Assembly (NCBI RefSeq): GCF_000332115.1
Contig: NC_020156.1
Location: forward strand, 3,659,501-3,723,500
Source: Nonlabens dokdonensis DSW-6
GTDB lineage: Bacteria; Bacteroidota; Bacteroidia; Flavobacteriales; Flavobacteriaceae
Direction: 5' to 3'
Length of the DNA: 64,000 nucleotides
The stretch's first letter is position 1. Every line of letters begins with the position of its first letter. Both the position numbers and the translations under genes were made by a program. Under the pieces are notes generated by a model. The model was not told the origin of the DNA. It did not search any database and saw nothing but the letters and a program-made list of their open reading frames with translations. This document shows, piece after piece, positions 1 to 64,000 of this stretch.

Positions 1-558
1 AACGCAGAAGGATTTGACTCCTTACCTACTATTTCTGAATCAGACGTAAAGAGTTTTATTGAAGTACCGAAAAATAAAAAAGGAATCTCAATTCCCTGCA
101 AAGGAATTTTTAAGTGGACCGATCAAGTCCTTTTTCTTTTTGTCAATGATGATACAGCGATCAAAGACGCTTCTAGCTATGAATTGATTTTAAAAGACGT
201 GCAACAAGAACAAGTGGCTCAAAAAATAGGCTTTCAAAAAGGTTCGGAGTTGAAGAGTTTACCCATTTGGGAAGAGATCATCCATAGATTTCCAGAAGTT
301 CATAAATTGATAGTTAAAACGCATCGAGAGCATCCCTGGACATTGTATAAAGAAACCGCAAAAGAAATAGAGCCAATCACATCCTACAAAACGGTTCTAG
401 GAGGCTATCCTAAATGGCGTATTAATAACATAGACTTTCGAAAAATAGAACAGCTTGAGTTTTTATTAGAATATAGAATTGCAGAAAAAGACTTTTCTAT
501 TTACTTTTTTAAAGATCCTCATACTCATGAAATCAGTTCCTTCGAACAAAAAGATTAG
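1..558 (+). CDS. Hypothetical protein, 5' end outside window
   Basis: The frame is open from the first base of the window to a TAG stop, giving 185 codons of a C-terminal fragment, so the true start lies upstream. An internal TTG at 184 is not needed as a start. The protein is soluble and charged, with no membrane segment and no motif that I recognise. A strong hairpin follows directly, so this is the last gene of its transcript. Its function is unknown. The coding call rests on the open frame and the terminator. Confidence 0.6.
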   Translation, partial: NAEGFDSLPTISESDVKSFIEVPKNKKGISIPCKGIFKWTDQVLFLFVNDDTAIKDASSYELILKDVQQEQVAQKIGFQKGSELKSLPIWEEIIHRFPEVHKLIVKTHREHPWTLYKETAKEIEPITSYKTVLGGYPKWRINNIDFRKIEQLEFLLEYRIAEKDFSIYFFKDPHTHEISSFEQKD

Positions 559-572
559 AGTAATACATAAAA

Positions 573-610
573 AAAGCTGTTTCAAAAGTAATGACTCTTG
601 AAACAGCTTT
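573..610. terminator. Hairpin terminator between convergent genes
   Basis: A perfect 13-bp stem (573-585 with 598-610, AAAGCTGTTTCAA) encloses a 12-base loop. A-rich and T-rich flanks lie on either side, so it can serve both the plus-strand gene ending at 558 and the minus-strand gene ending at 645. Confidence 0.8.
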
Positions 611-644
611 GTGATTATAAGCTAAGACGCTAAATTAAAATCTA

Positions 645-1511
645 CTAAGCGGTTTGCTTTTTAATTTTTTCAATATGGTATTGTACTAAACCATCAATCG
701 GTCTACGTACAATGTTACCTACTTCATAACCAAATTCAGCAGCGACTTGTTTTATTCTCGCTTGTGCAAAATGAGCTATACTACCTACAAAGTGTACTTC
801 GTGTGATTTTATTTCTTCGCTAAATTGAAGAATCATATTACGTGAAAATTTACGCAAGCCTTTACGCAGTAATTTCTTTATATAACGTTCTTCTAGATTT
901 TGGAAAATAAACTCTGCGTGATTTGCTAGAAACGCGTTAGGATTAGGTTGCTTGTACAAATGAAACTTAATGTAATCTGGATCCATGTTGTAAGAATCGG
1001 CAAACTTTTTCATTAAGTCTTTAGGCATATTTTTAAAGCCATAATCTCTTAATAAGTTCTTGCCGTACCAGTTACCACTTGCCTCGTCCATAAGAGTATA
1101 TCCTAAGGAAACAACACGTTGTTCAATATTCTTCCCATCTGAGAAACAACAATTAGAACCAGTTCCTAGAATACAAACTACTCCAGGCTCATCGCCTACA
1201 GCAGCATAAACAGCAGCAGCAGTATCTTCTTTAACTACTACTTTACTGTTGTGAAAATAGCTTGCAAGAAGTATTTCTAAGTTTTTTCTCGGTCCTTCTG
1301 TACCACAGCCAGCGCCATAGAAAAACACTTGCTCTACATTTGCTTTATTTTCAACCAGCTCTTCACTTTCGAGGATGCGTTCTTGCAATTGCTCTGTAGT
1401 GAGAATTGCAGGGTTCATTCCACGAGTACGTGTTTTAAAAAGTTGCTTACCATCATTATCTAGCGCAATCCAGTCAGACTTTGTAGAACCACTGTCAGTT
1501 ATAAGAATCAT
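645..1511 (-). CDS. BadF/BadG-type ATPase, N-acetylglucosamine kinase-like
   Basis: This 288-residue protein opens with the phosphate-binding loop ITDSGSTKSDW, typical of the ASKHA-fold BadF/BadG/BcrA and N-acetylglucosamine kinase-like family. A second phosphate loop, CILGTGSNCCF, follows near residue 115. In Flavobacteriia this family is usually annotated as a sugar or N-acetylglucosamine kinase working in the cytoplasm. It lies in the same direction as gap and pfkA, which fits feeding phosphorylated sugars into glycolysis. The exact substrate cannot be told from sequence. A terminator separates it from gap. Confidence 0.8.
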   Translation of the reverse strand: MILITDSGSTKSDWIALDNDGKQLFKTRTRGMNPAILTTEQLQERILESEELVENKANVEQVFFYGAGCGTEGPRKNLEILLASYFHNSKVVVKEDTAAAVYAAVGDEPGVVCILGTGSNCCFSDGKNIEQRVVSLGYTLMDEASGNWYGKNLLRDYGFKNMPKDLMKKFADSYNMDPDYIKFHLYKQPNPNAFLANHAEFIFQNLEERYIKKLLRKGLRKFSRNMILQFSEEIKSHEVHFVGSIAHFAQARIKQVAAEFGYEVGNIVRRPIDGLVQYHIEKIKKQTA

Positions 1512-1540
1512 AAAATTTATTCTAAGGTTAGTGAGAAAAG

Positions 1541-1575
1541 AAAAGCGTTGTAATTTAAGAGATTACAACGCTTTT
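1541..1575 (-). terminator. Terminator after gap
   Basis: A 14-bp perfect stem (1541-1554 with 1562-1575, AAAAGCGTTGTAAT) has a 7-base loop and T-rich ends on both strands. It lies 10 bases past the gap stop codon, so it most likely ends the gap transcript. Confidence 0.8.
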
Positions 1576-1585
1576 TATCAAATAA

Positions 1586-2590
1586 TTATAACGAGTTTAC
1601 TTTCTCAGCTAGATCTACTAATTTATTAGAATAACCGAATTCGTTATCATACCAGCTTACCAGTTTAAAGAACGTAGGGTTCAATTCGATCGCTGCACCA
1701 GCGTCATAAATACTCGTACGAGCATCGCTCACAAAATCCTGAGATACCACTGGCTCATCAGTATAACCTACCACACCTTTCATGTCGCCGTTTGCCGCTT
1801 TCGCGAAAGCTGCATTAATTTCTTCTAGACTTGTTTCTTTTGCTAACTTCACCGTTAAATCTACTACAGAAACATCTACCGTAGGAACACGGAAAGCCAT
1901 ACCAGTAAGTTTTCCTTTCAATTCTGGAATTACTTTAGTTACTGCAACAGCAGCTCCTGTAGAAGTAGGAATGATATTATTCATAGCACTTCTACCTAAA
2001 CGATAATTCTTCTTACTAGGTGCATCTACAGTTTGTTGTGTTGCCGTAGCAGCATGAACTGTAGTCATTAAAGCTTCTTGAATACCAAAGTTATCGTTCA
2101 ATATTTTTGCCATAGGTGCAAGACAGTTCGTCGTACATGAAGCGTTTGAAACAATATGATGATCTACTGTTAGTTCTGAGTCGTTTACTCCCATAACAAA
2201 CATAGGAGCTGTTTTTGACGGAGCAGAAATTACTACTTTCTTAGCACCAGCATCTAAGTGTGCTTGTGCATTATCAAGATCTGTAAAGATACCTGTACAG
2301 TCTGCAACCACGTCTACTCCTACTTCATCCCATTTCAAGTTCTTAGGATCGCGCTCACTTGTTACTCTTACCGTTACACCATCGATGATTAAATTACCAT
2401 CTTTGATCTCAATAGTACCACCGTAACGTCCATGAACAGAATCGTATTCTAGTAAGTATGCTAATTGCTCTACATCTACTAAATCGTTAATGGCTACTAC
2501 TTCTACATTTTCTCTTTTTAATGTAGCTCTAAAAACGATACGACCTATACGTCCAAAACCGTTTATTCCTAATCTTAATTTTTTACTCAT
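1586..2590 (-). CDS. gap: Glyceraldehyde-3-phosphate dehydrogenase (type I)
   Basis: The 334-residue length is normal for the family. The N-terminal NAD-binding motif INGFGRIGR and the active-site segment SNASCTTNC, with catalytic cysteine near residue 152, are both present. The enzyme oxidises glyceraldehyde 3-phosphate with NAD(P) and phosphate in glycolysis. The C-terminal segment WYDNEFGYS is intact. A copy of the GCTTTCGCGAAAGC palindrome lies in the coding sequence (1797-1810) and reads Ala-Phe-Ala-Lys-Ala within a helix-forming stretch. The gene is followed by its own terminator, and pfkA lies upstream on the same strand. Confidence 0.97.
1797..1810. repeat. GCTTTCGCGAAAGC palindrome, copy 1 (inside gap)
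   Basis: An exact 14-bp palindrome within gap. It is translated on the minus strand as part of AAFAKAA. Nine more copies occur in the window. Confidence 0.9.
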
Positions 2591-2740
2591 CTTTTACTAT
2601 TTATTTATAATTTTTATAATTCAAACTTGATCAAGATAATAACCTTAAAATCAGTTTGCTTTGTTTCCTATTTTAGACAGTTGGAACTGTTATTTTATAT
2701 TTTAAAAAATTCTGAACGCATAACTTACTTCACAACAACA

Positions 2741-3727
2741 TTAAGTCGTCATGATATCACTTACACGTATCAATTCAAGATCGATGTCTGTTTTACCTTT
2801 TACCGCTTTATCGATAGGACACAATACCATTTGAGTATCTTTTATTCCTACCATGTAATTAGTCTTTCCTTCTAGAAGACTCTCTACTGCTTTCACGCCC
2901 ATGCGACTTGCAAGAACACGATCTGCACAAGAAGGAGAACCACCACGCTGCATATGTCCTAAAACAGATACACGCACTTCATATTCTGGTAAGTTTGCTT
3001 CTACATAATCTTTAAGTTCAAAAACATTTTCACCAGTTTGATCACCTTCGGCAACTACAACTATACTAGAAGACTTTCCAGACTGTCTAGAGCGTTTTAA
3101 ACTTTCTAGTAATCGATCTTTTCCTAAGTCTTCTTCTGGAATTAATATTTCTTCAGCTCCTGCTCCTACTCCTGCATTTAATGCGATGTGTCCGACGTCA
3201 CGACCCATTACTTCTACAAAGAACAAACGGTTGTGTGAACTCGCCGTATCTCTAATTTTATCGATCGCTTCTACTACTGTGTTCAGCGCGGTATCATAAC
3301 CTAAAGTAGCACTAGTCCCGAAGATATCATTATCTATTGTACCAGGAATTCCCATAACTGGAATATCAAATTCTTGAGAGAAAATCATCGCACCAGTAAA
3401 ACTTCCATCTCCACCTATCACTACTAAGGCATCCAGCCCCTTTTCTCTCGCTTTCGCGAAAGCGGACTCACGACCTTCCTTAGTTCTAAATTCTTGCGAT
3501 CGTGCAGACTTAAGTATCGTACCACCTTTATTAATGATATTATTTACACTACGAGCATTCATTTCTTTGAAATCACCTTCTATTAAACCTTGGTAACCTC
3601 TATAGATTCCTATGCACTCAATTTCATGAAAAGCACAGGTACGAACTACAGATCGTATAGCGGCGTTCATACCTGGAGAATCACCTCCAGAAGTCATCAC
3701 ACCTATTTTATTTATTTTACTATTCAT
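2741..3727 (-). CDS. pfkA: ATP-dependent 6-phosphofructokinase
   Basis: With the start at the ATG giving MNSKINKIGVMTSGGD the protein is 328 residues, the usual PfkA length. An upstream in-frame start at 3748 would add 7 atypical residues. Substrate motifs are present: TSGGDSPGMN near the N-terminus, GGDGS for ATP, and PGTIDND with the catalytic aspartate. The enzyme phosphorylates fructose 6-phosphate in glycolysis. It is co-oriented with gap, 150 bases apart. A copy of the 16-bp palindrome (3449-3464) lies in the coding sequence and reads SAFAKAR. Confidence 0.96.
   Translation of the reverse strand: MNSKINKIGVMTSGGDSPGMNAAIRSVVRTCAFHEIECIGIYRGYQGLIEGDFKEMNARSVNNIINKGGTILKSARSQEFRTKEGRESAFAKAREKGLDALVVIGGDGSFTGAMIFSQEFDIPVMGIPGTIDNDIFGTSATLGYDTALNTVVEAIDKIRDTASSHNRLFFVEVMGRDVGHIALNAGVGAGAEEILIPEEDLGKDRLLESLKRSRQSGKSSSIVVVAEGDQTGENVFELKDYVEANLPEYEVRVSVLGHMQRGGSPSCADRVLASRMGVKAVESLLEGKTNYMVGIKDTQMVLCPIDKAVKGKTDIDLELIRVSDIMTT
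3449..3464. repeat. CGCTTTCGCGAAAGCG palindrome, copy 2 (inside pfkA)
   Basis: An exact 16-bp palindrome in the pfkA coding sequence, read as ESAFAKARE, in the same frame as the copy in gap. Confidence 0.9.
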
Positions 3728-3842
3728 TGCATTTTTAATAATAACCATGCTAATCTATTAAACTTTTACCGTTGAAAGTAGCTAATTATTTTATATTTAG
3801 CATTTCCACAAAATTCAAACGTTATCGTTAATAACTTTTTTT

Positions 3843-5585
3843 ATGAAATTAGAAATCATTGACATTTGCATCATTGTTTGCTTCTTTTTAGTCTCTCTAG
3901 CTATAGGAATAATCGTCTCCAAACAGAGTTCTAAAGACAGTTCTTCTTTCTACCTATCTGGTAGAAATATGCCATGGTGGCTTTTAGGTGTTTCTATGGT
4001 TGCCACCACATTTGCTGCAGACACGCCTAATCTGGTCGCTGGACTCGTAAGAGCCGATGGTGTTTCTGGAAATTGGGTCTGGTGGGCGTTTCTATTAACC
4101 GGTATGCTTACCGTATTTTTTTATGCCCGATTGTGGCGCCGTAGCGGTATTACTACAGATCTTGAGTTTTATGAAATGCGTTACAGCGGTAAAAGCGCTG
4201 CGTTCTTGCGTGGTTTTAGAGCTATATACTTAGGAGTCGTCTTTAATATTATTATTATGGCAACCGTTTGCCTTGCTGCGATCAAGATAGGTCATGTAAT
4301 GTTCGGTTTTAGCGCAGGAACCACTTTGGTTTATGCCTCTGTTGTTACTCTAGCCTACTCGCTTTTAGGAGGTTTAAAAGGCGTTTTAATAACTGATTTT
4401 GTCCAGTTCATCATTGCGATGGTAGGATCGATCTGGGCGACATGGTACATTCTTGATTTACCAGAAATCAACGGTATGGCCAACTTAATAACGCATCCTA
4501 ATGTACAAGAAAAGCTGGACCTCTTGCCCGACTTTAGTAATACCGATATGATGATGGGAATTTTTATCATTCCTATCGCGGTACAATGGTGGAGCACCTG
4601 GTATCCTGGAGCTGAGCCTGGTGGTGGCGGTTATATCGCACAAAGAATGCTGGCTGCCAAAGATGAAAAAAACGCCACTTGGGCAGTACTTTTCTTCAAT
4701 CTAGCACATTATGCACTACGTCCATGGCCGTGGATCATTATAGGACTCGCTTCCTTAATCATTTACCCAAATCTAGAATCGCTCGCCACAGCTTTTCCTG
4801 ATCTGGATAGTAGTTTTATCAAAGACGACTTAAGTTATCCTGCCATGCTCACCTATTTACCAGCAGGATTATTAGGACTGGTCGTTACCTCGCTCGTTGC
4901 CGCATTTATGAGTACCATTTCTACCCATTTAAATTGGGGTTCTAGTTATGTGGTAAACGACTTTTATGCCCGATTTATAAAACAAGACGCCAGCGAAAAA
5001 GAAAAAGTCATCATAGGACGTCTTTCTATGGTTGCCATGATGGCACTTGCCGCAGCGCTGTCCTTTGTGCTGGAAGAAGCAAAATTTGCCTTTGACCTCA
5101 TTATACAAATAGGAGCTGGATCTGGACTCTTATTTATACTGCGCTGGTTCTGGTACCGCATCAATCCATGGTCAGAGATTACTGCAATGGCAGTTTCTTT
5201 TGTTATTGCGCTATTGTTTTTTATCAACTCTAGTGAAGAATTAGGATTAGAAAACCAACTTTTTGGCGCGCTAGAGAGCTGGCATATGATATGCATTAAT
5301 GTATTCATTACCAGCATTGCCTGGCTGGTCGTTACCTTTCTCACTGTACGTAGCAACCAAAACACCATAAACCGTTTTCACGAAGCTATCTTTGGTAAAG
5401 AATCTAAGTTTCACAACTTCCAGTACAAAACCATAGGTTTCCTTTTAGGAGTAATAGGCGTTTATAGTTTGCTATTTGCCACTGGTAAATTGCTCTATAA
5501 TGAAATAGGTATAGGTCTGGGATTGCTATTTGTTTTTCTAGTCTGTACCGCAAGCATTATAGGATTGAGAAAAAAGTTGTTTTAG
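3843..5585 (+). CDS. Sodium:solute symporter (SSS family)
   Basis: This 580-residue protein has about 14 hydrophobic segments. Its N-terminus has the SSS pattern: a first membrane helix, then FYLSGRNMPWW and the conserved SMVATTFAADTPN loop, which carries the sodium-site region of this fold. SSS carriers take up sugars, amino acids or similar solutes driven by sodium. It is divergent from pfkA, with about 115 bases between them. Linkage to sugar kinase, gap and pfkA suggests a carbohydrate substrate, but this is only inferred. Confidence 0.9.
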   Translation: MKLEIIDICIIVCFFLVSLAIGIIVSKQSSKDSSSFYLSGRNMPWWLLGVSMVATTFAADTPNLVAGLVRADGVSGNWVWWAFLLTGMLTVFFYARLWRRSGITTDLEFYEMRYSGKSAAFLRGFRAIYLGVVFNIIIMATVCLAAIKIGHVMFGFSAGTTLVYASVVTLAYSLLGGLKGVLITDFVQFIIAMVGSIWATWYILDLPEINGMANLITHPNVQEKLDLLPDFSNTDMMMGIFIIPIAVQWWSTWYPGAEPGGGGYIAQRMLAAKDEKNATWAVLFFNLAHYALRPWPWIIIGLASLIIYPNLESLATAFPDLDSSFIKDDLSYPAMLTYLPAGLLGLVVTSLVAAFMSTISTHLNWGSSYVVNDFYARFIKQDASEKEKVIIGRLSMVAMMALAAALSFVLEEAKFAFDLIIQIGAGSGLLFILRWFWYRINPWSEITAMAVSFVIALLFFINSSEELGLENQLFGALESWHMICINVFITSIAWLVVTFLTVRSNQNTINRFHEAIFGKESKFHNFQYKTIGFLLGVIGVYSLLFATGKLLYNEIGIGLGLLFVFLVCTASIIGLRKKLF

Positions 5586-5593
5586 AAAAGTTT

Positions 5594-5609
5594 CGCTTTC
5601 GCGAAAGAG
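5594..5609. repeat. CTTTCGCGAAAG palindrome, copy 3
   Basis: The core CGCTTTCGCGAAAG lies 8 bases after the symporter stop. The outer arm is degenerate on the right (AG instead of CG). Confidence 0.8.
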
Positions 5610-5650
5610 AGAACGTCCCAATTAAGTTATCAACAATTGTTGAAATTCGT

Positions 5651-5722
5651 AAAAAGTTCTCATATACACCTAAAAGCGCAATATATAAAAATTAGCAAAA
5701 AAGTTCTCATATACGCCTAAAA
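5651..5722 (+). repeat. Two 25-bp direct repeats at the left edge of the cassette array
   Basis: Positions 5651-5675 and 5698-5722 share 24 of 25 bases (AAAAAGTTCTCATATAC, then A or G, then CCTAAAA), with a period of 47. They lie between the last core gene and the first cassette. They may be attI-like or remnants of older sites. Apart from these repeats and the palindrome at 5594, the stretch 5586-5790 holds no gene. Confidence 0.55.
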
Positions 5723-5729
5723 TGGTATG

Positions 5730-5776
5730 GTTAGTATATAGTTATTTATTAAATTGCTTATATATACTAGTTGTGG
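5730..5776 (+). repeat. Partial attC-like site before cassette A
   Basis: The arms TAGTATATA and TATATACTA pair perfectly around about 20 bases and are followed by the GTTGTGG that begins cassette A (5770-5776). This resembles the 3' half and core of the complete sites further on. The cassette that owned the 5' part is not recognisable. Confidence 0.5.
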
Positions 5777-5790
5777 TGCATTTGAAAAAA

Positions 5791-6390
5791 ATGAAAATAA
5801 GACAAATTTCGATATTAATATTTACTCTTTCAGTAGCCTTTTCTTGTAGAAAATATATTCAAAAAGAAACTACTGACTATAAATATTTTGACAGACCTAA
5901 ATCTGACACAATTTCGATTAATAAACTGAAAGCAATAACAGACGAAGAATATTTACAATATGGAGTAAGAGTTGCATTTGTAAGTGAAAACAATGACACT
6001 ATTATTCCATTTGGTAAATATGCATATTACGGAACCGATACATTAGAGTTTTATGCGAATGTAATTGAACATCCGAATGATAGTACTTATGGAAGACAGA
6101 TTGCTATCGACAGAAATCAGAATGTTTTGTTTGATATTGTAATGTTTGACAATGGGCCAGAACCTTTTAATAATGGACTGACTCGAGTTCTTAGAAATGG
6201 TAAAATGGGCTACGCCAACAAATTTGGTCAAATAGTGATTTCTTGTGAATATGATTATGCAAAATGGTTTGAAAATGGAAAAGCCGAAGTGACTTATAAG
6301 GCAAAAGAGTATTTTGATTTGGAAGAACATAAAAGAGTTGAAAGTGACGAATGGTTCGAAATTGACAAAAAGGGAAAGAAATTAAAATAA
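5791..6390 (+). CDS. WG-repeat lipoprotein (cassette A)
   Basis: The ATG at 5791 gives a 199-residue protein with a signal peptide and lipobox ending in AFSC (Cys19). A longer frame from 5722 would put junk before the signal. The C-terminal half contains WG-repeat units (NGLTRVLRNGKMGYANKFG, then FENGKAEV), a beta-rich repeat fold of unknown ligand. The protein is probably anchored in a cell-envelope membrane. The gene starts 14 bases after the GTTGTGG cassette boundary and ends 8 bases before the matching CCACAAC, the layout of an integron cassette. Confidence 0.75.
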   Translation: MKIRQISILIFTLSVAFSCRKYIQKETTDYKYFDRPKSDTISINKLKAITDEEYLQYGVRVAFVSENNDTIIPFGKYAYYGTDTLEFYANVIEHPNDSTYGRQIAIDRNQNVLFDIVMFDNGPEPFNNGLTRVLRNGKMGYANKFGQIVISCEYDYAKWFENGKAEVTYKAKEYFDLEEHKRVESDEWFEIDKKGKKLK

Positions 6391-6398
6391 AAACGACA

Positions 6399-6593
6399 CC
6401 ACAACAAGGTGTATAAAACATAGCTAATAAGTGTTTAACCGAAAGGTTTGTGTATACTTAGAAAGTCCGCCAAATTTTTAATTTGGCTTTTAAAAAGAGA
6501 AAAATTAAAAACAAAATATAAAAATTCGGTTCTGTGTTTATCCGAAAGGTTCGTGTCTTTTTACACGCTACGTTTCATACACAAGTCCGTTGA
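6399..6593 (+). repeat. attC-like site of cassette A
   Basis: The R'' box CCACAAC (6399-6405) is the exact reverse complement of the cassette start GTTGTGG. Inner arms GTGTATAAAACATAGC and, near 6570, the reverse complement of GTGTATGAAACGTAGC pair with two A/G differences. The site ends at CCGTTGA (6587-6593). The roughly 190-base interior is not coding; small open frames across it are chance. Confidence 0.75.
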
Positions 6594-7054
6594 AAAAAAT
6601 CAACGATTTCGCAACATTGAAATTCATCGATTCTATTCTGAGCTTGGGTTTAATTTAGCAGTATTATGCTGGATATTACGATGTAGCTAGCCTTTCAAGT
6701 TGTTTCGATTGCATCGTTGAAAACTCTTGTTTTCAGAACGTAAAAACGTACAAACAACTTGTAAAAGGTAGCGTAAATAGAATAGAAATCCGCATTAACA
6801 CTCTGAAATTATGTCAGCTACAGAATGATCTTACAGAAATCAACGTCCCTTATACTCAGGTATAAAGGGCATAGATTCCTTATGAAGTTTTATTTTCATT
6901 TATTGACGAGTGGCAAATGATTGACATTTAACAACACTAGCGATAATTCATTTCAAAGAGAAGACAGTAATTTAGATCAAAGTAATATCTTTAGAGCAAT
7001 CAACTAAGAATTAACGGTAAGGGTTGATGCGTGAAACGAATCATAGCCTTACCG
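6590..7054 (+). repeat. 465-bp cassette-like unit, copy B1
   Basis: One of three copies of exactly 465 bp (others at 10566-11030 and 27063-27527), all directly behind an attC-like core CCGTT. It begins with a short hairpin (CGTTGA/TCAACG). It holds a decayed small frame that starts at the boundary TTG, and ends in a compact hairpin with arms AACGGTAAGG and CCTTACCGTT (7013-7056). In this copy the small frame is broken by a TAG about 26 codons in. No protein family is recognised. Confidence 0.75.
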
Positions 7055-7056
7055 TT
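7013..7056 (+). repeat. Short attC-like hairpin ending unit B1
   Basis: The 10-bp perfect arms AACGGTAAGG and CCTTACCGTT enclose 24 bases, with the next cassette starting at GTT (7054). The same hairpin ends the other two copies of the unit. Confidence 0.7.
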
Positions 7057-7132
7057 ACCCACAATTTAAAAAAACATCGAGACTTTAAACAAAATAATCA
7101 GTTGGATAAATGATAATTCGGGATTTTTATCC

Positions 7133-7780
7133 TTGATATTATTTATTGCGACAATCATTTATGGATGGTGGAGTGGACTTTGGTCATCGTTGACTAAAAA
7201 ACCGAAATTATCCGTTCGATTTATTGATAAAGTGTCATTTTACAGTTTCTATTTCACCGGAGAAAAATGGATGAATAAAGAATTAAATACGGAATTTGAA
7301 CTTCATAAAACGGGATTTGTTGCTTATATGTCAATTGCGAATATTGGAAACAAACCGACTTCCATAGATAAAATATTTCTCGGATATGAGAAGAATAAAG
7401 CAAAATCATTTTGGAAAAAACCTGAAATGGAATGGCTTGCTCAATGGCATCCAGCAGAAAATTTTTTAATCACTAATAAGAGTGGACATACGATTGGAGT
7501 AAATAATCTGAGAGTGAAATTTAACGAATTTGGTAGCGACAGCGATAGTGAATTAAATGTTGGAAAAAGTTCTGTAGGTGTTGCCTATTTTGAACAAGTT
7601 ACTGCCTGGGGAAATTTGAACCCTAAGACTACCGAAAATGACGCGATTAACGTAATTATTAAAATAAGAGATATTTATAAAAAGGAATATAAATTTAAAA
7701 CCAAATTAAAAAAACTTCCGATTGAAAAAGCTCGAGAATTTAATCCGCATTTTGGAAATGTTGAGAAATTATTAGATTAG
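7133..7780 (+). CDS. Hypothetical membrane-anchored protein (cassette C)
   Basis: About 215 residues are counted from a TTG. The frame stays open upstream to a stop at 7067, so the real start may be an unusual codon in 7070-7132. One N-terminal membrane segment (ILFIATIIYGWWSGLW) is followed by a soluble domain of about 180 residues with a beta-rich look. No known family is recognised. It sits alone in a cassette bounded by GTTACCC (7054-7060) and its exact complement GGGTAAC (7798-7804); the match extends to 13 of 14 bases. I infer cassette-borne expression without its own clear promoter. Confidence 0.65.
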   Translation: MILFIATIIYGWWSGLWSSLTKKPKLSVRFIDKVSFYSFYFTGEKWMNKELNTEFELHKTGFVAYMSIANIGNKPTSIDKIFLGYEKNKAKSFWKKPEMEWLAQWHPAENFLITNKSGHTIGVNNLRVKFNEFGSDSDSELNVGKSSVGVAYFEQVTAWGNLNPKTTENDAINVIIKIRDIYKKEYKFKTKLKKLPIEKAREFNPHFGNVEKLLD

Positions 7781-7797
7781 AAGTAGATAAAAACTGT

Positions 7798-7992
7798 GGG
7801 TAACAATGTATATAAAAAATAGCGCAAGTCATTGCTATCACTATGGTTTGGGCGTTTTTGGAAAGTCGCCAAATTTTTAAATTTGACGATTTCCAATAAA
7901 AAAAAGGAATAGTAAAATTTAAAAATTCGGCTTGTGTTTAATCCGAAAAGTAACAGCTTATTTTCAGCGCTACTTTTCATATACGGAGCCGT
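7798..7992 (+). repeat. attC-like site of cassette C
   Basis: R'' GGGTAAC is followed by the arm GTATATAAAAAATAGCGC. The 3' arm near 7968-7984 is the reverse complement of GTATATGAAAAGTAGCGC, again with two A/G differences. The site ends at CCGT (7989-7992), where the first IS1182-like copy is inserted. Confidence 0.75.
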
Positions 7993-9637
7993 CAGTTCGT
8001 CTCAAAACTGCGTGATTTCAGTTTAAATATACGTTAGAAAAGTGAAGTGAATGGATTTTGAGAAAGTGAGTTGGTAAGATTATTTTTGGTTTGAAAAGGC
8101 TTAAAAATGTTGATAGGAGCTTAAAAATGGCTTTATGGCGTTGTTTATTAAGTATAAAGGCTAGTTTTCCTTGCTCTTTTATGATGTTTAGGATTCTTTT
8201 GAGGTTGTATGCGATAGCGATGAGGCCAAAATCTGCACTGGCGTTCTGGATTCCTTTTTTAGTAATAATGTGATCAAAACCCCATTGGCGCTTTATGGTG
8301 CCATATGGATGTTCTACGATGGCTTGTCTTTTTTTATAGATCTCTGGTTGGTGTTGTACTCGTTTAAAATTAGCTTCTATGTACTGTTTGTATTCACTAC
8401 GCTGTACTATTTTACCGTTTGCTTTTGAGGTGGTGCATAGCGACCTGACTGGGCAGTTTCTACAGGCGCTGGTCTTGTATTGCTTGAACTTATAATTACG
8501 TGCTTTGTACCAGTTTCCATTGCTTTTAAGCTCGTGACCTTGCGGACATTGATAGCTGTCAGATGCTTTATCGTATTTAAAATGTTCTACGTTATAAGCT
8601 GGATCGGGCGCTTGACTTTTACGTCCTATAGCTGGTATGGCTACTAGGGTATCGATACCTAAATCGTGTGCTGTTTTAAACTCGCTGCCCGTGTGATAGC
8701 CTTTGTCGTAGAGAGCGGTGAATTGGTTGGTTTTAAGGATGGATTTTGCTCTGCGCAGCATGTTTCCCATCGCTTTTTTATCATTCTCGTTAGTAACTTT
8801 ATAATCTAGGAGTACTTTATGGTCAGCATCTACCGTGGTTTGTGCGGTGTAGCATACTTCTGTGATCATCCCACGAGTAATTTGGTGCCTGCTATCTGGA
8901 TCGCTGGTGGACAACTGCGGATTTTCGGTCGTGGTATCTTCCTTCAGCGTTTTATTGATTCCTTCGTAACGCTTGCGCTGTTTGTTGTGCTTGTCGATTT
9001 GGTCTTTGTGGTCTTGCTTTTCTTGGTCGTTGTCCGCTTTTGCAAGAGCGGTATTATGCTCCTCTAATTTTTTATCGATGTACTCGATGTGTCGGGCTAC
9101 TTTTTTGAGGTTGTAATTGTTTTTCTTGCTGTTTTGAGCTCTGAGTTTAGTGGAGTCTCCAGCGATTAAGGTGGCGCCTATCAGGTTGTGGTTTTGGGCG
9201 ATACTCACGGTGGCTCTAAAGACGCGTTTAATGGCTTTGGGGTTGTTTTTTCTAAACCTAGAGATGGTGTTGTGGTCTGGTTTGAGATTGCCTAGCAACC
9301 AGATGAGCTCGATGTTGCGATTGCATTCCAGTTCTAGTCTTCTAGAGGATCTCATGCGGTTCATGTAGCCATAGATGAAGAGTTTGAGAAGATCTGCTGG
9401 ATCATAAGGTGGTCTTCCTTGAGATGCTAGTGATGCAAAGCCTAGATGTTCTAAATCGAGACTGTCTACAAAGGTGTCAATAGCCCTAACGGTATTATCA
9501 GCGGCAATCATGTCATCTAGGCATGTGGTGTATAAAGTGAGCTGACTGCGCGACTCTTTTTGCAAGTATTCCATATATAAATATCGGAAAAATCGATATA
9601 AATATCAAGCAGAATGGGAGAGTTTTGAGACAGTCTG
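7993..9637 (-). mobile_element. IS1182-family insertion sequence, copy 1
   Basis: This 1645-bp element is bounded by related inverted ends CAGTTCGTCTCAAAACTG and CAGACTGTCTCAAAACTC. It holds one transposase gene. Flanks are CCGT on the left and ACGT on the right. Its left flank is the end of cassette C's site and its right flank is the end of cassette D's site in opposite orientation, so this copy is an inversion breakpoint. Confidence 0.9.
8018..9574 (-). CDS. IS1182-family transposase, copy 1
   Basis: An intact 518-residue DDE transposase. It has an N-terminal helical DUF772-like region with GRPPYDPADLLKLFIYGY. Catalytic-type positions are in AGDSTKLRAQNSKKN (first Asp), LYDKGYHTG (second Asp) and VEHPYGTIKRQWGF (Glu). 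A cysteine cluster CPQGH and CRNCPVRSLC lies between the last two. The start ATG is 63 bases inside the left end. It acts on its own inverted ends to move the element. It is close to identical to the four other copies. Confidence 0.93.
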   Translation of the reverse strand: MEYLQKESRSQLTLYTTCLDDMIAADNTVRAIDTFVDSLDLEHLGFASLASQGRPPYDPADLLKLFIYGYMNRMRSSRRLELECNRNIELIWLLGNLKPDHNTISRFRKNNPKAIKRVFRATVSIAQNHNLIGATLIAGDSTKLRAQNSKKNNYNLKKVARHIEYIDKKLEEHNTALAKADNDQEKQDHKDQIDKHNKQRKRYEGINKTLKEDTTTENPQLSTSDPDSRHQITRGMITEVCYTAQTTVDADHKVLLDYKVTNENDKKAMGNMLRRAKSILKTNQFTALYDKGYHTGSEFKTAHDLGIDTLVAIPAIGRKSQAPDPAYNVEHFKYDKASDSYQCPQGHELKSNGNWYKARNYKFKQYKTSACRNCPVRSLCTTSKANGKIVQRSEYKQYIEANFKRVQHQPEIYKKRQAIVEHPYGTIKRQWGFDHIITKKGIQNASADFGLIAIAYNLKRILNIIKEQGKLAFILNKQRHKAIFKLLSTFLSLFKPKIILPTHFLKIHSLHFSNVYLN

Positions 9638-9764
9638 ACGTTTATGTATAAGAATAGTTGCGGGTTTGTATGCGAGGATTTTCCGAAGGAAAATCAGACG
9701 TTACAAACCAGCAACGACCTTTGATTAAGCACTAAACCGCAATTATTTTTATACGGTGTTATGC
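9638..9764 (-). repeat. attC-like site of cassette D (inverted)
   Basis: On the minus strand it runs from R'' GCATAAC (9764-9758) through the arm GTATAAAAATAATTGCGG to the partner of GTATAAGAATAGTTGCGG, ending in ACGT at the IS. The two arm mismatches are again A against G. Confidence 0.75.
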
Positions 9765-9772
9765 AATGTTTT

Positions 9773-10510
9773 TTAATTTTTATATTTCAGACTTTCAATA
9801 TCTTTTTTGTCGCCAATGATTTGATAATTCAAAATTCGATTAAAAACATCTTGTTTATTTATCTCAATAATTGTCTTGTCAAATTTATTCTTGATTAAAA
9901 TGTCCTTGTCGATAATAATATTCTTGATTAAACTGTCAAAGACGTTTTCATCTGGTTCTGTCGTAATGATAATTCCGTTAACTAGCTCTTTTTTGGTTGT
10001 TATTTGGTTTATGTTGACACTAACCTGAAAATCGTTTGTTGTAAACTTACATTTTAAAATTATTTCCAAATCATTGGATTTAAATCTTTTCTTTTTTATT
10101 AACCATTCATTCTTGCAACCAGAGACGATAAATTCATTAAGAATATTCAATAACTCTTTTGTTGGTAATTGTTTGAATTCAGAAGCTTTTTTAAACCCTA
10201 ATTCTAACAATTCTAAATAGTAACTAAAGTCAGAAGTTCCTTTAATTTTTAAATATCTGTCTCTATCAAATGGTAATTGAACGTTTAATACATCTATTGG
10301 TCTAATTGAAGGATTTTCAATTTCATCTTCGTGCAGCGATATTGATAACATATTGAAATTTCCATCAGTTTTAAAACGAAGCCTTCTTAACTTTTTAGAA
10401 AAGTAGTTGCTTATAAATCTTGTTCGTAATTGAAACTCATACCTTAAGTCGTTTTCATCTTTAATGTACTTGTCGTATTCAAGTCCTAAGTTAAAATAGT
10501 AAAGTGTCAT
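9773..10510 (-). CDS. Hypothetical protein (cassette D)
   Basis: This 245-residue soluble protein is rich in Lys, Asn and Ile, with no signal peptide, membrane segment or known motif. It is probably cytoplasmic. It is the only gene in a cassette bounded on the minus strand by GTTATGC (start, about 10566-10560) and GCATAAC (9764-9758), matching over 13 of 14 bases. The cassette lies in the inverted part of the array. No function can be proposed. Confidence 0.65.
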   Translation of the reverse strand: MTLYYFNLGLEYDKYIKDENDLRYEFQLRTRFISNYFSKKLRRLRFKTDGNFNMLSISLHEDEIENPSIRPIDVLNVQLPFDRDRYLKIKGTSDFSYYLELLELGFKKASEFKQLPTKELLNILNEFIVSGCKNEWLIKKKRFKSNDLEIILKCKFTTNDFQVSVNINQITTKKELVNGIIITTEPDENVFDSLIKNIIIDKDILIKNKFDKTIIEINKQDVFNRILNYQIIGDKKDIESLKYKN

Positions 10511-10565
10511 TGGGTTGTCAAAATGGATTGTTTTTCTCGTCGGTGATTTTTTAAATATTGCATAA

Positions 10566-11030
10566 CGGTAAGGCTATGATTCGTTTCACGCATCAACCCT
10601 TACCGTTAATTCTTAGTTGATTGCTCTAAAGATATTACTTTGATCTAAATTACTGTCTTCTCTTTGAAATGAATTATCGCTAGTGTTGTTAAATGTCAAT
10701 CATTTGCCACTCGTCAATAAATGAAAATAAAACTTCATAAGGAATCTATGCCCTTTATACCTGAGTATAAGGGACGTTGATTTCTGTAAGATCATTCTGT
10801 AGCTGACATAATTTCAGAGTGTTAATGCGGATTTCTATTCTATTTACGCTACCTTTTACAAGTTGTTTGTACGTTTTTACGTTCTGAAAACAAGAGTTTT
10901 CAACGATGCAATCGAAACAACTTGAAAGGCTAGCTACATCGTAATATCCAGCATAATACTGCTAAATTAAACCCAAGCTCAGAATAGAATCGATGAATTT
11001 CAATGTTGCGAAATCGTTGATTTTTTTCAA
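10566..11030 (-). repeat. 465-bp cassette-like unit, copy B2 (inverted)
   Basis: The reverse-complement copy of the unit at 6590-7054, almost identical and exactly the same length. It lies between cassette D and the second IS1182-like copy. Its end hairpin is at 10564-10607. The small frame carries the same early TAG as copy B1. Confidence 0.75.
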
Positions 11031-11033
11031 CGG

Positions 11034-12678
11034 CAGTTCGTCTCAAAACTGCGTGATTTCAGTTTAAATATACGTTAGAAAAGTGAAGTGAATGGATTTT
11101 GAGAAAGTGAGTTGGTAAGATTATTTTTGGTTTGAAAAGGCTTAAAAATGTTGATAGGAGCTTAAAAATGGCTTTATGGCGTTGTTTATTAAGTATAAAG
11201 GCTAGTTTTCCTTGCTCTTTTATGATGTTTAGGATTCTTTTGAGGTTGTATGCGATAGCGATGAGGCCAAAATCTGCACTGGCGTTCTGGATTCCTTTTT
11301 TAGTAATAATGTGATCAAAACCCCATTGGCGCTTTATGGTGCCATATGGATGTTCTACGATGGCTTGTCTTTTTTTATAGATCTCTGGTTGTTGTTGTAC
11401 TCGTTTAAAATTAGCTTCTATGTACTGTTTGTATTCACTACGCTGGACTATTTTACCGTTTGCTTTTGATGTGGTGCATAGCGACCTGACTGGGCAGCTT
11501 TTACAGGCGCTACTCTTATATTGCTTAAACTTATAATTACGTGCTTTGTACCAGTTTCCATTGCTTTTAAGCTCGTGACCTTGCGGACATTGATAGCTGT
11601 CAGATGCTTTATCGTATTTAAAATGTTCTACGTTATAAGCTGGATCGGGCGCTTGACTTTTACGTCCTATAGCTGGTATGGCTACTAGGGTATCGATGCC
11701 TAAATCGTGTGCTGTTTTAAACTCGCTGCCCGTGTGATAGCCTTTGTCGTAGAGAGCGGTGAATTGGTTGGTTTTAAGGATAGATTTTGCTCTGCGCAGC
11801 ATGTTTCCCATCGCTTTTTTATCATTCTCGTTAGTAACTTTATAATCTAGGAGTACTTTATGGTCAGCATCTACCGTGGTTTGTGCGGTGTAGCATACTT
11901 CTGTGATCATCCCACGAGTAATTTGGTGCCTGCTATCTGGATCGCTGGTGGACAACTGCGGATTTTCGGTCGTGGTATCTTCCTTCAGCGTTTTATTGAT
12001 TCCTTCGTAACGCTTGCGCTGTTTGTTGTGCTTGTCGATTTGGTCTTTGTGGTCTTGCTTTTCTTGGTCGTTGTCCGCTTTTGCAAGAGCGGTATTATGC
12101 TCCTCTAATTTTTTATCGATGTACTCGATGTGTCGGGCTACTTTTTTGAGGTTGTAATTGTTTTTCTTGCTGTTTTGAGCTCTGAGTTTAGTGGAGTCTC
12201 CAGCGATTAAGGTGGCGCCTATCAGGTTGTGGTTTTGGGCGATACTCACGGTGGCTCTAAAGACGCGTTTAATGGCTTTGGGGTTGTTTTTTCTAAACCT
12301 AGAGATGGTGTTGTGGTCTGGTTTGAGATTGCCTAGCAACCAGATGAGCTCGATGTTGCGATTGCATTCCAGTTCTAGTCTTCTAGAGGATCTCATGCGG
12401 TTCATGTAGCCATAGATGAAGAGTTTGAGAAGATCTGCTGGATCATAAGGTGGTCTTCCTTGAGATGCTAGTGATGCAAAGCCTAGATGTTCTAAATCGA
12501 GACTGTCTACAAAGGTGTCAATAGCCCTAACGGTATTATCAGCGGCAATCATGTCATCTAGGCATGTGGTGTATAAAGTGAGCTGACTGCGCGACTCTTT
12601 TTGCAAGTATTCCATATATAAATATCGGAAAAATCGATATAAATATCAAGCAGAATGGGAGAGTTTTGAGACAGTCTG
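11034..12678 (-). mobile_element. IS1182-family insertion sequence, copy 2
   Basis: 1645 bp with the same ends as copy 1. Four-base flanks ACGG (11030-11033) and ACGG (12679-12682) match. In cassette orientation it splits the core of cassette E's site (CCGT) from the 465-bp unit (CCGTTGA). Confidence 0.9.
11059..12615 (-). CDS. IS1182-family transposase, copy 2
   Basis: An intact 518-residue transposase that differs from copy 1 at only a few residues (for example CKSC for CRNC in the cysteine cluster). The DDE-type motifs AGDSTK, YDKGYHTG and VEHPYG are intact, so it is probably active and able to serve the broken copies. Confidence 0.93.
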   Translation of the reverse strand: MEYLQKESRSQLTLYTTCLDDMIAADNTVRAIDTFVDSLDLEHLGFASLASQGRPPYDPADLLKLFIYGYMNRMRSSRRLELECNRNIELIWLLGNLKPDHNTISRFRKNNPKAIKRVFRATVSIAQNHNLIGATLIAGDSTKLRAQNSKKNNYNLKKVARHIEYIDKKLEEHNTALAKADNDQEKQDHKDQIDKHNKQRKRYEGINKTLKEDTTTENPQLSTSDPDSRHQITRGMITEVCYTAQTTVDADHKVLLDYKVTNENDKKAMGNMLRRAKSILKTNQFTALYDKGYHTGSEFKTAHDLGIDTLVAIPAIGRKSQAPDPAYNVEHFKYDKASDSYQCPQGHELKSNGNWYKARNYKFKQYKSSACKSCPVRSLCTTSKANGKIVQRSEYKQYIEANFKRVQQQPEIYKKRQAIVEHPYGTIKRQWGFDHIITKKGIQNASADFGLIAIAYNLKRILNIIKEQGKLAFILNKQRHKAIFKLLSTFLSLFKPKIILPTHFLKIHSLHFSNVYLN

Positions 12679-12868
12679 ACGGTCTTGTATATGGCTCGTA
12701 GCGTGTGAATTAGCGATAACCTTTCGGTTAAGCACGAGCCGAATTTTTTAATTTTCTTATTATCTTTTCTTTTCAATAAGCCAAATTAAAAAATTTGGCG
12801 GACTTGCAAATATACCTTAACTTTGAATTAAGCAACTGATTAGCTATGAGCTATATACGTTGTTGCCC
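12679..12868 (-). repeat. attC-like site of cassette E (inverted)
   Basis: On the minus strand it runs from R'' GGGCAAC (12868-12862) and arm GTATATAGCTCATAGC to the partner of GTATATGGCTCGTAGC, ending in CCGT beside IS copy 2. The two arm differences are A/G at the same arm positions as in other sites. Confidence 0.75.
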
Positions 12869-13563
12869 ACAGTGTTTTTCGCTCTGTAAACTCCAGATTT
12901 AATCCAATTCAGTTCATTTTCGTAATGCTTTTTTATAAATATATTCCAATCATCCCAACTGAAAAAATTACTCGTATGTTTTATGAAAAGCAATTTTGTT
13001 ACTTTTCCATTTGAATGTTCAATTTTTACTTCTCTTGGAAATGTCCCGTTTATTTTTTCTGATTTCTTAAAATCTATAATTTTAAAATCACTTTTCTTAA
13101 TTGCGGTTTTAAGATAGTTAGAAGCCTCAACACCAATAAATATGCAAAAGTCAGGTTTTAATATTGGCAGTAATTTAAAATAGTTCTCCCAACCATTCAA
13201 ATAATCATTATCATTTGGTCTGCTTTTTCTCGTGTGCATTGAACTTTGAACAAAATTGTAAAATGCTAATTTCGACCAAAGAATTTTAGTGTCAATTCGG
13301 CTATCATTTCTAAATAACGCACGATTTAAATAATAGAAAACTTTCGTTCGGTCGTATTTTTTTTCGAGAGCAATTATCTTGTGAATATCTCTCGTAAAAG
13401 TTGGTTTATTATTCCAATCGATTGATTTTTGATTATCATCTCGATAATGGCTTTCGCCAATAATCACAACTTTTTTCTCTGAACCAAAATATTTCTCGCC
13501 AATAAAAGGCAACCATTTCAATTCGGTTATTTCTTTAAATTCCGAATCCTTTGATTTATCCAT
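12844..13563 (-). CDS. Uracil-DNA-glycosylase-like protein (cassette E)
   Basis: This 239-residue protein resembles the uracil-DNA glycosylase superfamily. KVVIIGESHYRDD sits where motif 1 of that fold would be (after WLPFIGEKYFGSEKK). A second strand CIFIGVEASNYL and a late KHTSNFFSW resemble the strand and His-loop regions. The assignment is by pattern only and the activity may differ. The start overlaps the stop of the small upstream gene by one base, so the two are coupled. The last 8 codons run through the R'' box into the attC-like site. Confidence 0.5.
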   Translation of the reverse strand: MDKSKDSEFKEITELKWLPFIGEKYFGSEKKVVIIGESHYRDDNQKSIDWNNKPTFTRDIHKIIALEKKYDRTKVFYYLNRALFRNDSRIDTKILWSKLAFYNFVQSSMHTRKSRPNDNDYLNGWENYFKLLPILKPDFCIFIGVEASNYLKTAIKKSDFKIIDFKKSEKINGTFPREVKIEHSNGKVTKLLFIKHTSNFFSWDDWNIFIKKHYENELNWIKSGVYRAKNTVGNNVYSS

Positions 13564-13775
13564 TAATTTATTTTTTCTTCTTCCATATATGTTGAGTTTG
13601 TTAATTTACTAACATCAACATTATATTTTCTTTGGTAAGCAGATTTGATTTCGGCTTTTCCTTTTGTGTAACCCATTGGTTTGTGAGTAAAAACAACTTC
13701 AACGCTCATTCCTTTTTCGATTTTCTGTCCGCCAAAAGTTCCACTACGTTTTATTGATACTTTGTATAATCCCAT
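13563..13775 (-). CDS. Small hypothetical protein, partner of the UDG-like protein
   Basis: 70 residues, basic N-terminus (MGLYKVSIKRSGTFGG), no signal or membrane segment. It is first in a two-gene cassette, and its TAA overlaps the ATG of the next gene, which suggests coupled translation and a joint role. The cassette starts at GTTGCCC (minus strand, 13834-13828) and ends at GGGCAAC, matching over 14 of 15 bases. The family is not recognised. Confidence 0.6.
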   Translation of the reverse strand: MGLYKVSIKRSGTFGGQKIEKGMSVEVVFTHKPMGYTKGKAEIKSAYQRKYNVDVSKLTNSTYMEEEKIN

Positions 13776-13836
13776 AATTTTAATTTAATGATTGATTTTC
13801 GTGTTTGTACTGTCTCCCAACATTGTGGGCAACGTC

Positions 13837-15479
13837 AGACTGTCTCAAAACTCTCCCATTCTGCTTGATATTTATATCGATTTTTCCGATATTTATATAT
13901 GGAATACTTGCAAAAAGAGTCGCGCAGTCAGCTCACTTTATACACCACATGCCTAGATGACATGATTGCCGCTGATAATACCGTTAGGGCTATTGACACC
14001 TTTGTAGACAGTCTCGATTTAGAACATCTAGGCTTTGCATCACTAGCATCTCAAGGAAGACCATCTTATGATCCAGCAGATCTTCTCAAACTCTTCATCT
14101 ATGGCTACATGAACCGCATGAGATCCTCTAGAAGACTAGAACTGGAATGCAATCGCAACATCGAGCTCATCTGGTTGCTAGGCAATCTCAAACCAGACCA
14201 CAACACCATCTCTAGGTTTAGAAAAAACAACCCCAAAGCCATTAAACGCGTCTTTAGAGCCACCGTGAGTATCGCCCAAAACCACAACCTGATAGGCGCC
14301 ACCTTAATCGCTGGAGACTCCACTAAACTCAGAGCTCAAAACAGCAAGAAAAACAATTACAACCTCAAAAAAGTAGCCCGACACATCGAGTACATCGATA
14401 AAAAATTAGAGGAGCATAATACCGCTCTTGCAAAAGCGGACAACGATAAAGAAAAGCAAGACCACAAAGACCAAATCGACAAGCACAACAAACAGCGCAA
14501 GCGATACGAAGGAATCAATAAAACGCTGAAGGAAGATACCACGACCGAAAATCCGCAGTTGTCCACCAGCGATCCAGATAGTAGGCACCAAATCACTCGT
14601 GGGATGATCACAGAAGTATGCTACACCGCACAAACCACGGTAGATGCTGACCATAAAGTACTCCTAGATTATAAAGTTACTAACGAGAATGATAAAAAGC
14701 GATGGGAAACATGCTGCGCAGAGCAAAATCCATCCTTAAAACCAACCAATTCACCGCTCTCTACGACAAAGGCTATCACACGGGCAGCGAGTTTAAAACA
14801 GCACACGATTTAGGTATCGATACCCTAGTAGCCATACCAGCTATAGGACGTAAAAGTCAAGCGCCCGATCCAGCTTATAACGTAGAACATTTTAAATACG
14901 ATAAAGCATCTGACAGCTATCAATGTCCGCAAGGTCACGAGCTTAAAAGCAATGGAAACTGGTACAAAGCACGTAATTATAAGTTTAAGCAATATAAGAG
15001 TAGCGCCTGTAAAAGCTGCCCAGTCAGATCGCTATGCACCACATCAAAAGCAAACGGTAAAATAGTCCAGCGTAGCGAATACAAACAGTACATAGAAGCT
15101 AATTTTAAACGAGTACAACAACAACCAGAGATCTATAAAAAAAGACAAGCCATCGTAGAACATCTATATGGCACCATAAAGCGCCAATGGGGTTTTGATC
15201 ACATTATTACTAAAAAAGGAATCCAGAACGCCAGTGCAGATTTTGGCCTCATCGCTATCGCATACAACCTCAAAAGAATCCTAAACATCATCAAAGAGCA
15301 AGGAAAACTAGCCTTTATACTTAATAAACAACGCCATAAAGCCATTTTTAAGCTCCTATCAACATTTTTAAGCCTTTTCAAACCTAAAATAATTATACCA
15401 ACTCATTTTCTCAAAATCTATTCACATCACTTTTCTAACGTAAATTTAAACTAAATTTAGGCAGTTTTGAGACGAACTG
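13837..15479 (+). mobile_element. IS1182-family insertion sequence, copy 3
   Basis: About 1643 bp with the same terminal repeats. The left flank ACGT is the reversed start of cassette E, and the right flank CCGT leads into cassette F. It is the second inversion breakpoint, paired with copy 1. Confidence 0.9.
13899..15454 (+). pseudogene. IS1182-family transposase, frameshifted (copy 3)
   Basis: The frame is broken near 14697, where a run of six A in the intact copies (AAAAAAG) has lost one base. It gives fragments 13899-14813 and 14702-15454. There is also a Pro to Leu change beside the catalytic glutamate region (VEHLYG). It is probably inactive on its own, though its ends could be moved by intact copies. 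Confidence 0.88.
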
Positions 15480-15517
15480 CCGTTGTGCAACATTATAACC
15501 AAACACTAAAACAAAAA

Positions 15518-16183
15518 ATGAAAAAAATTTACACTTTACTATTATTGTCTGTTTTTATTACATCTTGCGGAATCAAAAAATTTCCCGTAATACCAAATTC
15601 CGAAACTATTCTCACGCCTGAGATTAATGAAATAAACACTTCTGAAATTGGAATTACCCTTGTTTCTAAGGAAACTGCGAAAAAATATAGTGCGATAGAA
15701 ATAACTAAGGAAGTAAAGATTAAGCCGAATATGCTGGTAAAAACTTTAGAGGTAGGAGAAACGTTTATCAAAAAATTTGAAACGGAAGATTTTGAATTGT
15801 ATGAAAATGTGAATGACCAAACTTATGGTATAGCTATTTCAAAAAATGGGGAAATGCCAAAAGTTTATAGCACAGGACCTACAGGAACTGGATTAAGATT
15901 AAAACCTTCAAAGTATCAGATAGAATACGTTTCTACTCAAAGACCAATTAAAAGTGATGATTATTATAAGCAGGAATTCATTTATAATGGTAAAGTTGGA
16001 AATGGAATTAAATTTATATACCGAGAGTTTGTAAATGATTATGCAAGACCTGCTTTTACACAAGATTTGCAGTACGATTTAAGTGAAGATAGAATTATTG
16101 GGTTTAGAGGATTGAGACTTGAAGTGATAAGTGCAACCAACACTAAAATTGAATACCGAATATTAAATTACTTCGCGAATTAA
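15518..16183 (+). CDS. Hypothetical lipoprotein (cassette F)
   Basis: The ATG at 15518 gives 221 residues with signal and lipobox ITSC (Cys17); codons upstream to 15467 come from the IS end and are not part of the gene. The remainder is a soluble envelope domain with beta character and no known family. The cassette is bounded by GTTGTGC (15482-15488) and GCACAAC (16188-16194), which agree over 13 of 14 bases. A single gene, oriented as usual for cassettes. Confidence 0.7.
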   Translation: MKKIYTLLLLSVFITSCGIKKFPVIPNSETILTPEINEINTSEIGITLVSKETAKKYSAIEITKEVKIKPNMLVKTLEVGETFIKKFETEDFELYENVNDQTYGIAISKNGEMPKVYSTGPTGTGLRLKPSKYQIEYVSTQRPIKSDDYYKQEFIYNGKVGNGIKFIYREFVNDYARPAFTQDLQYDLSEDRIIGFRGLRLEVISATNTKIEYRILNYFAN

Positions 16184-16187
16184 CGTT

Positions 16188-16320
16188 GCACAACACTGGC
16201 TATACGCAATTGCTCGGTTCTTGCTCATCCCAAAAATTTCTGCGAAATTTTCTACGGTTTGGTTATATTTAGAAACATAAGGCTGAGACACGCAACAGGG
16301 GATAGGCAAGACCGTTGTGC
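16188..16320 (+). repeat. attC-like site of cassette F
   Basis: R'' GCACAAC (16188-16194) and the core GTTGTGC of the next cassette (16314-16320) bound about 130 bases. The arms (GGCTATACGCAATTGC against GCCTATCCCCTGTTGC) are less well matched than at other sites. It is uninterrupted and one of the few intact sites here. Confidence 0.65.
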
Positions 16321-16337
16321 ATAATATAAAACAAACT

Positions 16338-16565
16338 ATGAGTACAACAAAAGAAAAACCGAGTTATGAGGAACTTGAAAAAAAAGTAAAACTGTTATCG
16401 CAGATTAACCTAAAAATAAGTATGTATCTAACGAGATTACTTCAGCAAGCAATCGATATTAGCCAAAGAGATGAAGTTAAAGATTTATTGCCTTTTACCG
16501 TCGAAATAAAAGTAGATCCAGAAATAGAAAATCTTTACGGAACATTCATTCAAAAGACTGAATAA
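16338..16565 (+). CDS. Small helical hypothetical protein (cassette G)
   Basis: 75 residues from the ATG at 16338. It is charged and predicted helical, with an N-terminal coiled-coil-like stretch (YEELEKKVKLLSQINLKIS). No known family. Its 3' end overlaps the convergent gene 16546-16881 by 20 bases. Cassette bounds are GTTGTGC (16314-16320) and GCACAAC (16910-16916). Confidence 0.55.
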   Translation: MSTTKEKPSYEELEKKVKLLSQINLKISMYLTRLLQQAIDISQRDEVKDLLPFTVEIKVDPEIENLYGTFIQKTE

Positions 16566-16881
16566 AAAGCTTTTCCACTGCATCATCAAATCTTTTTAAA
16601 CACTCTATTTGGTTTTTAGACACACCCATTAGTAAAAATTGAGTCATCGGTATAGAAGTACCTTTTATAATAACTCGTTGTTCAGGGTCTAAATTTTCAT
16701 CCGAGTATACATCGGATATCAAATCGTTTGAGTTTTCGATTATCTGTTGACTTAAATAATGAGAACGTTTTATAAAGTGGTCTGCCTTGTTAGGGAAGTC
16801 TTGATTAAAGTCAGATATTTGTTTTGAAGTGAAATCCGAAAGTCTTTGGTAGTGTTCGTCTAAAAATTCTTGTATAGTCAT
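16546..16881 (-). CDS. Hypothetical protein, antisense within cassette G
   Basis: 111 residues, acidic and helical, soluble, with no recognised family. It runs opposite to the usual cassette orientation and converges with the 75-residue gene, overlapping it by 20 bases. The two may form an addiction or other paired unit, but nothing in the sequence proves it. Minus-strand genes in cassettes usually carry their own promoter. Confidence 0.5.
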   Translation of the reverse strand: MTIQEFLDEHYQRLSDFTSKQISDFNQDFPNKADHFIKRSHYLSQQIIENSNDLISDVYSDENLDPEQRVIIKGTSIPMTQFLLMGVSKNQIECLKRFDDAVEKLFIQSFE

Positions 16882-16909
16882 AAACCAAACATAACGAAAA
16901 TTACACTAT

Positions 16910-17033
16910 GCACAACACGGTATATAGAAAATTGCTCAACTAATTGACAACACAAAAACCAGTAAGAAATTAAATTAACTAAAATGCCAAAAAATAACAA
17001 ACAAAAACCGCAACTTTCTATATACAAAACCGT
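16910..17033 (+). repeat. attC-like site of cassette G
   Basis: R'' GCACAAC is followed by arm GTATATAGAAAATTGC and, near 17010, the partner of GTATATAGAAAGTTGC (one A/G difference in 16). It ends with CCGT (17030-17033), where IS copy 4 is inserted. Confidence 0.78.
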
Positions 17034-18680
17034 CAGACTGTCTCAAAACTCTCCCATTCTGCTTGATATTTATATCGATTTTTCCGATATTTATATATGG
17101 AATACTTGCAAAAAGAGTCGCGCAGTCAGCTCACTTTATACACCACATGCCTAGATGACATGATTGCCGCTGATAATACCGTTAGGGCTATTGACACCTT
17201 TGTAGACAGTCTCGATTTAGAACATCTAGGCTTTGCATCACTAGCATCTCAAGGAAGACCACCTTATGATCCAGCAGATCTTCTCAAACTCTTCATCTAT
17301 GGCTACATGAACCGCATGAGATCCTCTAGAAGACTAGAACTGGAATGCAATCGCAACATCGAGCTCATCTGGTTGCTAGGCAATCTCAAACCAGACCACA
17401 ACACCATCTCTAGGTTTAGAAAAAACAACCCCAAAGCCATTAAACGCGTCTTTAGAGCCACCGTGAGTATCGCCCAAAACCACAACCTGATAGGCGCCAC
17501 CTTAATCGCTGGAGACTCCACTAAACTCAGAGCTCAAAACAGCAAGAAAAACAATTACAACCTCAAAAAAGTAAGCCCGACACATCGAGTACATCGATAA
17601 AAAATTAGAGGAGCATAATACCGCTCTTGCAAAAGCGGACAACGACCAAGAAAAGCAAGACCACAAAGACCAAATCGACAAGCACAACAAACAGCGCAAG
17701 CGTTACGAAGGAATCAATAAAACGCTGAAGGAAGATACCACGACCGAAAACCCACAGTTGTCCACCAGCGATCCAGATAGCAGGCACCAAATTACTCGTG
17801 GGATGATCACAGAAGTATGCTACACCGCACAAACCACGGTAGATGCTGACCATAAAGTACTCCTAGATTATAAAGTTACTAACGAGAATGATAAAAAAGA
17901 CGATGGGAAACATGCTGCGCAGAGCAAAATCCATCCTTAAAACCAACCAATTCACCGCTCTCTACGACAAAGGCTATCACACGGGCAGCGAGTTTAAAAC
18001 AGCACACGATTTAGGTATCGATACCCTAGTAGCCATACCAGCTATAGGACGTAAAAGTCAAGCGCCCGATCCAGCTTATAACGTAGAACATTTTAAATAC
18101 GATAAAGCATCTGACAGCTATCAATGTCCGCAAGGTCACGAGCTTAAAAGCAATGGAAACTGGTACAAAGCACGTAATTATAAGTTCAAGCAATACAAGA
18201 CCAGCGCCTGTAGAAACTGCCCAGTCAGGTCGCTATGCACCACCTCAAAAGCAAACGGTAAAATAGTACAGCGTAGTGAATACAAACAGTACATAGAAGC
18301 TAATTTTAAACGAGTACAACACCAACCAGAGATCTATAAAAAAAGACAAGCCATCGTAGAACATCCATATGGCACCATAAAGCGCCAATGGGGTTTTGAT
18401 CACATTATTACTAAAAAAGGAATCCAGAACGCCAGTGCAGATTTTGGCCTCATCGCTATCGCATACAACCTCAAAAGAATCCTAAACATCATAAAAGAGC
18501 AAGGAAAACTAGCCTTTATACTTAATAAACAACGCCATAAAGCCATTTTTAAGCTCCTATCAACATTTTTAAGCCTTTTCAAACCAAAAATAATCTTACC
18601 AACTCACTTTCTCAAAATCCATTCACTTCACTTTTCTAACGTATATTTAAACTGAAATCACGCAGTTTTGAGACGAACTG
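17034..18680 (+). mobile_element. IS1182-family insertion sequence, copy 4
   Basis: 1647 bp, two bases longer than intact copies because of two single-base insertions. Flanks CCGT and ACGT (then TAGGC of cassette H). Confidence 0.9.
17097..18655 (+). pseudogene. IS1182-family transposase, double frameshift (copy 4)
   Basis: There is one inserted A near 17574 (GTAAGCCCGAC for GTAGCCCGAC) and another just after the AAAAAAG run near 17900. They break the gene into 17097-17600, a middle piece and 17888-18655. The second lesion is at the same A-run as in copy 3. Probably inactive. Confidence 0.88.
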
Positions 18681-18729
18681 ACGTTAGGCAACATTTGACA
18701 AAAATTCTGCAAACATTAAAAATTTTACT

Positions 18730-18750
18730 TATCTTTGACGTTAGTAACGT
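18730..18750 (+). promoter_or_regulatory. Promoter box and operator-like palindrome before higB
   Basis: TATCTTTG (18730-18737) fits the Bacteroidota -7 consensus TAnnTTTG. It is followed at once by the perfect palindrome ACGTTA-G-TAACGT (18738-18750), placed where a HigA dimer would repress the operon. The role is inferred from position and symmetry. Confidence 0.6.
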
Positions 18751-18761
18751 AAAACAAAACT

Positions 18762-19043
18762 ATGATTATTTCTTTCGGCTCGAAACAAACTGAACAAATT
18801 TGGAATGGAATGCGAGTTAAAAAAATGCCGATTGAAATACAGAACGTTGGACGTCGAAAATTAAGAATGCTGAATAATTCACAAGATATTGCTGATTTGA
18901 GAATTCCGCCTTCAAACCGACTTGAAAAACTGACTGGAAAATTAAAAGAGTTTTATAGTATTCGGATTAACAAACAATGGCGAATTATATTCATTTGGGA
19001 AAGCGGAAACGCAAGCGAAGTGGAAATAATCGACTATCACTAA
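18762..19043 (+). CDS. higB: HigB-family mRNA interferase toxin (cassette H)
   Basis: 93 residues, the normal size for RelE/HigB killer proteins. It has the family ending pattern YSIRINKQWRIIFIWESG. HigB toxins cleave mRNA on the ribosome. The gene starts right after an operator-like palindrome and lies 12 bases before higA. Toxin-antitoxin pairs are frequent in integron arrays and are thought to stabilise them. Confidence 0.9.
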   Translation: MIISFGSKQTEQIWNGMRVKKMPIEIQNVGRRKLRMLNNSQDIADLRIPPSNRLEKLTGKLKEFYSIRINKQWRIIFIWESGNASEVEIIDYH

Positions 19044-19055
19044 AAAAGTAAAATA

Positions 19056-19358
19056 ATGGAAAAGTTAGCAAACGTACATCCAGGAGAAATTTTGAATTTT
19101 GAATTTCTTGAGCCACTTGAAATTACGGCATACCGACTTTCAAAGGACTTGAAAATTCCGCAAACTCGAATATCTGAAATCATAAAAGGGAAACGCAGAA
19201 TTACTGCCGACACAGCTTTACGATTGAGTAAATATTTTGGAAATTCCGCAAAATTTTGGCTTGGAATTCAAGATGATTATGACATCGAAGAAGAAAAAGA
19301 TGCGAAAGAAAAAGAATTGAACGAAATTAAACATTACGGAAATAAAAACGTTGCCTAA
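19056..19358 (+). CDS. higA: HigA-family antitoxin (XRE helix-turn-helix)
   Basis: 100 residues with the HigA opening HPGEILNFEFLEPLEIT, an XRE helix-turn-helix (RLSKDLKIPQTRISEIIKG) and the trailing SKYFGNSAKFWLGIQ. It neutralises HigB and represses the operon. Its stop codon lies inside the R'' box GCCTAAC (19353-19359), so the gene ends exactly at the cassette's recombination site. The cassette start GTTAGGC (18683-18689) is the complement. Confidence 0.92.
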   Translation: MEKLANVHPGEILNFEFLEPLEITAYRLSKDLKIPQTRISEIIKGKRRITADTALRLSKYFGNSAKFWLGIQDDYDIEEEKDAKEKELNEIKHYGNKNVA

Positions 19359-19475
19359 CAAAGAACTGAGGTAAAAAACAACCTTTTTCTTCATTAAATT
19401 TAGACACTAATTTTTGAGGCTCAGAAGTCAGTAATTTGATTTCTGAGCTTTTTATTTCTATATAATTACTTCCAG

Positions 19476-20441
19476 CTACCCTAATTTTGAAACGTAGGTT
19501 TCATCGTAGGGTTTACCAGATTTTGCAATCGCAAAACATTGTTTGAGCAGCTTATTACAAACAGCTATTAGTGCCAGTTTTTTACTTTTTCCTTTTGCAA
19601 CAATACGTTCATAGAGTTCTCGGCATGCTTTATTGTACTTACAGGCATTAAATGAGCATAGAAATAAGAGATTACGTAGCTTTCTATTTCCTACTTTGCT
19701 GATTCTGGCGCGTCCTCTGACACTACTGCCTGATTCTCTGATAGTAGGTGTTATTCCTACATAACTACATAATTGTGCAGCATTCTCAAACTTAGAAAAA
19801 CCATCAGTCACCACTATTAAAAACAAGGCTGTTTTTTTACCTATTCCTGGAACTGATGTCAGTAAAGTAAGCTGTGCTTGTTGATCTGCTTTTACAAGAG
19901 ATAGAATATGTGACTCGATTCCTTTTATTTCCTTGTCTAGATGTTTTCTACTTCTTCTCAAAGATCGATAGACTTGCTTAGAAGGCAGCCCTAACACTTC
20001 TTCTCCATGCATTTTATTCTTTAGCATCGTACGCTGTTTCAAATAAGAGTCCAGTAATCTAAATAACTGAAGGCATTCGCTTTGAACATCTGTTAGCGCA
20101 TTGTAAATAGGAACTTCATTAGTTAAAGCGTACTCACAAATTGCTTTTGAATCGCTCTTATCCGTTTTAACCTTGGCTAATTTCATTTGTATAAAACGCT
20201 TAATAGACAAGGGATTTATTACCGATACTACTACTCCATTCTTGTAAAGAAACTGTGCAAGTCTATAATGATAATAACCTGTGGCTTCCATGGCTACTAT
20301 ACTATATTCAGGTAAAGACTTTAATAACTGTTTGAATCCAGACTCATCATTTTTATACTGATTATGACCAGATTTACTACCGTGTACATCAAATACATCT
20401 TTACTGATGTCAACTCCAAAAGTTTCTTTATATTTATTCAT
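19476..20441 (-). CDS. IS110-family transposase (intact)
   Basis: With the start at the ATG giving MNKYKETFGVDISKD the protein is 321 residues. The DEDD RuvC-like domain shows GVDISK, MEATGYYHY and KVKTDKSDSKAICEYA. The C-terminal domain has the HhH-like VPGIGKKTAL and the serine-containing SGSSVRGRARISKVGN segment. These enzymes recombine DNA guided by an RNA from the element's non-coding end. Intact, and it could also move the damaged copy. Confidence 0.93.
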   Translation of the reverse strand: MNKYKETFGVDISKDVFDVHGSKSGHNQYKNDESGFKQLLKSLPEYSIVAMEATGYYHYRLAQFLYKNGVVVSVINPLSIKRFIQMKLAKVKTDKSDSKAICEYALTNEVPIYNALTDVQSECLQLFRLLDSYLKQRTMLKNKMHGEEVLGLPSKQVYRSLRRSRKHLDKEIKGIESHILSLVKADQQAQLTLLTSVPGIGKKTALFLIVVTDGFSKFENAAQLCSYVGITPTIRESGSSVRGRARISKVGNRKLRNLLFLCSFNACKYNKACRELYERIVAKGKSKKLALIAVCNKLLKQCFAIAKSGKPYDETYVSKLG

Positions 20442-20660
20442 AAGAAATAATTTAGGAAAGAACCAGCTACTTTGCTCACAACAACTTAAAAACGAGATCA
20501 ATAGTCTCACAGAACTGATCGTGATTTAGTAGTAAAAGAGAGAGGATTATCAATGTTGTCGAAGTCTGAAGCTTCACCGTGTATACTAACCTTAATTCTC
20601 TCTTTTGTTCTTTCTGATTTATGCTATTAATTTAATATTTTAATAGAAATCAAACTTAAG
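20442..20660 (-). ncRNA. Candidate bridge (seeker) RNA region of IS110 copy 1
   Basis: 219 non-coding bases upstream of the transposase, where IS110 elements encode their guide RNA. Flanking arms AAAGAGAG and CTCTCTTT are kept between the two copies. The loops between them differ, including GTGTATACTAACC here. Structure and expression are not shown by the sequence. Confidence 0.4.
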
Positions 20661-20843
20661 ACGTATATAGCTCATAGCTAGGTAGTTGACAAATAGAAGT
20701 TAAGGCATATTTGCTAGTCCGCCAAATTTTTTAATTTGGCTTATTGAGTAAAAAAGATAATAAGAAAAATTAAAAAATTCGGCTCATGCTCAATCCGAAA
20801 ATAATTTGATAATTTGCACGCTACGAGCCATATACAGAGACGT

Positions 20844-22488
20844 CAGACTGTCTCAAAACTCTCCCATTCTGCTTGATATTTATATCGATTTTTACGATAT
20901 TTATATATGGAATACTTGCAAAAAGAGTCGCGCAGTCAGCTCACTTTATACACCACATGCCTAGATGACATGATTGCCGCTGATAATACCGTTAGGGCTA
21001 TTGACACCTTTGTAGACAGTCTCGATTTAGAACATCTAGGCTTTGCATCACTAGCATCTCAAGGAAGACCATCTTATGATCCAGCAGATCTTCTCAAACT
21101 CTTCATCTATGGCTACATGAACCGCATGAGATCCTCTAGAAGACTAGAACTGGAATGCAATCGCAACATCGAGCTCATCTGGTTGCTAGGCAATCTCAAA
21201 CCAGACCACAACACCATCTCTAGGTTTAGAAAAAACAACCCCAAAGCCATTAAACGCGTCTTTAGAGCCACCGTGAGTATCGCCCAAAACCACAACCTGA
21301 TAGGCGCCACCTTAATCGCTGGAGACTCCACTAAACTCAGAGCTCAAAACAGCAAGAAAAACAATTACAACCTCAAAAAAGTAGCCCGACACATCGAGTA
21401 CATCGATAAAAAATTAGAGGAGCATAATACCGCTCTTGCAAAAGCGGACAACGATAAAGAAAAGCAAGACCACAAAGACCAAATCGACAAGCACAACAAA
21501 CAGCGCAAGCGATACGAAGGAATCAATAAAACGCTGAAGGAAGATACCACGACCGAAAATCCGCAGTTGTCCACCAGCGATCCAGATAGTAGGCACCAAA
21601 TCACTCGTGGGATGATCACAGAAGTATGCTACACCGCACAAACCACGGTAGATGCTGACCATAAAGTACTCCTAGATTATAAAGTTACTAACGAGAATGA
21701 TAAAAAAGCGATGGGAAACATGCTGCGCAGAGCAAAATCCATCCTTAAAACCAACCAATTCACCGCTCTCTACGACAAAGGCTATCACACGGGCAGCGAG
21801 TTTAAAACAGCACACGATTTAGGTATCGATACCCTAGTAGCCATACCAGCTATAGGACGTAAAAGTCAAGCGCCCGATCCAGCTTATAACGTAGAACATT
21901 TTAAATACGATAAAGCATCTGACAGCTATCAATGTCCGCAAGGTCACGAGCTTAAAAGCAATGGAAACTGGTACAAAGCACGTAATTATAAGTTTAAGCA
22001 ATATAAGAGTAGCGCCTGTAAAAGCTGCCCAGTCAGATCGCTATGCACCACATCAAAAGCAAACGGTAAAATAGTCCAGCGTAGCGAATACAAACAGTAC
22101 ATAGAAGCTAATTTTAAACGAGTACAACAACAACCAGAAATCTATAAAAAAAGACAAGCCACCGTAGAGCATCCGTATGGCACCATAAAGCGCCAATGGG
22201 GTTTTGATCATATTATCACTAAAAAAGGAATCCAGAACGCCAGTGCAGATTTTGGACTCATCGCTATCGCATACAACCTCAAAAGAATCCTAAACATCAT
22301 AAAAGAACAAGGAAAACGAGCCTTTATTCTCAATAAACAAACCTATAAAGCCATTTTAAAGCTCCTATCAGCATTTTTAAGCCTTTTCAAACCTAAAATA
22401 ATTATACCAACTCATTTTCTCAAAATCCATTCACTTCACTTTTCTAACGTATATTTAAACTGAAATCACGCAGTTTTGAGACGAACTG
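20844..22488 (+). mobile_element. IS1182-family insertion sequence, copy 5
   Basis: 1645 bp with flanks ACGT and ACGT (20840-20843 and 22489-22492). It splits the site of cassette H from the start of cassette I (GTTAACC). Confidence 0.9.
20907..22463 (+). CDS. IS1182-family transposase, copy 5
   Basis: An intact 518-residue transposase with all DDE-type motifs. It differs from copies 1 and 2 mainly near the C-terminus (KRAFILNKQTYKAILKLLSAF), so it is a slightly diverged lineage. Its 5' part is nearly identical to copy 3. Confidence 0.93.
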   Translation: MEYLQKESRSQLTLYTTCLDDMIAADNTVRAIDTFVDSLDLEHLGFASLASQGRPSYDPADLLKLFIYGYMNRMRSSRRLELECNRNIELIWLLGNLKPDHNTISRFRKNNPKAIKRVFRATVSIAQNHNLIGATLIAGDSTKLRAQNSKKNNYNLKKVARHIEYIDKKLEEHNTALAKADNDKEKQDHKDQIDKHNKQRKRYEGINKTLKEDTTTENPQLSTSDPDSRHQITRGMITEVCYTAQTTVDADHKVLLDYKVTNENDKKAMGNMLRRAKSILKTNQFTALYDKGYHTGSEFKTAHDLGIDTLVAIPAIGRKSQAPDPAYNVEHFKYDKASDSYQCPQGHELKSNGNWYKARNYKFKQYKSSACKSCPVRSLCTTSKANGKIVQRSEYKQYIEANFKRVQQQPEIYKKRQATVEHPYGTIKRQWGFDHIITKKGIQNASADFGLIAIAYNLKRILNIIKEQGKRAFILNKQTYKAILKLLSAFLSLFKPKIIIPTHFLKIHSLHFSNVYLN

Positions 22489-22531
22489 ACGTTAACCGCA
22501 ATTAAAAAACATATAAAAATAATTTCATCAT

Positions 22532-25500
22532 ATGGAACACGATAGAAGAAGTTTTATTAAAGCAATTTCTCTACTTTCAATCTCTTTAGGTTTAAATCCG
22601 TTGGAATTGCTAGCAAATAATGTTAATGGGGCTAGTATTGATCAACTTGAATTATTTGAAGAAGTTCGTAGGAACGTTGAAGAATTCAATTATGTAACTC
22701 AAATTTTAAATGCAGACCCAAACCTTCTTCAAAAAAACTACAATAAGCTTTATAAAGTTTCAACTAAAATTTCAGATGATAAATTCAGAAATTACAATCA
22801 GGAAAAACAAATCAAAAAAATCTCAAGATATGAAAGAAGAATAGGTAGAACTAAAGTTTCGAAAGAAGATATCAGAAATTCATTAATAAATAATTCAACT
22901 TCAGATTGGGTAGGTGCAATGAATGCATTAAGTTTTGGTTATAGCCTAACTTCAACCATTTTCAGTGGAGTAGCGTGTGCAGCTTCTATAGCAGCAGTAC
23001 CATATGGAGCAGGCGTACCTGCTGTCGCAACTACTTGTCCTGTTTTTTTATTAAATGCTGGCTTCACTTCATTTGCAGGCACTCAGCTTGTAGGGAACAC
23101 CAATCGCGCTAATAAAGCTCTACAACATTCAAGTAACCATTTGGTAAATCTTGTTAAGAATAACCCTTCGAACAAATTTTTAAACTCCAACGATTATACT
23201 TTCAAGGTTGGTAGTATCAATCTGAGCCAAGATTCGAATACATTTCAACTGCCTACTCCTGGAACGACTGAAGCTGAAAGTGATTTTCAAAATTTTCTTA
23301 GAGAGAAACTATCTAATGGCGGAATAATTCTTAATGAAGATAGCCTTAAAAAATTTTTAGAAGGATATGTTGAAAAAGTTGGAAAAGTACAAACAGAATT
23401 GATAACTGAATATATTGAAAGATCTAACAAAAAAAAATCAGTTCAACAAAGAGAACTTAAAGAGAAAGTTGCCTTCTATCAAAGTCTTGGGCGTTTAACT
23501 TCTGTCTTATTTAATTCAGTATTCCCGCCAAAAGAGGCAGAAATACTTTCAATATTGACTAATGTAGGATTCGAGTATATGGCGACAGGAATTGTTTTAG
23601 GTCCGATGGGTTGGGGAGCCGTAGGTATTCAAATTGCCTCCGTTTTACTTAGTTCAAAGAATAAAACTGGAGAGTTTCAAAATTATGTGTTAAAAGCCCT
23701 TGAACAAATTAATTTTCAGCTAGAAACTATTAACAAAAAACTAGATGATATATATTATAATCAAATAGAAATACTTGTAGAACTACACAAAATATCCTCA
23801 AAAATCGACTCCCTTTCTTACAACGTACTTAAGGGGTTAGAATCTATATCCGGAGAACTAAATGATCTATCTATATCTATAGATCAAGTCCAAAGAAACA
23901 GATATTATATTCAGTTGAAGACGAATAATTTAAATCTCAAGGATGAACTAATTGACGATTCATCAATAATGACTACTAAAGATGTGTTTAATGAGATTAG
24001 GTCTTTAAGAAATGCTTTTAGTAATCATCTTAGTGAAAATTATTTCACCAATTATATAGATGGGAATTTAGATGGAAATTTACTTAAAAAAGAAACATAC
24101 GAATCTTTCAATTACCTAACTAAAGTATCGTTATATGACAAAGTTGGACTGATTCCAGCTGCTTATAATTTTTCACCAGAAAAAATAATTGTTCAGTCGA
24201 AAAAAGAGATATATCATCCTTTAGAATCATACTTAGCTTGTCAAAACATTACGTCATGGCTCACCCTCAGCAAATTAAATAAAAAACTCTCTAGGCAGCT
24301 AATTGAAGAGTTTGAAATTTATGTAACAAACTCCATCTCTTTATTAAATCAGTATAGTAATTTAGAAGTTATTATTTCTAAATCCCAAGAATATAAAAGC
24401 TACCATCATTCAAATATTGCAAACCTTTATAAAACCTTGAATGATGATGAAAGTATTTTATTTTCAAACTCAAATAAAAAATGGCTGAAGAATTTAAGCT
24501 TAACTCCAGAAAGCTATTTTTTTAAAGCAGATCCATTAATCGGCAATAATATTGATTTTACTGACAACAAATTCGATGAAGTTTATTTTGACGTGTTATT
24601 AGATTTTGGTCTAATAAAAAGAATAAGAGAGATTGGAACTACGCCTGTTAATATGGCGAAAAGGTCAGTTGAAAAAAATGAAAAGTTAGTTGGAAGAGAA
24701 ATCGGGAATAAAGTACTTGAAATAGAATTTGGAGATTTAATTTTAAACCATAAAGGTAACAAGGGTACTATTAAAGATTTAAAGATTAATTACAAAAAAG
24801 TTGCCATATGTAAAACTGAAGAACAAGATGCCGATTATCTATCATTTGGATCAGGTATCACAGAAAACAGTCATTGGGTATATTATAGTACGCCTAAAAC
24901 ATATTCACTTAAAACCAATTTTTTTACTAATTGGAAATCGATTGTAAAAACTCACTATATAGACAAGACGAATCAAGATATTAATATAATTATTGAAAAT
25001 TTCGATTCTATAAGTTTTAGTGATTTCGCTAAGGTTCTTATTCTTGAATATGTGAATAAGAAAAAAAATGACTTACTCAAAAAAGCTTATGATATTCATT
25101 ATAAACAAAATGCACAAATAAATGGCATAGGTACAAGTCTATTATTACTTTCACAATTGAATAAAACCATCAACTCGGATTCTATATATCCATTTGTTAT
25201 AGACTATATTGACGAAACGTATGTTGATTTTGATTTTGAAAGGCTTTTTGATAAAAATTATTTTTTTGCACTAACTGAAAAACAAGAGAATTTAAAAATT
25301 AAATTAGAAGAGATATCAGAAACATTTTTACTTGAAATAGATAGCAAAACAGTAAAATTAAATATTAATAGTTGGAAGGACTATATATGTCTTTTAATTA
25401 AACATAGAATAGATTTGACTATTAGCAGGTCATTAAACGGATGTGAAAAACTAAAACCAAATGATGCGGAACCATATTTAGCAGATTCGTTAAATAAACT

Positions 25501-25540
25501 CAACTGGTTTAAAAATAATTATCTTAAGTTAAAGAACTAA
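22532..25540 (+). CDS. Large Tat-signal protein with hydrophobic hairpins and coiled coil (cassette I)
   Basis: 1002 residues, no family recognised. The N-terminus has a twin-arginine signal (DRRSFIKAISLLSIS), so it is probably exported folded. Two hydrophobic glycine-rich stretches lie near residues 130-190 (SLTSTIFSGVACAASIAAV and on) and 345-375 (MATGIVLGPMGWGAVGIQIA). Each could span a membrane. A helical coiled-coil-like region follows (about 390-480, with QINFQLETINKKLDDIYYN). The rest is a long alpha/beta C-terminal part. This resembles the plan of pore-forming or delivered toxins, but that is inference. It is the only gene in its cassette, bounded by GTTAACC (22491-22497) and GGTTAAC (25569-25575). 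Confidence 0.7.
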   Translation: MEHDRRSFIKAISLLSISLGLNPLELLANNVNGASIDQLELFEEVRRNVEEFNYVTQILNADPNLLQKNYNKLYKVSTKISDDKFRNYNQEKQIKKISRYERRIGRTKVSKEDIRNSLINNSTSDWVGAMNALSFGYSLTSTIFSGVACAASIAAVPYGAGVPAVATTCPVFLLNAGFTSFAGTQLVGNTNRANKALQHSSNHLVNLVKNNPSNKFLNSNDYTFKVGSINLSQDSNTFQLPTPGTTEAESDFQNFLREKLSNGGIILNEDSLKKFLEGYVEKVGKVQTELITEYIERSNKKKSVQQRELKEKVAFYQSLGRLTSVLFNSVFPPKEAEILSILTNVGFEYMATGIVLGPMGWGAVGIQIASVLLSSKNKTGEFQNYVLKALEQINFQLETINKKLDDIYYNQIEILVELHKISSKIDSLSYNVLKGLESISGELNDLSISIDQVQRNRYYIQLKTNNLNLKDELIDDSSIMTTKDVFNEIRSLRNAFSNHLSENYFTNYIDGNLDGNLLKKETYESFNYLTKVSLYDKVGLIPAAYNFSPEKIIVQSKKEIYHPLESYLACQNITSWLTLSKLNKKLSRQLIEEFEIYVTNSISLLNQYSNLEVIISKSQEYKSYHHSNIANLYKTLNDDESILFSNSNKKWLKNLSLTPESYFFKADPLIGNNIDFTDNKFDEVYFDVLLDFGLIKRIREIGTTPVNMAKRSVEKNEKLVGREIGNKVLEIEFGDLILNHKGNKGTIKDLKINYKKVAICKTEEQDADYLSFGSGITENSHWVYYSTPKTYSLKTNFFTNWKSIVKTHYIDKTNQDINIIIENFDSISFSDFAKVLILEYVNKKKNDLLKKAYDIHYKQNAQINGIGTSLLLLSQLNKTINSDSIYPFVIDYIDETYVDFDFERLFDKNYFFALTEKQENLKIKLEEISETFLLEIDSKTVKLNINSWKDYICLLIKHRIDLTISRSLNGCEKLKPNDAEPYLADSLNKLNWFKNNYLKLKN

Positions 25541-25804
25541 TTTAACTGTTTATAAATAGAAAAAAAGCGGTTAACAAAGAACTGAGGTAAAAAACAACCT
25601 TTTTCTTCATTAAATTTAGACACTATTTTTTGAGGCTCAGAAGTCAGTAATTTGATTTCTGAGCTTTTTATTTCTATATAATTTCTACTAGCTACCCTAA
25701 TTTTGAAACGTAGGTTTCATCGTAGGGTTTACCAGATTTTGCAATCGCAAAACATTGTTTGAGCAGCTTATTACAAACAGCAATTAGGGCTAGTTTTTTA
25801 CTCC

Positions 25805-25844
25805 TGTCTTCCTCTCGATCGTTCCTCACTCGTCGGAGACAAGT
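25805..25844. repeat. Small dispersed repeat inserted in IS110 transposase, copy 1
   Basis: 40 bp with ends TGTCTTCCTCTCG and ACTCGTCGGAGACAAGT, around ATCGTTCCTC. The same ends frame the insertion at 26430-26480. It is absent from the intact transposase. Confidence 0.7.
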
Positions 25845-26429
25845 GGCAACTATTCGCTCATAAATTTCTCTACATGCCTTGTTGTATTTACACGCATTAA
25901 AGCTGCACATAAATAATAGGTTTCTTAATTTTTGATTTCCTATTTTACTGATCCTACTTCTTCCTTTTACACTACTTCCACTCTTTCTTATCACTGGTGT
26001 TAATCCGGCATAACTACATAATTCTGCAGCACTGGTAAATCGATCAAATCCATCGGTTAGAACCACTAGCATCAGCGCTGTTTTCTTTCCTATTCCTGGT
26101 ATCGTTTTTAATCGTGATAGCACATCGCTATGAACTTCTTTAACTAAGATCTGGAGTTTTCCTCTAGCATTTCCATCTCTTTTTTAATTTGTCGTAAACT
26201 ACGTTTAAGAGAGCTTACAACTGCTTTACTTGGATTTCCTAGTACCGATTCTCCATGTAGTTTATTTTTAAGCGCTGTGCTTTGTTTTGTATACACAGCA
26301 AGCAGTCTAGTCATTTGAAGACACTCTAATTGATGCTTAGAATTACCTCTCCAGAGCTTTAATTCAACCTGCTTTGCATATTCACAGATTAGTTTTGAAT
26401 CACTCTTATCGGTCTTTATTTTGGACAAA

Positions 26430-26480
26430 TGTCTTCCTCTCGTCACGCTTTCGCGAAAGCGTAACTCGTCGGAGACAAGT
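26430..26480. repeat. Small dispersed repeat carrying the palindrome, copy 2
   Basis: 51 bp with the same ends as 25805-25844, but its centre is the CGCTTTCGCGAAAGCG palindrome (26446-26461, palindrome copy 4). It breaks the transposase frame. Confidence 0.75.
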
Positions 26481-26733
26481 GTATAAATCGTTTTACTGAT
26501 AATGGATTCTCTACCGATACTTTGATACCTTCTTCAAGTAAATAATAAGCTAATTGATAGTGATAATATCCTGTTGCTTCCATTACACAATGACTATCGT
26601 GATCTAAGAGTTTTACAAACTTTTTGAATCCTGCAGGAGAGTTTTTAAACTGATAATGATCTCCACAATGGTCCGTAACATCAAAGACTAAATGGCTGAT
26701 ATCAATTCCATAAAATTTAATATCTTTATTCAT

Positions 26734-26945
26734 AACTAAATGATTTTTGAAAGGTCTACCTACGCGAGTTTCAACGACTTAAAATCGAGGTCTAAAAGCC
26801 TCATAGAACTGTACGAAATCTGTGTAGAAAAAGAGAGGTGATTTTCAATGTTGACGAGATCTAGGTCTCTGCGTATATAATAACCTTATTCCTCTCTTTT
26901 GTTCTTTCTTATTTATATCTAAATTTAATAAGATTCAAACTAAAG
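26734..26945 (-). ncRNA. Candidate bridge (seeker) RNA region of IS110 copy 2
   Basis: 212 non-coding bases upstream of the broken transposase, aligned with the region in copy 1. The loop carries CGTATATAA (26872-26880), identical to the right target flank at 26947-26955. Confidence 0.38.
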
Positions 26946-27062
26946 ACGTATATAAAAAATAGCGGTTTAGGTGCTTACCTGAACCGCTTTTGTATTTAAT
27001 TAAGTATCTTGCTTTACGAAAAGTTAGTGCTTATAATTCCGCTACTATTCTTATACTAACCG

Positions 27063-27527
27063 TTGAAAAAAATCAACGATTTCGCAACATTGAAATTCAT
27101 CGATCCTATTCTGAGCTTGGGTTTAATTGAGCAGTATTATGCTGGATATTACGATGTAGCTAGCCTATCAAGTTGTTTCGATTGCATCGTTGAAAACTCG
27201 TGTTTTCAGAACGTAAAAACGTACAAACAACTTGTAAAAGGTAGCGTAAATAGAATAGAAATACGCATTAACACTCTGAAATTATGACAGCTACAGAATG
27301 ATCTTACAGAAATCAACGTCCCTTATACTCAGGTATAAAGGGCATAGATTCCTTATGAAGTTTTATTTTCATTTATTGACGAGTGGCAAATGATTGACAT
27401 TTAACAACACTAGCGATAATTCATTTCAAAGAGAAGACAGTAATTTAGATCAAAGTAATATCTTTAGAGCAATCAACTAAGAATTAACGGTAAGGGTTGA
27501 TGCGTGAAACGAATCATAGCCTTACCG
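27063..27527 (+). repeat. 465-bp cassette-like unit, copy B3
   Basis: The third copy of exactly 465 bp, between cassette I's site and the Wadjet cassette. Here the small frame is open for 74 codons (TTG start at 27063 to TGA at 27287; LKKINDFATLKFIDPILSLG and on), because the TAG of the other copies reads GAG. A different TGA ends it earlier than in the others. The end hairpin is at 27485-27529. The frame is probably decaying. Confidence 0.72.
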
Positions 27528-27577
27528 TTGTGAATAATGCGGAAATCGTGCTAAAATTGAACATTTGAACTAAAAAC

Positions 27578-27663
27578 GCCAACGCACAAACAGCACATTT
27601 ATTTTTTTGCCCACGCGAAATGCCAACGCTAAAAAAAATAAAAGAGCTGTTTCTTGCCAACGC
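27578..27663 (+). repeat. GCCAACGC repeats left of the Wadjet operon
   Basis: Three direct copies at 27578, 27622 and 27656; the last two are followed by TAAAA and TCAAAA. The sequence between the cassette start (27527) and jetA (27678) holds nothing else recognised. The same motif returns right of the operon. Confidence 0.6.
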
Positions 27664-27677
27664 TCAAAACCAAAGAA

Positions 27678-28874
27678 ATGAACACCTTCAATGACATAAA
27701 AGAATTAGTAACCGCTTTAAAAAGAGAGGAAAAACTAATATCTGAAATGTTCAGCAAAAGGAAATCTATTGACTACAAATTAAATGATGCTTTAGAACTT
27801 GTTGATTATGAAGAAAGTCGTATTGACTTATTAATTCAAAAAGCTGTAATTAGACAAAATGGAGATTTTTTGGAACTTGATGGCCAATTTCTGGAGTTTT
27901 TTGAGCAAGTTCTGTATGTGAGTGAAGAAATAAACCTCTCATATATTGATGAAAATATAAAAAACATAAAAGAAAACATTGTTTACTTTTTAAATGAGTC
28001 AAGCGAAAACAGAAGATACGCTTACTTACGATTTATTAAAAAAACTTTTCGAAATATGGGACTTATCACACTTAGAAGTGTGGTGGATATGAGACGAAAT
28101 ATTGAGAATACCTTTAAGAATGAATCGAATTACAAAAACAAACAATTAAAACTAGAAAATCTTGATGAGAAAAGAACAGTAGTAACAAATTTGATACAAC
28201 AAACACTTTTACTCATTAATGAGGAAGAACTTACCTTTTTTAATAGAGCTCTAGACGAAGAATTGGGTAGAATCATTATTGAACTAAAAAATCAGCTAGG
28301 AGAATGCTCACACAACCTAATTGAAATAGAAAAACAAATAATTGATTATTTAAACCAAATAAAACAACAAGGAAAATTTTTAGAAAAGCTAAGAAAACTG
28401 AAATACTTAAAAGACAATTTTATTATAGAAGCAGAAACTAACATCAAACAGATAGTTTCAAACAAAAATGAAGTCATTTTTGAAACAAAACCTAATGAAT
28501 CTATAAACTTATCTATTGACTTTCTTAGAGAAGACGAGCGAGCTTTTAATGCAATTAAGAGAATTGCTAAAAATTATAGAGACAGACTACTTTTTAAACC
28601 AGAAATGGCAGAGCGTATTTCTAATGATTATCTTGACAATAATATTGAAGAAGAGATAATGGTAAATCTAGAAGAACTAAGAAACCGTTTCATTGCAACA
28701 AGCGATAATTTATTCAATTTTATTTTAAACTATGACTTTTTGAAAGAGGTAGAATTTAATGAAAGAGTCACTATTTTTTGTCAAATTATTTCTCAGTATG
28801 AAGAAGAATTACAAATACAAGATAACTACCAAACCACCAATGGCATTGAATATGCTATGGTATTTTCAAGATAA
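27678..28874 (+). CDS. jetA: Wadjet-like JetA / MksF-type kleisin subunit
   Basis: 398 residues from the ATG at 27678 (an in-frame TTG at 27654 lies inside a repeat). The protein is helical. An N-terminal winged-helix-like part (about 40-90, DLLIQKAVIRQNGDFLELDG) leads into long helices, as expected for a kleisin that bridges the SMC heads. The assignment rests mainly on its place as first gene of a four-gene operon whose third gene is an SMC-type ATPase and whose fourth has a Toprim-like domain. JetB starts 6 bases after its stop. Sequence similarity to named JetA families was not testable. Confidence 0.72.
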   Translation: MNTFNDIKELVTALKREEKLISEMFSKRKSIDYKLNDALELVDYEESRIDLLIQKAVIRQNGDFLELDGQFLEFFEQVLYVSEEINLSYIDENIKNIKENIVYFLNESSENRRYAYLRFIKKTFRNMGLITLRSVVDMRRNIENTFKNESNYKNKQLKLENLDEKRTVVTNLIQQTLLLINEEELTFFNRALDEELGRIIIELKNQLGECSHNLIEIEKQIIDYLNQIKQQGKFLEKLRKLKYLKDNFIIEAETNIKQIVSNKNEVIFETKPNESINLSIDFLREDERAFNAIKRIAKNYRDRLLFKPEMAERISNDYLDNNIEEEIMVNLEELRNRFIATSDNLFNFILNYDFLKEVEFNERVTIFCQIISQYEEELQIQDNYQTTNGIEYAMVFSR

Positions 28875-28880
28875 ATTTCA

Positions 28881-29453
28881 ATGATTACAAAATATACATC
28901 AGAAATTTTTAACGTGCTTCGCAAGGGACAATTTATCTGTTCAAATAGTCCTGATGATGACATTAAAAAACTTTACAAAGTTTTAGAAGATGAGGAAACT
29001 TTTGAAGACTTACACGAATTTTTTTATCAAATTAATTACATATTAGAGCAAGGCAACGAATATTATTATTTCAGTCGAAAAGAAAATAATGTTGACTTAG
29101 ATAGAAAACTAGAAAAAGCCTTTAATTGGATTGATATTCTGGACTTTTTTAAAACTTTCGATACCTCTTTTGATGTCGGCTTTAGGTTTTCGCCATCAGA
29201 CATTGTAAATCAATTAAAAAATAATGCTGATTTAAAAACGAAATTGGAAAAGCTTAAAAAAGTAAGTGGAGATAAAAAAACTAATTCTGAACGCATAAAA
29301 AAAATAATTGAAAAACTAGAAAAAGATAATTTCATATCCTTAGAAAATGAGATAACTGAAACTTACAAAGTGCTTACATCTTTTAATTATTTGAAGGACA
29401 TTATAACAACTATTAATATTCCCGAAGAAATAGAAAATGAGATACCTGAATAA
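28881..29453 (+). CDS. jetB: Wadjet-like JetB / MksE-type subunit
   Basis: 190 residues, helical and acidic. Its early pattern ITKYTSEIFNVLRKGQFIC and then YYYFSRKENN resembles MksE/JetB winged-helix subunits, which bind the kleisin and help load DNA. It is translationally coupled to jetC, overlapping it by 17 bases. The identity is supported by gene order and size more than by sequence. Confidence 0.7.
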   Translation: MITKYTSEIFNVLRKGQFICSNSPDDDIKKLYKVLEDEETFEDLHEFFYQINYILEQGNEYYYFSRKENNVDLDRKLEKAFNWIDILDFFKTFDTSFDVGFRFSPSDIVNQLKNNADLKTKLEKLKKVSGDKKTNSERIKKIIEKLEKDNFISLENEITETYKVLTSFNYLKDIITTINIPEEIENEIPE

Positions 29454-32400
29454 AATAGTTTTTATAAATAGTGCATCTGTACAATATGCTGAAATCGAAC
29501 TAGATGGAAATGTTCACTTAATTGGAACGCAAGGCGTAGGAAAAAGCACACTACTTCGTGCTATATTATTTTTTTACAATGCTAATAAAACCAAGCTTGG
29601 AATTCCGAAACAAAAGAAAGGATTTGATGATTATTACTTTCAGTATCAGAACTCTTACATCGTTTATGAAATACTAAAAGACAACATCCCTTTTTGTGTT
29701 TTAGCCTATAAAGTAAATGGTAAAGTTGCATTCCGATTTTTTAATTCTTCCTATAACAGAGAATTATTTATTGACAATAACAATAAAGCTTTTGAAAGTT
29801 GGGACAGTATCAGAAATGCATTTGGTAAAGAAATTTATTATACCAAACTCATAAAAAGTTATGACGAATATCGCAGAATCATTTATGGGGACAATAGCGG
29901 TTTAAAACCTGAATTTAAAAAGTATGCTCTAGCGGAAAGTAAGCAGTATCAAAATATACCAAGAACTATTCAAAATGTACTTCTAAACACCAATCTTGAA
30001 GCAAAATTTATTAAAGATACTATCATAAATTCTTTAAATGATGAGGAGTTTATAATAGATATTGAGAATTATGCAAAAAATCATTTACGTGATTTTGAAA
30101 CGCAAATCAACGATATCAAAATATGGTTTAAAGAAAACAGAAGAGGACTGATTGTTGTTAGAAAACAAGCTGATAAAATAGTTGACCGATATAGAGCTTA
30201 CAATTTTCTCAAAAGAGAAACAAAGGATTTAGCTTATGAGTTAGCTACTAGAATGAATTTTATAGAAAACGAAAAACCGCTTTTAAATTCTAGTTATTCC
30301 AAAGAAATCAATGAATTAAATGTTATAACAAAAAAAAGAGAAAACTTAGTAAAAACACATCGTAGAAGAGAGCAAGATATCGTTTCTGATTTAAAACTAA
30401 TTACAACAGAATTAGGAAAAGCTAAACAGAAACTAACAGAATACGAAAATCAAAACATTAAAGAAATAATTTCAAAAGTTTCAAAAAAAGACACACTAAC
30501 TATTGAGCAAAAGACTTTAGAAGACGAAAAAAATCTACTCACCTCAAAATTTGCAGAAATTAGTCAAAAATTTGAGGCTCTTATAAAACAACTTCAAAAC
30601 CAACAGCAGGAGTTTACAAACAAACAGAACTCAGATATCATTAAAATAAAAAGTGACTTTGGAGAGCATAAATCTTCAATATTTGATACTTACCAGAAAT
30701 TAATAAGTCAAATTAATGAAGAAAACAAAGATGAGATAGAAAAGGCAACTAATGACTTAGAAAAAATAAAAGAAAATGAATACAGCCTAAAGAGAAGCAA
30801 ATCAGAATTAAAACATAAAACCTTTTTTTTAACAGAAATTGAGAAATTTAAAGCCAATGAAAAAACACTTAGTAACAAAATCTCAAACTCGAAAAACATC
30901 ATTCTAAATGCCACAAACGAAACAAAAACAATTCGTAAAGAATGGGAATTAGAAACAAAAGAAGTTGAAAACACATATAATTTATCAGTTGAAAGAGAAA
31001 ACGAAAAAAGTAAAAAACTAAGGTTGAAAATTGAGAATATCGAAAACAAAATTCAACAAAGCAAACCTTCTCTTTATGGTTGGTTAAACGATAACATTAG
31101 TGATTGGCAAAGTACCATAGGCAAAGTGATTGATGAAGACAATGTACTCTTCAACACAGAATTGAATCCTAAATTGATAGATACTAATTCCTCTACTCTA
31201 TTTGGCATAGAGTTAAACTTAAATACATTAAAAAACAGGATTAAATCCGTAAAAGAATATCAGCAAGAAATTGAGGTTTACAATGATGAGATTAATGAAA
31301 TCCAAAATGCTATTCAACAGCTTAGTACGAATAAAGAAACTAGCTTGAGTAAGCTAAAGATTAAATTTGGTAAAAAACTAAAAGAACTTAATGAGGCTAT
31401 TGCAGAAAACGAATATGCCATTTCTCAAAACGAAGCGAAGTTTAAAAAGAATAAGGTTGATTTAGAGGAATGGATTTTAAAAGCAAAATCAGAAAAAGAA
31501 GCTGTTTTTCAAAAATTAGAAGATAATTTAAATGAATTTGCATCAAAGAAATTAAAAGCTGAAGAAACTTTAAAAAACATTAAGAAAGGAATAAATCGAA
31601 AACAAAGCTTAAAAGAAAAAGAAAGAGACACGGAGCTTAAAGTTTTAGAAGAAACTAAGAATCAGAAAGTTTCTGAAATAAATAGTGCTATCTCAAAGGC
31701 AAAATCAGCATTTGATAATCGAATTCAAGAATTGAAGAAAGAGCAAAGTTCTGAATTAGAAAACAAAGGAGCTGATACAAAAAGGCTTAGCCATATAGAA
31801 AGTAGATTAAGCAAAATTAAAACAGACCTAGAGTACATAAAAGAGAACGAAACACTTGTTATAGAATACAATAAAGACAAAAGAGAACTCTTTGACAATG
31901 TACCTCAATTAAAAGTTGATAAGGCAAGTTTAGAGAAAAAACAAAGTACAATAATCAATGAACATAAAATTGAACTGAATAAAGTCAACACAAAACGGAC
32001 TAAACAAGAAAAATTTGTTAAGTCAATACAAATTCAAATTAATGAATTTGATAATGACTTAAAGGATTTTGAAAGTTTTAAGCTCTCAGATGCATTTCTA
32101 AATATTAAAAGCTATTACGAAGTTCCTGAACCTATTGCTGATTTTGATGAACAGAAGAAAGCCACAACATTAATCAAAGAAATTATTGATAAGCATTCAA
32201 AAAGTCTAAGCACTTATGAAGAACTAAGACAAGCCGTTAACTTATTTAATGGGAACTTTAATGAAACTAATATTTTTAGCTTCAAAACAAAATTAATTAC
32301 AAAAGACGATTTTCTAAGCTTTGCATTCGAGCTCAAAGAGTTTATTGAAGAAGATAAAATTAAAGAATATGAAAAACGTGTGAATGATAGGTTTGCACAC

Positions 32401-33144
32401 ATAATTCATTTAATTGGCAGAGAAACAACAGAGCTGAACTCTAAACAAGGCGAAATTGAAAAAATAATTAAAAAAATAAATGATGATTTCCTAGGCAAAA
32501 ACTTTATAGAAGCTATCAAGACAATGGAAATAAGAACGTTAGAAAGTTCAAATCCCATCGTAAAATTATTGATTAAGATAAAAGAGTTTAATGATGAAAA
32601 TAGTTTAGTTTTAGGAGAATCAAATCTTTTTACCTCTTCAGAAAGTAACACAAAAAATCAAAAAGCAGTTGACCTACTGAAGCAACTTGTAAAAGAGTTA
32701 GAGAAATCAAAAAATACAAATTTAACGCTATCCGAATCTTTTGACCTACAATTTAGAATCATAGAAAACGATAACGACTCTGGTCGGGTGGAGAAGCTTT
32801 CTAATGTAGGAAGTAATGGCACAGATATTTTAGTTAAAGCAATGATTAATATTTCGTTATTGAATGTTTTTAAAATTGATGCTTCAAAGAAATTTAAAGA
32901 TTTTAAGCTTCATTGTATGATGGATGAAATAGGAACACTTCATCCTACTAATCAAAAAGGAATTTTGAGATTTGCCAACGAAAGAAATATTTTACTCATC
33001 AATGGTTCGCCAACAAGTCAAAATGCAACAGATTATAAATACACTTATAAATTAGCCAAAGAACAGTCTAAAACTAATTCTAAAAAATACATTACTAAAA
33101 TTAACAGATTGATTAAAAAAGTAAACACTAAAGTTCTTAATTAA
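29437..33144 (+). CDS. jetC: Wadjet-like JetC / MksB-type SMC ATPase
   Basis: 1235 residues. Walker A is at residues 30-38 (GTQGVGKST). A very long Lys/Glu-rich coiled coil fills about 260-1090. The C-terminal head has an SMC-like signature region (NVGSNGTDILVKAM, near 1120) and Walker B (LHCMMDEIG, near 1160). Such ATPases extrude DNA loops; in Wadjet systems they sense small circular DNA. The single chain with head-coil-head order fits JetC rather than Rad50/SbcC, which has a zinc hook that I do not see. It overlaps jetB by 17 bases and jetD by 1. Confidence 0.85.
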   Translation: MRYLNKIVFINSASVQYAEIELDGNVHLIGTQGVGKSTLLRAILFFYNANKTKLGIPKQKKGFDDYYFQYQNSYIVYEILKDNIPFCVLAYKVNGKVAFRFFNSSYNRELFIDNNNKAFESWDSIRNAFGKEIYYTKLIKSYDEYRRIIYGDNSGLKPEFKKYALAESKQYQNIPRTIQNVLLNTNLEAKFIKDTIINSLNDEEFIIDIENYAKNHLRDFETQINDIKIWFKENRRGLIVVRKQADKIVDRYRAYNFLKRETKDLAYELATRMNFIENEKPLLNSSYSKEINELNVITKKRENLVKTHRRREQDIVSDLKLITTELGKAKQKLTEYENQNIKEIISKVSKKDTLTIEQKTLEDEKNLLTSKFAEISQKFEALIKQLQNQQQEFTNKQNSDIIKIKSDFGEHKSSIFDTYQKLISQINEENKDEIEKATNDLEKIKENEYSLKRSKSELKHKTFFLTEIEKFKANEKTLSNKISNSKNIILNATNETKTIRKEWELETKEVENTYNLSVERENEKSKKLRLKIENIENKIQQSKPSLYGWLNDNISDWQSTIGKVIDEDNVLFNTELNPKLIDTNSSTLFGIELNLNTLKNRIKSVKEYQQEIEVYNDEINEIQNAIQQLSTNKETSLSKLKIKFGKKLKELNEAIAENEYAISQNEAKFKKNKVDLEEWILKAKSEKEAVFQKLEDNLNEFASKKLKAEETLKNIKKGINRKQSLKEKERDTELKVLEETKNQKVSEINSAISKAKSAFDNRIQELKKEQSSELENKGADTKRLSHIESRLSKIKTDLEYIKENETLVIEYNKDKRELFDNVPQLKVDKASLEKKQSTIINEHKIELNKVNTKRTKQEKFVKSIQIQINEFDNDLKDFESFKLSDAFLNIKSYYEVPEPIADFDEQKKATTLIKEIIDKHSKSLSTYEELRQAVNLFNGNFNETNIFSFKTKLITKDDFLSFAFELKEFIEEDKIKEYEKRVNDRFAHIIHLIGRETTELNSKQGEIEKIIKKINDDFLGKNFIEAIKTMEIRTLESSNPIVKLLIKIKEFNDENSLVLGESNLFTSSESNTKNQKAVDLLKQLVKELEKSKNTNLTLSESFDLQFRIIENDNDSGRVEKLSNVGSNGTDILVKAMINISLLNVFKIDASKKFKDFKLHCMMDEIGTLHPTNQKGILRFANERNILLINGSPTSQNATDYKYTYKLAKEQSKTNSKKYITKINRLIKKVNTKVLN

Positions 33145-34004
33145 TGAAGTTAAGCTTAAAAATAGCACAAGTGTTAGTAAAGCTAATCAATGGCGAATCA
33201 ATTCCAAATAGTTTGGCTAAAAGTAGTCTAATAGATGCTTTAGTTGCTGAAAATATTATTTATCGAAAAGGAAAGCATAAAAAGTCGCTAGAGTTAATCA
33301 ATGAAAAAGGACTGCATACATTTCTTGCAAATCAATTACAGATTACTGATGTATATAGCTATATTTCATTAAAAGAGAATCCAAATGCTACGCGTGCAGA
33401 ATCAACCAAAATCACAACAGACTCAAAGATTTCAAATGAAAGAGCTTTTAAAGGATTTTTAGTAAATAGTTATAATTCTATAACAGCTGAATTAAACAAC
33501 AAACAAATAATAATTAATCCTCAAAAAGGAAGTTTTATTTTTATTTATGACTATGAATCATTTAAAATTCCCAAAGAGGTAACAGTTGTTGGAGTTGAGA
33601 ATACAAAAAATTTTAGTCAAATTAACAAACAGAAATACTTGTTTAATAAAGTCAATCCTTTATTCATATCACGCTATCCACAGAACCAAAGTAAAGACTT
33701 TATAAAATGGATGAAATCTATTCCAAATAATTATATGCATTTTGGAGATTTCGATATCGCAGGAATTGGAATTTATATAAATGAATATAAGAAACACTTA
33801 TCGGAAAAAGCGTCCTTGTTTATTCCTGAAAATATTAAAATTGATTTGAAAAAAGGAAATAGAGAACGATATGATAAACAAAGAATAAATTTTAAGATAG
33901 ACGATATACAAGAGCCAAAAGTTTTAGATTTAATTGAATTAATAAAAAAAGAAAAAAAAGGCTTAGACCAAGAATATTATATTAACACGAATAGCCAACG
34001 CTAA
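33144..34004 (+). CDS. jetD: Wadjet-like JetD, Toprim nuclease subunit
   Basis: 286 residues, shorter than the roughly 400 I expect for JetD. An N-terminal winged-helix-like part is followed by a Toprim-type core: a glutamate in VVGVENTKNF (near 150), the acidic pair in FGDFDIAGIGIY (near 200), and KGLDQE (near 274), which resembles the conserved late Gln-Glu. JetD cleaves plasmid DNA held by the SMC complex. Its last codons (NSQR-stop) are formed by the GCCAACGC repeat, so the C-terminus may have been trimmed. The ATG overlaps the jetC stop. Confidence 0.78.
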   Translation: MKLSLKIAQVLVKLINGESIPNSLAKSSLIDALVAENIIYRKGKHKKSLELINEKGLHTFLANQLQITDVYSYISLKENPNATRAESTKITTDSKISNERAFKGFLVNSYNSITAELNNKQIIINPQKGSFIFIYDYESFKIPKEVTVVGVENTKNFSQINKQKYLFNKVNPLFISRYPQNQSKDFIKWMKSIPNNYMHFGDFDIAGIGIYINEYKKHLSEKASLFIPENIKIDLKKGNRERYDKQRINFKIDDIQEPKVLDLIELIKKEKKGLDQEYYINTNSQR

Positions 34005-34085
34005 AAGCCATACACATTTACAGTCTCACCATCCAAGCATCACCAAAACTGTAAAAGAGTATGTCTCGCCAACGCTCAATCCGAA
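33994..34085 (+). repeat. GCCAACGC repeats right of the Wadjet operon
   Basis: Copies at 33994-34001 (followed by TAAAA) and 34078-34085 (followed by TCAA). They are arranged as in the pair left of the operon, with AAAGAG and a TGTYTYGCCAACGCTC-like tail between. Confidence 0.6.
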
Positions 34086-34132
34086 GTAAATAACAAACAT
34101 CGGAAAACCTAGCAGAACGTGAAAAGCACTAT

Positions 34133-34139
34133 GCACAAC
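34133..34139 (+). repeat. R'' box closing the Wadjet cassette
   Basis: GCACAAC is complementary, at 6 of 7 bases, to the cassette start GTTGTGA (27527-27533). Extended over 15 bases, 12 agree. The rest of the attC-like site is replaced by an IS110 relic. Confidence 0.55.
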
Positions 34140-34420
34140 AAAGTACTGTGGTAAAAAACAAGTAAAATCTGCTTTATTTTATCACTAGACTACTTCTGTA
34201 AGAATCATCGTAAATGAGTCCTGATTTGGCTATGGCAAAGGCTAGTTTACGAGCTTGCTGGCTACTCTGATGAATACTTGTAGATTACTTATGTCTTTAT
34301 CTTGTTACGCTTTCGCGAAAGCGTACTCAAGTGAATAAATCGTTTGACAGATTATAGATTTTCTATCGATGTTATGATACTAGGTCTAAGTAACTAGTAA
34401 GCTAGTTACTAATAAATCAA
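34140..34420 (-). pseudogene. Degraded IS110-family relic
   Basis: It begins AAAGTACTGTGGTAAAAAACAA directly after the R'' box, like the ends of the two better copies. Around 34326-34380 it aligns with the transposase segment after the 51-bp insertion of copy 2 (AAGTGAATAAATCGTTTGAC). No long frame remains. The CGCTTTCGCGAAAGCG palindrome (34308-34323, copy 5; 20-bp perfect from 34306) sits where it does in copy 2. The following stretch to 34560 shows nothing recognisable. Confidence 0.65.
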
Positions 34421-34566
34421 TTCTATTTTGGCAATCATACTACCCTATTAAAAACACTTCTGTAGCTTTTATACTTCATGTTCACCTGCACCTCGATTTG
34501 CTTAATAAGGAGCTAGAACATGTACCCATTACTTAAAATTCAATAAAATTAGGAGAATCAATATAA

Positions 34567-34588
34567 TATTTAGATATTTGTCTAAATA
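34567..34588. promoter_or_regulatory. Operator-like palindrome before sdpR
   Basis: Perfect 8-bp arms TATTTAGA and TCTAAATA are separated by 6 bases, 13 bases upstream of the ATG of an ArsR-type repressor. It is probably the autoregulatory binding site. Confidence 0.55.
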
Positions 34589-34601
34589 CCTAAATAATAT
34601 A

Positions 34602-34856
34602 ATGAATTCTTTATTCAAAGCTCTAAATGATGAAACTCGTAGACAAATTGTTGAGTTATTAAAAGAGAAAGATATGAATGCTGGAGAAATCGCAGAACAA
34701 TTCAACATATCAAAACCTAGTATCTCACATCATCTTGATATTTTAAAAAGAGCAGATTTAATAACAAGCGAGAAAAAAGGGCAGTTTGTAGAATATTCAT
34801 TAAACACAAGCATATTAGAAGACTTGATCAGCTGGATACTAACTTTAAAAAAATAA
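34602..34856 (+). CDS. ArsR-family repressor, SdpR-like
   Basis: 84 residues from the ATG at 34602; an in-frame TTG at 34578 lies in the operator. A single winged helix-turn-helix fills the protein (DETRRQIVELLKEKDMNAGE, then ISKPSISHHLDILK). No metal-binding cysteines are seen. Directly followed, with no gap, by an SdpI-like gene, the arrangement of SdpR-SdpI autoregulated pairs. Confidence 0.85.
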   Translation: MNSLFKALNDETRRQIVELLKEKDMNAGEIAEQFNISKPSISHHLDILKRADLITSEKKGQFVEYSLNTSILEDLISWILTLKK

Positions 34857-35510
34857 ATGATGGACCTAAAAAAAGAATTACCCATTATAGCAATTGTATT
34901 ATTACCTTTTATTTATTTGGCTTATGTCTGGAATCAATTGCCAGAAAAAATTCCTATGCATTGGAATATGCAAGGAGAAGTAGACAGATATGGTGACAAA
35001 GCGGAGTTGCTAATTATACCATTTTTATTGCCGCTTCTCGTTTATTTAATTTTTCTAGTTGTTCCTAAAATTGATCCCAAAAAGAAATTGAATAAAATGG
35101 GAAACAAACTTCAAGCGATCAAATTTTTAATGACCACATTTATGTCAATCTTAGCATTATTTATTATATACACAGCAAAAAATGAATCTTTTGCAAATCC
35201 AAATTATATAATACTGTTCATCGGAGTTTTATATGTAATTCTAGGTAATTATTTTAAAACAATTAAAGCAAATTACTTTATTGGAATTAGGACTCCTTGG
35301 ACTTTAGAAAATGAAACGGTCTGGAAGGAAACTCACAAATTAGGCGGGAAAATGTGGTTTATCGGTGGATTGATAGTTATAGTTTCAAGCTTATTATTTG
35401 AAAAGCAAACAAATATGATACTATTTATTGCGATCACTGCTGTGATAACTATCGTCCCTGTAGGCTATTCCTATTTAAAATTTCAAAATCTTAAAACACA
35501 AGTAAAATGA
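34857..35510 (+). CDS. SdpI-family membrane protein
   Basis: 217 residues with about 6 membrane segments. It has the DUF1648 start (WNQLPEKIPMHWNMQGEVDRYGDK would be the motif region, residues 25-48) and the SdpI part ending FIGIRTPWTLENETVWKETH. In Bacillus SdpI is an immunity and signalling protein against the SdpC toxin. In Bacteroidota such pairs are common without SdpC and their role is unclear. It overlaps the next gene by 4 bases. Confidence 0.85.
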   Translation: MMDLKKELPIIAIVLLPFIYLAYVWNQLPEKIPMHWNMQGEVDRYGDKAELLIIPFLLPLLVYLIFLVVPKIDPKKKLNKMGNKLQAIKFLMTTFMSILALFIIYTAKNESFANPNYIILFIGVLYVILGNYFKTIKANYFIGIRTPWTLENETVWKETHKLGGKMWFIGGLIVIVSSLLFEKQTNMILFIAITAVITIVPVGYSYLKFQNLKTQVK

Positions 35511-36583
35511 AAACTAAACTTATTTATTTTCTGATCCTAACGATAATTTCGTGCCCTATATATGCTCAAAATAATAGGCCTCAAGAACCTAAAGAGCCTT
35601 TTGATTATATAAGCGAAAATGTGAAATTTAAAAATAACCTGGACAGCATTTCTCTTGCGGGAACAATTACTTATCCAAAAAATGGCTCTGATTTCCCTGC
35701 GGTAATTTTAATAAGTGGCAGTGGACCGCAAGACAGAAATTCAGAACTAATGAACCATAAACCATTTCTGGTTATAGCTGATTATCTAACTAAACAAGGA
35801 ATTGCAGTTTTAAGAGTTGATGATCGAGGAACTGGTGAATCTGAAGGTAATTATAATGAAACAGGACTTGCTGGGTTTGTAAATGACACTCAAAGTGCCT
35901 TAGAATTCTTAAAAACTCGAAGTGAGATAGATCCTTCTAAAATCGGATTAATTGGTCATAGTTTAGGTGGTACAATTGCACCAATCGTAGCTAATAATAA
36001 TACCGATGTTTCGTTTATTGTTATTCTTTCTGGTGCTGGAATGAGAGGTGATCAATTGATGCTGTTACAAAAAGAGAAAATAGAACGGCAAATGGGCGTT
36101 CCAGAAATAGGAATTACACAAGGACAAAATAATATGAAAGGAGCATATGAGATTATTTTAAAATCAAAGGATGATAAAATCCAGTTACAAACGGAATTAA
36201 AAAATTATTTTACCGAATTATTTGGTGCCATGCTTCCTGAAAATCAAATTCAAACCCTTTCCCAACAATTGTCATTACCGTGGCTGGTAGATTTTATTCA
36301 AAATGATCCACAAACATCCTTGAGAAACACTAAATGTCCTGTTCTAGCGCTTAATGGATCAAATGATTTACAAGTGCCTGCAGAAGAAAATCTTGAACTG
36401 ATTGAAAAACTATTGAAGGAAAATGGTAACAAAGATGTTACAACCCAAAAGTTAGAAAATTTGAATCATTTATTTCAAGAAAGTGAAACAGGATTACCTA
36501 ACGAGTACGCTACTATTGAACAGACCTTCTCTCCAAAGGCATTGGAAATAATAACAAAATGGATTAAACAACGTACGAAATAA
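35507..36583 (+). CDS. Secreted alpha/beta hydrolase
   Basis: 358 residues with a signal peptide ending near CPIYAQ. The alpha/beta hydrolase motifs are clear: ILISGSGPQDRN, RVDDRGTGESEG, the nucleophile elbow GHSLGG (near 148), and a late LNHLFQE with the likely catalytic His. It is probably an esterase or peptidase-like enzyme of the periplasm. Third gene of the sdpR-sdpI operon by ATGA overlap. Confidence 0.85.
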   Translation: MKTKLIYFLILTIISCPIYAQNNRPQEPKEPFDYISENVKFKNNLDSISLAGTITYPKNGSDFPAVILISGSGPQDRNSELMNHKPFLVIADYLTKQGIAVLRVDDRGTGESEGNYNETGLAGFVNDTQSALEFLKTRSEIDPSKIGLIGHSLGGTIAPIVANNNTDVSFIVILSGAGMRGDQLMLLQKEKIERQMGVPEIGITQGQNNMKGAYEIILKSKDDKIQLQTELKNYFTELFGAMLPENQIQTLSQQLSLPWLVDFIQNDPQTSLRNTKCPVLALNGSNDLQVPAEENLELIEKLLKENGNKDVTTQKLENLNHLFQESETGLPNEYATIEQTFSPKALEIITKWIKQRTK

Positions 36584-36745
36584 TAAAGTGTAGAGGAAAA
36601 TAAATACTTCACTGCTCAATTATTTGTCGTTGCTTGTTAAATGCTTAGTTATTTCCATTTCGTTTTTATGTGCTAAATTAGTTCAACAAATGCATAATCA
36701 AGTGCACATAGAACTATTGATTTCATTTTAACCAACTACACATAA

Positions 36746-37480
36746 ATGATAAAATTCTTAAGGAAATATAGACTGAAAACTCTACTTGAAAATAAATTAG
36801 GTAGATATGTGTTTTACGCAATTGGAGAGATCATACTTGTTGTTATTGGAATTTTAATTGCATTGCACATTAATAATTTGAATGAAAATAAAAAAAGTGA
36901 CAACCAACTTAGTAATATTTACAATGAAGTTAGGTTAAACTTAAAGTCAGACCTTGCAGATATAGATGAAATAATAATCGAGTACCAAGAACTACAAAAT
37001 AGACTTGAAAAAATGGTTACTGTAGAATATTCAAACATTCTTTTAGACTCGATTACTGCAGATAATTATTTGGATTGTATTCCCTGTCAAGGCGATATCA
37101 ACTCTTATATACCATTTGAAATAAAAGATAAAGGTTTTGAACTACTTAAAACATTTAATGATTTTAATGCAAAGAACAATAAAGAATTGACTAATGAAAT
37201 TCTCGAGTTTTATACGATCAAAGAGTCTGCAAACATTGTGCTCGATAAATTAAAAGAAGAATCATTTAATAATATAAAGTTTTTTGAAGAGTTCCCCTGG
37301 TATAATGACTTTATGAATGGTACATATAATCCTGAAGCAATAAACTTTTTTGCTAAAAATCAAAGGTTTAAAAATAAGGTGATAACTTATAAATTAATAG
37401 CTATTAAAAACTATTTGCCTTTATTAAAACAGTATAAAGTAGATGCGACTGTGTTATTAAATAAATTAGAAAAAGCCTAA
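36746..37480 (+). CDS. DUF6090 family protein
   Basis: 244 residues. The N-terminus (KYRLKTLLENKLGRYVFYAI, then GEIILVVIGILIALHINN) is the hallmark of this Bacteroidota family, with one membrane segment and a soluble helical remainder. Function unknown. It is preceded by 160 bases without features. Confidence 0.85.
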   Translation: MIKFLRKYRLKTLLENKLGRYVFYAIGEIILVVIGILIALHINNLNENKKSDNQLSNIYNEVRLNLKSDLADIDEIIIEYQELQNRLEKMVTVEYSNILLDSITADNYLDCIPCQGDINSYIPFEIKDKGFELLKTFNDFNAKNNKELTNEILEFYTIKESANIVLDKLKEESFNNIKFFEEFPWYNDFMNGTYNPEAINFFAKNQRFKNKVITYKLIAIKNYLPLLKQYKVDATVLLNKLEKA

Positions 37481-37750
37481 GAATTTTAATATAATAATTT
37501 CAAAAAACATGTCTGCCTCTTATAATTCCAGATACAATGCTTTGATTATCATAGAATTAATTGGTTGATTCTGGAGCTTTTTTTTGATTCCTATTCTCAC
37601 CATATCGATACATAAAATTTTTATTCTTCTTATATTTTTTTAATTTAGAAATCTCAAACACGCAACTATTACGAATTCATTAAGTTGCTACAACAACAAA
37701 TAAAACTCAAAATAAATCATTAGAGTTCTATTATTTTAAAACTTTTTAAA

Positions 37751-38254
37751 ATGGAAAAAAAACATCAACCTATCAAAAACCTCTTGCTTATCCTATTATT
37801 TGCAATATGTATGTCGGTTACAGCTCAAAACGAAAGCAGTAAAACTTGTAACGTATTACCGTCAGAAATAAATTCCGAAATATACTTTGGAATTGATTTG
37901 GCCGAATTCAAGAAAATAGTTGGAAACAACCTCAAACTAGAAACCAAGAGTAATACTAACTTTAGACTCATATACTCTCAAAAAACTAACTTGCCAGAAA
38001 TACCTATGATCACTTACTACTTTGATAATAAAGAGAACAAACCGCTTTATGAAATTATTCTTAATTATCAAAACGAGAAGCAAGCTCAAAACGCCGCTAC
38101 CTTGCTATTTGGGCAGCCCAACTATAACCAAACAGAATGGAGAACAAACATTCAGGGGTTTCCAAACATTTGGAGTTGGGTTTATAAAAATAAACTGGTA
38201 GTAGTAGCAAAAATTCCGGGCAGTGAATGGTTTGACGAGTGGGACAAGAAATAA
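37751..38254 (+). CDS. Hypothetical secreted protein
   Basis: 167 residues with a signal peptide (NLLLILLFAICMSVTAQ). The mature part is small and probably beta-rich, with two tryptophans in FPNIWSWVYK. No family recognised. It stands alone, with 270 and 426 non-coding bases either side. Confidence 0.7.
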   Translation: MEKKHQPIKNLLLILLFAICMSVTAQNESSKTCNVLPSEINSEIYFGIDLAEFKKIVGNNLKLETKSNTNFRLIYSQKTNLPEIPMITYYFDNKENKPLYEIILNYQNEKQAQNAATLLFGQPNYNQTEWRTNIQGFPNIWSWVYKNKLVVVAKIPGSEWFDEWDKK

Positions 38255-38680
38255 CCACAAATGACCTTCTCTAGTACCTAAGATTTACTTTGTGACTTTT
38301 ATGGTGAATACTAACTGTTTGTAGAACTATATTTTAATACAGATTATTTTCTGCATCTCACAATTTTGTACCGCATAAAGATTACTATGTTAACATTTAA
38401 AAAATTACTTTTAATAATTTCGCTTTCGCGAAAGCGAGACATCAACTGCAAACTTGCTGTTACTTGAATCTAGTATGTCGACAAGCTTCCTTGTTATAAG
38501 TCATGATTTCAATGCCAATAATAAGATAAAGAATATATTTGAATCGGATTTAACGAGTTTCGTTTTATTACAAACACTTCATAAACAACATAATACCATA
38601 AATGACGTAAAAATGTCATAGACTAGGCGTTGCCAAATGAATGAAACTAAAATACTTTTACATCGAATTAATATATCAAA
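38255..38680. other. Intergenic stretch with palindrome copy 6
   Basis: No gene is seen. The CGCTTTCGCGAAAGCG palindrome lies at 38421-38436. The rest is AT-rich and may hold the promoter of the XRE gene, but no convincing box stands out. Confidence 0.6.
38421..38436. repeat. CGCTTTCGCGAAAGCG palindrome, copy 6
   Basis: An exact 16-bp palindrome in an intergenic region. Confidence 0.9.
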
Positions 38681-39259
38681 ATGAATAATTTGAATTTATC
38701 AGTAAGAGTAAAAGAATTAAGAAATAGAAAGGGGTTTTCCCAAGAGATGTTGGCTGAAGAATCTAGTTTAAGTTTACGAACCATCCAACGAATTGAAAAC
38801 GATGAAACCGTTCCAAGAGGCGACACTTTAAGAAGATTGGCTGTTGCGTTAAATACTTCGCCTGATGATATCATAGATTGGAAAATACAAGAAGATCAAA
38901 GCTATTTAAGGTCAATGAGCCTATCAGCTCTTTGGTTTCTAATTTTCCCATTACTAGGAATAATAATTCCTCTTACAATGTGGATGCAAAAAAAGGATAA
39001 GCTTAAAAGCGTAAATGAATTAGGAGTATCTATGTTAAATTTTCAAATTACTTGGACATTTTTCTTTACGACTATTCTTCTTTTTCTGTTAATTGTAAAA
39101 TCTGGTTCAGAATGGAATTTTCTTTCTCTATTAGTGCTCTTCTCGCCGATAATAATATTATATATCTATAATTTTATAGTTATTATATCTAACACAATAA
39201 GGATTAGTAAAAACCAAGATTTTAAATTCAGACCGTCATTACCTCTAATAAGAAAATAA
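38681..39259 (+). CDS. XRE-family regulator with membrane domain
   Basis: 192 residues. An N-terminal XRE helix-turn-helix (VKELRNRKGFSQEMLAEESS, then LSLRTIQRIENDE) is followed by three membrane segments in a DUF4870-like arrangement. Such proteins regulate from the membrane. The next gene starts 2 bases after the stop, so they form an operon and the thioredoxin-like protein may be its partner or target. Confidence 0.85.
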   Translation: MNNLNLSVRVKELRNRKGFSQEMLAEESSLSLRTIQRIENDETVPRGDTLRRLAVALNTSPDDIIDWKIQEDQSYLRSMSLSALWFLIFPLLGIIIPLTMWMQKKDKLKSVNELGVSMLNFQITWTFFFTTILLFLLIVKSGSEWNFLSLLVLFSPIIILYIYNFIVIISNTIRISKNQDFKFRPSLPLIRK

Positions 39260-39261
39260 TA

Positions 39262-40383
39262 ATGAAAAAATTAATATTAATTAAGTTAATACTTTCGACA
39301 GTTATTCTTTCAGGTCAAAATACCACAGAAATTAGAGGATTTATAAAAAACATAGATATAGATACCTTAATAATTGCTAAAGCATTTCAAGACTTTAGAT
39401 ATAATGGAATTGAAATACCTGTACAAAAAGAAGAACTTTTTAAATATGTCTTGAAACATAAATATATTGAGGAATATTCTATTGTATATAAAAGCGACCT
39501 TAAAAAAGGTGCTTGGAGACCAATCATTTTTTATCCAAACAGCAAAACAATAGAATTTGAAATATATCCAACGAGTGAATATCACAAAAACAAAATAATT
39601 GGAGATGATCTTGGAGAGCGAAAAATAAAATATCAATTACAATTCGGTCAAAAGTTTTCAAACATAGGTAATGAAATTTATGGAAGGATATTTCAATTAA
39701 AAAAAGGTACCGATTCTTATAATGAAGCAAAATCAAGATTAGATTCATTAAATAGAGAAGCAATATTATTTCAGCATAATTACTTTCTGAACGATGAGAG
39801 TATTCTTGGATTAAACGAATATGTTTACTTATTAAAAAACGCCAATCAAATGATGATTTCGCCAGAGATTCTGAAAGAATATCAAGGCTTCTATCTAAAA
39901 AAAGAATACGACCATCCTCTTATTGAAAGAGCAATTAATTTATATGCAAATCTATCTGATGAAATTGAAGTTGGGAAATTATTTGTTGATGTCACGCTAA
40001 TAGATCAAGAAAGTAATTCTACAAAGCTGTCGGAATTACTTAAAGAAGATAAATTCATCATCCTCGACTTGTGGTCACCTTGGTGTGGTCCTTGCATAAG
40101 GAAAAGTAAATTATTAAAGCAGAACTATTCGATAATAAAAAGAAATGCCAAAATAATTGGAGTCATTGGAGGAATTAACGAAATTGAAAAAGCAGAAAAT
40201 GCAATAAATCGTTTAGATTATCCTTGGAAAAACTTTATCGAAGTATCTGATAAAAATCAAATTTGGGAAAAATATGGAATAGCAAATTCTGGTGGAGCTC
40301 AATTTCTGATAAATAATGAAGGGAAAATTTTGGCAATAAATCCTAAATTGGAACAACTATTAAAAATAATAAATGAAAAATAA
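39262..40383 (+). CDS. Thioredoxin-like (TlpA/AhpC-type) exported protein
   Basis: 373 residues. It has a weak N-terminal signal (LILIKLILSTVILSGQ), a DUF4369-like N-terminal domain, and a C-terminal thioredoxin fold with the active-site CGPC in WSPWCGPCIRK (near 275). It is probably a periplasmic thiol-disulfide oxidoreductase. Coupled to the XRE gene upstream. Confidence 0.82.
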   Translation: MKKLILIKLILSTVILSGQNTTEIRGFIKNIDIDTLIIAKAFQDFRYNGIEIPVQKEELFKYVLKHKYIEEYSIVYKSDLKKGAWRPIIFYPNSKTIEFEIYPTSEYHKNKIIGDDLGERKIKYQLQFGQKFSNIGNEIYGRIFQLKKGTDSYNEAKSRLDSLNREAILFQHNYFLNDESILGLNEYVYLLKNANQMMISPEILKEYQGFYLKKEYDHPLIERAINLYANLSDEIEVGKLFVDVTLIDQESNSTKLSELLKEDKFIILDLWSPWCGPCIRKSKLLKQNYSIIKRNAKIIGVIGGINEIEKAENAINRLDYPWKNFIEVSDKNQIWEKYGIANSGGAQFLINNEGKILAINPKLEQLLKIINEK

Positions 40384-40847
40384 TATAAGCACCACACCGA
40401 ATAAGATTCATTGCTAGTTCGAGCCTAGATACTAAAGTCCTCGTGGACTGTCTAACTGTGATTTATTTGTTTATTTTGTTACATAAACATGCAACGAAAT
40501 TATAGACTAAACCTTTGTCACGGATATAAATAAAAAACAACCATATTCAGCAAGGGATATCCTGAACCAATTTGACCCATGTGCGAAAAACTATACTTTC
40601 CCTATGCTCGATAAGGGATATTTTTATCCTGTTCATTCCAAATGAAATGCCTATCAAGATGAAAAGCGCTGATCTGTAATAAATGCATTAGATATAGCCC
40701 GCGAGGTACCGGACACAATGCAATTAGTAACTGTTAAGACCTTTTTGTAAATGGTACTGATACGAAGCCTTAAAAAACATAGAAAATCGCATCCAAAAAA
40801 ATTCAGTAATTATTAATTATCAAAAGCCAATTTCAATTATGTGACCT
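40384..40847. other. Intergenic stretch without recognised features
   Basis: 464 bases with no open frame of note, no attC-like box and no clear promoter. A short imperfect repeat around AAGGGATAT occurs at about 40552 and 40611. Confidence 0.5.
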
Positions 40848-41234
40848 ATGCAAACGTTTATACACTACTTTTTACATTTAGGGTTTCCGTTTTTTATCGC
40901 TTTTGTGTTTTTTAAAAAGGATTGGAAAAATGTCTATCTCATACTGCTTGCTACCATGTTAGTAGATTTAGACCATGTAGTTGCTGACCCTATTTTTGAA
41001 GCAAATAGGTGCAGTATCAATTTTCATCCATTACATACCTATTATGCGATGATATTCTATGTGGGATTGCTCTTTTTCCGCAAACCTTTTAAAATAATTG
41101 GTATTGGACTCTTATTTCACATGTTGACAGATTTTATAGATTGTATGATGATGTATGCTAACTGCAAAGAATGTTTAAAAGACTCATCAGCTATAGAACT
41201 TTTGAAGACAGTATCAAATCTATTAGGAATTTGA
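40848..41234 (+). CDS. DUF6122 family membrane protein
   Basis: 128 residues with four membrane segments and conserved polar positions typical of the family: HYFLHLGFPF, DLDHVVADPIFEANRCSINF, and HMLTDFIDC. The His/Asp pattern suggests a membrane-bound metal enzyme, but the function is unknown. Confidence 0.85.
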   Translation: MQTFIHYFLHLGFPFFIAFVFFKKDWKNVYLILLATMLVDLDHVVADPIFEANRCSINFHPLHTYYAMIFYVGLLFFRKPFKIIGIGLLFHMLTDFIDCMMMYANCKECLKDSSAIELLKTVSNLLGI

Positions 41235-41446
41235 AACAACAGCGTTTAGAAAAAAAAGAGTTTGGTTATTTGACTTTTTAAATTTTAAAAGTGGAAACTC
41301 ATTTTATTAAATTGGTCTTGAACAATTAAAGTAAATTTCCTACTCTTCTCTTTATTTACTAAATTAGATGCTACATCTCGTGAACTTAAAAAGTGTGAAA
41401 GGCTGTGTTAACTTCTTGTAGGTAACAGAGCACAAATAATCTAAAT

Positions 41447-42436
41447 ATGAAAAAATTACTTTTAGGAATAATTGTTTTACTACTAATTTCCTGCAATGAA
41501 AATCCAGCTCATGAGTTTTCGCTAAACGGTAAAACGAAAGGGCTTAAAAATGGAACAGTTCTTTATTTAGATGTGGAAAACAAAACAATCGACTCTACAC
41601 AAATTGAGAATAATACTTTTAAATTCAATACGGTAATTTCAGAATCACCATTACAAGTAGTATTGAGAACAAAAGACTTTTCTCAATATAGGTTTTTATG
41701 GATAGAAAATAAACCAATGACTTTTGACGCCTTAAATACTGACTTCAAATATGCAGTAGTAACTGGTTCTAAAGAAGAAGAATTGGTTCAAAAGCTACGA
41801 GATGAAACTAAAGAGCTTACCAGACCAGAGAGATTAAATAAGAATATTCAATTTATTGAAGATAATCCTAACAGCATTCATAGTGCTTACATCCTATCTG
41901 TTTATGCTACTACTTGGGGTAAAGAAAAAACTAAAGAATTGTTTGATCATTTCTCCCCTGAAAACAAGTCAACAGAATACGGTGAAGGAATCGCAACATT
42001 CATCGAGCTTAATAAGAATCCAGATATCGGTGAAAAATATGTGGATTTTGAAATGAATGATATTACTGGAAAAAGCAGGCGATTATCAGAATTTGAGGGG
42101 AAATTAGTCTTGTTAGAATTTTGGTCTTCCAGTTGCGGTCCTTGTCGCAAAGAAAATCCTAATCTGGTTCAAACCTATGAGGAATATCAGGACAAGGGCT
42201 TTGAAGTTTTTGCTGTATCTGAAGATACGGACAAAACGAGATGGCAAAAAGCAATTGAAGAAGATAAACTGCCTTGGACTCAAGTAAGCGATCTAAATCG
42301 TAAAAACAAAGCCTCAATGATTTATGGAATCAATGCAATACCTGACAACTTCCTGATTGATAAAAATGGTGTCATCATTGACAGAAATCTGAGAGGAGAA
42401 GAGTTGAATAAGAAATTAAAGGAGCTATTGAATTAA
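41447..42436 (+). CDS. TlpA-family thiol-disulfide lipoprotein
   Basis: 329 residues. A lipobox LLISC (Cys16) anchors the protein in the envelope. A DUF4369-like domain (about 25-110) precedes a thioredoxin fold with CGPC in FWSSSCGPCRKENP (near 232) and the cis-proline region AIPDNFLI. It reduces or isomerises periplasmic disulfides. It stands alone. Confidence 0.9.
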   Translation: MKKLLLGIIVLLLISCNENPAHEFSLNGKTKGLKNGTVLYLDVENKTIDSTQIENNTFKFNTVISESPLQVVLRTKDFSQYRFLWIENKPMTFDALNTDFKYAVVTGSKEEELVQKLRDETKELTRPERLNKNIQFIEDNPNSIHSAYILSVYATTWGKEKTKELFDHFSPENKSTEYGEGIATFIELNKNPDIGEKYVDFEMNDITGKSRRLSEFEGKLVLLEFWSSSCGPCRKENPNLVQTYEEYQDKGFEVFAVSEDTDKTRWQKAIEEDKLPWTQVSDLNRKNKASMIYGINAIPDNFLIDKNGVIIDRNLRGEELNKKLKELLN

Positions 42437-42532
42437 TTCTTGTTGCGATTACATAAGTAGTAACAATTCTAATTTCTTAATGACAAACAAAAGCTACCGA
42501 AGTACGCAGAACTCCAAAATTTAAAGAGCAAC

Positions 42533-43558
42533 ATGATTAAAAATAAAAAAGCCAAATGGATCGTTCGTATTCTGTTACTTTTAGGAACTGCTGTCTCGCT
42601 ATATTTTGTACCGTGGTTATTAGTTAAGGCGTGGATTCTTCCATTACCAGATACGGTTCAAGGACAGTTAGATGAAGCTATAGGTCATGGTTTTGATGGA
42701 ATGATCGTTTATGTAGATCAAGAAGGTAAAGAACCGGTCTCTTATGCAGCAGGTTGGAAAAATAAGGAAAAACAAATTCCAGCAAATCCTCATTCCTTAT
42801 TCAAAATTGCTAGCATTAGTAAACTCTACGATGCTGTTGCCGTTACAAAATTAGTAGGTGATGGACGTCTTTCTCTGGATAAAACCATAGCAGATTATTT
42901 ACCAGAATTAAAAGGTAGAATTGAAAACGCAAATCAAATTACTTTAAGATTGTTGATCCAGCACAAAAGTGGCATCCCTAATTTTACAGATGCACCACGT
43001 TTTTGGGAAGCGCCTACAGGATCCTATGAAGAAAGTCTTGCATTGATACTAGATCAACCAGCTAATTTTGCTCCTGGCGAAGATTATGAGTATTGTAATA
43101 CGAATTATTTACTACTCAATAAAATCATGGATAATGAATTGGGTTACGAGAACTTTCAGTTTATTGAAGAAGAAATATTGTCGCCTCTACAACTCAACAA
43201 CACGTTCAGTTCGGTTGCTGCGGTAAATGTAGATGATGTAATGAGCGGTTACCACGTAGGTTATCCGCATGACTTAAAAGCAAACGATTACGGCATGCAC
43301 GCAACAGCTGAAGATGTAGGTACTTTTCTAAGAGCACTAAATGAAGGAACCATCTTTGAAAATGATGAACGCAACATATATCCTTATGAATATGAGCATT
43401 CTGGTTGGGTTCCTGGATATCAAAGTTTTGCAAATTATGATGAAGAGCTTGATGCTGTTATCGTACAGTTTTACAGCACGACAGATCCAGACCTCTACAA
43501 CTGGAACCTATCTGAGATCATAAATAACCGAATAGCTAAGATTTTAAAGGAACAATAA
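42533..43558 (+). CDS. Serine beta-lactamase-like hydrolase
   Basis: 341 residues, N-terminal membrane anchor, then a class C beta-lactamase-like fold. The SxxK motif is in FKIASISKLYDA, the Tyr-x-Asn motif in YEYCNTNY, and the late His-Ser-Gly in YEHSGWVPG. These proteins are peptidases or esterases and seldom true beta-lactamases. The next gene starts 1 base after the stop. Confidence 0.88.
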   Translation: MIKNKKAKWIVRILLLLGTAVSLYFVPWLLVKAWILPLPDTVQGQLDEAIGHGFDGMIVYVDQEGKEPVSYAAGWKNKEKQIPANPHSLFKIASISKLYDAVAVTKLVGDGRLSLDKTIADYLPELKGRIENANQITLRLLIQHKSGIPNFTDAPRFWEAPTGSYEESLALILDQPANFAPGEDYEYCNTNYLLLNKIMDNELGYENFQFIEEEILSPLQLNNTFSSVAAVNVDDVMSGYHVGYPHDLKANDYGMHATAEDVGTFLRALNEGTIFENDERNIYPYEYEHSGWVPGYQSFANYDEELDAVIVQFYSTTDPDLYNWNLSEIINNRIAKILKEQ

Positions 43559-43559
43559 A

Positions 43560-44393
43560 ATGAAATTAATAGTAACAGCGCTTTTGGTATTATTTACACT
43601 AACTACACATTCTCAAACTTCCGACAGCAAGACTTCTGACGATAATCAATCAGTTATGAAAATGACTAAAGAAGTCTTATATAGAGCAGAAAATGGAGCT
43701 CTTAAAAGTCGAGAAGACTTGTTTAACTCAAAGATTAGTTCCTATACAATCTACGATAAGAACGAGAGACCAATAGAGTTTGGTCAATATGAAATAGACG
43801 GTTCTCTTTATGAAAAAACTACCTACGAAAGAGATGAAAATGGAAACGCAAAAAAAGCAATAATAGAAAACGCTTCAGGTGATTTGACAAGTTACCGGAT
43901 CTATAAATATGATTCTGAATCTAATATGATTGAAGTAAGAACTTTTGATACCGAAAACAACCTGAGTAATGTTCAATCAAACACGTAGGATGAAAACGGA
44001 AATAATATTGAGATGCTAGTTAAGAGACCGTCAAGTGAAAATGGCTGGAAATACGTTTGCAAATATAATTTTGAAAATAAAAAAATTGAACAATTCAGAT
44101 ATAAACCAGATGGTAGCCTTAAAGATAGAAGAACTTATTCCTACGATAAAGACGGAAATGAAAATGTGCAATACAAGTTTAATCCAGATGGTAGTTATAT
44201 TAAGTTTGAGTCTGAATATGATTCTAAGAATAATCTTTTAGTTCAAAATTGGTTTGATGAAGAAGGCAAGCAAACACACCAAACCTCTTTTGAATATATC
44301 TACGATAAAAATGATAACTGGACTACTAAAAAAAGAAGTTCTAACGGAGAGTTAAGTATGGTGTGGGAAAGACTTATCACATACCACAATTAA
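43560..44393 (+). pseudogene. YD-repeat-like secreted protein with in-frame amber codon
   Basis: One frame runs from a signal peptide (LIVTALLVLFTLTTHSQ) through 277 codons, except for a TAG at 43986-43988. The codons around it read SNT-stop-DENGNN, where the repeat pattern elsewhere (SYDKDGNEN, IYDKNDN) predicts a tyrosine, so a TAC or TAT has become TAG. The second half could restart at 44013. The family is a short YD/RHS-like repeat protein of the envelope. It is coupled to the serine hydrolase upstream. Confidence 0.8.
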
Positions 44394-44524
44394 AAGTTAC
44401 CCAATCCATCTAGAGAAAATATTCTCAAGTGCTTACAAGGATTTAAAGTAAACGTAAAATTGAAGTATCAAATTAAAATTTAGTTTCTTAACTGATATTG
44501 CAACATATAAATAAATTTAAACAA

Positions 44525-45277
44525 ATGAAAAAATTCGGAATCGTAGTATTATTCATCTCAGTCAGCTTATGGAGTTGCAATACCAACAAATCAAAAATAG
44601 ACGTTGAATATTCTGATAAAACTACGACCAAAGCAGTAAACGATTCACAATCCTACCAGCATAAGGCTATTGAGGCAAACTTACCTACGATTGGTCTTTT
44701 GATGTACGATGGAGTATTACAAAGTGAAGTGATTGCAGCATCAGACGTGTTTGCCAAAGCTTCTGAAGATGGTGAGCATTTATTTAATGTGATTACCATC
44801 GCTGAGAATATGGAACCTGTAATTACAGAGGAAGGAATGCGATTTTTACCTGATTATACATTTGAAAACTGTCCCCACTTGACTGCGCTATTTGTACCAA
44901 GCGCATACGATATGTATGCTCAGGTCCATAATGAAGAAATTATCAATTTTATTCAGTCTAAACATCAAGAAACTGACTACATCGTGAGTAATTGTGCAGG
45001 AGCTCAATTAATAGGGAAATCGGGAATAGCACAAGGCACTAAAATCGTTACTTGGATAGGAGGCGGCGAGCAATTACAAAAAGATTATCCCGACTTAAAA
45101 GTACAAAATGATAGTCTTATTACATTTGTAAGAGACGGTAAATTTCTTTCTTCTAACGGTAATTTAGCAAGCTACATTTCTTCATTAGAATTGGTTGAAA
45201 TTATGACTAGTAAAGAACACAGAGCATTTGTTGAAAGTTACCTTTATTTAGATCGTTTGCAAGAGTGGAATAACTAA
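44525..45277 (+). CDS. DJ-1/PfpI-family lipoprotein
   Basis: 250 residues from the ATG at 44525. A lipobox LWSC (Cys18) is followed by a DJ-1/PfpI domain: TIGLLMYDGVLQSE at its start and the nucleophile elbow VSNCAGAQLIG. Members include amidotransferase-like and chaperone or deglycase enzymes; an envelope location is unusual but known in Bacteroidota. The substrate is unknown. Confidence 0.85.
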   Translation: MKKFGIVVLFISVSLWSCNTNKSKIDVEYSDKTTTKAVNDSQSYQHKAIEANLPTIGLLMYDGVLQSEVIAASDVFAKASEDGEHLFNVITIAENMEPVITEEGMRFLPDYTFENCPHLTALFVPSAYDMYAQVHNEEIINFIQSKHQETDYIVSNCAGAQLIGKSGIAQGTKIVTWIGGGEQLQKDYPDLKVQNDSLITFVRDGKFLSSNGNLASYISSLELVEIMTSKEHRAFVESYLYLDRLQEWNN

Positions 45278-45463
45278 CCTAGCTCCTATTTATGATTCTA
45301 CATAACTTTTAATCTCCTATAAGCTAATGCTTTCAGTTTATATTTTCGCTTGATTTTTACTCAAAAGTAAAAATTTACGATTCAGATTTCATTTTTGACA
45401 ACTCAGAGATTTAAAATTGAATTATTTAGAAAGTGTTTTGATATTTATATCAAAAATTAGGAA

Positions 45464-45952
45464 ATGCCACAAGATATAATTGGATGGTTTCATACTATCG
45501 CAGCAATAATTGCACTTATCACGGGAAGTCTAATACTGTCCTATGCAAAAGGAACTGAAACTCATAAATTCATCGGTAGAGTTTATGGGGTTTCCATGCT
45601 GGTAGTTTGTGCAACTTCATTCATGATATACAGAGTTCACAATACATTTGGGGTTTTGCACGTATTTGCAATTATCAGTACCATTACCTTGCTATTAGAA
45701 ATGCTACCGCTGTATTCTAGACTTTATAAAAAACCTGTTTTGACTCATCTGGCATGGATGTATTGGTCGGTTATCGGCTTGTACTGTGCATTTGCTGCCG
45801 AGGTTTTTACAAGATTACCCACCATTCTAGAAATAAAAAATTCTTACGGAATATTTTATGCATTAGTAGGGATTTCAGCAGGTATAGTAGGTTTTGTAGG
45901 AAGTTATTTTTTTAAGAAAAGAAAAAGGATTTGGGAGCAGCGATTTGGTTAG
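45464..45952 (+). CDS. DUF2306 family membrane protein
   Basis: 162 residues with five membrane helices and the family patterns GWFHTIAAIIALITGS and THKFIGRVYGVSML. Function unknown. An intergenic palindrome follows about 50 bases downstream. Confidence 0.85.
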   Translation: MPQDIIGWFHTIAAIIALITGSLILSYAKGTETHKFIGRVYGVSMLVVCATSFMIYRVHNTFGVLHVFAIISTITLLLEMLPLYSRLYKKPVLTHLAWMYWSVIGLYCAFAAEVFTRLPTILEIKNSYGIFYALVGISAGIVGFVGSYFFKKRKRIWEQRFG

Positions 45953-46004
45953 CAAAAAATTAAAAACAACTCGCTCTGTTTTATCTAAGAAATTATTTGA
46001 ATCC

Positions 46005-46020
46005 CGCTTTCGCGAAAGCG
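46005..46020. repeat. CGCTTTCGCGAAAGCG palindrome, copy 7
   Basis: An exact palindrome, 18 bp with CCGC and GCGG ends, intergenic. Confidence 0.9.
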
Positions 46021-46062
46021 GAATTTTACCACCTAAGAAAAAGCTTAACAATATCATTCACT

Positions 46063-46070
46063 TATCTTTG
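46063..46070 (+). promoter_or_regulatory. Possible TAnnTTTG promoter box before DUF421 gene
   Basis: TATCTTTG lies 62 bases upstream of the ATG. No clear TTTG element is seen 19-21 bases further up, so the call is weak. Confidence 0.4.
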
Positions 46071-46131
46071 TTCAACGATCAGTCAGGAAAACGGATTGAA
46101 TAATTAACAATGACTAGTAAAAAAAGTAGCT

Positions 46132-46656
46132 ATGGAATGGATTTATGATATGAAAGACCCAATATGGGAAACTCTTTTAGGAAGTCTCTTGGTTTTTATC
46201 GTTATTATCATTTTAACAAGGATAGTAGGGTTGAGATCGTTTGCTAAGTTTACGGCTTACGATTTTGCATTTACTGTTGCTATAGGAAGTATTATATCTT
46301 CTACGCTCACATCTTCTACCACTATCGTACATGGAAGCGTTGCAATTGCAAGTCTGTTGTTCTTGACATACTTATTCTCTTACCTTCAGAGAAAATTCCC
46401 TGCATTGAGTACGGCAATATCTAATAAACCGCTATTGTTAATGGACAAGGATCAAATACTTGAGAAAAACTTAAAACACGGTAGAATTGAGAAAACACAG
46501 TTAATCGCCAAATTAAGAGAAGCAAACGTGTTAGACTTTAACCAAGTAGAAGCGGTAGTTTTAGAATCTACAGGAGCAATCTCAGTCCTTCACAAAACAG
46601 ATGGCGATACTTCATTGCACAAAGATTTATTAGAAGGTGTAAGAAGAGAACCATAA
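46132..46656 (+). CDS. DUF421 (YetF-like) membrane protein
   Basis: 174 residues. Three N-terminal membrane segments are followed by a soluble DUF421 domain with TRIVGLRSFAKFTAYDFAFT and the late LREANVLDFNQVEAVVLEST. Function unknown. Confidence 0.88.
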   Translation: MEWIYDMKDPIWETLLGSLLVFIVIIILTRIVGLRSFAKFTAYDFAFTVAIGSIISSTLTSSTTIVHGSVAIASLLFLTYLFSYLQRKFPALSTAISNKPLLLMDKDQILEKNLKHGRIEKTQLIAKLREANVLDFNQVEAVVLESTGAISVLHKTDGDTSLHKDLLEGVRREP

Positions 46657-46741
46657 TTTATCGGGCTATTTTCAATGGAATTATGTTAACTTGTCTGTTC
46701 AAAAACAAGCGATTAACCCATCAATTTGAGATCATCTCGTT

Positions 46742-47458
46742 ATGCAAAACAGAACAAAACACTTACAACTTCCTTTTAAATTTGATAAAGAAAAACTGGA
46801 ACAAGATCTAGATCGTGTTCTCAACGAGAAATGGGTTCCTCATTTTAATACTAATAACTATAGTGGAGAATGGAATGTGATCTCGTTATTTGCAAAAGGT
46901 GGTGATGCCACTAATATTTTTGCCTTACAAGACGCTGATGCATCTATAACAACAACTGAAGTTTTAAAGCAGTGTTCTTATTTGAAATCGGTAATAGATT
47001 CTTTTAAGTGTCCTATTCTAACGGCTCGCATTTTAAGATTAGGAGCAGGCGCAGAAATTAAACCACATCGAGATCATGAGTTGGGTTATGAAGATGGGAA
47101 TTTCCGTTTGCATATTCCTATAACAACAAATCCAGATGTAGAATTTATACTGGACGGTGATAGATTAATCATGCTGCCAGGAGAATGCTGGTATACAAAT
47201 GTGAATTATGTTCATTCTGTCAAGAATTCTGGAGATCAAGACAGAATTCATCTAGTTATAGATGCTGGTAGAAATGAATGGTCTGACCAATTATTTTTTT
47301 CATTAGCGCCTAAAGATAGTTTTGATCCTCTACCAGAAAAAGAAGCGTCACCAGAAACTATTCAAAGAATGATTGAAGAATTGAAAAATCAAAACACTCC
47401 AGCGGCAATACAAATGATTAAAGAATTAAGTAAAAAACAAGTCACTTCTAGCAAATAA
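46742..47458 (+). CDS. Aspartyl/asparaginyl beta-hydroxylase-like dioxygenase
   Basis: 238 residues with a double-stranded beta-helix. The iron site is visible as His and Asp in KPHRDHELGY and the distal His in YVHSVKN. FRLHIPITTNPDV provides the 2-oxoglutarate-binding region. Probably a cytoplasmic Fe(II)/2-oxoglutarate enzyme; the substrate is unknown. Confidence 0.85.
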   Translation: MQNRTKHLQLPFKFDKEKLEQDLDRVLNEKWVPHFNTNNYSGEWNVISLFAKGGDATNIFALQDADASITTTEVLKQCSYLKSVIDSFKCPILTARILRLGAGAEIKPHRDHELGYEDGNFRLHIPITTNPDVEFILDGDRLIMLPGECWYTNVNYVHSVKNSGDQDRIHLVIDAGRNEWSDQLFFSLAPKDSFDPLPEKEASPETIQRMIEELKNQNTPAAIQMIKELSKKQVTSSK

Positions 47459-47522
47459 TGATATAGAATGGGATATTTGAATTAAATTTTTTAATCTAGA
47501 ATACTTACAACACAGTTTCTAT

Positions 47523-47876
47523 ATGAATAATGCAGGAATTATAGTAGCTACACTTGTAATCACAATTGGAATTGTAGTTATCTTTTTTTACTATCTTTCA
47601 CAAAGGAAAAAAAGAAACCTAAAAACTATAGCGGCAGACTGGAAAGCCTTTCAAAATGCTATTACCCACCAACGGATTCAAGCTATCGAAAGGCTAGGCA
47701 CTCAACTTGTCTATAACGAACATATCACCGTTAAACAGATGAAAGAAATGTCTAGAGTTATAAATACTCTTGAAAATGAACATAAAGAACTAACTGAGTT
47801 AAAATGGATTATTTACAACAAGCGTAAGGACTGGAGTAAGCAATATCCACGGCATTTTGATGGACCGATGATGTAA
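47523..47876 (+). CDS. Hypothetical single-pass membrane protein
   Basis: 117 residues: an N-terminal membrane helix (IIVATLVITIGIVVIFFYYL) and a charged helical cytoplasmic part. No family recognised. Confidence 0.7.
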   Translation: MNNAGIIVATLVITIGIVVIFFYYLSQRKKRNLKTIAADWKAFQNAITHQRIQAIERLGTQLVYNEHITVKQMKEMSRVINTLENEHKELTELKWIIYNKRKDWSKQYPRHFDGPMM

Positions 47877-47965
47877 AATCAACTTTAATTTAATAGGTTG
47901 TATATGCAAGTCATTCTTGTTTTTCAAAAAATTCTCAGATTCATCTCAAAATCCTATTTTTGCTC

Positions 47966-48490
47966 ATGCTTAAAAAATTCCTACCCTTCGTCTTCATTCT
48001 ATTATTCACCCATTTGGTTCATGCTCAAAATGAAACTGTAGAAGCAATGACTGCTGAAGTGGAAGAGATGACTAAAGAAATAAGCAAGCGCGAATCCTTT
48101 ACCTTAACCCTTTTTAAAAAGCATCTCGTTTCATTGAGCCTATTAAGAAAGGCAGCCGATGAACCTGCTTTGCGTATGTCACAGAAGCATAAGGATAATA
48201 TCAAATCTGTTACAAGAACTCGTTATGCAGAGCTTTTAAAAGAAGATCATCAATCCATTGTTGATGAAGCAACAAAGCAAGATATCAATTGGAAAAAAAT
48301 TGAATTTGTCGATTTGCTTTATAAGCCTAGAGCATTTTTTAAATTTGGCCAACCAGGTTATGAAGGCCTGTGGATTTTTAAAGACACGTCTAAAAAAGAT
48401 GTGCTTTTTACCATGCAAGTCGATTTTATTATTCTAGGGACAGATGCCTATATTCTAGAAATAGATGACTTTAAAAAACAGCTCAAATAG
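47966..48490 (+). CDS. Hypothetical secreted protein
   Basis: 174 residues from the ATG at 47966, with a signal peptide ending VHAQ. The mature part is helical and then alpha/beta (YKPRAFFKFGQPGYEGLWIF). A TATTTTTG box (47955-47962) lies immediately before the start, which would imply a nearly leaderless message if used. No family recognised. Confidence 0.7.
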   Translation: MLKKFLPFVFILLFTHLVHAQNETVEAMTAEVEEMTKEISKRESFTLTLFKKHLVSLSLLRKAADEPALRMSQKHKDNIKSVTRTRYAELLKEDHQSIVDEATKQDINWKKIEFVDLLYKPRAFFKFGQPGYEGLWIFKDTSKKDVLFTMQVDFIILGTDAYILEIDDFKKQLK

Positions 48491-48997
48491 GTTTTTAAGC
48501 AAGTAAAAATTACTTCTCTCCACTTCTTTATTATTTAAAAAAGTTGAAAATAGCTCTGTTTAGTAATAAATGGATGTTATTCTTATGCCCGTTTCAAAAG
48601 GGCGTTGAAATGGACTACAAGCCGATTCTAATTTATTGTAAATATTAGCTTCACACGTGTTTAATTATCTGTATTTTAAATAGTTGATATTATTTTACTA
48701 AAAATCCTCATGTTGATATGAACTTCATGGGACAACTCAAAATTGGGTATTCTTACCTATTGTAAAGTATGAGATACCGTTTTAAATTTACATGGTAGTA
48801 AATAAGATATTATGTGCTGTACGGATTTGTAGCCTGATTTTTTAGTTTGGACTTTAGGCCATTAAAGTAATTGATTTCATTCTAATCATTTCTCATAGAA
48901 TTTACTAACCAACCATTATTTTAATCTCACTTATTCTTACAGCACTTTTTATTTTCAAAAAGTGCTTTCAGTTATTTTGAAGAACTCTACATTACGT
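48491..48997. other. Intergenic stretch, convergent genes, with terminator
   Basis: About 500 AT-rich bases without a gene. The only clear element is the hairpin at 48941-48966. Confidence 0.6.
48941..48966. terminator. Terminator after the isoaspartyl peptidase gene
   Basis: A 10-bp perfect stem AGCACTTTTT / AAAAAGTGCT with a 6-base loop, 30 bases past the stop of the minus-strand gene. Confidence 0.7.
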
Positions 48998-49933
48998 TTA
49001 GTCTTTGTAAATAGAGACCACCGCTTTAGAATCCGAAGATTTAGTCGCTCTATACATTCCTTCAGTATTAAATGGCATTGAAATATTTCCATTGGTATCA
49101 ACAGCAATTAGGCCACCGTCACCTCCTATTTCAAGAATACGTTTATGTATAACTTCGCTTGCCGCTGCTTCTAAGGACATATTTTTATGTTCCATTAAAC
49201 AAGCCACATCATAGGCTACTACACCTCTTATAAAAAACTCACCACTTCCCGTACAACTTATCGCACAGGTTTTATTATTAGCATAATTTCCAGCGCCTAC
49301 CATAGGACTATCTCCTACTCGACCCCATTTTTTATTAGTCATTCCTCCTGTAGATGTTGCAGCCGCTATATTTCCATTTTGATCGCAAGCCACCGCTCCT
49401 ACAGTACCAAATTTAGAATCTTTTTTTGTGGAATGATCTAGTTGAAAGCTGTCCGTATCTTTTATTTCTAACCACTGTTTATGCCTAAAATCATCGTAGA
49501 AATAAGATGGATCTTCAAAATTATAATTCAAATCTTTAGCAAATTCATGAGCTCCTTCACCAGCTAGAAAAACATGCTCACTCTTTTCCATCACATCTCG
49601 AGCAAGACTTATGGGATTTTTTATTCCAGTAATTAAAGATACCGCGCCAGCATTCAAGGTGTTACCATCCATGATACAAGCATCCATCTCATGTGTTTCA
49701 TTTGCTGTAAACACAGCTCCTTTACCAGCATTGAATAATGGAGAATCTTCCAAAACTTTTACCGCTACCTCAACAGCTTCTACCGCAGATTTGCCTTTTT
49801 CTAAAACGCTATATCCAGCATCTATTGCAGCTTGTAGATCAACTCTGTACTTTGCTTCTAGCTCTGGAGTCATCATTCCTTTTACCAGAGTTCCTGCGCC
49901 ACCGTGTATGGCTATTGAAAATTTATTGTTCAT
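48998..49933 (-). CDS. iaaA: Isoaspartyl peptidase / L-asparaginase (Ntn hydrolase)
   Basis: 311 residues of the plant-type asparaginase family. The N-terminal IHGGAGT, the autocleavage and catalytic Thr in KFGTVGAVA (near 180), and GDSPMVGAGNYA and TGSGEFFIR in the substrate pocket are all present. The proenzyme cuts itself and then hydrolyses beta-aspartyl dipeptides. Next to cyanophycin synthetase, it probably degrades the beta-Asp-Arg released from cyanophycin. Confidence 0.92.
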   Translation of the reverse strand: MNNKFSIAIHGGAGTLVKGMMTPELEAKYRVDLQAAIDAGYSVLEKGKSAVEAVEVAVKVLEDSPLFNAGKGAVFTANETHEMDACIMDGNTLNAGAVSLITGIKNPISLARDVMEKSEHVFLAGEGAHEFAKDLNYNFEDPSYFYDDFRHKQWLEIKDTDSFQLDHSTKKDSKFGTVGAVACDQNGNIAAATSTGGMTNKKWGRVGDSPMVGAGNYANNKTCAISCTGSGEFFIRGVVAYDVACLMEHKNMSLEAAASEVIHKRILEIGGDGGLIAVDTNGNISMPFNTEGMYRATKSSDSKAVVSIYKD

Positions 49934-50131
49934 TACTTAATTTCAAAAATTTTTATTGAAAACTTTAGAAGTTGACACTTATTTTATGTTGATTACTTTA
50001 ATTTAATACATATTCTTAGTATCAAACTATCTGCATTCCATTTATGAAGTCTTATTCAAAAATAATTTCTTGAACACAACAGGCATTTTTCAACCTTTCC
50101 GAGCAAATTTCCGTAAACTCCAATTTGTCCA

Positions 50132-50153
50132 CCTTTCCTATTCTTAGGAAAGG
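50132..50153. terminator. Hairpin after cphA
   Basis: Arms CCTTTCCTA/TAGGAAAGG with a short loop, about 80 bases after the cphA stop. It is T-rich only on the plus-strand side, so a terminator role is uncertain. The rest of 49934-50228 shows nothing. Confidence 0.4.
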
Positions 50154-50228
50154 AGCTTTTACTTTTTGGTTTTATACAGTCACATTATAAAATTATAGCA
50201 CGGTCGCAATACCAAATTGACCATTCAT

Positions 50229-52871
50229 TTAATCCAACAAATGCAACTCACCGCGGTTATCCATTTCTTTTAGTTCTTTAACTAAATCCAACGCATCTGG
50301 AACGACGTCGCTACAAAGAATGATAAGTGAGCCTTCTTTAGCATTTTTTACAGCAAATTTAATTGCTTCTTTTTCTGACGGAATAATGGTGGTTTTTTTA
50401 TTAGGATCTTTGCTTTTGATCCCATCATTTAGCATTTTGATAAGCTCTTCTTCGGTTTTACCTCTTAGTCGTTTATCCTGTCTGATGATGATTTCATCAA
50501 ACATCTCTGCGGCAATACTTCCCATTTCATTATTATCCTCTACTCGCCTATCACCTATTCCAGCAATGATTCCTACTTTAATTGTAGCATCTAGTTCATC
50601 AGTAAAGTTTTTAAGTCCTCTCATTCCTGCAGCGTTGTGTGCATAATCTAATAAGATCGAGAAATTAGAAAACTTAAACATGTTCAATCTTCCAGGAGTT
50701 TGTGATGCTGATGGCACAAAAGTTTCTAAAGCTGCTTTGATATCTTCGTTGCTTATTCCTTGCACATGCGCGGCAAGAATCGCAGCTAGAACATTTTGAA
50801 TCATGAACTTGGCTTTTCCACCGTAAGTAAGTGGTATGTGCTCAGCTTTCATTAATCGCATCTTCCATTCTCCTCTACATATAGTTACAAACCCTTCTTC
50901 ATAAACGGCTGTAATACCATTCAATCGTTGCAGCGCTTTAATTCTTGGATTGTTTTCATCCATTGAGAATAAGGCAACATTACATTCTACTGAACGACGC
51001 ATGTCGTAAACAAGATCATCGTCTGCATTAAGAACAGCATAACCATCTGGTAAAACCGTTTCTGGAATAACTCCTTTAACCTTAGCTAGTTGATCAACCG
51101 TATGAATTCCTTTAAGTCCTAAATGATCTGCAGCGACGTTTGTTACGATTCCCACATCACATTTTTTAAAACCTAGACCAGCTCGTAGTAATCCTCCTCG
51201 CGCCGATTCTAAAACGGCCATATTTACGGTAGGGTCTTTTAAAACAAATTCGGCACTTGCAGGACCAGTACAATCACCAGTCATTAATAACCTGTTTTGA
51301 ATGTAAACACCATCGCTTGTTGTATAACCAACTCTGTAACCGTTCATTTTTGCAATATGAGCAATGAGTCGAGAGGTAGTAGTTTTACCGTTTGTTCCAG
51401 TAATAGCGATTATAGGAATACGGCCAGTTTCTCCCTTAATAGGAAATAATTTATCAATAACCGGAGCAGCTACATTTCTAGGTAAACCAGTTGTAGGCGC
51501 TAAATGCATTCTGAATCCAGGTCCTGCGTTTACCTCTAGCACGGCTCCACCAGTTTCTGAAAGTGGTTGTGAGATATCTGTAGTCATGATATCAATTCCG
51601 CAAATGTCAAGATCGATTATTTTTGAAATACGCTCTGCCATACTCACATTTGCTGGATGGATTATATCAGTAATATCTTCAGCAGTTCCTCCAGTGCTTA
51701 GGTTTGCGGTGTCTTTGAGAATTAATCTTTCGCCTTGAGCGATAACAGAATCAAGTGTGTAACCAGCATCCTTAATAATGGTTTGTGTCAACTCATTTGT
51801 AGTAATTTTAGTCAATACATTTTCATGTCCAAAACCACGACGTGGATCACTATTTACTTTATCAATTAATTCTTGTACTGTAGATTTTCCATCACCTATA
51901 ACGTGAGCTGGAGTTCTAATCGCTCCTGCGACTAACTTGTTGTTAATGACTAACAATCTATAATCAGCTCCCTTAATGAATTTTTCTACTATGATAGCGC
52001 CACTTTTAGAACTATCCTTGGCATGATGAAAAGCAACTAGTGCTTCATCATAATTATTGATATCTACAGTAATTCCGCGACCGTGATTTCCATCTATAGG
52101 CTTGATCACTAATGGATAACCTACGTAATTACAAGCTTCTTCAAGACTTCTTTCACGTCTAATGATATCGCCACGAGGCACTTCTACCTCGGCTTGTTCT
52201 AATAAGAACTTTGTATCTTCTTTATCGCAGGCTAATTCTACACCTATGCTACTCGTTTCACTAGTTACAGTAGCTTGAATACGTTTTTGATTTGCTCCAT
52301 AACCCAATTGTACTAAGGAATATTTATTCAATCGTATCCATGGAATACCTCTCGATTGTGCTTCTTCTACTATAGAACCAGTACTAGGTCCTAATCGAGA
52401 ACTTTCACGCAACTCGCGCATTTCCTGAATATCGTCGTTAATATCATAATCTTCGGCAGCTATTAATGCTTCACAAATTCTTACCGCAGCTTTTGCAGCA
52501 TAGCGTCCTACGTTTTCTTCCATATAGGAAAACACAACATTATAAACACCTTCTTCACCATAACCACGAGTTCTTCCAAAACCAGTATCCATTCCAGCAA
52601 TGGTCTGTATTTCAAGAGCTATATGTTCGATTACATGTCCCATCCATGTTCCATCATCCACACGCATGAAAAAACCACCTTCACAACCTTCAGAACAGCG
52701 GTGGGAATACATGGTAGGAAACATCGCTTTTAAACGCTCAGGAAAACCAGGGACCTTGTTAGTAGGAAATTCTTCCATCTTTTCTAAATCCAAAACCATA
52801 ACTATCAACTTATGACGTCTCACAGACCAGTAATTAGGTCCTCTCATGGCATTAATTTCGCGTATTTTCAT
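50229..52871 (-). CDS. cphA: Cyanophycin synthetase
   Basis: 880 residues, normal for CphA. The three parts are present: an N-terminal domain with the YWSVRRHKLIVM start; an ATP-grasp domain (about 215-480, PLVIKPIDGNHGRGITVD region), which adds Asp to the chain; and a Mur-ligase-like domain with P-loop GTNGKTTTSRL (near 492), which adds Arg to the Asp side chains. The product is the nitrogen storage polymer multi-L-arginyl-poly-L-aspartate in the cytoplasm. The isoaspartyl peptidase gene lies just downstream. No cphB is seen in the window. Confidence 0.95.
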   Translation of the reverse strand: MKIREINAMRGPNYWSVRRHKLIVMVLDLEKMEEFPTNKVPGFPERLKAMFPTMYSHRCSEGCEGGFFMRVDDGTWMGHVIEHIALEIQTIAGMDTGFGRTRGYGEEGVYNVVFSYMEENVGRYAAKAAVRICEALIAAEDYDINDDIQEMRELRESSRLGPSTGSIVEEAQSRGIPWIRLNKYSLVQLGYGANQKRIQATVTSETSSIGVELACDKEDTKFLLEQAEVEVPRGDIIRRERSLEEACNYVGYPLVIKPIDGNHGRGITVDINNYDEALVAFHHAKDSSKSGAIIVEKFIKGADYRLLVINNKLVAGAIRTPAHVIGDGKSTVQELIDKVNSDPRRGFGHENVLTKITTNELTQTIIKDAGYTLDSVIAQGERLILKDTANLSTGGTAEDITDIIHPANVSMAERISKIIDLDICGIDIMTTDISQPLSETGGAVLEVNAGPGFRMHLAPTTGLPRNVAAPVIDKLFPIKGETGRIPIIAITGTNGKTTTSRLIAHIAKMNGYRVGYTTSDGVYIQNRLLMTGDCTGPASAEFVLKDPTVNMAVLESARGGLLRAGLGFKKCDVGIVTNVAADHLGLKGIHTVDQLAKVKGVIPETVLPDGYAVLNADDDLVYDMRRSVECNVALFSMDENNPRIKALQRLNGITAVYEEGFVTICRGEWKMRLMKAEHIPLTYGGKAKFMIQNVLAAILAAHVQGISNEDIKAALETFVPSASQTPGRLNMFKFSNFSILLDYAHNAAGMRGLKNFTDELDATIKVGIIAGIGDRRVEDNNEMGSIAAEMFDEIIIRQDKRLRGKTEEELIKMLNDGIKSKDPNKKTTIIPSEKEAIKFAVKNAKEGSLIILCSDVVPDALDLVKELKEMDNRGELHLLD

Positions 52872-53014
52872 TGATTGGTTTTTTTATAAGTTGATAGAAA
52901 ATTAGGTTGTCATATTGATTTGAAAATGATGCATCCTAATCGATTCAATAATTCTTAAATATATTGTTTTTGATTAAACTGTAGACATAATTTATGCAAT
53001 TACTTCTAGATTTA

Positions 53015-54559
53015 TTACTGTGTTCTTTGTGGCTCTTGTGGTTGCTGTGGATTTCTAAATAATTGCAAAATACTAGCCCCTATAAAATTAGAAATCACAG
53101 AGGCTTTTAAACCTTCGTGAGCATAAGTTTGTGCAGCAAGATCACCACTCGCTCCGTGAATGTACACAGCAAACACTGTTGCTGTCAAAGGGTCATAACC
53201 TTGAGCGAGAAAAGCAGCTATTACACCGCTTAAAACATCGCCACTTCCAGCAGTGGCCATTCCTGGATTACCGGTATCATTAACATACTGACTCGACCCT
53301 GCAACTGTAATCGTATGAGCTCCTTTTAATACCAATATAAGGTTGTGTTCTTTAGAGAACTCTTGGGCTTTTTCTAGTCGCTCGTAGTCATCCTTCCATT
53401 CTCCTAGGAGCTGCTTTAACTCTCCATCGTGCGGAGTCAGGATAGAATCCTTTGGCAAATCCTTCAATAATTCTGGTTGTTGGGCAAGTATTAGAATTCC
53501 GTCAGCGTCTATTACTATGGGAGAAGATTGTTTTATTACCGCTTTCGCGAAAGCGGAACACGTATCCTTCTCTGTACCTATTCCAGGCCCTATACATAAA
53601 ACGGTATCTTTTAAAGAATGTTCAAAATCTGTGATATGATCTTCTCCTTCACTTTGTAGGGTCATCACTTCAGGAAGAGAAGACTGTAGCATCACGTTTC
53701 CATCTTCTGGAATATAAGCGGTCACTTTGCCAGCACCAGCGTTAATGGCTGCGCCAGCACTTAAAACAGCAGCGCCCATTTTACCTTTACTTCCAGCAAA
53801 AGTCAAGACGTGCCCATAATTGCCTTTGTGAGTGAATTTTTTTCTAGGTTGATACATATTTTGGGCAGCTTCTCTAGAAATTACTTGAGCGAGAGGTGCG
53901 ACTTGCATCATGTATTCTGGATCTAAACCTATGTTGATCACTTCAAATGTCCCTACATTATCGCCAGTTTCTGGGAGAAAAAACGACAGTTTAGGCGTTT
54001 GAAACGTGAATGTATGATCTGCCTTAAGAATGGCGTCTTCTTTTTTGTGAGCTGTGTTTGCGTACAATCCACTAGGCATATCTACTGCAACTTTAAAAGT
54101 TTTGGATTCATTGAGGTAATGGATCAAATCTGCCATCCAGCCATCTAACGCACGGTTGATACCGGTACCAAAAATGGCATCAATAATAATATCTTGGGAA
54201 GAAATTTCTGGAAAATCCTCTTTACAGCTCAAAAGAATAGGCCAGTCGTTTGTCACATCTTTTATCCGATCATAATTGACTAGAAAATCTGGAGATCTTT
54301 TTTTACTGCAATTAGTTACGTAAACTGTTACTTGGTAACCATGCTGAATCATATGTCTCGCTATCGCAAGACCATCGCCTCCATTATTACCTATCCCACA
54401 AAATATTTTAATAGGAACTGGCGCTCCATTTAAACGCTGATGGATGCGTTCAAAAACAAGTGTTGCCACGCGTTCCATTAAGTCATTACTTGATATTTGT
54501 TGTTTGTCTATGGTAGATTTATCAGCTTCAGCGAGCTGTTGTGCACTTAGAATTTTCAA
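53015..54559 (-). CDS. nnr: Bifunctional NAD(P)HX epimerase/dehydratase
   Basis: Taking the TTG that gives LKILSAQQLAEADK as start, 514 residues; another TTG 8 codons upstream is possible. The N-terminal epimerase has GIGNNGGDGLAIARHM. The C-terminal ribokinase-like dehydratase has NDTGNPGMATAGSGDVLSG. It repairs hydrated NAD(P)H. The palindrome CGCTTTCGCGAAAGCG (53540-53555) lies in the dehydratase part and reads CSAFAKAV. The last residues are a Gln/Pro-rich tail. Confidence 0.93.
   Translation of the reverse strand: MKILSAQQLAEADKSTIDKQQISSNDLMERVATLVFERIHQRLNGAPVPIKIFCGIGNNGGDGLAIARHMIQHGYQVTVYVTNCSKKRSPDFLVNYDRIKDVTNDWPILLSCKEDFPEISSQDIIIDAIFGTGINRALDGWMADLIHYLNESKTFKVAVDMPSGLYANTAHKKEDAILKADHTFTFQTPKLSFFLPETGDNVGTFEVINIGLDPEYMMQVAPLAQVISREAAQNMYQPRKKFTHKGNYGHVLTFAGSKGKMGAAVLSAGAAINAGAGKVTAYIPEDGNVMLQSSLPEVMTLQSEGEDHITDFEHSLKDTVLCIGPGIGTEKDTCSAFAKAVIKQSSPIVIDADGILILAQQPELLKDLPKDSILTPHDGELKQLLGEWKDDYERLEKAQEFSKEHNLILVLKGAHTITVAGSSQYVNDTGNPGMATAGSGDVLSGVIAAFLAQGYDPLTATVFAVYIHGASGDLAAQTYAHEGLKASVISNFIGASILQLFRNPQQPQEPQRTQ
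53540..53555. repeat. CGCTTTCGCGAAAGCG palindrome, copy 8 (inside nnr)
   Basis: An exact palindrome (18 bp with CCGC and GCGG ends), translated SAFAKAV in the same frame as the gap and pfkA copies. Confidence 0.9.
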
Positions 54560-54583
54560 TACGTAGATTTTATGTTCTCGCAA

Positions 54584-54887
54584 TTTAATGAATAGAAAAC
54601 AAATCTGAATTTGCTGATTACCATTTTACTTATCTTTTTTACTTATCTTTTTAAATAGGTCTGTAATCTACTATTGAGCACTTCAAATTAGTCGCTTACT
54701 CAAAAGATTTGAAACCATTTAATTTTACTATTGAAAGTATGAGTCGTATGTGTAATTACGAAAATCTTAAGAAAATTTAACTTAAGATACTTGTGTTAAA
54801 CCGCTATCGAAAACGATAAGAGTAGCGCTATTTAACTTCAAATTAAAAACTATAATCCATACATTTGCGCAACCAAAAAAACATGAC
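54584..54887. promoter_or_regulatory. Divergent region between nnr and gcvT
   Basis: About 300 bases between divergent genes. TACATTTG (54860-54867) fits the -7 box TAnnTTTG and lies 20 bases before the gcvT ATG. A direct repeat TTTTACTTATC occurs twice at about 54625-54650. No small gene is seen. Confidence 0.5.
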
Positions 54888-55970
54888 ATGAAAAACACAA
54901 CACTTACTACTATACACGAATCTTTAGGAGCAAAAATGGTTCCTTTTGCTGGATTTAATATGCCAGTACAATATGAAGGTGTCAATATTGAACATCAGAA
55001 TGTTAGAGATCATGTAGGTGTTTTTGATGTTTCTCACATGGGAGAGTTTTTAATAAGTGGTCCTACGGCGCTAGAGCTAGTGCAACGAGTTTCTTCAAAT
55101 GATGCGTCAAAGCTGACTATAGGAAGAGCGCAATATGCTTACTTGCCTAATGAAACTGGAGGAATTGTAGATGACATGATTGTCTATAAAATCAAAGAAG
55201 AGCAATACTTACTTGTGGTTAATGCTTCTAACATCGATAAAGACTGGGAACATATCTCAAAGCATAATATCATGAATGCAGAGATGAAAAACCTATCTGA
55301 TGATTATTCCCTACTTGCCATACAAGGTCCTAAAGCCGTTGAAGCGATGCAATCACTAACTTCTGTAGATTTAAGTGCGATAAAATTTTATCACTTTGAA
55401 GTAGCCGATTTTGCCGGAGTAGAGCATGTCATTATAAGCGCAACCGGTTATACTGGTTCTGGAGGTTTTGAGATCTACTGTAAAAATACAGAGGTGAAAC
55501 AAATCTGGAACAAAGTGTTTGAAGCAGGTGCATCTTTTAATATCAAGCCTATAGGTCTTGCTGCAAGAGATACCTTGAGGTTAGAAATGGGATATTGCCT
55601 TTACGGAAATGATATTGATGAAACCACATCTCCTTTTGAAGCTGGATTAGGTTGGGTAACAAAGTTTACTAAGCCATTTGTTAACTATGAGCAGCTACAA
55701 CAACACAAAGAAAAAGGAGTAGATAGAAAGTTAGTCGGCTTTGAAATGGACGATCGAGCAATACCTCGTGGTGGTTATGAAATAAAAGACAGCAACCAGC
55801 AAGATCTAGGAATTGTTACCAGTGGAACTATGTCTCCATCCATGGCCAGAGGAATAGGAATGGGATATGTCCCACCTGTTTTTGCTACTCCAGGAAGTAA
55901 AATTTACATTCAAATTAGAAAAAAGTTAATGCCTGCAACTGTGGTAAAGTTGCCTTTTTATAAAAAATAA
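54888..55970 (+). CDS. gcvT: Glycine cleavage system T protein (aminomethyltransferase)
   Basis: 360 residues, the family's length. MVPFAGFNMPVQYEGVN opens the folate-binding domain, DVSHMGEF and NASNIDKDW follow, and the arginine-containing GLAARDTLRLEMGYCLYGND is intact. It transfers the methylene group from the H protein to tetrahydrofolate. The ATG at 54888 follows a TAnnTTTG box. Confidence 0.95.
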   Translation: MKNTTLTTIHESLGAKMVPFAGFNMPVQYEGVNIEHQNVRDHVGVFDVSHMGEFLISGPTALELVQRVSSNDASKLTIGRAQYAYLPNETGGIVDDMIVYKIKEEQYLLVVNASNIDKDWEHISKHNIMNAEMKNLSDDYSLLAIQGPKAVEAMQSLTSVDLSAIKFYHFEVADFAGVEHVIISATGYTGSGGFEIYCKNTEVKQIWNKVFEAGASFNIKPIGLAARDTLRLEMGYCLYGNDIDETTSPFEAGLGWVTKFTKPFVNYEQLQQHKEKGVDRKLVGFEMDDRAIPRGGYEIKDSNQQDLGIVTSGTMSPSMARGIGMGYVPPVFATPGSKIYIQIRKKLMPATVVKLPFYKK

Positions 55971-56062
55971 AGATTTAGATGATTCTCTTTGGCTACAATT
56001 TTAAGAAATAATGTTTTTTTTAATTTGAGAGTTACAAATCATAAGAATAGAACTAGTAAATA

Positions 56063-56440
56063 ATGAAAGTTACAATTTTACTCATCTGCACTTTATTATT
56101 GTTTAGTTCGTGTGATCTTAAAGAAACTTTTAAAAGAATACAAAAGTTAGAATTTGAATTACAAGAGGAATTCAACGACCCTAATATTTCAATAGATTTT
56201 ACTTTATCGACAGAAGAGGATAGCAGTTTTTATCAAGTAACTTTTTACGAATACGACATATTAGATAAAACAAATGCAGAGCTAAAATCAAAAGCAAATT
56301 TGGTATACAATTTCATCGTAGAGAAAATTGGCAAAAATGCGAGATTAAATTATATTGAAATAAGATTTACTGAATCTGACAAAGACAATGCTTATTCATT
56401 TACAAGTTTTAGGTATAATAAGTACGATCAATCAAAGTAA
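56063..56440 (+). CDS. Small hypothetical lipoprotein
   Basis: 125 residues with lipobox LFSSC (Cys17). The mature part is alpha/beta and acidic. No family recognised. It lies between gcvT and an SDR gene on the same strand. Confidence 0.7.
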   Translation: MKVTILLICTLLLFSSCDLKETFKRIQKLEFELQEEFNDPNISIDFTLSTEEDSSFYQVTFYEYDILDKTNAELKSKANLVYNFIVEKIGKNARLNYIEIRFTESDKDNAYSFTSFRYNKYDQSK

Positions 56441-56544
56441 TTAACAATTCACATTTCATCAAAGCTTAAATAGATATTAAAAACAAAACTTTAAGTGAAG
56501 TTTAATAACTAACATATTATTGATGCTAAGTAAAAAATACATTT

Positions 56545-57360
56545 TTGAATAGAATTCTTATACTAGGCGGTAGCGGCTTTATAGGTAACGCACTTTATAA
56601 AGAATTGGCGCCGTTCTTTGATGTTCACGCGACATATAAAACAGATAATCCCATATTTGAAAAGAATAAACATTTTCATCAGTTTGATTATGAAATGGAG
56701 CGTCTACATATATTGCTGGACAATTTAAAGCCTAAATTCATTGTTACCGCCTTGAGAGGTAATGTGACCAGTCTGGTAAGATTGCATTTTGAAATAGCAG
56801 ATTATGTGGAGAAAAACGATTGTAAAGTCATTTTTCTATCCAGTGCCAACGTTTTTGACCGATTTACTAACTACCCAAGTTATGAGTACGATAAGACCTT
56901 ATCAGAAAGTATTTATGGCCGTTTTAAAATTAAAATCGAAAATGAACTACTGCGTAAACCCATCTCCAAATATGTGATATGTCGCATTCCTATGATTTAT
57001 GGAGCTGGCTCGCCTCGTATTAATGAAATCAAAGCGCAACTCCAAATGAATGAAGCAATAGAAGTTTTTTCTAATGTGGTTATTAACGCTACGCACATCA
57101 ACAAGTTAGTGCAGCAGTTGCATTATATCATTAATAGAAGACGTCGTGGTATTTTTCATTTGGGTAGTAATAACCTCATTCATCACATTGATTTAATCAA
57201 AGATATTTGTGAAGAATTAGGACATCCTGATGCCTTGATCAAGCAAGTTTTTGATTCTAATGAAGATAGACATCTAGCGGTTTTGCCTAAAGATAATATG
57301 TTACCTAAACATCTACAGCTCACGATTGAAGATGTTGTAAAAAGTAGTGTGGTGTTGTAG
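56545..57360 (+). CDS. SDR-family sugar-nucleotide reductase, RmlD-like
   Basis: 271 residues from a TTG start (no in-frame ATG nearby). The NAD(P)-binding LILGGSGFIGNAL, a strand ending VIFLSSANVF and the Tyr/Lys region YGRFKIKIENEL fit extended SDRs such as dTDP-4-dehydrorhamnose reductase. The substrate is unknown. A palindrome follows 14 bases after the stop. Confidence 0.8.
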   Translation: MNRILILGGSGFIGNALYKELAPFFDVHATYKTDNPIFEKNKHFHQFDYEMERLHILLDNLKPKFIVTALRGNVTSLVRLHFEIADYVEKNDCKVIFLSSANVFDRFTNYPSYEYDKTLSESIYGRFKIKIENELLRKPISKYVICRIPMIYGAGSPRINEIKAQLQMNEAIEVFSNVVINATHINKLVQQLHYIINRRRRGIFHLGSNNLIHHIDLIKDICEELGHPDALIKQVFDSNEDRHLAVLPKDNMLPKHLQLTIEDVVKSSVVL

Positions 57361-57374
57361 ATTTTGTACTGTTT

Positions 57375-57390
57375 CGCTTTCGCGAAAGCG
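57375..57390. repeat. CGCTTTCGCGAAAGCG palindrome, copy 9
   Basis: An exact 16-bp palindrome between the convergent genes ending at 57360 and 57417. Confidence 0.9.
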
Positions 57391-57416
57391 AGATCCATAA
57401 ATAGCTATAAAACTAA

Positions 57417-58655
57417 TTAAGACTCAGAATTCTGAAGCATTTTATAGGTAAAACCTCCTAAAAGTAATATGATAATTGCCATAATCGCCCATAGCCAAAT
57501 TTCGTTTTCAAATAAAGCAGCAATACCTTTTTCTTCATTCTTTTCTATCTTCTCTTCTTTACCAAGTTTCAAGTATTCTAAGTCTTGAGGGATATTATTC
57601 TTGAAATTGGTGATGTCATAATTTGGTCTGTAAGCAGACTGATTACCATAAACTAATTTATAGTCAGCTTCCTCAGTGAATCTTGCTATTAGTTCATGCT
57701 GATATCCTTTAATGACTAAGGAGTTCATATCAAGCGGCTGGTTATCTGCATTATAAATGCTCACTTTAAACTTTTGTGCAATCGCATCAAATTCTAACGC
57801 ACTCTTCTCTAAAGAACTTAAATAGCCGGTAGCAAGGGTTCTATAATTATAGCTCCATCCTTTTTCTGTCTTGATGCTGTCAGAGAGATATTCAATTCTA
57901 TACCTACGATAATAGTCATAATTTGCAGCCACATCTATCTTCAAGTAATTTACTGGAACTGTTTGATTTAATTCTACATCAATTATTGTTGATTTTGAAT
58001 TCTTATCGTCTGTAACAGTTTTGCTTTTGATTTTATAACGATTGTATTTGGCTTCTACACGTTTTTGATTAGATACCTCAACTCCTTTTAAATAAGGTTG
58101 ACTTTTACTTTTGATTAAAACTCTATAATATGTAAAGTTTGATGGAGAAAATGCTAACTGCGTGAAACGGTAATCTGTAGCATCGTTTTTGATGTCTAGA
58201 ATTCGATAATCTTCAAGTAGTGTAAACCATTCGGTTTGATCATTGCTTCCTTCTAAATTTACTTTCCAATCAAAATTGGAGTTGTCAAAATTCAATAAGA
58301 TATTTTCTAAAACAGAATCTTTATTCAATTTTATGGTATAAAAGTATCCTTGATTGTTTTTAGAAGAATTAATTATTTCAAAAGAGTGTTGCTGCTTTTC
58401 ATATTCAGCTTTTTGGATTTTAAGTAAATAAGGGACTTCAATCGTGTCGTTAGTCTGATTCACTCCATAAATTCTTATGTCAGAAAGCGAAGGATTTAGC
58501 TTTCCAAAAACGTCATTAGGAATGGTAATGCTATGCCAAGGTTCTGAAACATTCTCAATAGAACGCTCGTAGTCATAATCTGTTATTTGTGCTGTCGATA
58601 CGGCACTAACGAGAGCTAAGATAAAAGTGAAGTATTTGAATTTCATTTTACTCAT
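57417..58655 (-). CDS. DUF3999 family exported protein
   Basis: 412 residues from the ATG one base after the upstream gene's stop; a longer frame to 58730 lies inside that gene. Signal peptide (FILALVSAVSTAQ), then a beta-rich domain with the DUF3999 features (LSDIRIYGVN, then TIEVPYLLKI) and a C-terminal membrane helix (WLWAIMAIIILLLGGF). It forms an operon with the DUF2339 gene, a pairing seen across bacteria. Envelope function unknown. Confidence 0.87.
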   Translation of the reverse strand: MSKMKFKYFTFILALVSAVSTAQITDYDYERSIENVSEPWHSITIPNDVFGKLNPSLSDIRIYGVNQTNDTIEVPYLLKIQKAEYEKQQHSFEIINSSKNNQGYFYTIKLNKDSVLENILLNFDNSNFDWKVNLEGSNDQTEWFTLLEDYRILDIKNDATDYRFTQLAFSPSNFTYYRVLIKSKSQPYLKGVEVSNQKRVEAKYNRYKIKSKTVTDDKNSKSTIIDVELNQTVPVNYLKIDVAANYDYYRRYRIEYLSDSIKTEKGWSYNYRTLATGYLSSLEKSALEFDAIAQKFKVSIYNADNQPLDMNSLVIKGYQHELIARFTEEADYKLVYGNQSAYRPNYDITNFKNNIPQDLEYLKLGKEEKIEKNEEKGIAALFENEIWLWAIMAIIILLLGGFTYKMLQNSES

Positions 58656-58656
58656 A

Positions 58657-61149
58657 TTACATATCATTCTTGTCATAAAACTCATCATAAGCAGACACTT
58701 GATTCTCATTTTGTTGTGGTTCTGTTTCACTATTATTATCTAGATAAATGATTTGGCTCTTGTATTTATTATAGAGAAAAGAAATAATTAAAAGTAAGAC
58801 TCCCAAAGAAACAAAAACAATAGTTTTAGAAATGGTATTGAGATGCGCAATATCATAGAAGAATAGTTTAATTAAAGTGATGGCAAACAAGCCCATTCCT
58901 CCTATTCTTAAATAAGGTTTCCCTTTCCAGATTCCAAAACCGATTAATAAAAAGGAATACACTCCCCAAAGAATACTCAAACCTAATTTATAAGAATCTC
59001 TCGCTCCTGCTAGATCTAACCAATGGATCAATTCACTACTCACCACCCAAACTATAGTAACATGCAGCATAGCATCATAAGCAATTTTCCAGCCTTTTTG
59101 AATACCTTCTTTTTTAATAAATCTGTAAAATGCGGTCATTGCCATTGCAAGGAAAACAAAAGAAACATACCTTATGATGAGATAGAATCCACCTCTATTA
59201 AAATACTCTGAAGTCTCTAAATATGCTTCTCTCAAGTCGCTTAATGCATATAATCCTTGAACTAAAAATACTAATACCGTAATAAATGAAAGTACTAATG
59301 TGCCTATTTCAAGAGCTGTATTTTTAATTTTTCTATAATTTAAATAGGCCAAGGCACTTACGAAAAACAAGGTGTAATTAATGATCCATACTGCTTTAAA
59401 GTCTTTTAAACTCCAATCTTTTAAGGTGTTGTCATAACCACCACTCGTACCTATTGTAATTTCAGAACTATTATACCATTGATCAAAATAAAAAGCTATC
59501 TCTAGTCTAAATGCGTAATACGAACTGAAAATAAAAATCAAGGGCACGCCATAAAATACGATTTGGTGAGCGATCTCGTTAGAATTCAAAGAAGAAACAA
59601 AAACCTTTTTTGTTTGTAAATAAACAATAGTTCCAAAGATTAATAAGAATAATACAGAACCTAAGAAATAGGTGTTCCATATAGGCGTTTCCATAATACC
59701 ATCGACATTTGAGTAAAAAATGTAACCAGATTGCCAATCTTCTAACAAACTCAAAAAAGCCAGCACCATAAGTGGATAAGAGAGTTTTTCATAAATAGCG
59801 ATTTTCTTTGATGTTCCTATCCAAAATAATAACGCAGCTTGAATAGTCCACAATAAGGTTACCCAATTACCATCTAATTGTACTGGTATCGCAATAGAAA
59901 TAAAAGTAAGAACTAAAGCAGTTGCGAGATAAAACAGCTTTTTATCGCTTAGATTTTGCTTAAAAATGACTGCTGCAACTACGAAATGAATCACTGCATT
60001 GAATAGAGTAAACAAACCAAGGTAATGCTGTCCGGTTTCATGATCACTTAAAATAGCATAACCTAGTCCGTAATAAATAAATGAATTGAGTAATAGAAGA
60101 ACAACATCTGCCGTTGCAAAAGTTTCTTTTTTAAATAATTTATATGCTAAAAACGTCAAGTAGAAAATAATATAGAACGTAGTTGAAAAAGTCAATCCTA
60201 ATGTAAAATGAGCATCGTCTCTATAATCTAAAACAAACCACCAACTAAAAATCAACCAAGTCAACCCAAAGGCAGTATAATACAACGGTTTCCAATACTT
60301 CTTAAAAGAAATTACTAAAATCCCTATGTTGATGATCGTCATATAACTAAAAAGTACCGCTACTTTTCCAGAGCCATCACTTAGTAAAAACGGTACGGCA
60401 TAAGCTCCGACTAAACCGAGATGAGCAATAATTTGTCTGTTATAATTTAAGGAAGCTACGACAGTAAAAATGGTAAACACAACCATTAAAATAAAAGCAA
60501 CTGTTTGAGGTATCAACTCATAAAAGCTGTAAGCAAAAAAGGTAATAAAGTAAAGAATTACCGTTGCTCCACTAACTAAAACAGCACTGTAAGCCTCATA
60601 TTTTTTCTTCAATTTAATTCCAAAACCTAATAAGCCTAAAGCAGAAAGATAACCAAGAATAATGCGAGTCAGCGGACTGATTAACTCATTTTCTATAGAG
60701 TATTTTGCTCCTATTCCTACACCTATAATTGTAATTAAAATTCCAATTTTATTCAGTAAGTTTTCACCTATGAATTTTTCAAGATTGGATTTTCTATTTC
60801 TAGTTAGCCTATTTAAATTTTGAGACTGCTTTGGTTGAGGCTGATTTGATGGCTCCCTACTTATGGTTGAAGGGTAATTAAAAACCTCTTTGGGTTTGTT
60901 GGGTATTTCTTTTTGTAAGTCCTCTTTTTCAACAGGGTTTATAGCTTTTTCTTTCTGATTTACGTCTGTTGAAATTTTAAACTGATTTTCAAGTTTTTGA
61001 TCCGTTGAATTCTTTTCTAATTCTTCAGCGGCAAGAAGATCAATCTTATTTTTGAGTTCGAATATCTCGTATTTAAAAGTCTCTTGCTTTTTAGAAAGCA
61101 ATTCTAATTTTTCAATTAGTTGCTGTATTGCTTTTTGATTACTAGCCAT
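58657..61149 (-). CDS. DUF2339 family polytopic membrane protein
   Basis: 830 residues. A coiled-coil N-terminus (IQQLIEKLELLSKKQETFKY), a linker with many Gln, Pro and Glu, then over 20 membrane segments starting at IGENLLNKIGILITIIG. The family is usual beside DUF3999 and its job is unknown. Confidence 0.9.
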   Translation of the reverse strand: MASNQKAIQQLIEKLELLSKKQETFKYEIFELKNKIDLLAAEELEKNSTDQKLENQFKISTDVNQKEKAINPVEKEDLQKEIPNKPKEVFNYPSTISREPSNQPQPKQSQNLNRLTRNRKSNLEKFIGENLLNKIGILITIIGVGIGAKYSIENELISPLTRIILGYLSALGLLGFGIKLKKKYEAYSAVLVSGATVILYFITFFAYSFYELIPQTVAFILMVVFTIFTVVASLNYNRQIIAHLGLVGAYAVPFLLSDGSGKVAVLFSYMTIINIGILVISFKKYWKPLYYTAFGLTWLIFSWWFVLDYRDDAHFTLGLTFSTTFYIIFYLTFLAYKLFKKETFATADVVLLLLNSFIYYGLGYAILSDHETGQHYLGLFTLFNAVIHFVVAAVIFKQNLSDKKLFYLATALVLTFISIAIPVQLDGNWVTLLWTIQAALLFWIGTSKKIAIYEKLSYPLMVLAFLSLLEDWQSGYIFYSNVDGIMETPIWNTYFLGSVLFLLIFGTIVYLQTKKVFVSSLNSNEIAHQIVFYGVPLIFIFSSYYAFRLEIAFYFDQWYNSSEITIGTSGGYDNTLKDWSLKDFKAVWIINYTLFFVSALAYLNYRKIKNTALEIGTLVLSFITVLVFLVQGLYALSDLREAYLETSEYFNRGGFYLIIRYVSFVFLAMAMTAFYRFIKKEGIQKGWKIAYDAMLHVTIVWVVSSELIHWLDLAGARDSYKLGLSILWGVYSFLLIGFGIWKGKPYLRIGGMGLFAITLIKLFFYDIAHLNTISKTIVFVSLGVLLLIISFLYNKYKSQIIYLDNNSETEPQQNENQVSAYDEFYDKNDM

Positions 61150-61369
61150 AAAAAGTGCTTAAACAGAATAGATGTAGGATTACATCTGAGGCTAATTTAG
61201 TAAAAAAGAAATCGTGAAAGATTTTTCCTAAGTAGATATTTCTGGCAATGCAAGTCCAATTGTCCCGAGGACATTTCTCCAAAATGGAAATTATTTAAAG
61301 ACCTAGTAAAAAGTACTGCCTACTTCTATTTGAAAACGCAGCGAACAAATAAATCTACTACCTCCTACT

Positions 61370-61400
61370 ATAAACTGTTACTGCGACTGCGACTGCGACT
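61370..61400. repeat. Short CTGCGA tandem repeat
   Basis: About three and a half copies of CTGCGA at 61381-61400, just beyond the menB stop. The stretch 61150-61405 holds nothing else. Confidence 0.5.
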
Positions 61401-61405
61401 AAAAC

Positions 61406-62245
61406 TTACGGAATATACCGATCCTTACCCCAATCTGGAGCGCGTTTTTCTAAAAAGGCTTCTCTTCCTTCTCGAGCTTCGTCAGTCATGTAAATAAGAC
61501 GTGTCATTTCTCCAGCAAATACTTGTTGACCTACCATACCATCGTCCGTAGCGTTCATTGCAAATTTTGCCATTTTAATAGCAATAGGAGATTTTTTAAG
61601 GATTTCTTGTCCCCAATCGTAGGCTGTTTGATCTAATTCGTCATGGGTTACAACTGCATTCACCATTCCCATATCCATGGCTTCTTGAGCGCTGTACGTA
61701 CGTCCTAAAAAGAAGATTTCGCGTGCTTTTTTCTGTCCTACCATTTTAGCTAGATAAGCACTTCCGTAGCCGGCGTCGACACTAGCAACATCAGTATCCG
61801 TTTGTTTAAAAACTCCGTGTTCTTTACTTGCTATAGTCATATCACAAACTACATGCAAACTGTGTCCACCACCTACTGCCCAACCTGGAACCGCGCAAAT
61901 CACCACCTTAGGCATAAAACGTATCATGCGTTGTACTTCTAGAATGTTTAATCTTCCTGTTCCAGAATCATCTTTATAACCATCGTGTCCACGAGCATTT
62001 TGATCGCCACCACTGCAAAATGCCCAGCCACCATCTTTCTTTGATGGACCTTCACCAGTAAGAATAACAACTCCTATAGAAAGATCTTCTTGCGCATCAT
62101 AAAATGCTTTTATAAGCTCAGCAACAGTTTTAGGTCTAAAAGCATTGCGCACTTCTGGCCTGTTAAAAGCAATACGAGCAATACCATTACTTTTTTTATA
62201 GGTGATATCTTCAAATTCTATGGCAGTTTTCCAGTCGATGGACAT
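61406..62245 (-). CDS. menB: 1,4-dihydroxy-2-naphthoyl-CoA synthase
   Basis: 279 residues from the ATG giving MSIDWKTAIEFED; the 21 extra codons to 62308 are not family-like. Crotonase fold with MenB-specific segments: GWAFCSGGDQNARG, VPGWAVGGGHSLHVVCD and DVASVDAGYGSAYLAK, plus the C-terminal AFLEKRAPDW. It closes the ring of o-succinylbenzoyl-CoA in menaquinone synthesis. Confidence 0.95.
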   Translation of the reverse strand: MSIDWKTAIEFEDITYKKSNGIARIAFNRPEVRNAFRPKTVAELIKAFYDAQEDLSIGVVILTGEGPSKKDGGWAFCSGGDQNARGHDGYKDDSGTGRLNILEVQRMIRFMPKVVICAVPGWAVGGGHSLHVVCDMTIASKEHGVFKQTDTDVASVDAGYGSAYLAKMVGQKKAREIFFLGRTYSAQEAMDMGMVNAVVTHDELDQTAYDWGQEILKKSPIAIKMAKFAMNATDDGMVGQQVFAGEMTRLIYMTDEAREGREAFLEKRAPDWGKDRYIP

Positions 62246-62279
62246 AAGTCTAATTTTATTACAAATATAAGGTCTATAA

Positions 62280-62546
62280 CTATGTATACCACACACGTAT
62301 GGTTTCAATCATATACACAATTCCTCCTTGCATATTTAACTTATTGGTATTGGTATTCTTTAAAGAAGTACTGGATTTTGGAACAATGATCGTCTCCACA
62401 TTAATAATTTTGCGATTGTAATTCTTCCTTACCCATTCATTAGCTCGTTCCAGAACGATTGCCGTAGTCTCGTAGGTTTTTGTACCCCAAAAGTTCTTTT
62501 CTAAAATTTGAGGCTCAAAGTCGATGTAATTGATTTCGTTAGTCAT
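62280..62546 (-). CDS. Hypothetical protein upstream of menB
   Basis: 88 residues, soluble, beginning MTNEINYIDFEPQILEKNFW. Same strand as menB, 34 bases upstream of its ATG, so probably co-transcribed. No family recognised, and the coding call is moderately sure. Confidence 0.55.
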   Translation of the reverse strand: MTNEINYIDFEPQILEKNFWGTKTYETTAIVLERANEWVRKNYNRKIINVETIIVPKSSTSLKNTNTNKLNMQGGIVYMIETIRVWYT

Positions 62547-62579
62547 ATCATATTAGTAGTATGATACTTGTTTTTGTTA

Positions 62580-62595
62580 CGCTTTCGCGAAAGCG
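62580..62595. repeat. CGCTTTCGCGAAAGCG palindrome, copy 10
   Basis: An exact palindrome in the divergent region upstream of the 88-residue gene. Confidence 0.9.
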
Positions 62596-62764
62596 AGATC
62601 ACATCAAACCAACATAACCGTTCCTGCCATGAGAATATCAAATCATCTAGTGACGCTTTATGGAAGCCAAGAACAGGTGTAAGTTAGCAGTGTAATTTTA
62701 CAATTTGGGGGAATTGAAAAATTGGCCAAATCGAGATAGAGTAATTCTATCTCGATTTTTTGTT
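62596..62764 (+). ncRNA. Candidate small RNA ending in a strong terminator
   Basis: A perfect 13-bp hairpin (62728-62740 with 62746-62758, AAATCGAGATAGA) followed by a T-run ends nothing that is coding on the plus strand. About 130 bases without a frame lie before it. An unannotated small RNA would explain it. The start is unknown. Confidence 0.35.
62728..62764 (+). terminator. Orphan rho-independent terminator
   Basis: A 13-bp perfect stem, 5-base loop and T-rich tail. The next gene (62821) starts after it and no plus-strand gene precedes it. Confidence 0.75.
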
Positions 62765-62820
62765 TAAGAAAATCATGTTAATCTTCTACAAGAAAAGCTG
62801 CCAAGTTGTAAATTTGCTAT

Positions 62821-63231
62821 ATGAGTGAAGAAAAAAAACCAGATTACGTAGTTTACGATGAAGAAACCGGCACTTATAATGCTGCGCTTCTTCCCTATTC
62901 CAGTGGCGTGTCTGCTCCTAAAATTACTACTCCAGACATCACTTCGTGGAAACAGACTAATATCAATAAAGTCAACCATGAGATTAAATCACAATTTGAC
63001 CAACTCAAAGAGCAATATGATGCCATGGTTAAAAAATATGAGGATAACCAGCTGGTTTATGGTGCAAAATTCTCCTTTGAACCTATTGTAGGAGAAACTT
63101 ACCACCTTTATAAAGGACGTAAAGATGGATTACCGTTCTTATCTGTAATACATCCTACAGAGTGTTCATGGGATTTTGTCGGTACGTATCGATTGACTTC
63201 TGAAAAGCTTTGGGAAGAAATAGAAGGTTAA
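62821..63231 (+). CDS. DUF2452 family protein
   Basis: 136 residues, soluble. The C-terminal half has the family pattern GETYHLYKGRKDGLPFLSVI and HPTECSWDFVGTYRL. Cytoplasmic, function unknown. It overlaps the convergent gene by 4 bases. Confidence 0.85.
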   Translation: MSEEKKPDYVVYDEETGTYNAALLPYSSGVSAPKITTPDITSWKQTNINKVNHEIKSQFDQLKEQYDAMVKKYEDNQLVYGAKFSFEPIVGETYHLYKGRKDGLPFLSVIHPTECSWDFVGTYRLTSEKLWEEIEG

Positions 63232-64000
63232 GATTTACTCCATATTCTTACATCTAATTTCAAATGCTTGATGATTTTTTCAAAGGATTTGATATCTTCA
63301 ATATAATTGGTAAAATAAGCCGCTCCGTTTACCGGTTTATTGATATCTACACTGAAGTAATCGCGATCCCAAGGAATAGTCATGTACATTTTGCCCGACC
63401 TAAAAGAAATCATAGGATGTACTTTCTCATTATCGATGATTTGAACTATAGAGTTAATCAAGCTAGGCGATAATACATAATACCCCATTTGCGCATTAGT
63501 AGTATAAACAGAGTAAGTACTGCTAATGGTATGATCTTCTACTTCCATTTTTGAATAAGTTGATCCAAAAACAGAATCACTAAATTTCTCCCAATTACTT
63601 TCTAATTTTTTAGGAATCAAGATCACGTCTCCATCAAAACTTTTATGGAAGTCTGCATAAAGGAATAAACCACGATAGTATTTAATGGTATCTCGCACAA
63701 AACCAAATTCTACTATAGGTTCAACGCCGTCTTCCTGATTAAACAATCCATGGATTATGGCTATAGGAAATAACAAAATGGCGAGAATAAATGCACCAAA
63801 TGATTTTAACCAATTAATATCTTTTCTATAAAACGCAACTTCAGTAAAATCAACAGCCACATTATCTACTGTTCCTGTTACACGATCTTCTCCATGAATG
63901 AAAACATTATTTTTAAAAAATGATTTATTAAAAAAACCACTATTACTTAATGCCTCGTTGTTGATACCAAATGGATGGTATTCATAATTAGGATGGACCT
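63228..64000 (-). CDS. DUF3137 family protein, 5' end outside window
   Basis: The minus-strand frame is open to the window's last base, so at least 257 codons belong to this gene; an internal GTG at 63860 is not the start. The segment YHPFGINNEALSNSGFFNK followed by FIHGEDRVTGTV and DFTEVAFYRK matches DUF3137. A membrane segment (FGAFILAILLFPIAIIHGLF) follows. Function unknown. Confidence 0.8.
   Translation of the reverse strand, partial: VHPNYEYHPFGINNEALSNSGFFNKSFFKNNVFIHGEDRVTGTVDNVAVDFTEVAFYRKDINWLKSFGAFILAILLFPIAIIHGLFNQEDGVEPIVEFGFVRDTIKYYRGLFLYADFHKSFDGDVILIPKKLESNWEKFSDSVFGSTYSKMEVEDHTISSTYSVYTTNAQMGYYVLSPSLINSIVQIIDNEKVHPMISFRSGKMYMTIPWDRDYFSVDINKPVNGAAYFTNYIEDIKSFEKIIKHLKLDVRIWSKS

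Follow-up and report, generated by a model that had tools for sequence, protein, structure and literature searches.

Which enzyme gathers and serves the gene cassettes of a flavobacterium when no complete recombinase gene lies beside them? That question is raised by a stretch of 64,000 nucleotides from Nonlabens dokdonensis DSW-6 (here 'the window', meaning that whole stretch), for which an initial annotation had proposed an integron-type cassette array of the CALIN kind, i.e., one without an integrase. The integron-type array in a flavobacterium is borne out by an attI remnant, attC-like hairpins, start/R'' pairing, and GTT bounds, with the GTT 7-mers that were named, and their complements, indeed present at the ends of array units. 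The reading preferred here, at a probability of roughly 85%, is that these cassettes form the array of an integron since decayed and are served by a group of IntI-related recombinases of Bacteroidota that are 'patch-less', that is, without the IntI insertion known as I2. The array consists of the following.

5622..5669, minus strand: recombinase-gene remnant, start codon plus about 16 codons with one indel, rest missing (aligned to the intact gene in locus L007)
5670..5770, plus: attI-like site, crossover G|TT at 5770/5771
5771..6589, plus: cassette 1, WG-repeat protein, attC 6399-6595
6590..7054, plus: gene-less cassette copy A, of 468 nt when the GTT at either end is included
7055..7992, plus: cassette, ORF 7133-7780, attC 7798-7997 with R' cut by a transposase element
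7993..9637, minus: DDE-transposase element, 518-aa ORF, at CCGT/ACGT of the R' box
9638..10563, minus: inverted cassette, ORF 9773-10510, attC 9633-9764 (minus)
10564..11031, minus: gene-less cassette copy B, inverted
11034..12678, minus: DDE-transposase element copy 2, 518-aa ORF
12679..13834, minus: inverted cassette, ORF 12844-13563, attC 12674-12868 (minus)
13835..15479, plus: DDE-transposase element copy 3, split reading frame
15482..16314, plus: cassette, ORF 15467-16183 (lipoprotein-like start, by eye), attC 16188-16320 intact
16315..17032, plus: cassette, two small ORFs, attC 16910-17038
17033..18680, plus: DDE-transposase element copy 4, split reading frame
18683..19359, plus: cassette, HigB-like toxin and HTH antitoxin genes, R'' box 19353-19359
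19360..20660 (end approximate), minus: IS110-type element, between R'' and the remaining attC (right part 20654-20848)
20843..22488, plus: DDE-transposase element copy 5, 518-aa ORF
22491..25575, plus: cassette, 1002-aa ORF, without family match at E<=1e-3
25576..26937 (end approximate), minus: IS110-type element no. 2, its transposase in pieces, separating R'' from the remaining attC (26938-27068)
27063..27527, plus: gene-less cassette copy C, 6 differences to other copies
27528..34139, plus: 6.6 kb cassette, Wadjet/MksBEFG-like operon (406-aa ORF, MksE, DUF3584, DUF7281), followed by IS110-like sequence

The attI-like site at 5770 has the core ATATATACTAG|TT, which it shares with the site next to the intact recombinase gene considered below, and repeats AAAAAGTTCTCATATACNCCTAAAA lie at 5651 and 5698. 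At the other end, the R'' box of the Wadjet unit (34133-34139) agrees with its cassette start at 6 of 7 positions, as had been noted; no PDB sequence matches the DUF3584 protein of this unit at E<=0.001. Several points of the initial annotation require correction or addition. Both the unit at 9758/10560 and that at 12862/13827 lie in inverted orientation, their genes and attC being on the minus strand. Five DDE-transposase elements of ~1.65 kb and two IS110-type elements interrupt attC sites, being placed at five R' and two R'' boxes, respectively (DUF772 and DDE_Tnp_1_6 were assigned from a family scan of the copy at 20907 only). And the gene-less 468-nt cassette (6589-7056, 27062-27529, and, inverted, 10564-11031) was absent from the units listed.

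The bounds of cassettes at GTT hold in independent contexts, that is, for this gene-less cassette and for a cassette shared with a plasmid. The gene-less cassette is found at five places in the N. dokdonensis genome and at two in genome G242, bounded by GTT each time, and, across the 14 sources searched, has both ends at 7 of the 9 places where a 3' end was found. The other, found in genome G294 as well as on a Chryseobacterium plasmid (849 bp, 85%), has CCGTT at its start and ..AAC at its end, and displays a compensating change, GTTGCCA..TGGCAAC versus GTTACCA..TGGTAAC.

Recognition of attC sites was by a covariance model, R1, built from 25 sites, one of them from the window (16188-16320) and the other 24 from seven loci in other genomes. 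These sites fold as hairpins with AAC/GTT core boxes, as attC sites of cassettes should, and 8 of 13 base pairs are changed on both sides, a count leaning towards the stem since training sites were partly picked for paired arms. The initial annotation had suggested such a model, along with a search of the rest of the genome. Seven non-training array sites (6399, 7798, 16910, 20654, and 26938 on the plus strand; 9633 and 12674 on the minus) indeed score 25.8-92.4 bits, E 5.3e-4 or better. Short attC are overlooked by R1, with that of the gene-less cassette reaching only 17.9 bits, and an Rfam search gave nothing at gathering scores.

Pairing of cassette starts with cassette ends can then be asked of sites that R1 defines, the test itself not using such pairing, and pairs of sites were counted if consecutive and 150-6000 nt apart. 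As training sites were partly chosen by start/end pairing, it is the loci without training sites that provide the fair count: All 4 variable bases match in 21 of 41 consecutive site pairs, whereas 2000 re-pairings of these same 41 averaged 2.51 matches and never exceeded 9. With training loci included the count is 43 of 79, L007 having been dropped owing to its overlap with L096. Pairs failing the 4/4 match (20 of 41 in the fair set, 36 of 79 in all) are presumably due to missed sites, insertions, or decay. The window itself provides a single intact consecutive model pair (590-nt spacing), because mobile elements cut most of its attC. Pairing past the 7-mer, as also had been claimed, runs to 14 nt in cassettes from loci without training sites, and there position 11 is A/G, i.e., a bottom-strand T·G wobble, in 20 of 21 paired cassettes (38 of 42 distinct cassettes, all loci together). 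The excised form, furthermore, folds better as bottom strand in 20 of these 21 (41 of 43 over all loci) versus 38 of 105 pieces drawn at random from the same loci. Two other procedures were not used for counts. A loose screen of whole loci for start/end pairs plus weak hairpins was too noisy, with 230 pairs on each strand of the window versus 95.5 and 101.75 in resampled sequences, and with several loci, e.g., L044, displaying no excess over the latter; a greedy cassette walk left true arrays after their first cassettes.

What, then, of the enzyme? The absence of an integrase holds inside the window, except that about 16 recombinase codons remain at the left border, and an intact gene, of 278 aa, is found at C1:3067681-3068514, about 600 kb from the window array, with the same attI and a cassette array of its own. 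The CALIN designation fits to the extent that at least two attC lie in the window without a complete recombinase gene, but not in that attI is retained along with the 5' end of the gene, an intact copy lying elsewhere. As to the borders, the left one consists of the attI-like site plus recombinase remnant, and beyond the right end as first drawn there is still one further site.

40389..40520, plus: decayed attC scoring 61.3 bits, with R boxes that have lost AAC/GTT

The search of the remaining genome recovers attC, attI, and a recombinase copy, though a recombinase which by the usual test is no IntI. In alignments it is without the ~32-residue patch that marks integron integrases as well as without an 11-residue block, and it scores 187.5 bits against TIGR02249, versus a cut-off of 265, while being the best TIGR02249 match among the five PF00589 proteins of the genome. 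Among curated models XerA_Arch scores highest (190.4 of 220 bits), in the PDB an integron integrase is the top sequence match, and the closest named record is from an uncultured Nonlabens. The spacing from K to HxLRH is 63-64 in 120 of 120 homologues among the matches listed, and 104-106 in 98 of 120 IntI1 homologues among the matches listed (10 unscorable, 12 with other values). The catalytic residues of a tyrosine recombinase, R136, K161, H225, R228, H251, and Y260, are invariant in 31 aligned proteins. In a 46-protein tree the recombinase groups with IntI and away from both E. coli XerC/D and one of the genome's Xer proteins (100/99), with a fork of 83/75 support joining the patch-less group with two proteobacterial plasmid proteins; this placement must be viewed as unsafe, as IntI rows are mostly IntI1-like and long branches meet. 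For a structure model of mean pLDDT 84.7, best Foldseek E-values are with XerA (5hxy) and IntI (2a3v), and with 2a3v the TM-score on the query is 0.74-0.77, with 5hxy 0.54-0.56, and with lambda integrase chains 0.72-0.74, which would indicate a simple tyrosine recombinase fold, and no more.

Co-location of this recombinase with arrays is, like array anatomy, boundaries, pairing, and strand bias, evident at the level of sequence. The loci examined are mostly the best-matching ones rather than a random draw, and in 17 of 20 there are attC matches (E<=0.05), 16 of them within 3 kb of the gene, with L007 at 4.6 kb. Since seven of the 17 gave training sites, the fair count is 10 of 13. Those without a match are L011, a 40% identical protein from a Bacteroidales MAG, and L010 and L062, in both of which the contig breaks off next to the gene; of the matches, that of L050 is cut by a contig end and that of L059 covers only 65 nt. 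In eight loci attC lie downstream of the gene. For upstream-array loci, ten attI sites adjoining the recombinase gene were identified by eye, the N. dokdonensis genome twice, and in the attI loci inspected attI and first cassette lie immediately upstream of the patch-less gene. A Chryseobacterium plasmid carries one such recombinase together with attC. Across 298 genomes of the family, R1 attC matches are seen in 261, including 77 of the 109 without the recombinase at E<=1e-40, for which one has to assume a different enzyme or more remote kin; only 5 of 189 with the recombinase (E<=1e-40) have no attC match.

A scheme may accordingly be sketched in which site-specific recombination at G|TT would have brought cassettes serially into the attI-like site at 5770. 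End and start of an excised circle would pair, giving rise to a folded bottom-strand hairpin, the attC, which a tyrosine recombinase would then join to attI. That recombinase presumably is one of a group of Bacteroidota proteins akin to IntI, lacking I2, and near attC arrays in most loci. The local gene having been lost save for its first codons, the intact copy ~600 kb away could serve in trans. Catalysis by the recombinase, its use of single strands, and such action in trans are what we infer from sequence.

Alternatively, a canonical, patch-bearing IntI, either lost or never resident, might have gathered the cassettes of an ordinary CALIN, with the patch-less recombinase a bystander. Core boxes and G|TT do obey the classical rules, and the 77 recombinase-less genomes with attC point this way too. 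No canonical IntI, however, was found in any of the 298 family genomes (E<=1e-70 or cut-off) by a search that does find IntI1 (507 bits for an annotated one, 454 for an unannotated Pseudoalteromonas ORF). Moreover, it is the patch-less gene that directly follows attI and first cassette, and it is of the patch-less gene that the window attI bears a remnant, so that this explanation is improbable. Still further disfavoured, to the point of being scarcely credible, is that the sites are hairpin elements of another sort (terminators, REP-like, transposon ends), with 7-base pairs resulting from IS insertion. The sites do fold as hairpins and IS copies do sit at R' and R'' boxes, but cassette starts pair with their own ends and not with those of others, and do so chain after chain from attI, in the loci of other genera as well.

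Compatible with the preferred reading, and quite conceivable, is that the array was made by an integron but later reshuffled mainly by IS, the remote recombinase no longer acting. Segments between IS copies are inverted, most attC of the array are IS-cut, and the site at 40389 has decayed. In addition, 13833-18698 recurs at 99% identity within the recombinase-side array, and some of the content may therefore have travelled in larger segments flanked by IS. Against this, there are three identical gene-less cassettes, one at an intact attI, which suggests recent movement.

Integrons are on record for Bacteroidota, according to passages of PMC8618304 and PMC2426708, and that of Salinibacter ruber is the one complete Bacteroidetes integron named in the relevant part of the IntegronFinder 2.0 paper (PMC9024848). 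Literature searches of openly licensed PMC papers, without preprints, turned up no description of a patch-less integron family. It appears fairly likely that Bacteroidota, above all Flavobacteriaceae, run an integron family of their own, one whose recombinase either never had or has lost I2, and in which strand choice and the block on second cleavage would be achieved otherwise, e.g., by an outer stem of 14 nt that carries the wobble at position 11. If so, then most Flavobacteriaceae hold cassette arrays that searches for patch-bearing IntI overlook. Escudero et al. 2016 ask, in a passage of PMC4792948, how I2 could have been selected before attC, and attC before I2. The patch-less family, if real, would be a living form of the intermediate sought by this 'chicken-egg' problem, supplying both enzyme and substrates with which the origin of I2 and attC might be tested.

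As in a canonical integron (IntI, attI, attC), there is an attI beside a tyrosine recombinase gene, cassettes are in series with G|TT crossover, core boxes are AAC/GTT, folding is biased to the bottom strand, and IS110/IS1111-type elements insert at attC. The differences are a recombinase without I2 patch and 11-residue block, attC that in eight loci are downstream of the gene, and, as a possible further one, a start/R'' pairing to 14 nt with position-11 wobble. A CALIN is resembled in the window's want of a complete recombinase gene, but here attI and gene 5' end persist, with intact gene and same attI elsewhere. In its passages on the integron-like subgroup, Smyshlyaev et al. 2021 (PMC8138268) describe no patch-less integron such as is proposed here, the IntI insertion being called essential there for integron function. 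With simple XerA/XerC/XerD recombinases, lastly, the enzyme shares length, domain plan, and absence of the patch, with XerA_Arch, its best curated model, bearing the NCBI product name 'site-specific tyrosine recombinase/integron integrase'. It differs from these in grouping with IntI and in being encoded beside attI and cassettes.

The left border of the array carries a trace of a recombinase. Once reverse-complemented, the start region of an intact tyrosine recombinase gene some 600 kb away (L007; C1:3067681-3068514) aligns with window 5622-5773, the alignment extending through TATATACTAG|TTG, and the array therefore has an attI-like site along with about 16 recombinase-gene codons. The intact gene is adjoined by the same attI, then by a 468-nt gene-less cassette, and beside it lies an opposite-strand array with six matches, from 3052439 to 3063088, to R1, an attC covariance model. 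Repeats of AAAAAGTTCTCATATACNCC, possibly accessory or regulatory sites, adjoin attI and overlap the gene start, as two copies at window 5651-5722 and three in another locus (L010, 1-221). A palindrome around CTTTCGCGAAAG occurs at several intergenic spots (window 5577, 26429 and 34291; L007, ~10040).

The genome is one contig of 3,914,632 bp, the window being C1:3659501-3723500. The 7-mers and complements named in the initial annotation are found in the sequence, and the array is read as twelve cassettes, i.e., nine gene-bearing and three gene-less.

Features of the array (window positions)
5770|5771 to 34133-34139: array, from attI-like junction to R'' box
7993-9637, 11034-12678, 13835-15479, 17033-18680, 20843-22488: five copies of a ~1645-bp DDE-transposase element, each at an R' box (ACGT/CCGT)
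9638-11033, 12679-13834: inverted segments, IS copies on both sides
19360-20660, 25576-26937: IS110-type elements, beginning with AACAAAGAACTGAG directly after R'' and separating it from the remaining attC
22532-25540: 1002-aa cassette protein, unmatched in Pfam, NCBIfam and PADLOC at E<=1e-3
27528-34139: 6.6-kb cassette holding a four-gene Wadjet/MksBEFG-like operon

R1 was built from 25 sites of 129-135 nt, one from the window and 24 from seven loci, these latter picked by start/R'' pairing plus paired arms, or by eye. Their consensus fold has a 13-bp stem with 8 pairs changed on both sides (RNAalifold), which alone is weak evidence as paired arms helped choose the sites. At E<=1e-3 there are 115 matches across 29 sources, 25 of them training sites and three from L007 repeating in L096, an overlapping extract. 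The initial annotation had proposed looking for more such sites in the genome, and at least 26 are indeed present (R1, E<=0.1), in about seven places, this being a lower bound with 150 of 1859 first-look candidates scored.

Cassette starts and ends match one another more often than expected by chance. Among 83 consecutive same-strand site pairs, 79 are spaced 150-6000 nt; GTT and AAC are present at both ends in 61 of these, and in 43 all four variable bases match, versus a mean of 3.19 and maximum of 9 over 2000 re-pairings of starts with other cassettes' ends. In loci without training sites the match is 21/41 (re-paired mean 2.51, maximum 9), and for pairs with neither site in training it is 22/52 (re-paired maximum 8). 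Across those 21 perfect cassettes, drawn mostly from N. dokdonensis and two congeners (L096, L101, L103-L106), agreement continues at positions 8-10 (19, 18, 18) and 12-14 (21, 18, 17), then stays at or below 7 for every position from 15 to 20; in 20/21, position 11 reads A at the start and G in the end's complement, giving A·C in the top strand and T·G in the bottom. All loci together (n=42) give 40, 38, 34 and 39, 35, 34, at most 10 past position 14, and A/G in 38. When each strand is folded on its own as DNA, the bottom one is the stabler in 20/21 for the excised form (mean -27.2 vs -23.3 kcal/mol) and in 16/21 for the integrated site, as compared with 38/105 random pieces of the same loci; over all loci the counts are 41/43 and 37/43.

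The 278-aa recombinase, whose nearest named record (uncultured Nonlabens) is 77% identical, has as top PDB sequence match the integron integrase 2a3v; the alignment falls into two segments, with residues 208-244 of the chain left out between them. In a 31-protein alignment, IntI1 and a Pseudoalteromonas ORF have blocks absent from the other 29; K-to-HxLRH spacing is 63-64 in 120/120 homologues (among matches listed, 120 of 4511) and 63-65 in all 34 of the Bacteroidota proteins in the tree set. A 46-protein tree groups the recombinase with IntI, separate from three Xer rows (100/99). It reaches no NCBIfam cut-off, and source names of listed homologues are recombinase, integrase or XerD; a Chryseobacterium plasmid protein is annotated 'site-specific tyrosine recombinase/integron integrase'. 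An IntI profile search found canonical IntI in 0/298 Flavobacteriaceae genomes, that search's own controls also giving no signal. Run on three records, the same model gave 507 bits for IntI1, 454 for the Pseudoalteromonas ORF, and for the plasmid protein a match split at the patch and under cut-off.

Within the family the recombinase (E<=1e-40) is in 189/299 genomes and attC (R1, E<=1e-5) in 261/298; over the 298 shared genomes, tallied by hand, attC accompanies 184/189 recombinases versus 77/109 others (Fisher p 3e-11). A phylum-wide draw has attC in 77/247, some of them from families elsewhere in the class and phylum.

Position of attC relative to the recombinase gene
Upstream: L044-L047, L049, L052 (open frames 278-291 aa)
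Upstream: L057, L060 (363, 372 aa)
Downstream: L050, L051, L053, L054, L056, L058, L059, L061 (306-404 aa)
Downstream: Chryseobacterium plasmid, L091 (NZ_CP041688.1), which also encodes an IS110 transposase and contains a group II intron

Copies of the gene-less cassette that have both of their ends lie at five places in N. dokdonensis and two in another genome (G242), with differing neighbours outside GTT; for two more 3' ends no start was recognised. Genome G294 and plasmid NZ_CP041688 have a cassette in common over 849 bp (85%), CCGTT to ..AAC, its start and R'' carrying compensating changes and sequence beyond differing; the plasmid copy has a metallophosphoesterase gene. G091 and G294 have recombinase and attI in common (98%, 2.9 kb), diverging from the junction onward. 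Window 13833-18698, containing two cassettes and IS copies, is 99% identical over 4.9 kb, inverted, to L096 13039-17903 of the recombinase-side array.

The DDE-transposase element is perhaps IS1182-like, judging by its domains; near copies of it occupy array sites of L096 and L097, and attC right ends seem to be its target. The R''/IS110-type junction recurs in the L046 and L060 arrays. These elements resemble IS1111 members, which are reported to target one attC end (PMC11187229). That the patch-less enzyme would catalyse the cassette reactions is the inference with the most weight here. The array system would work like an integron, yet departs from IntI integrons in one defining feature, the patch, and therefore is filed as a variant.
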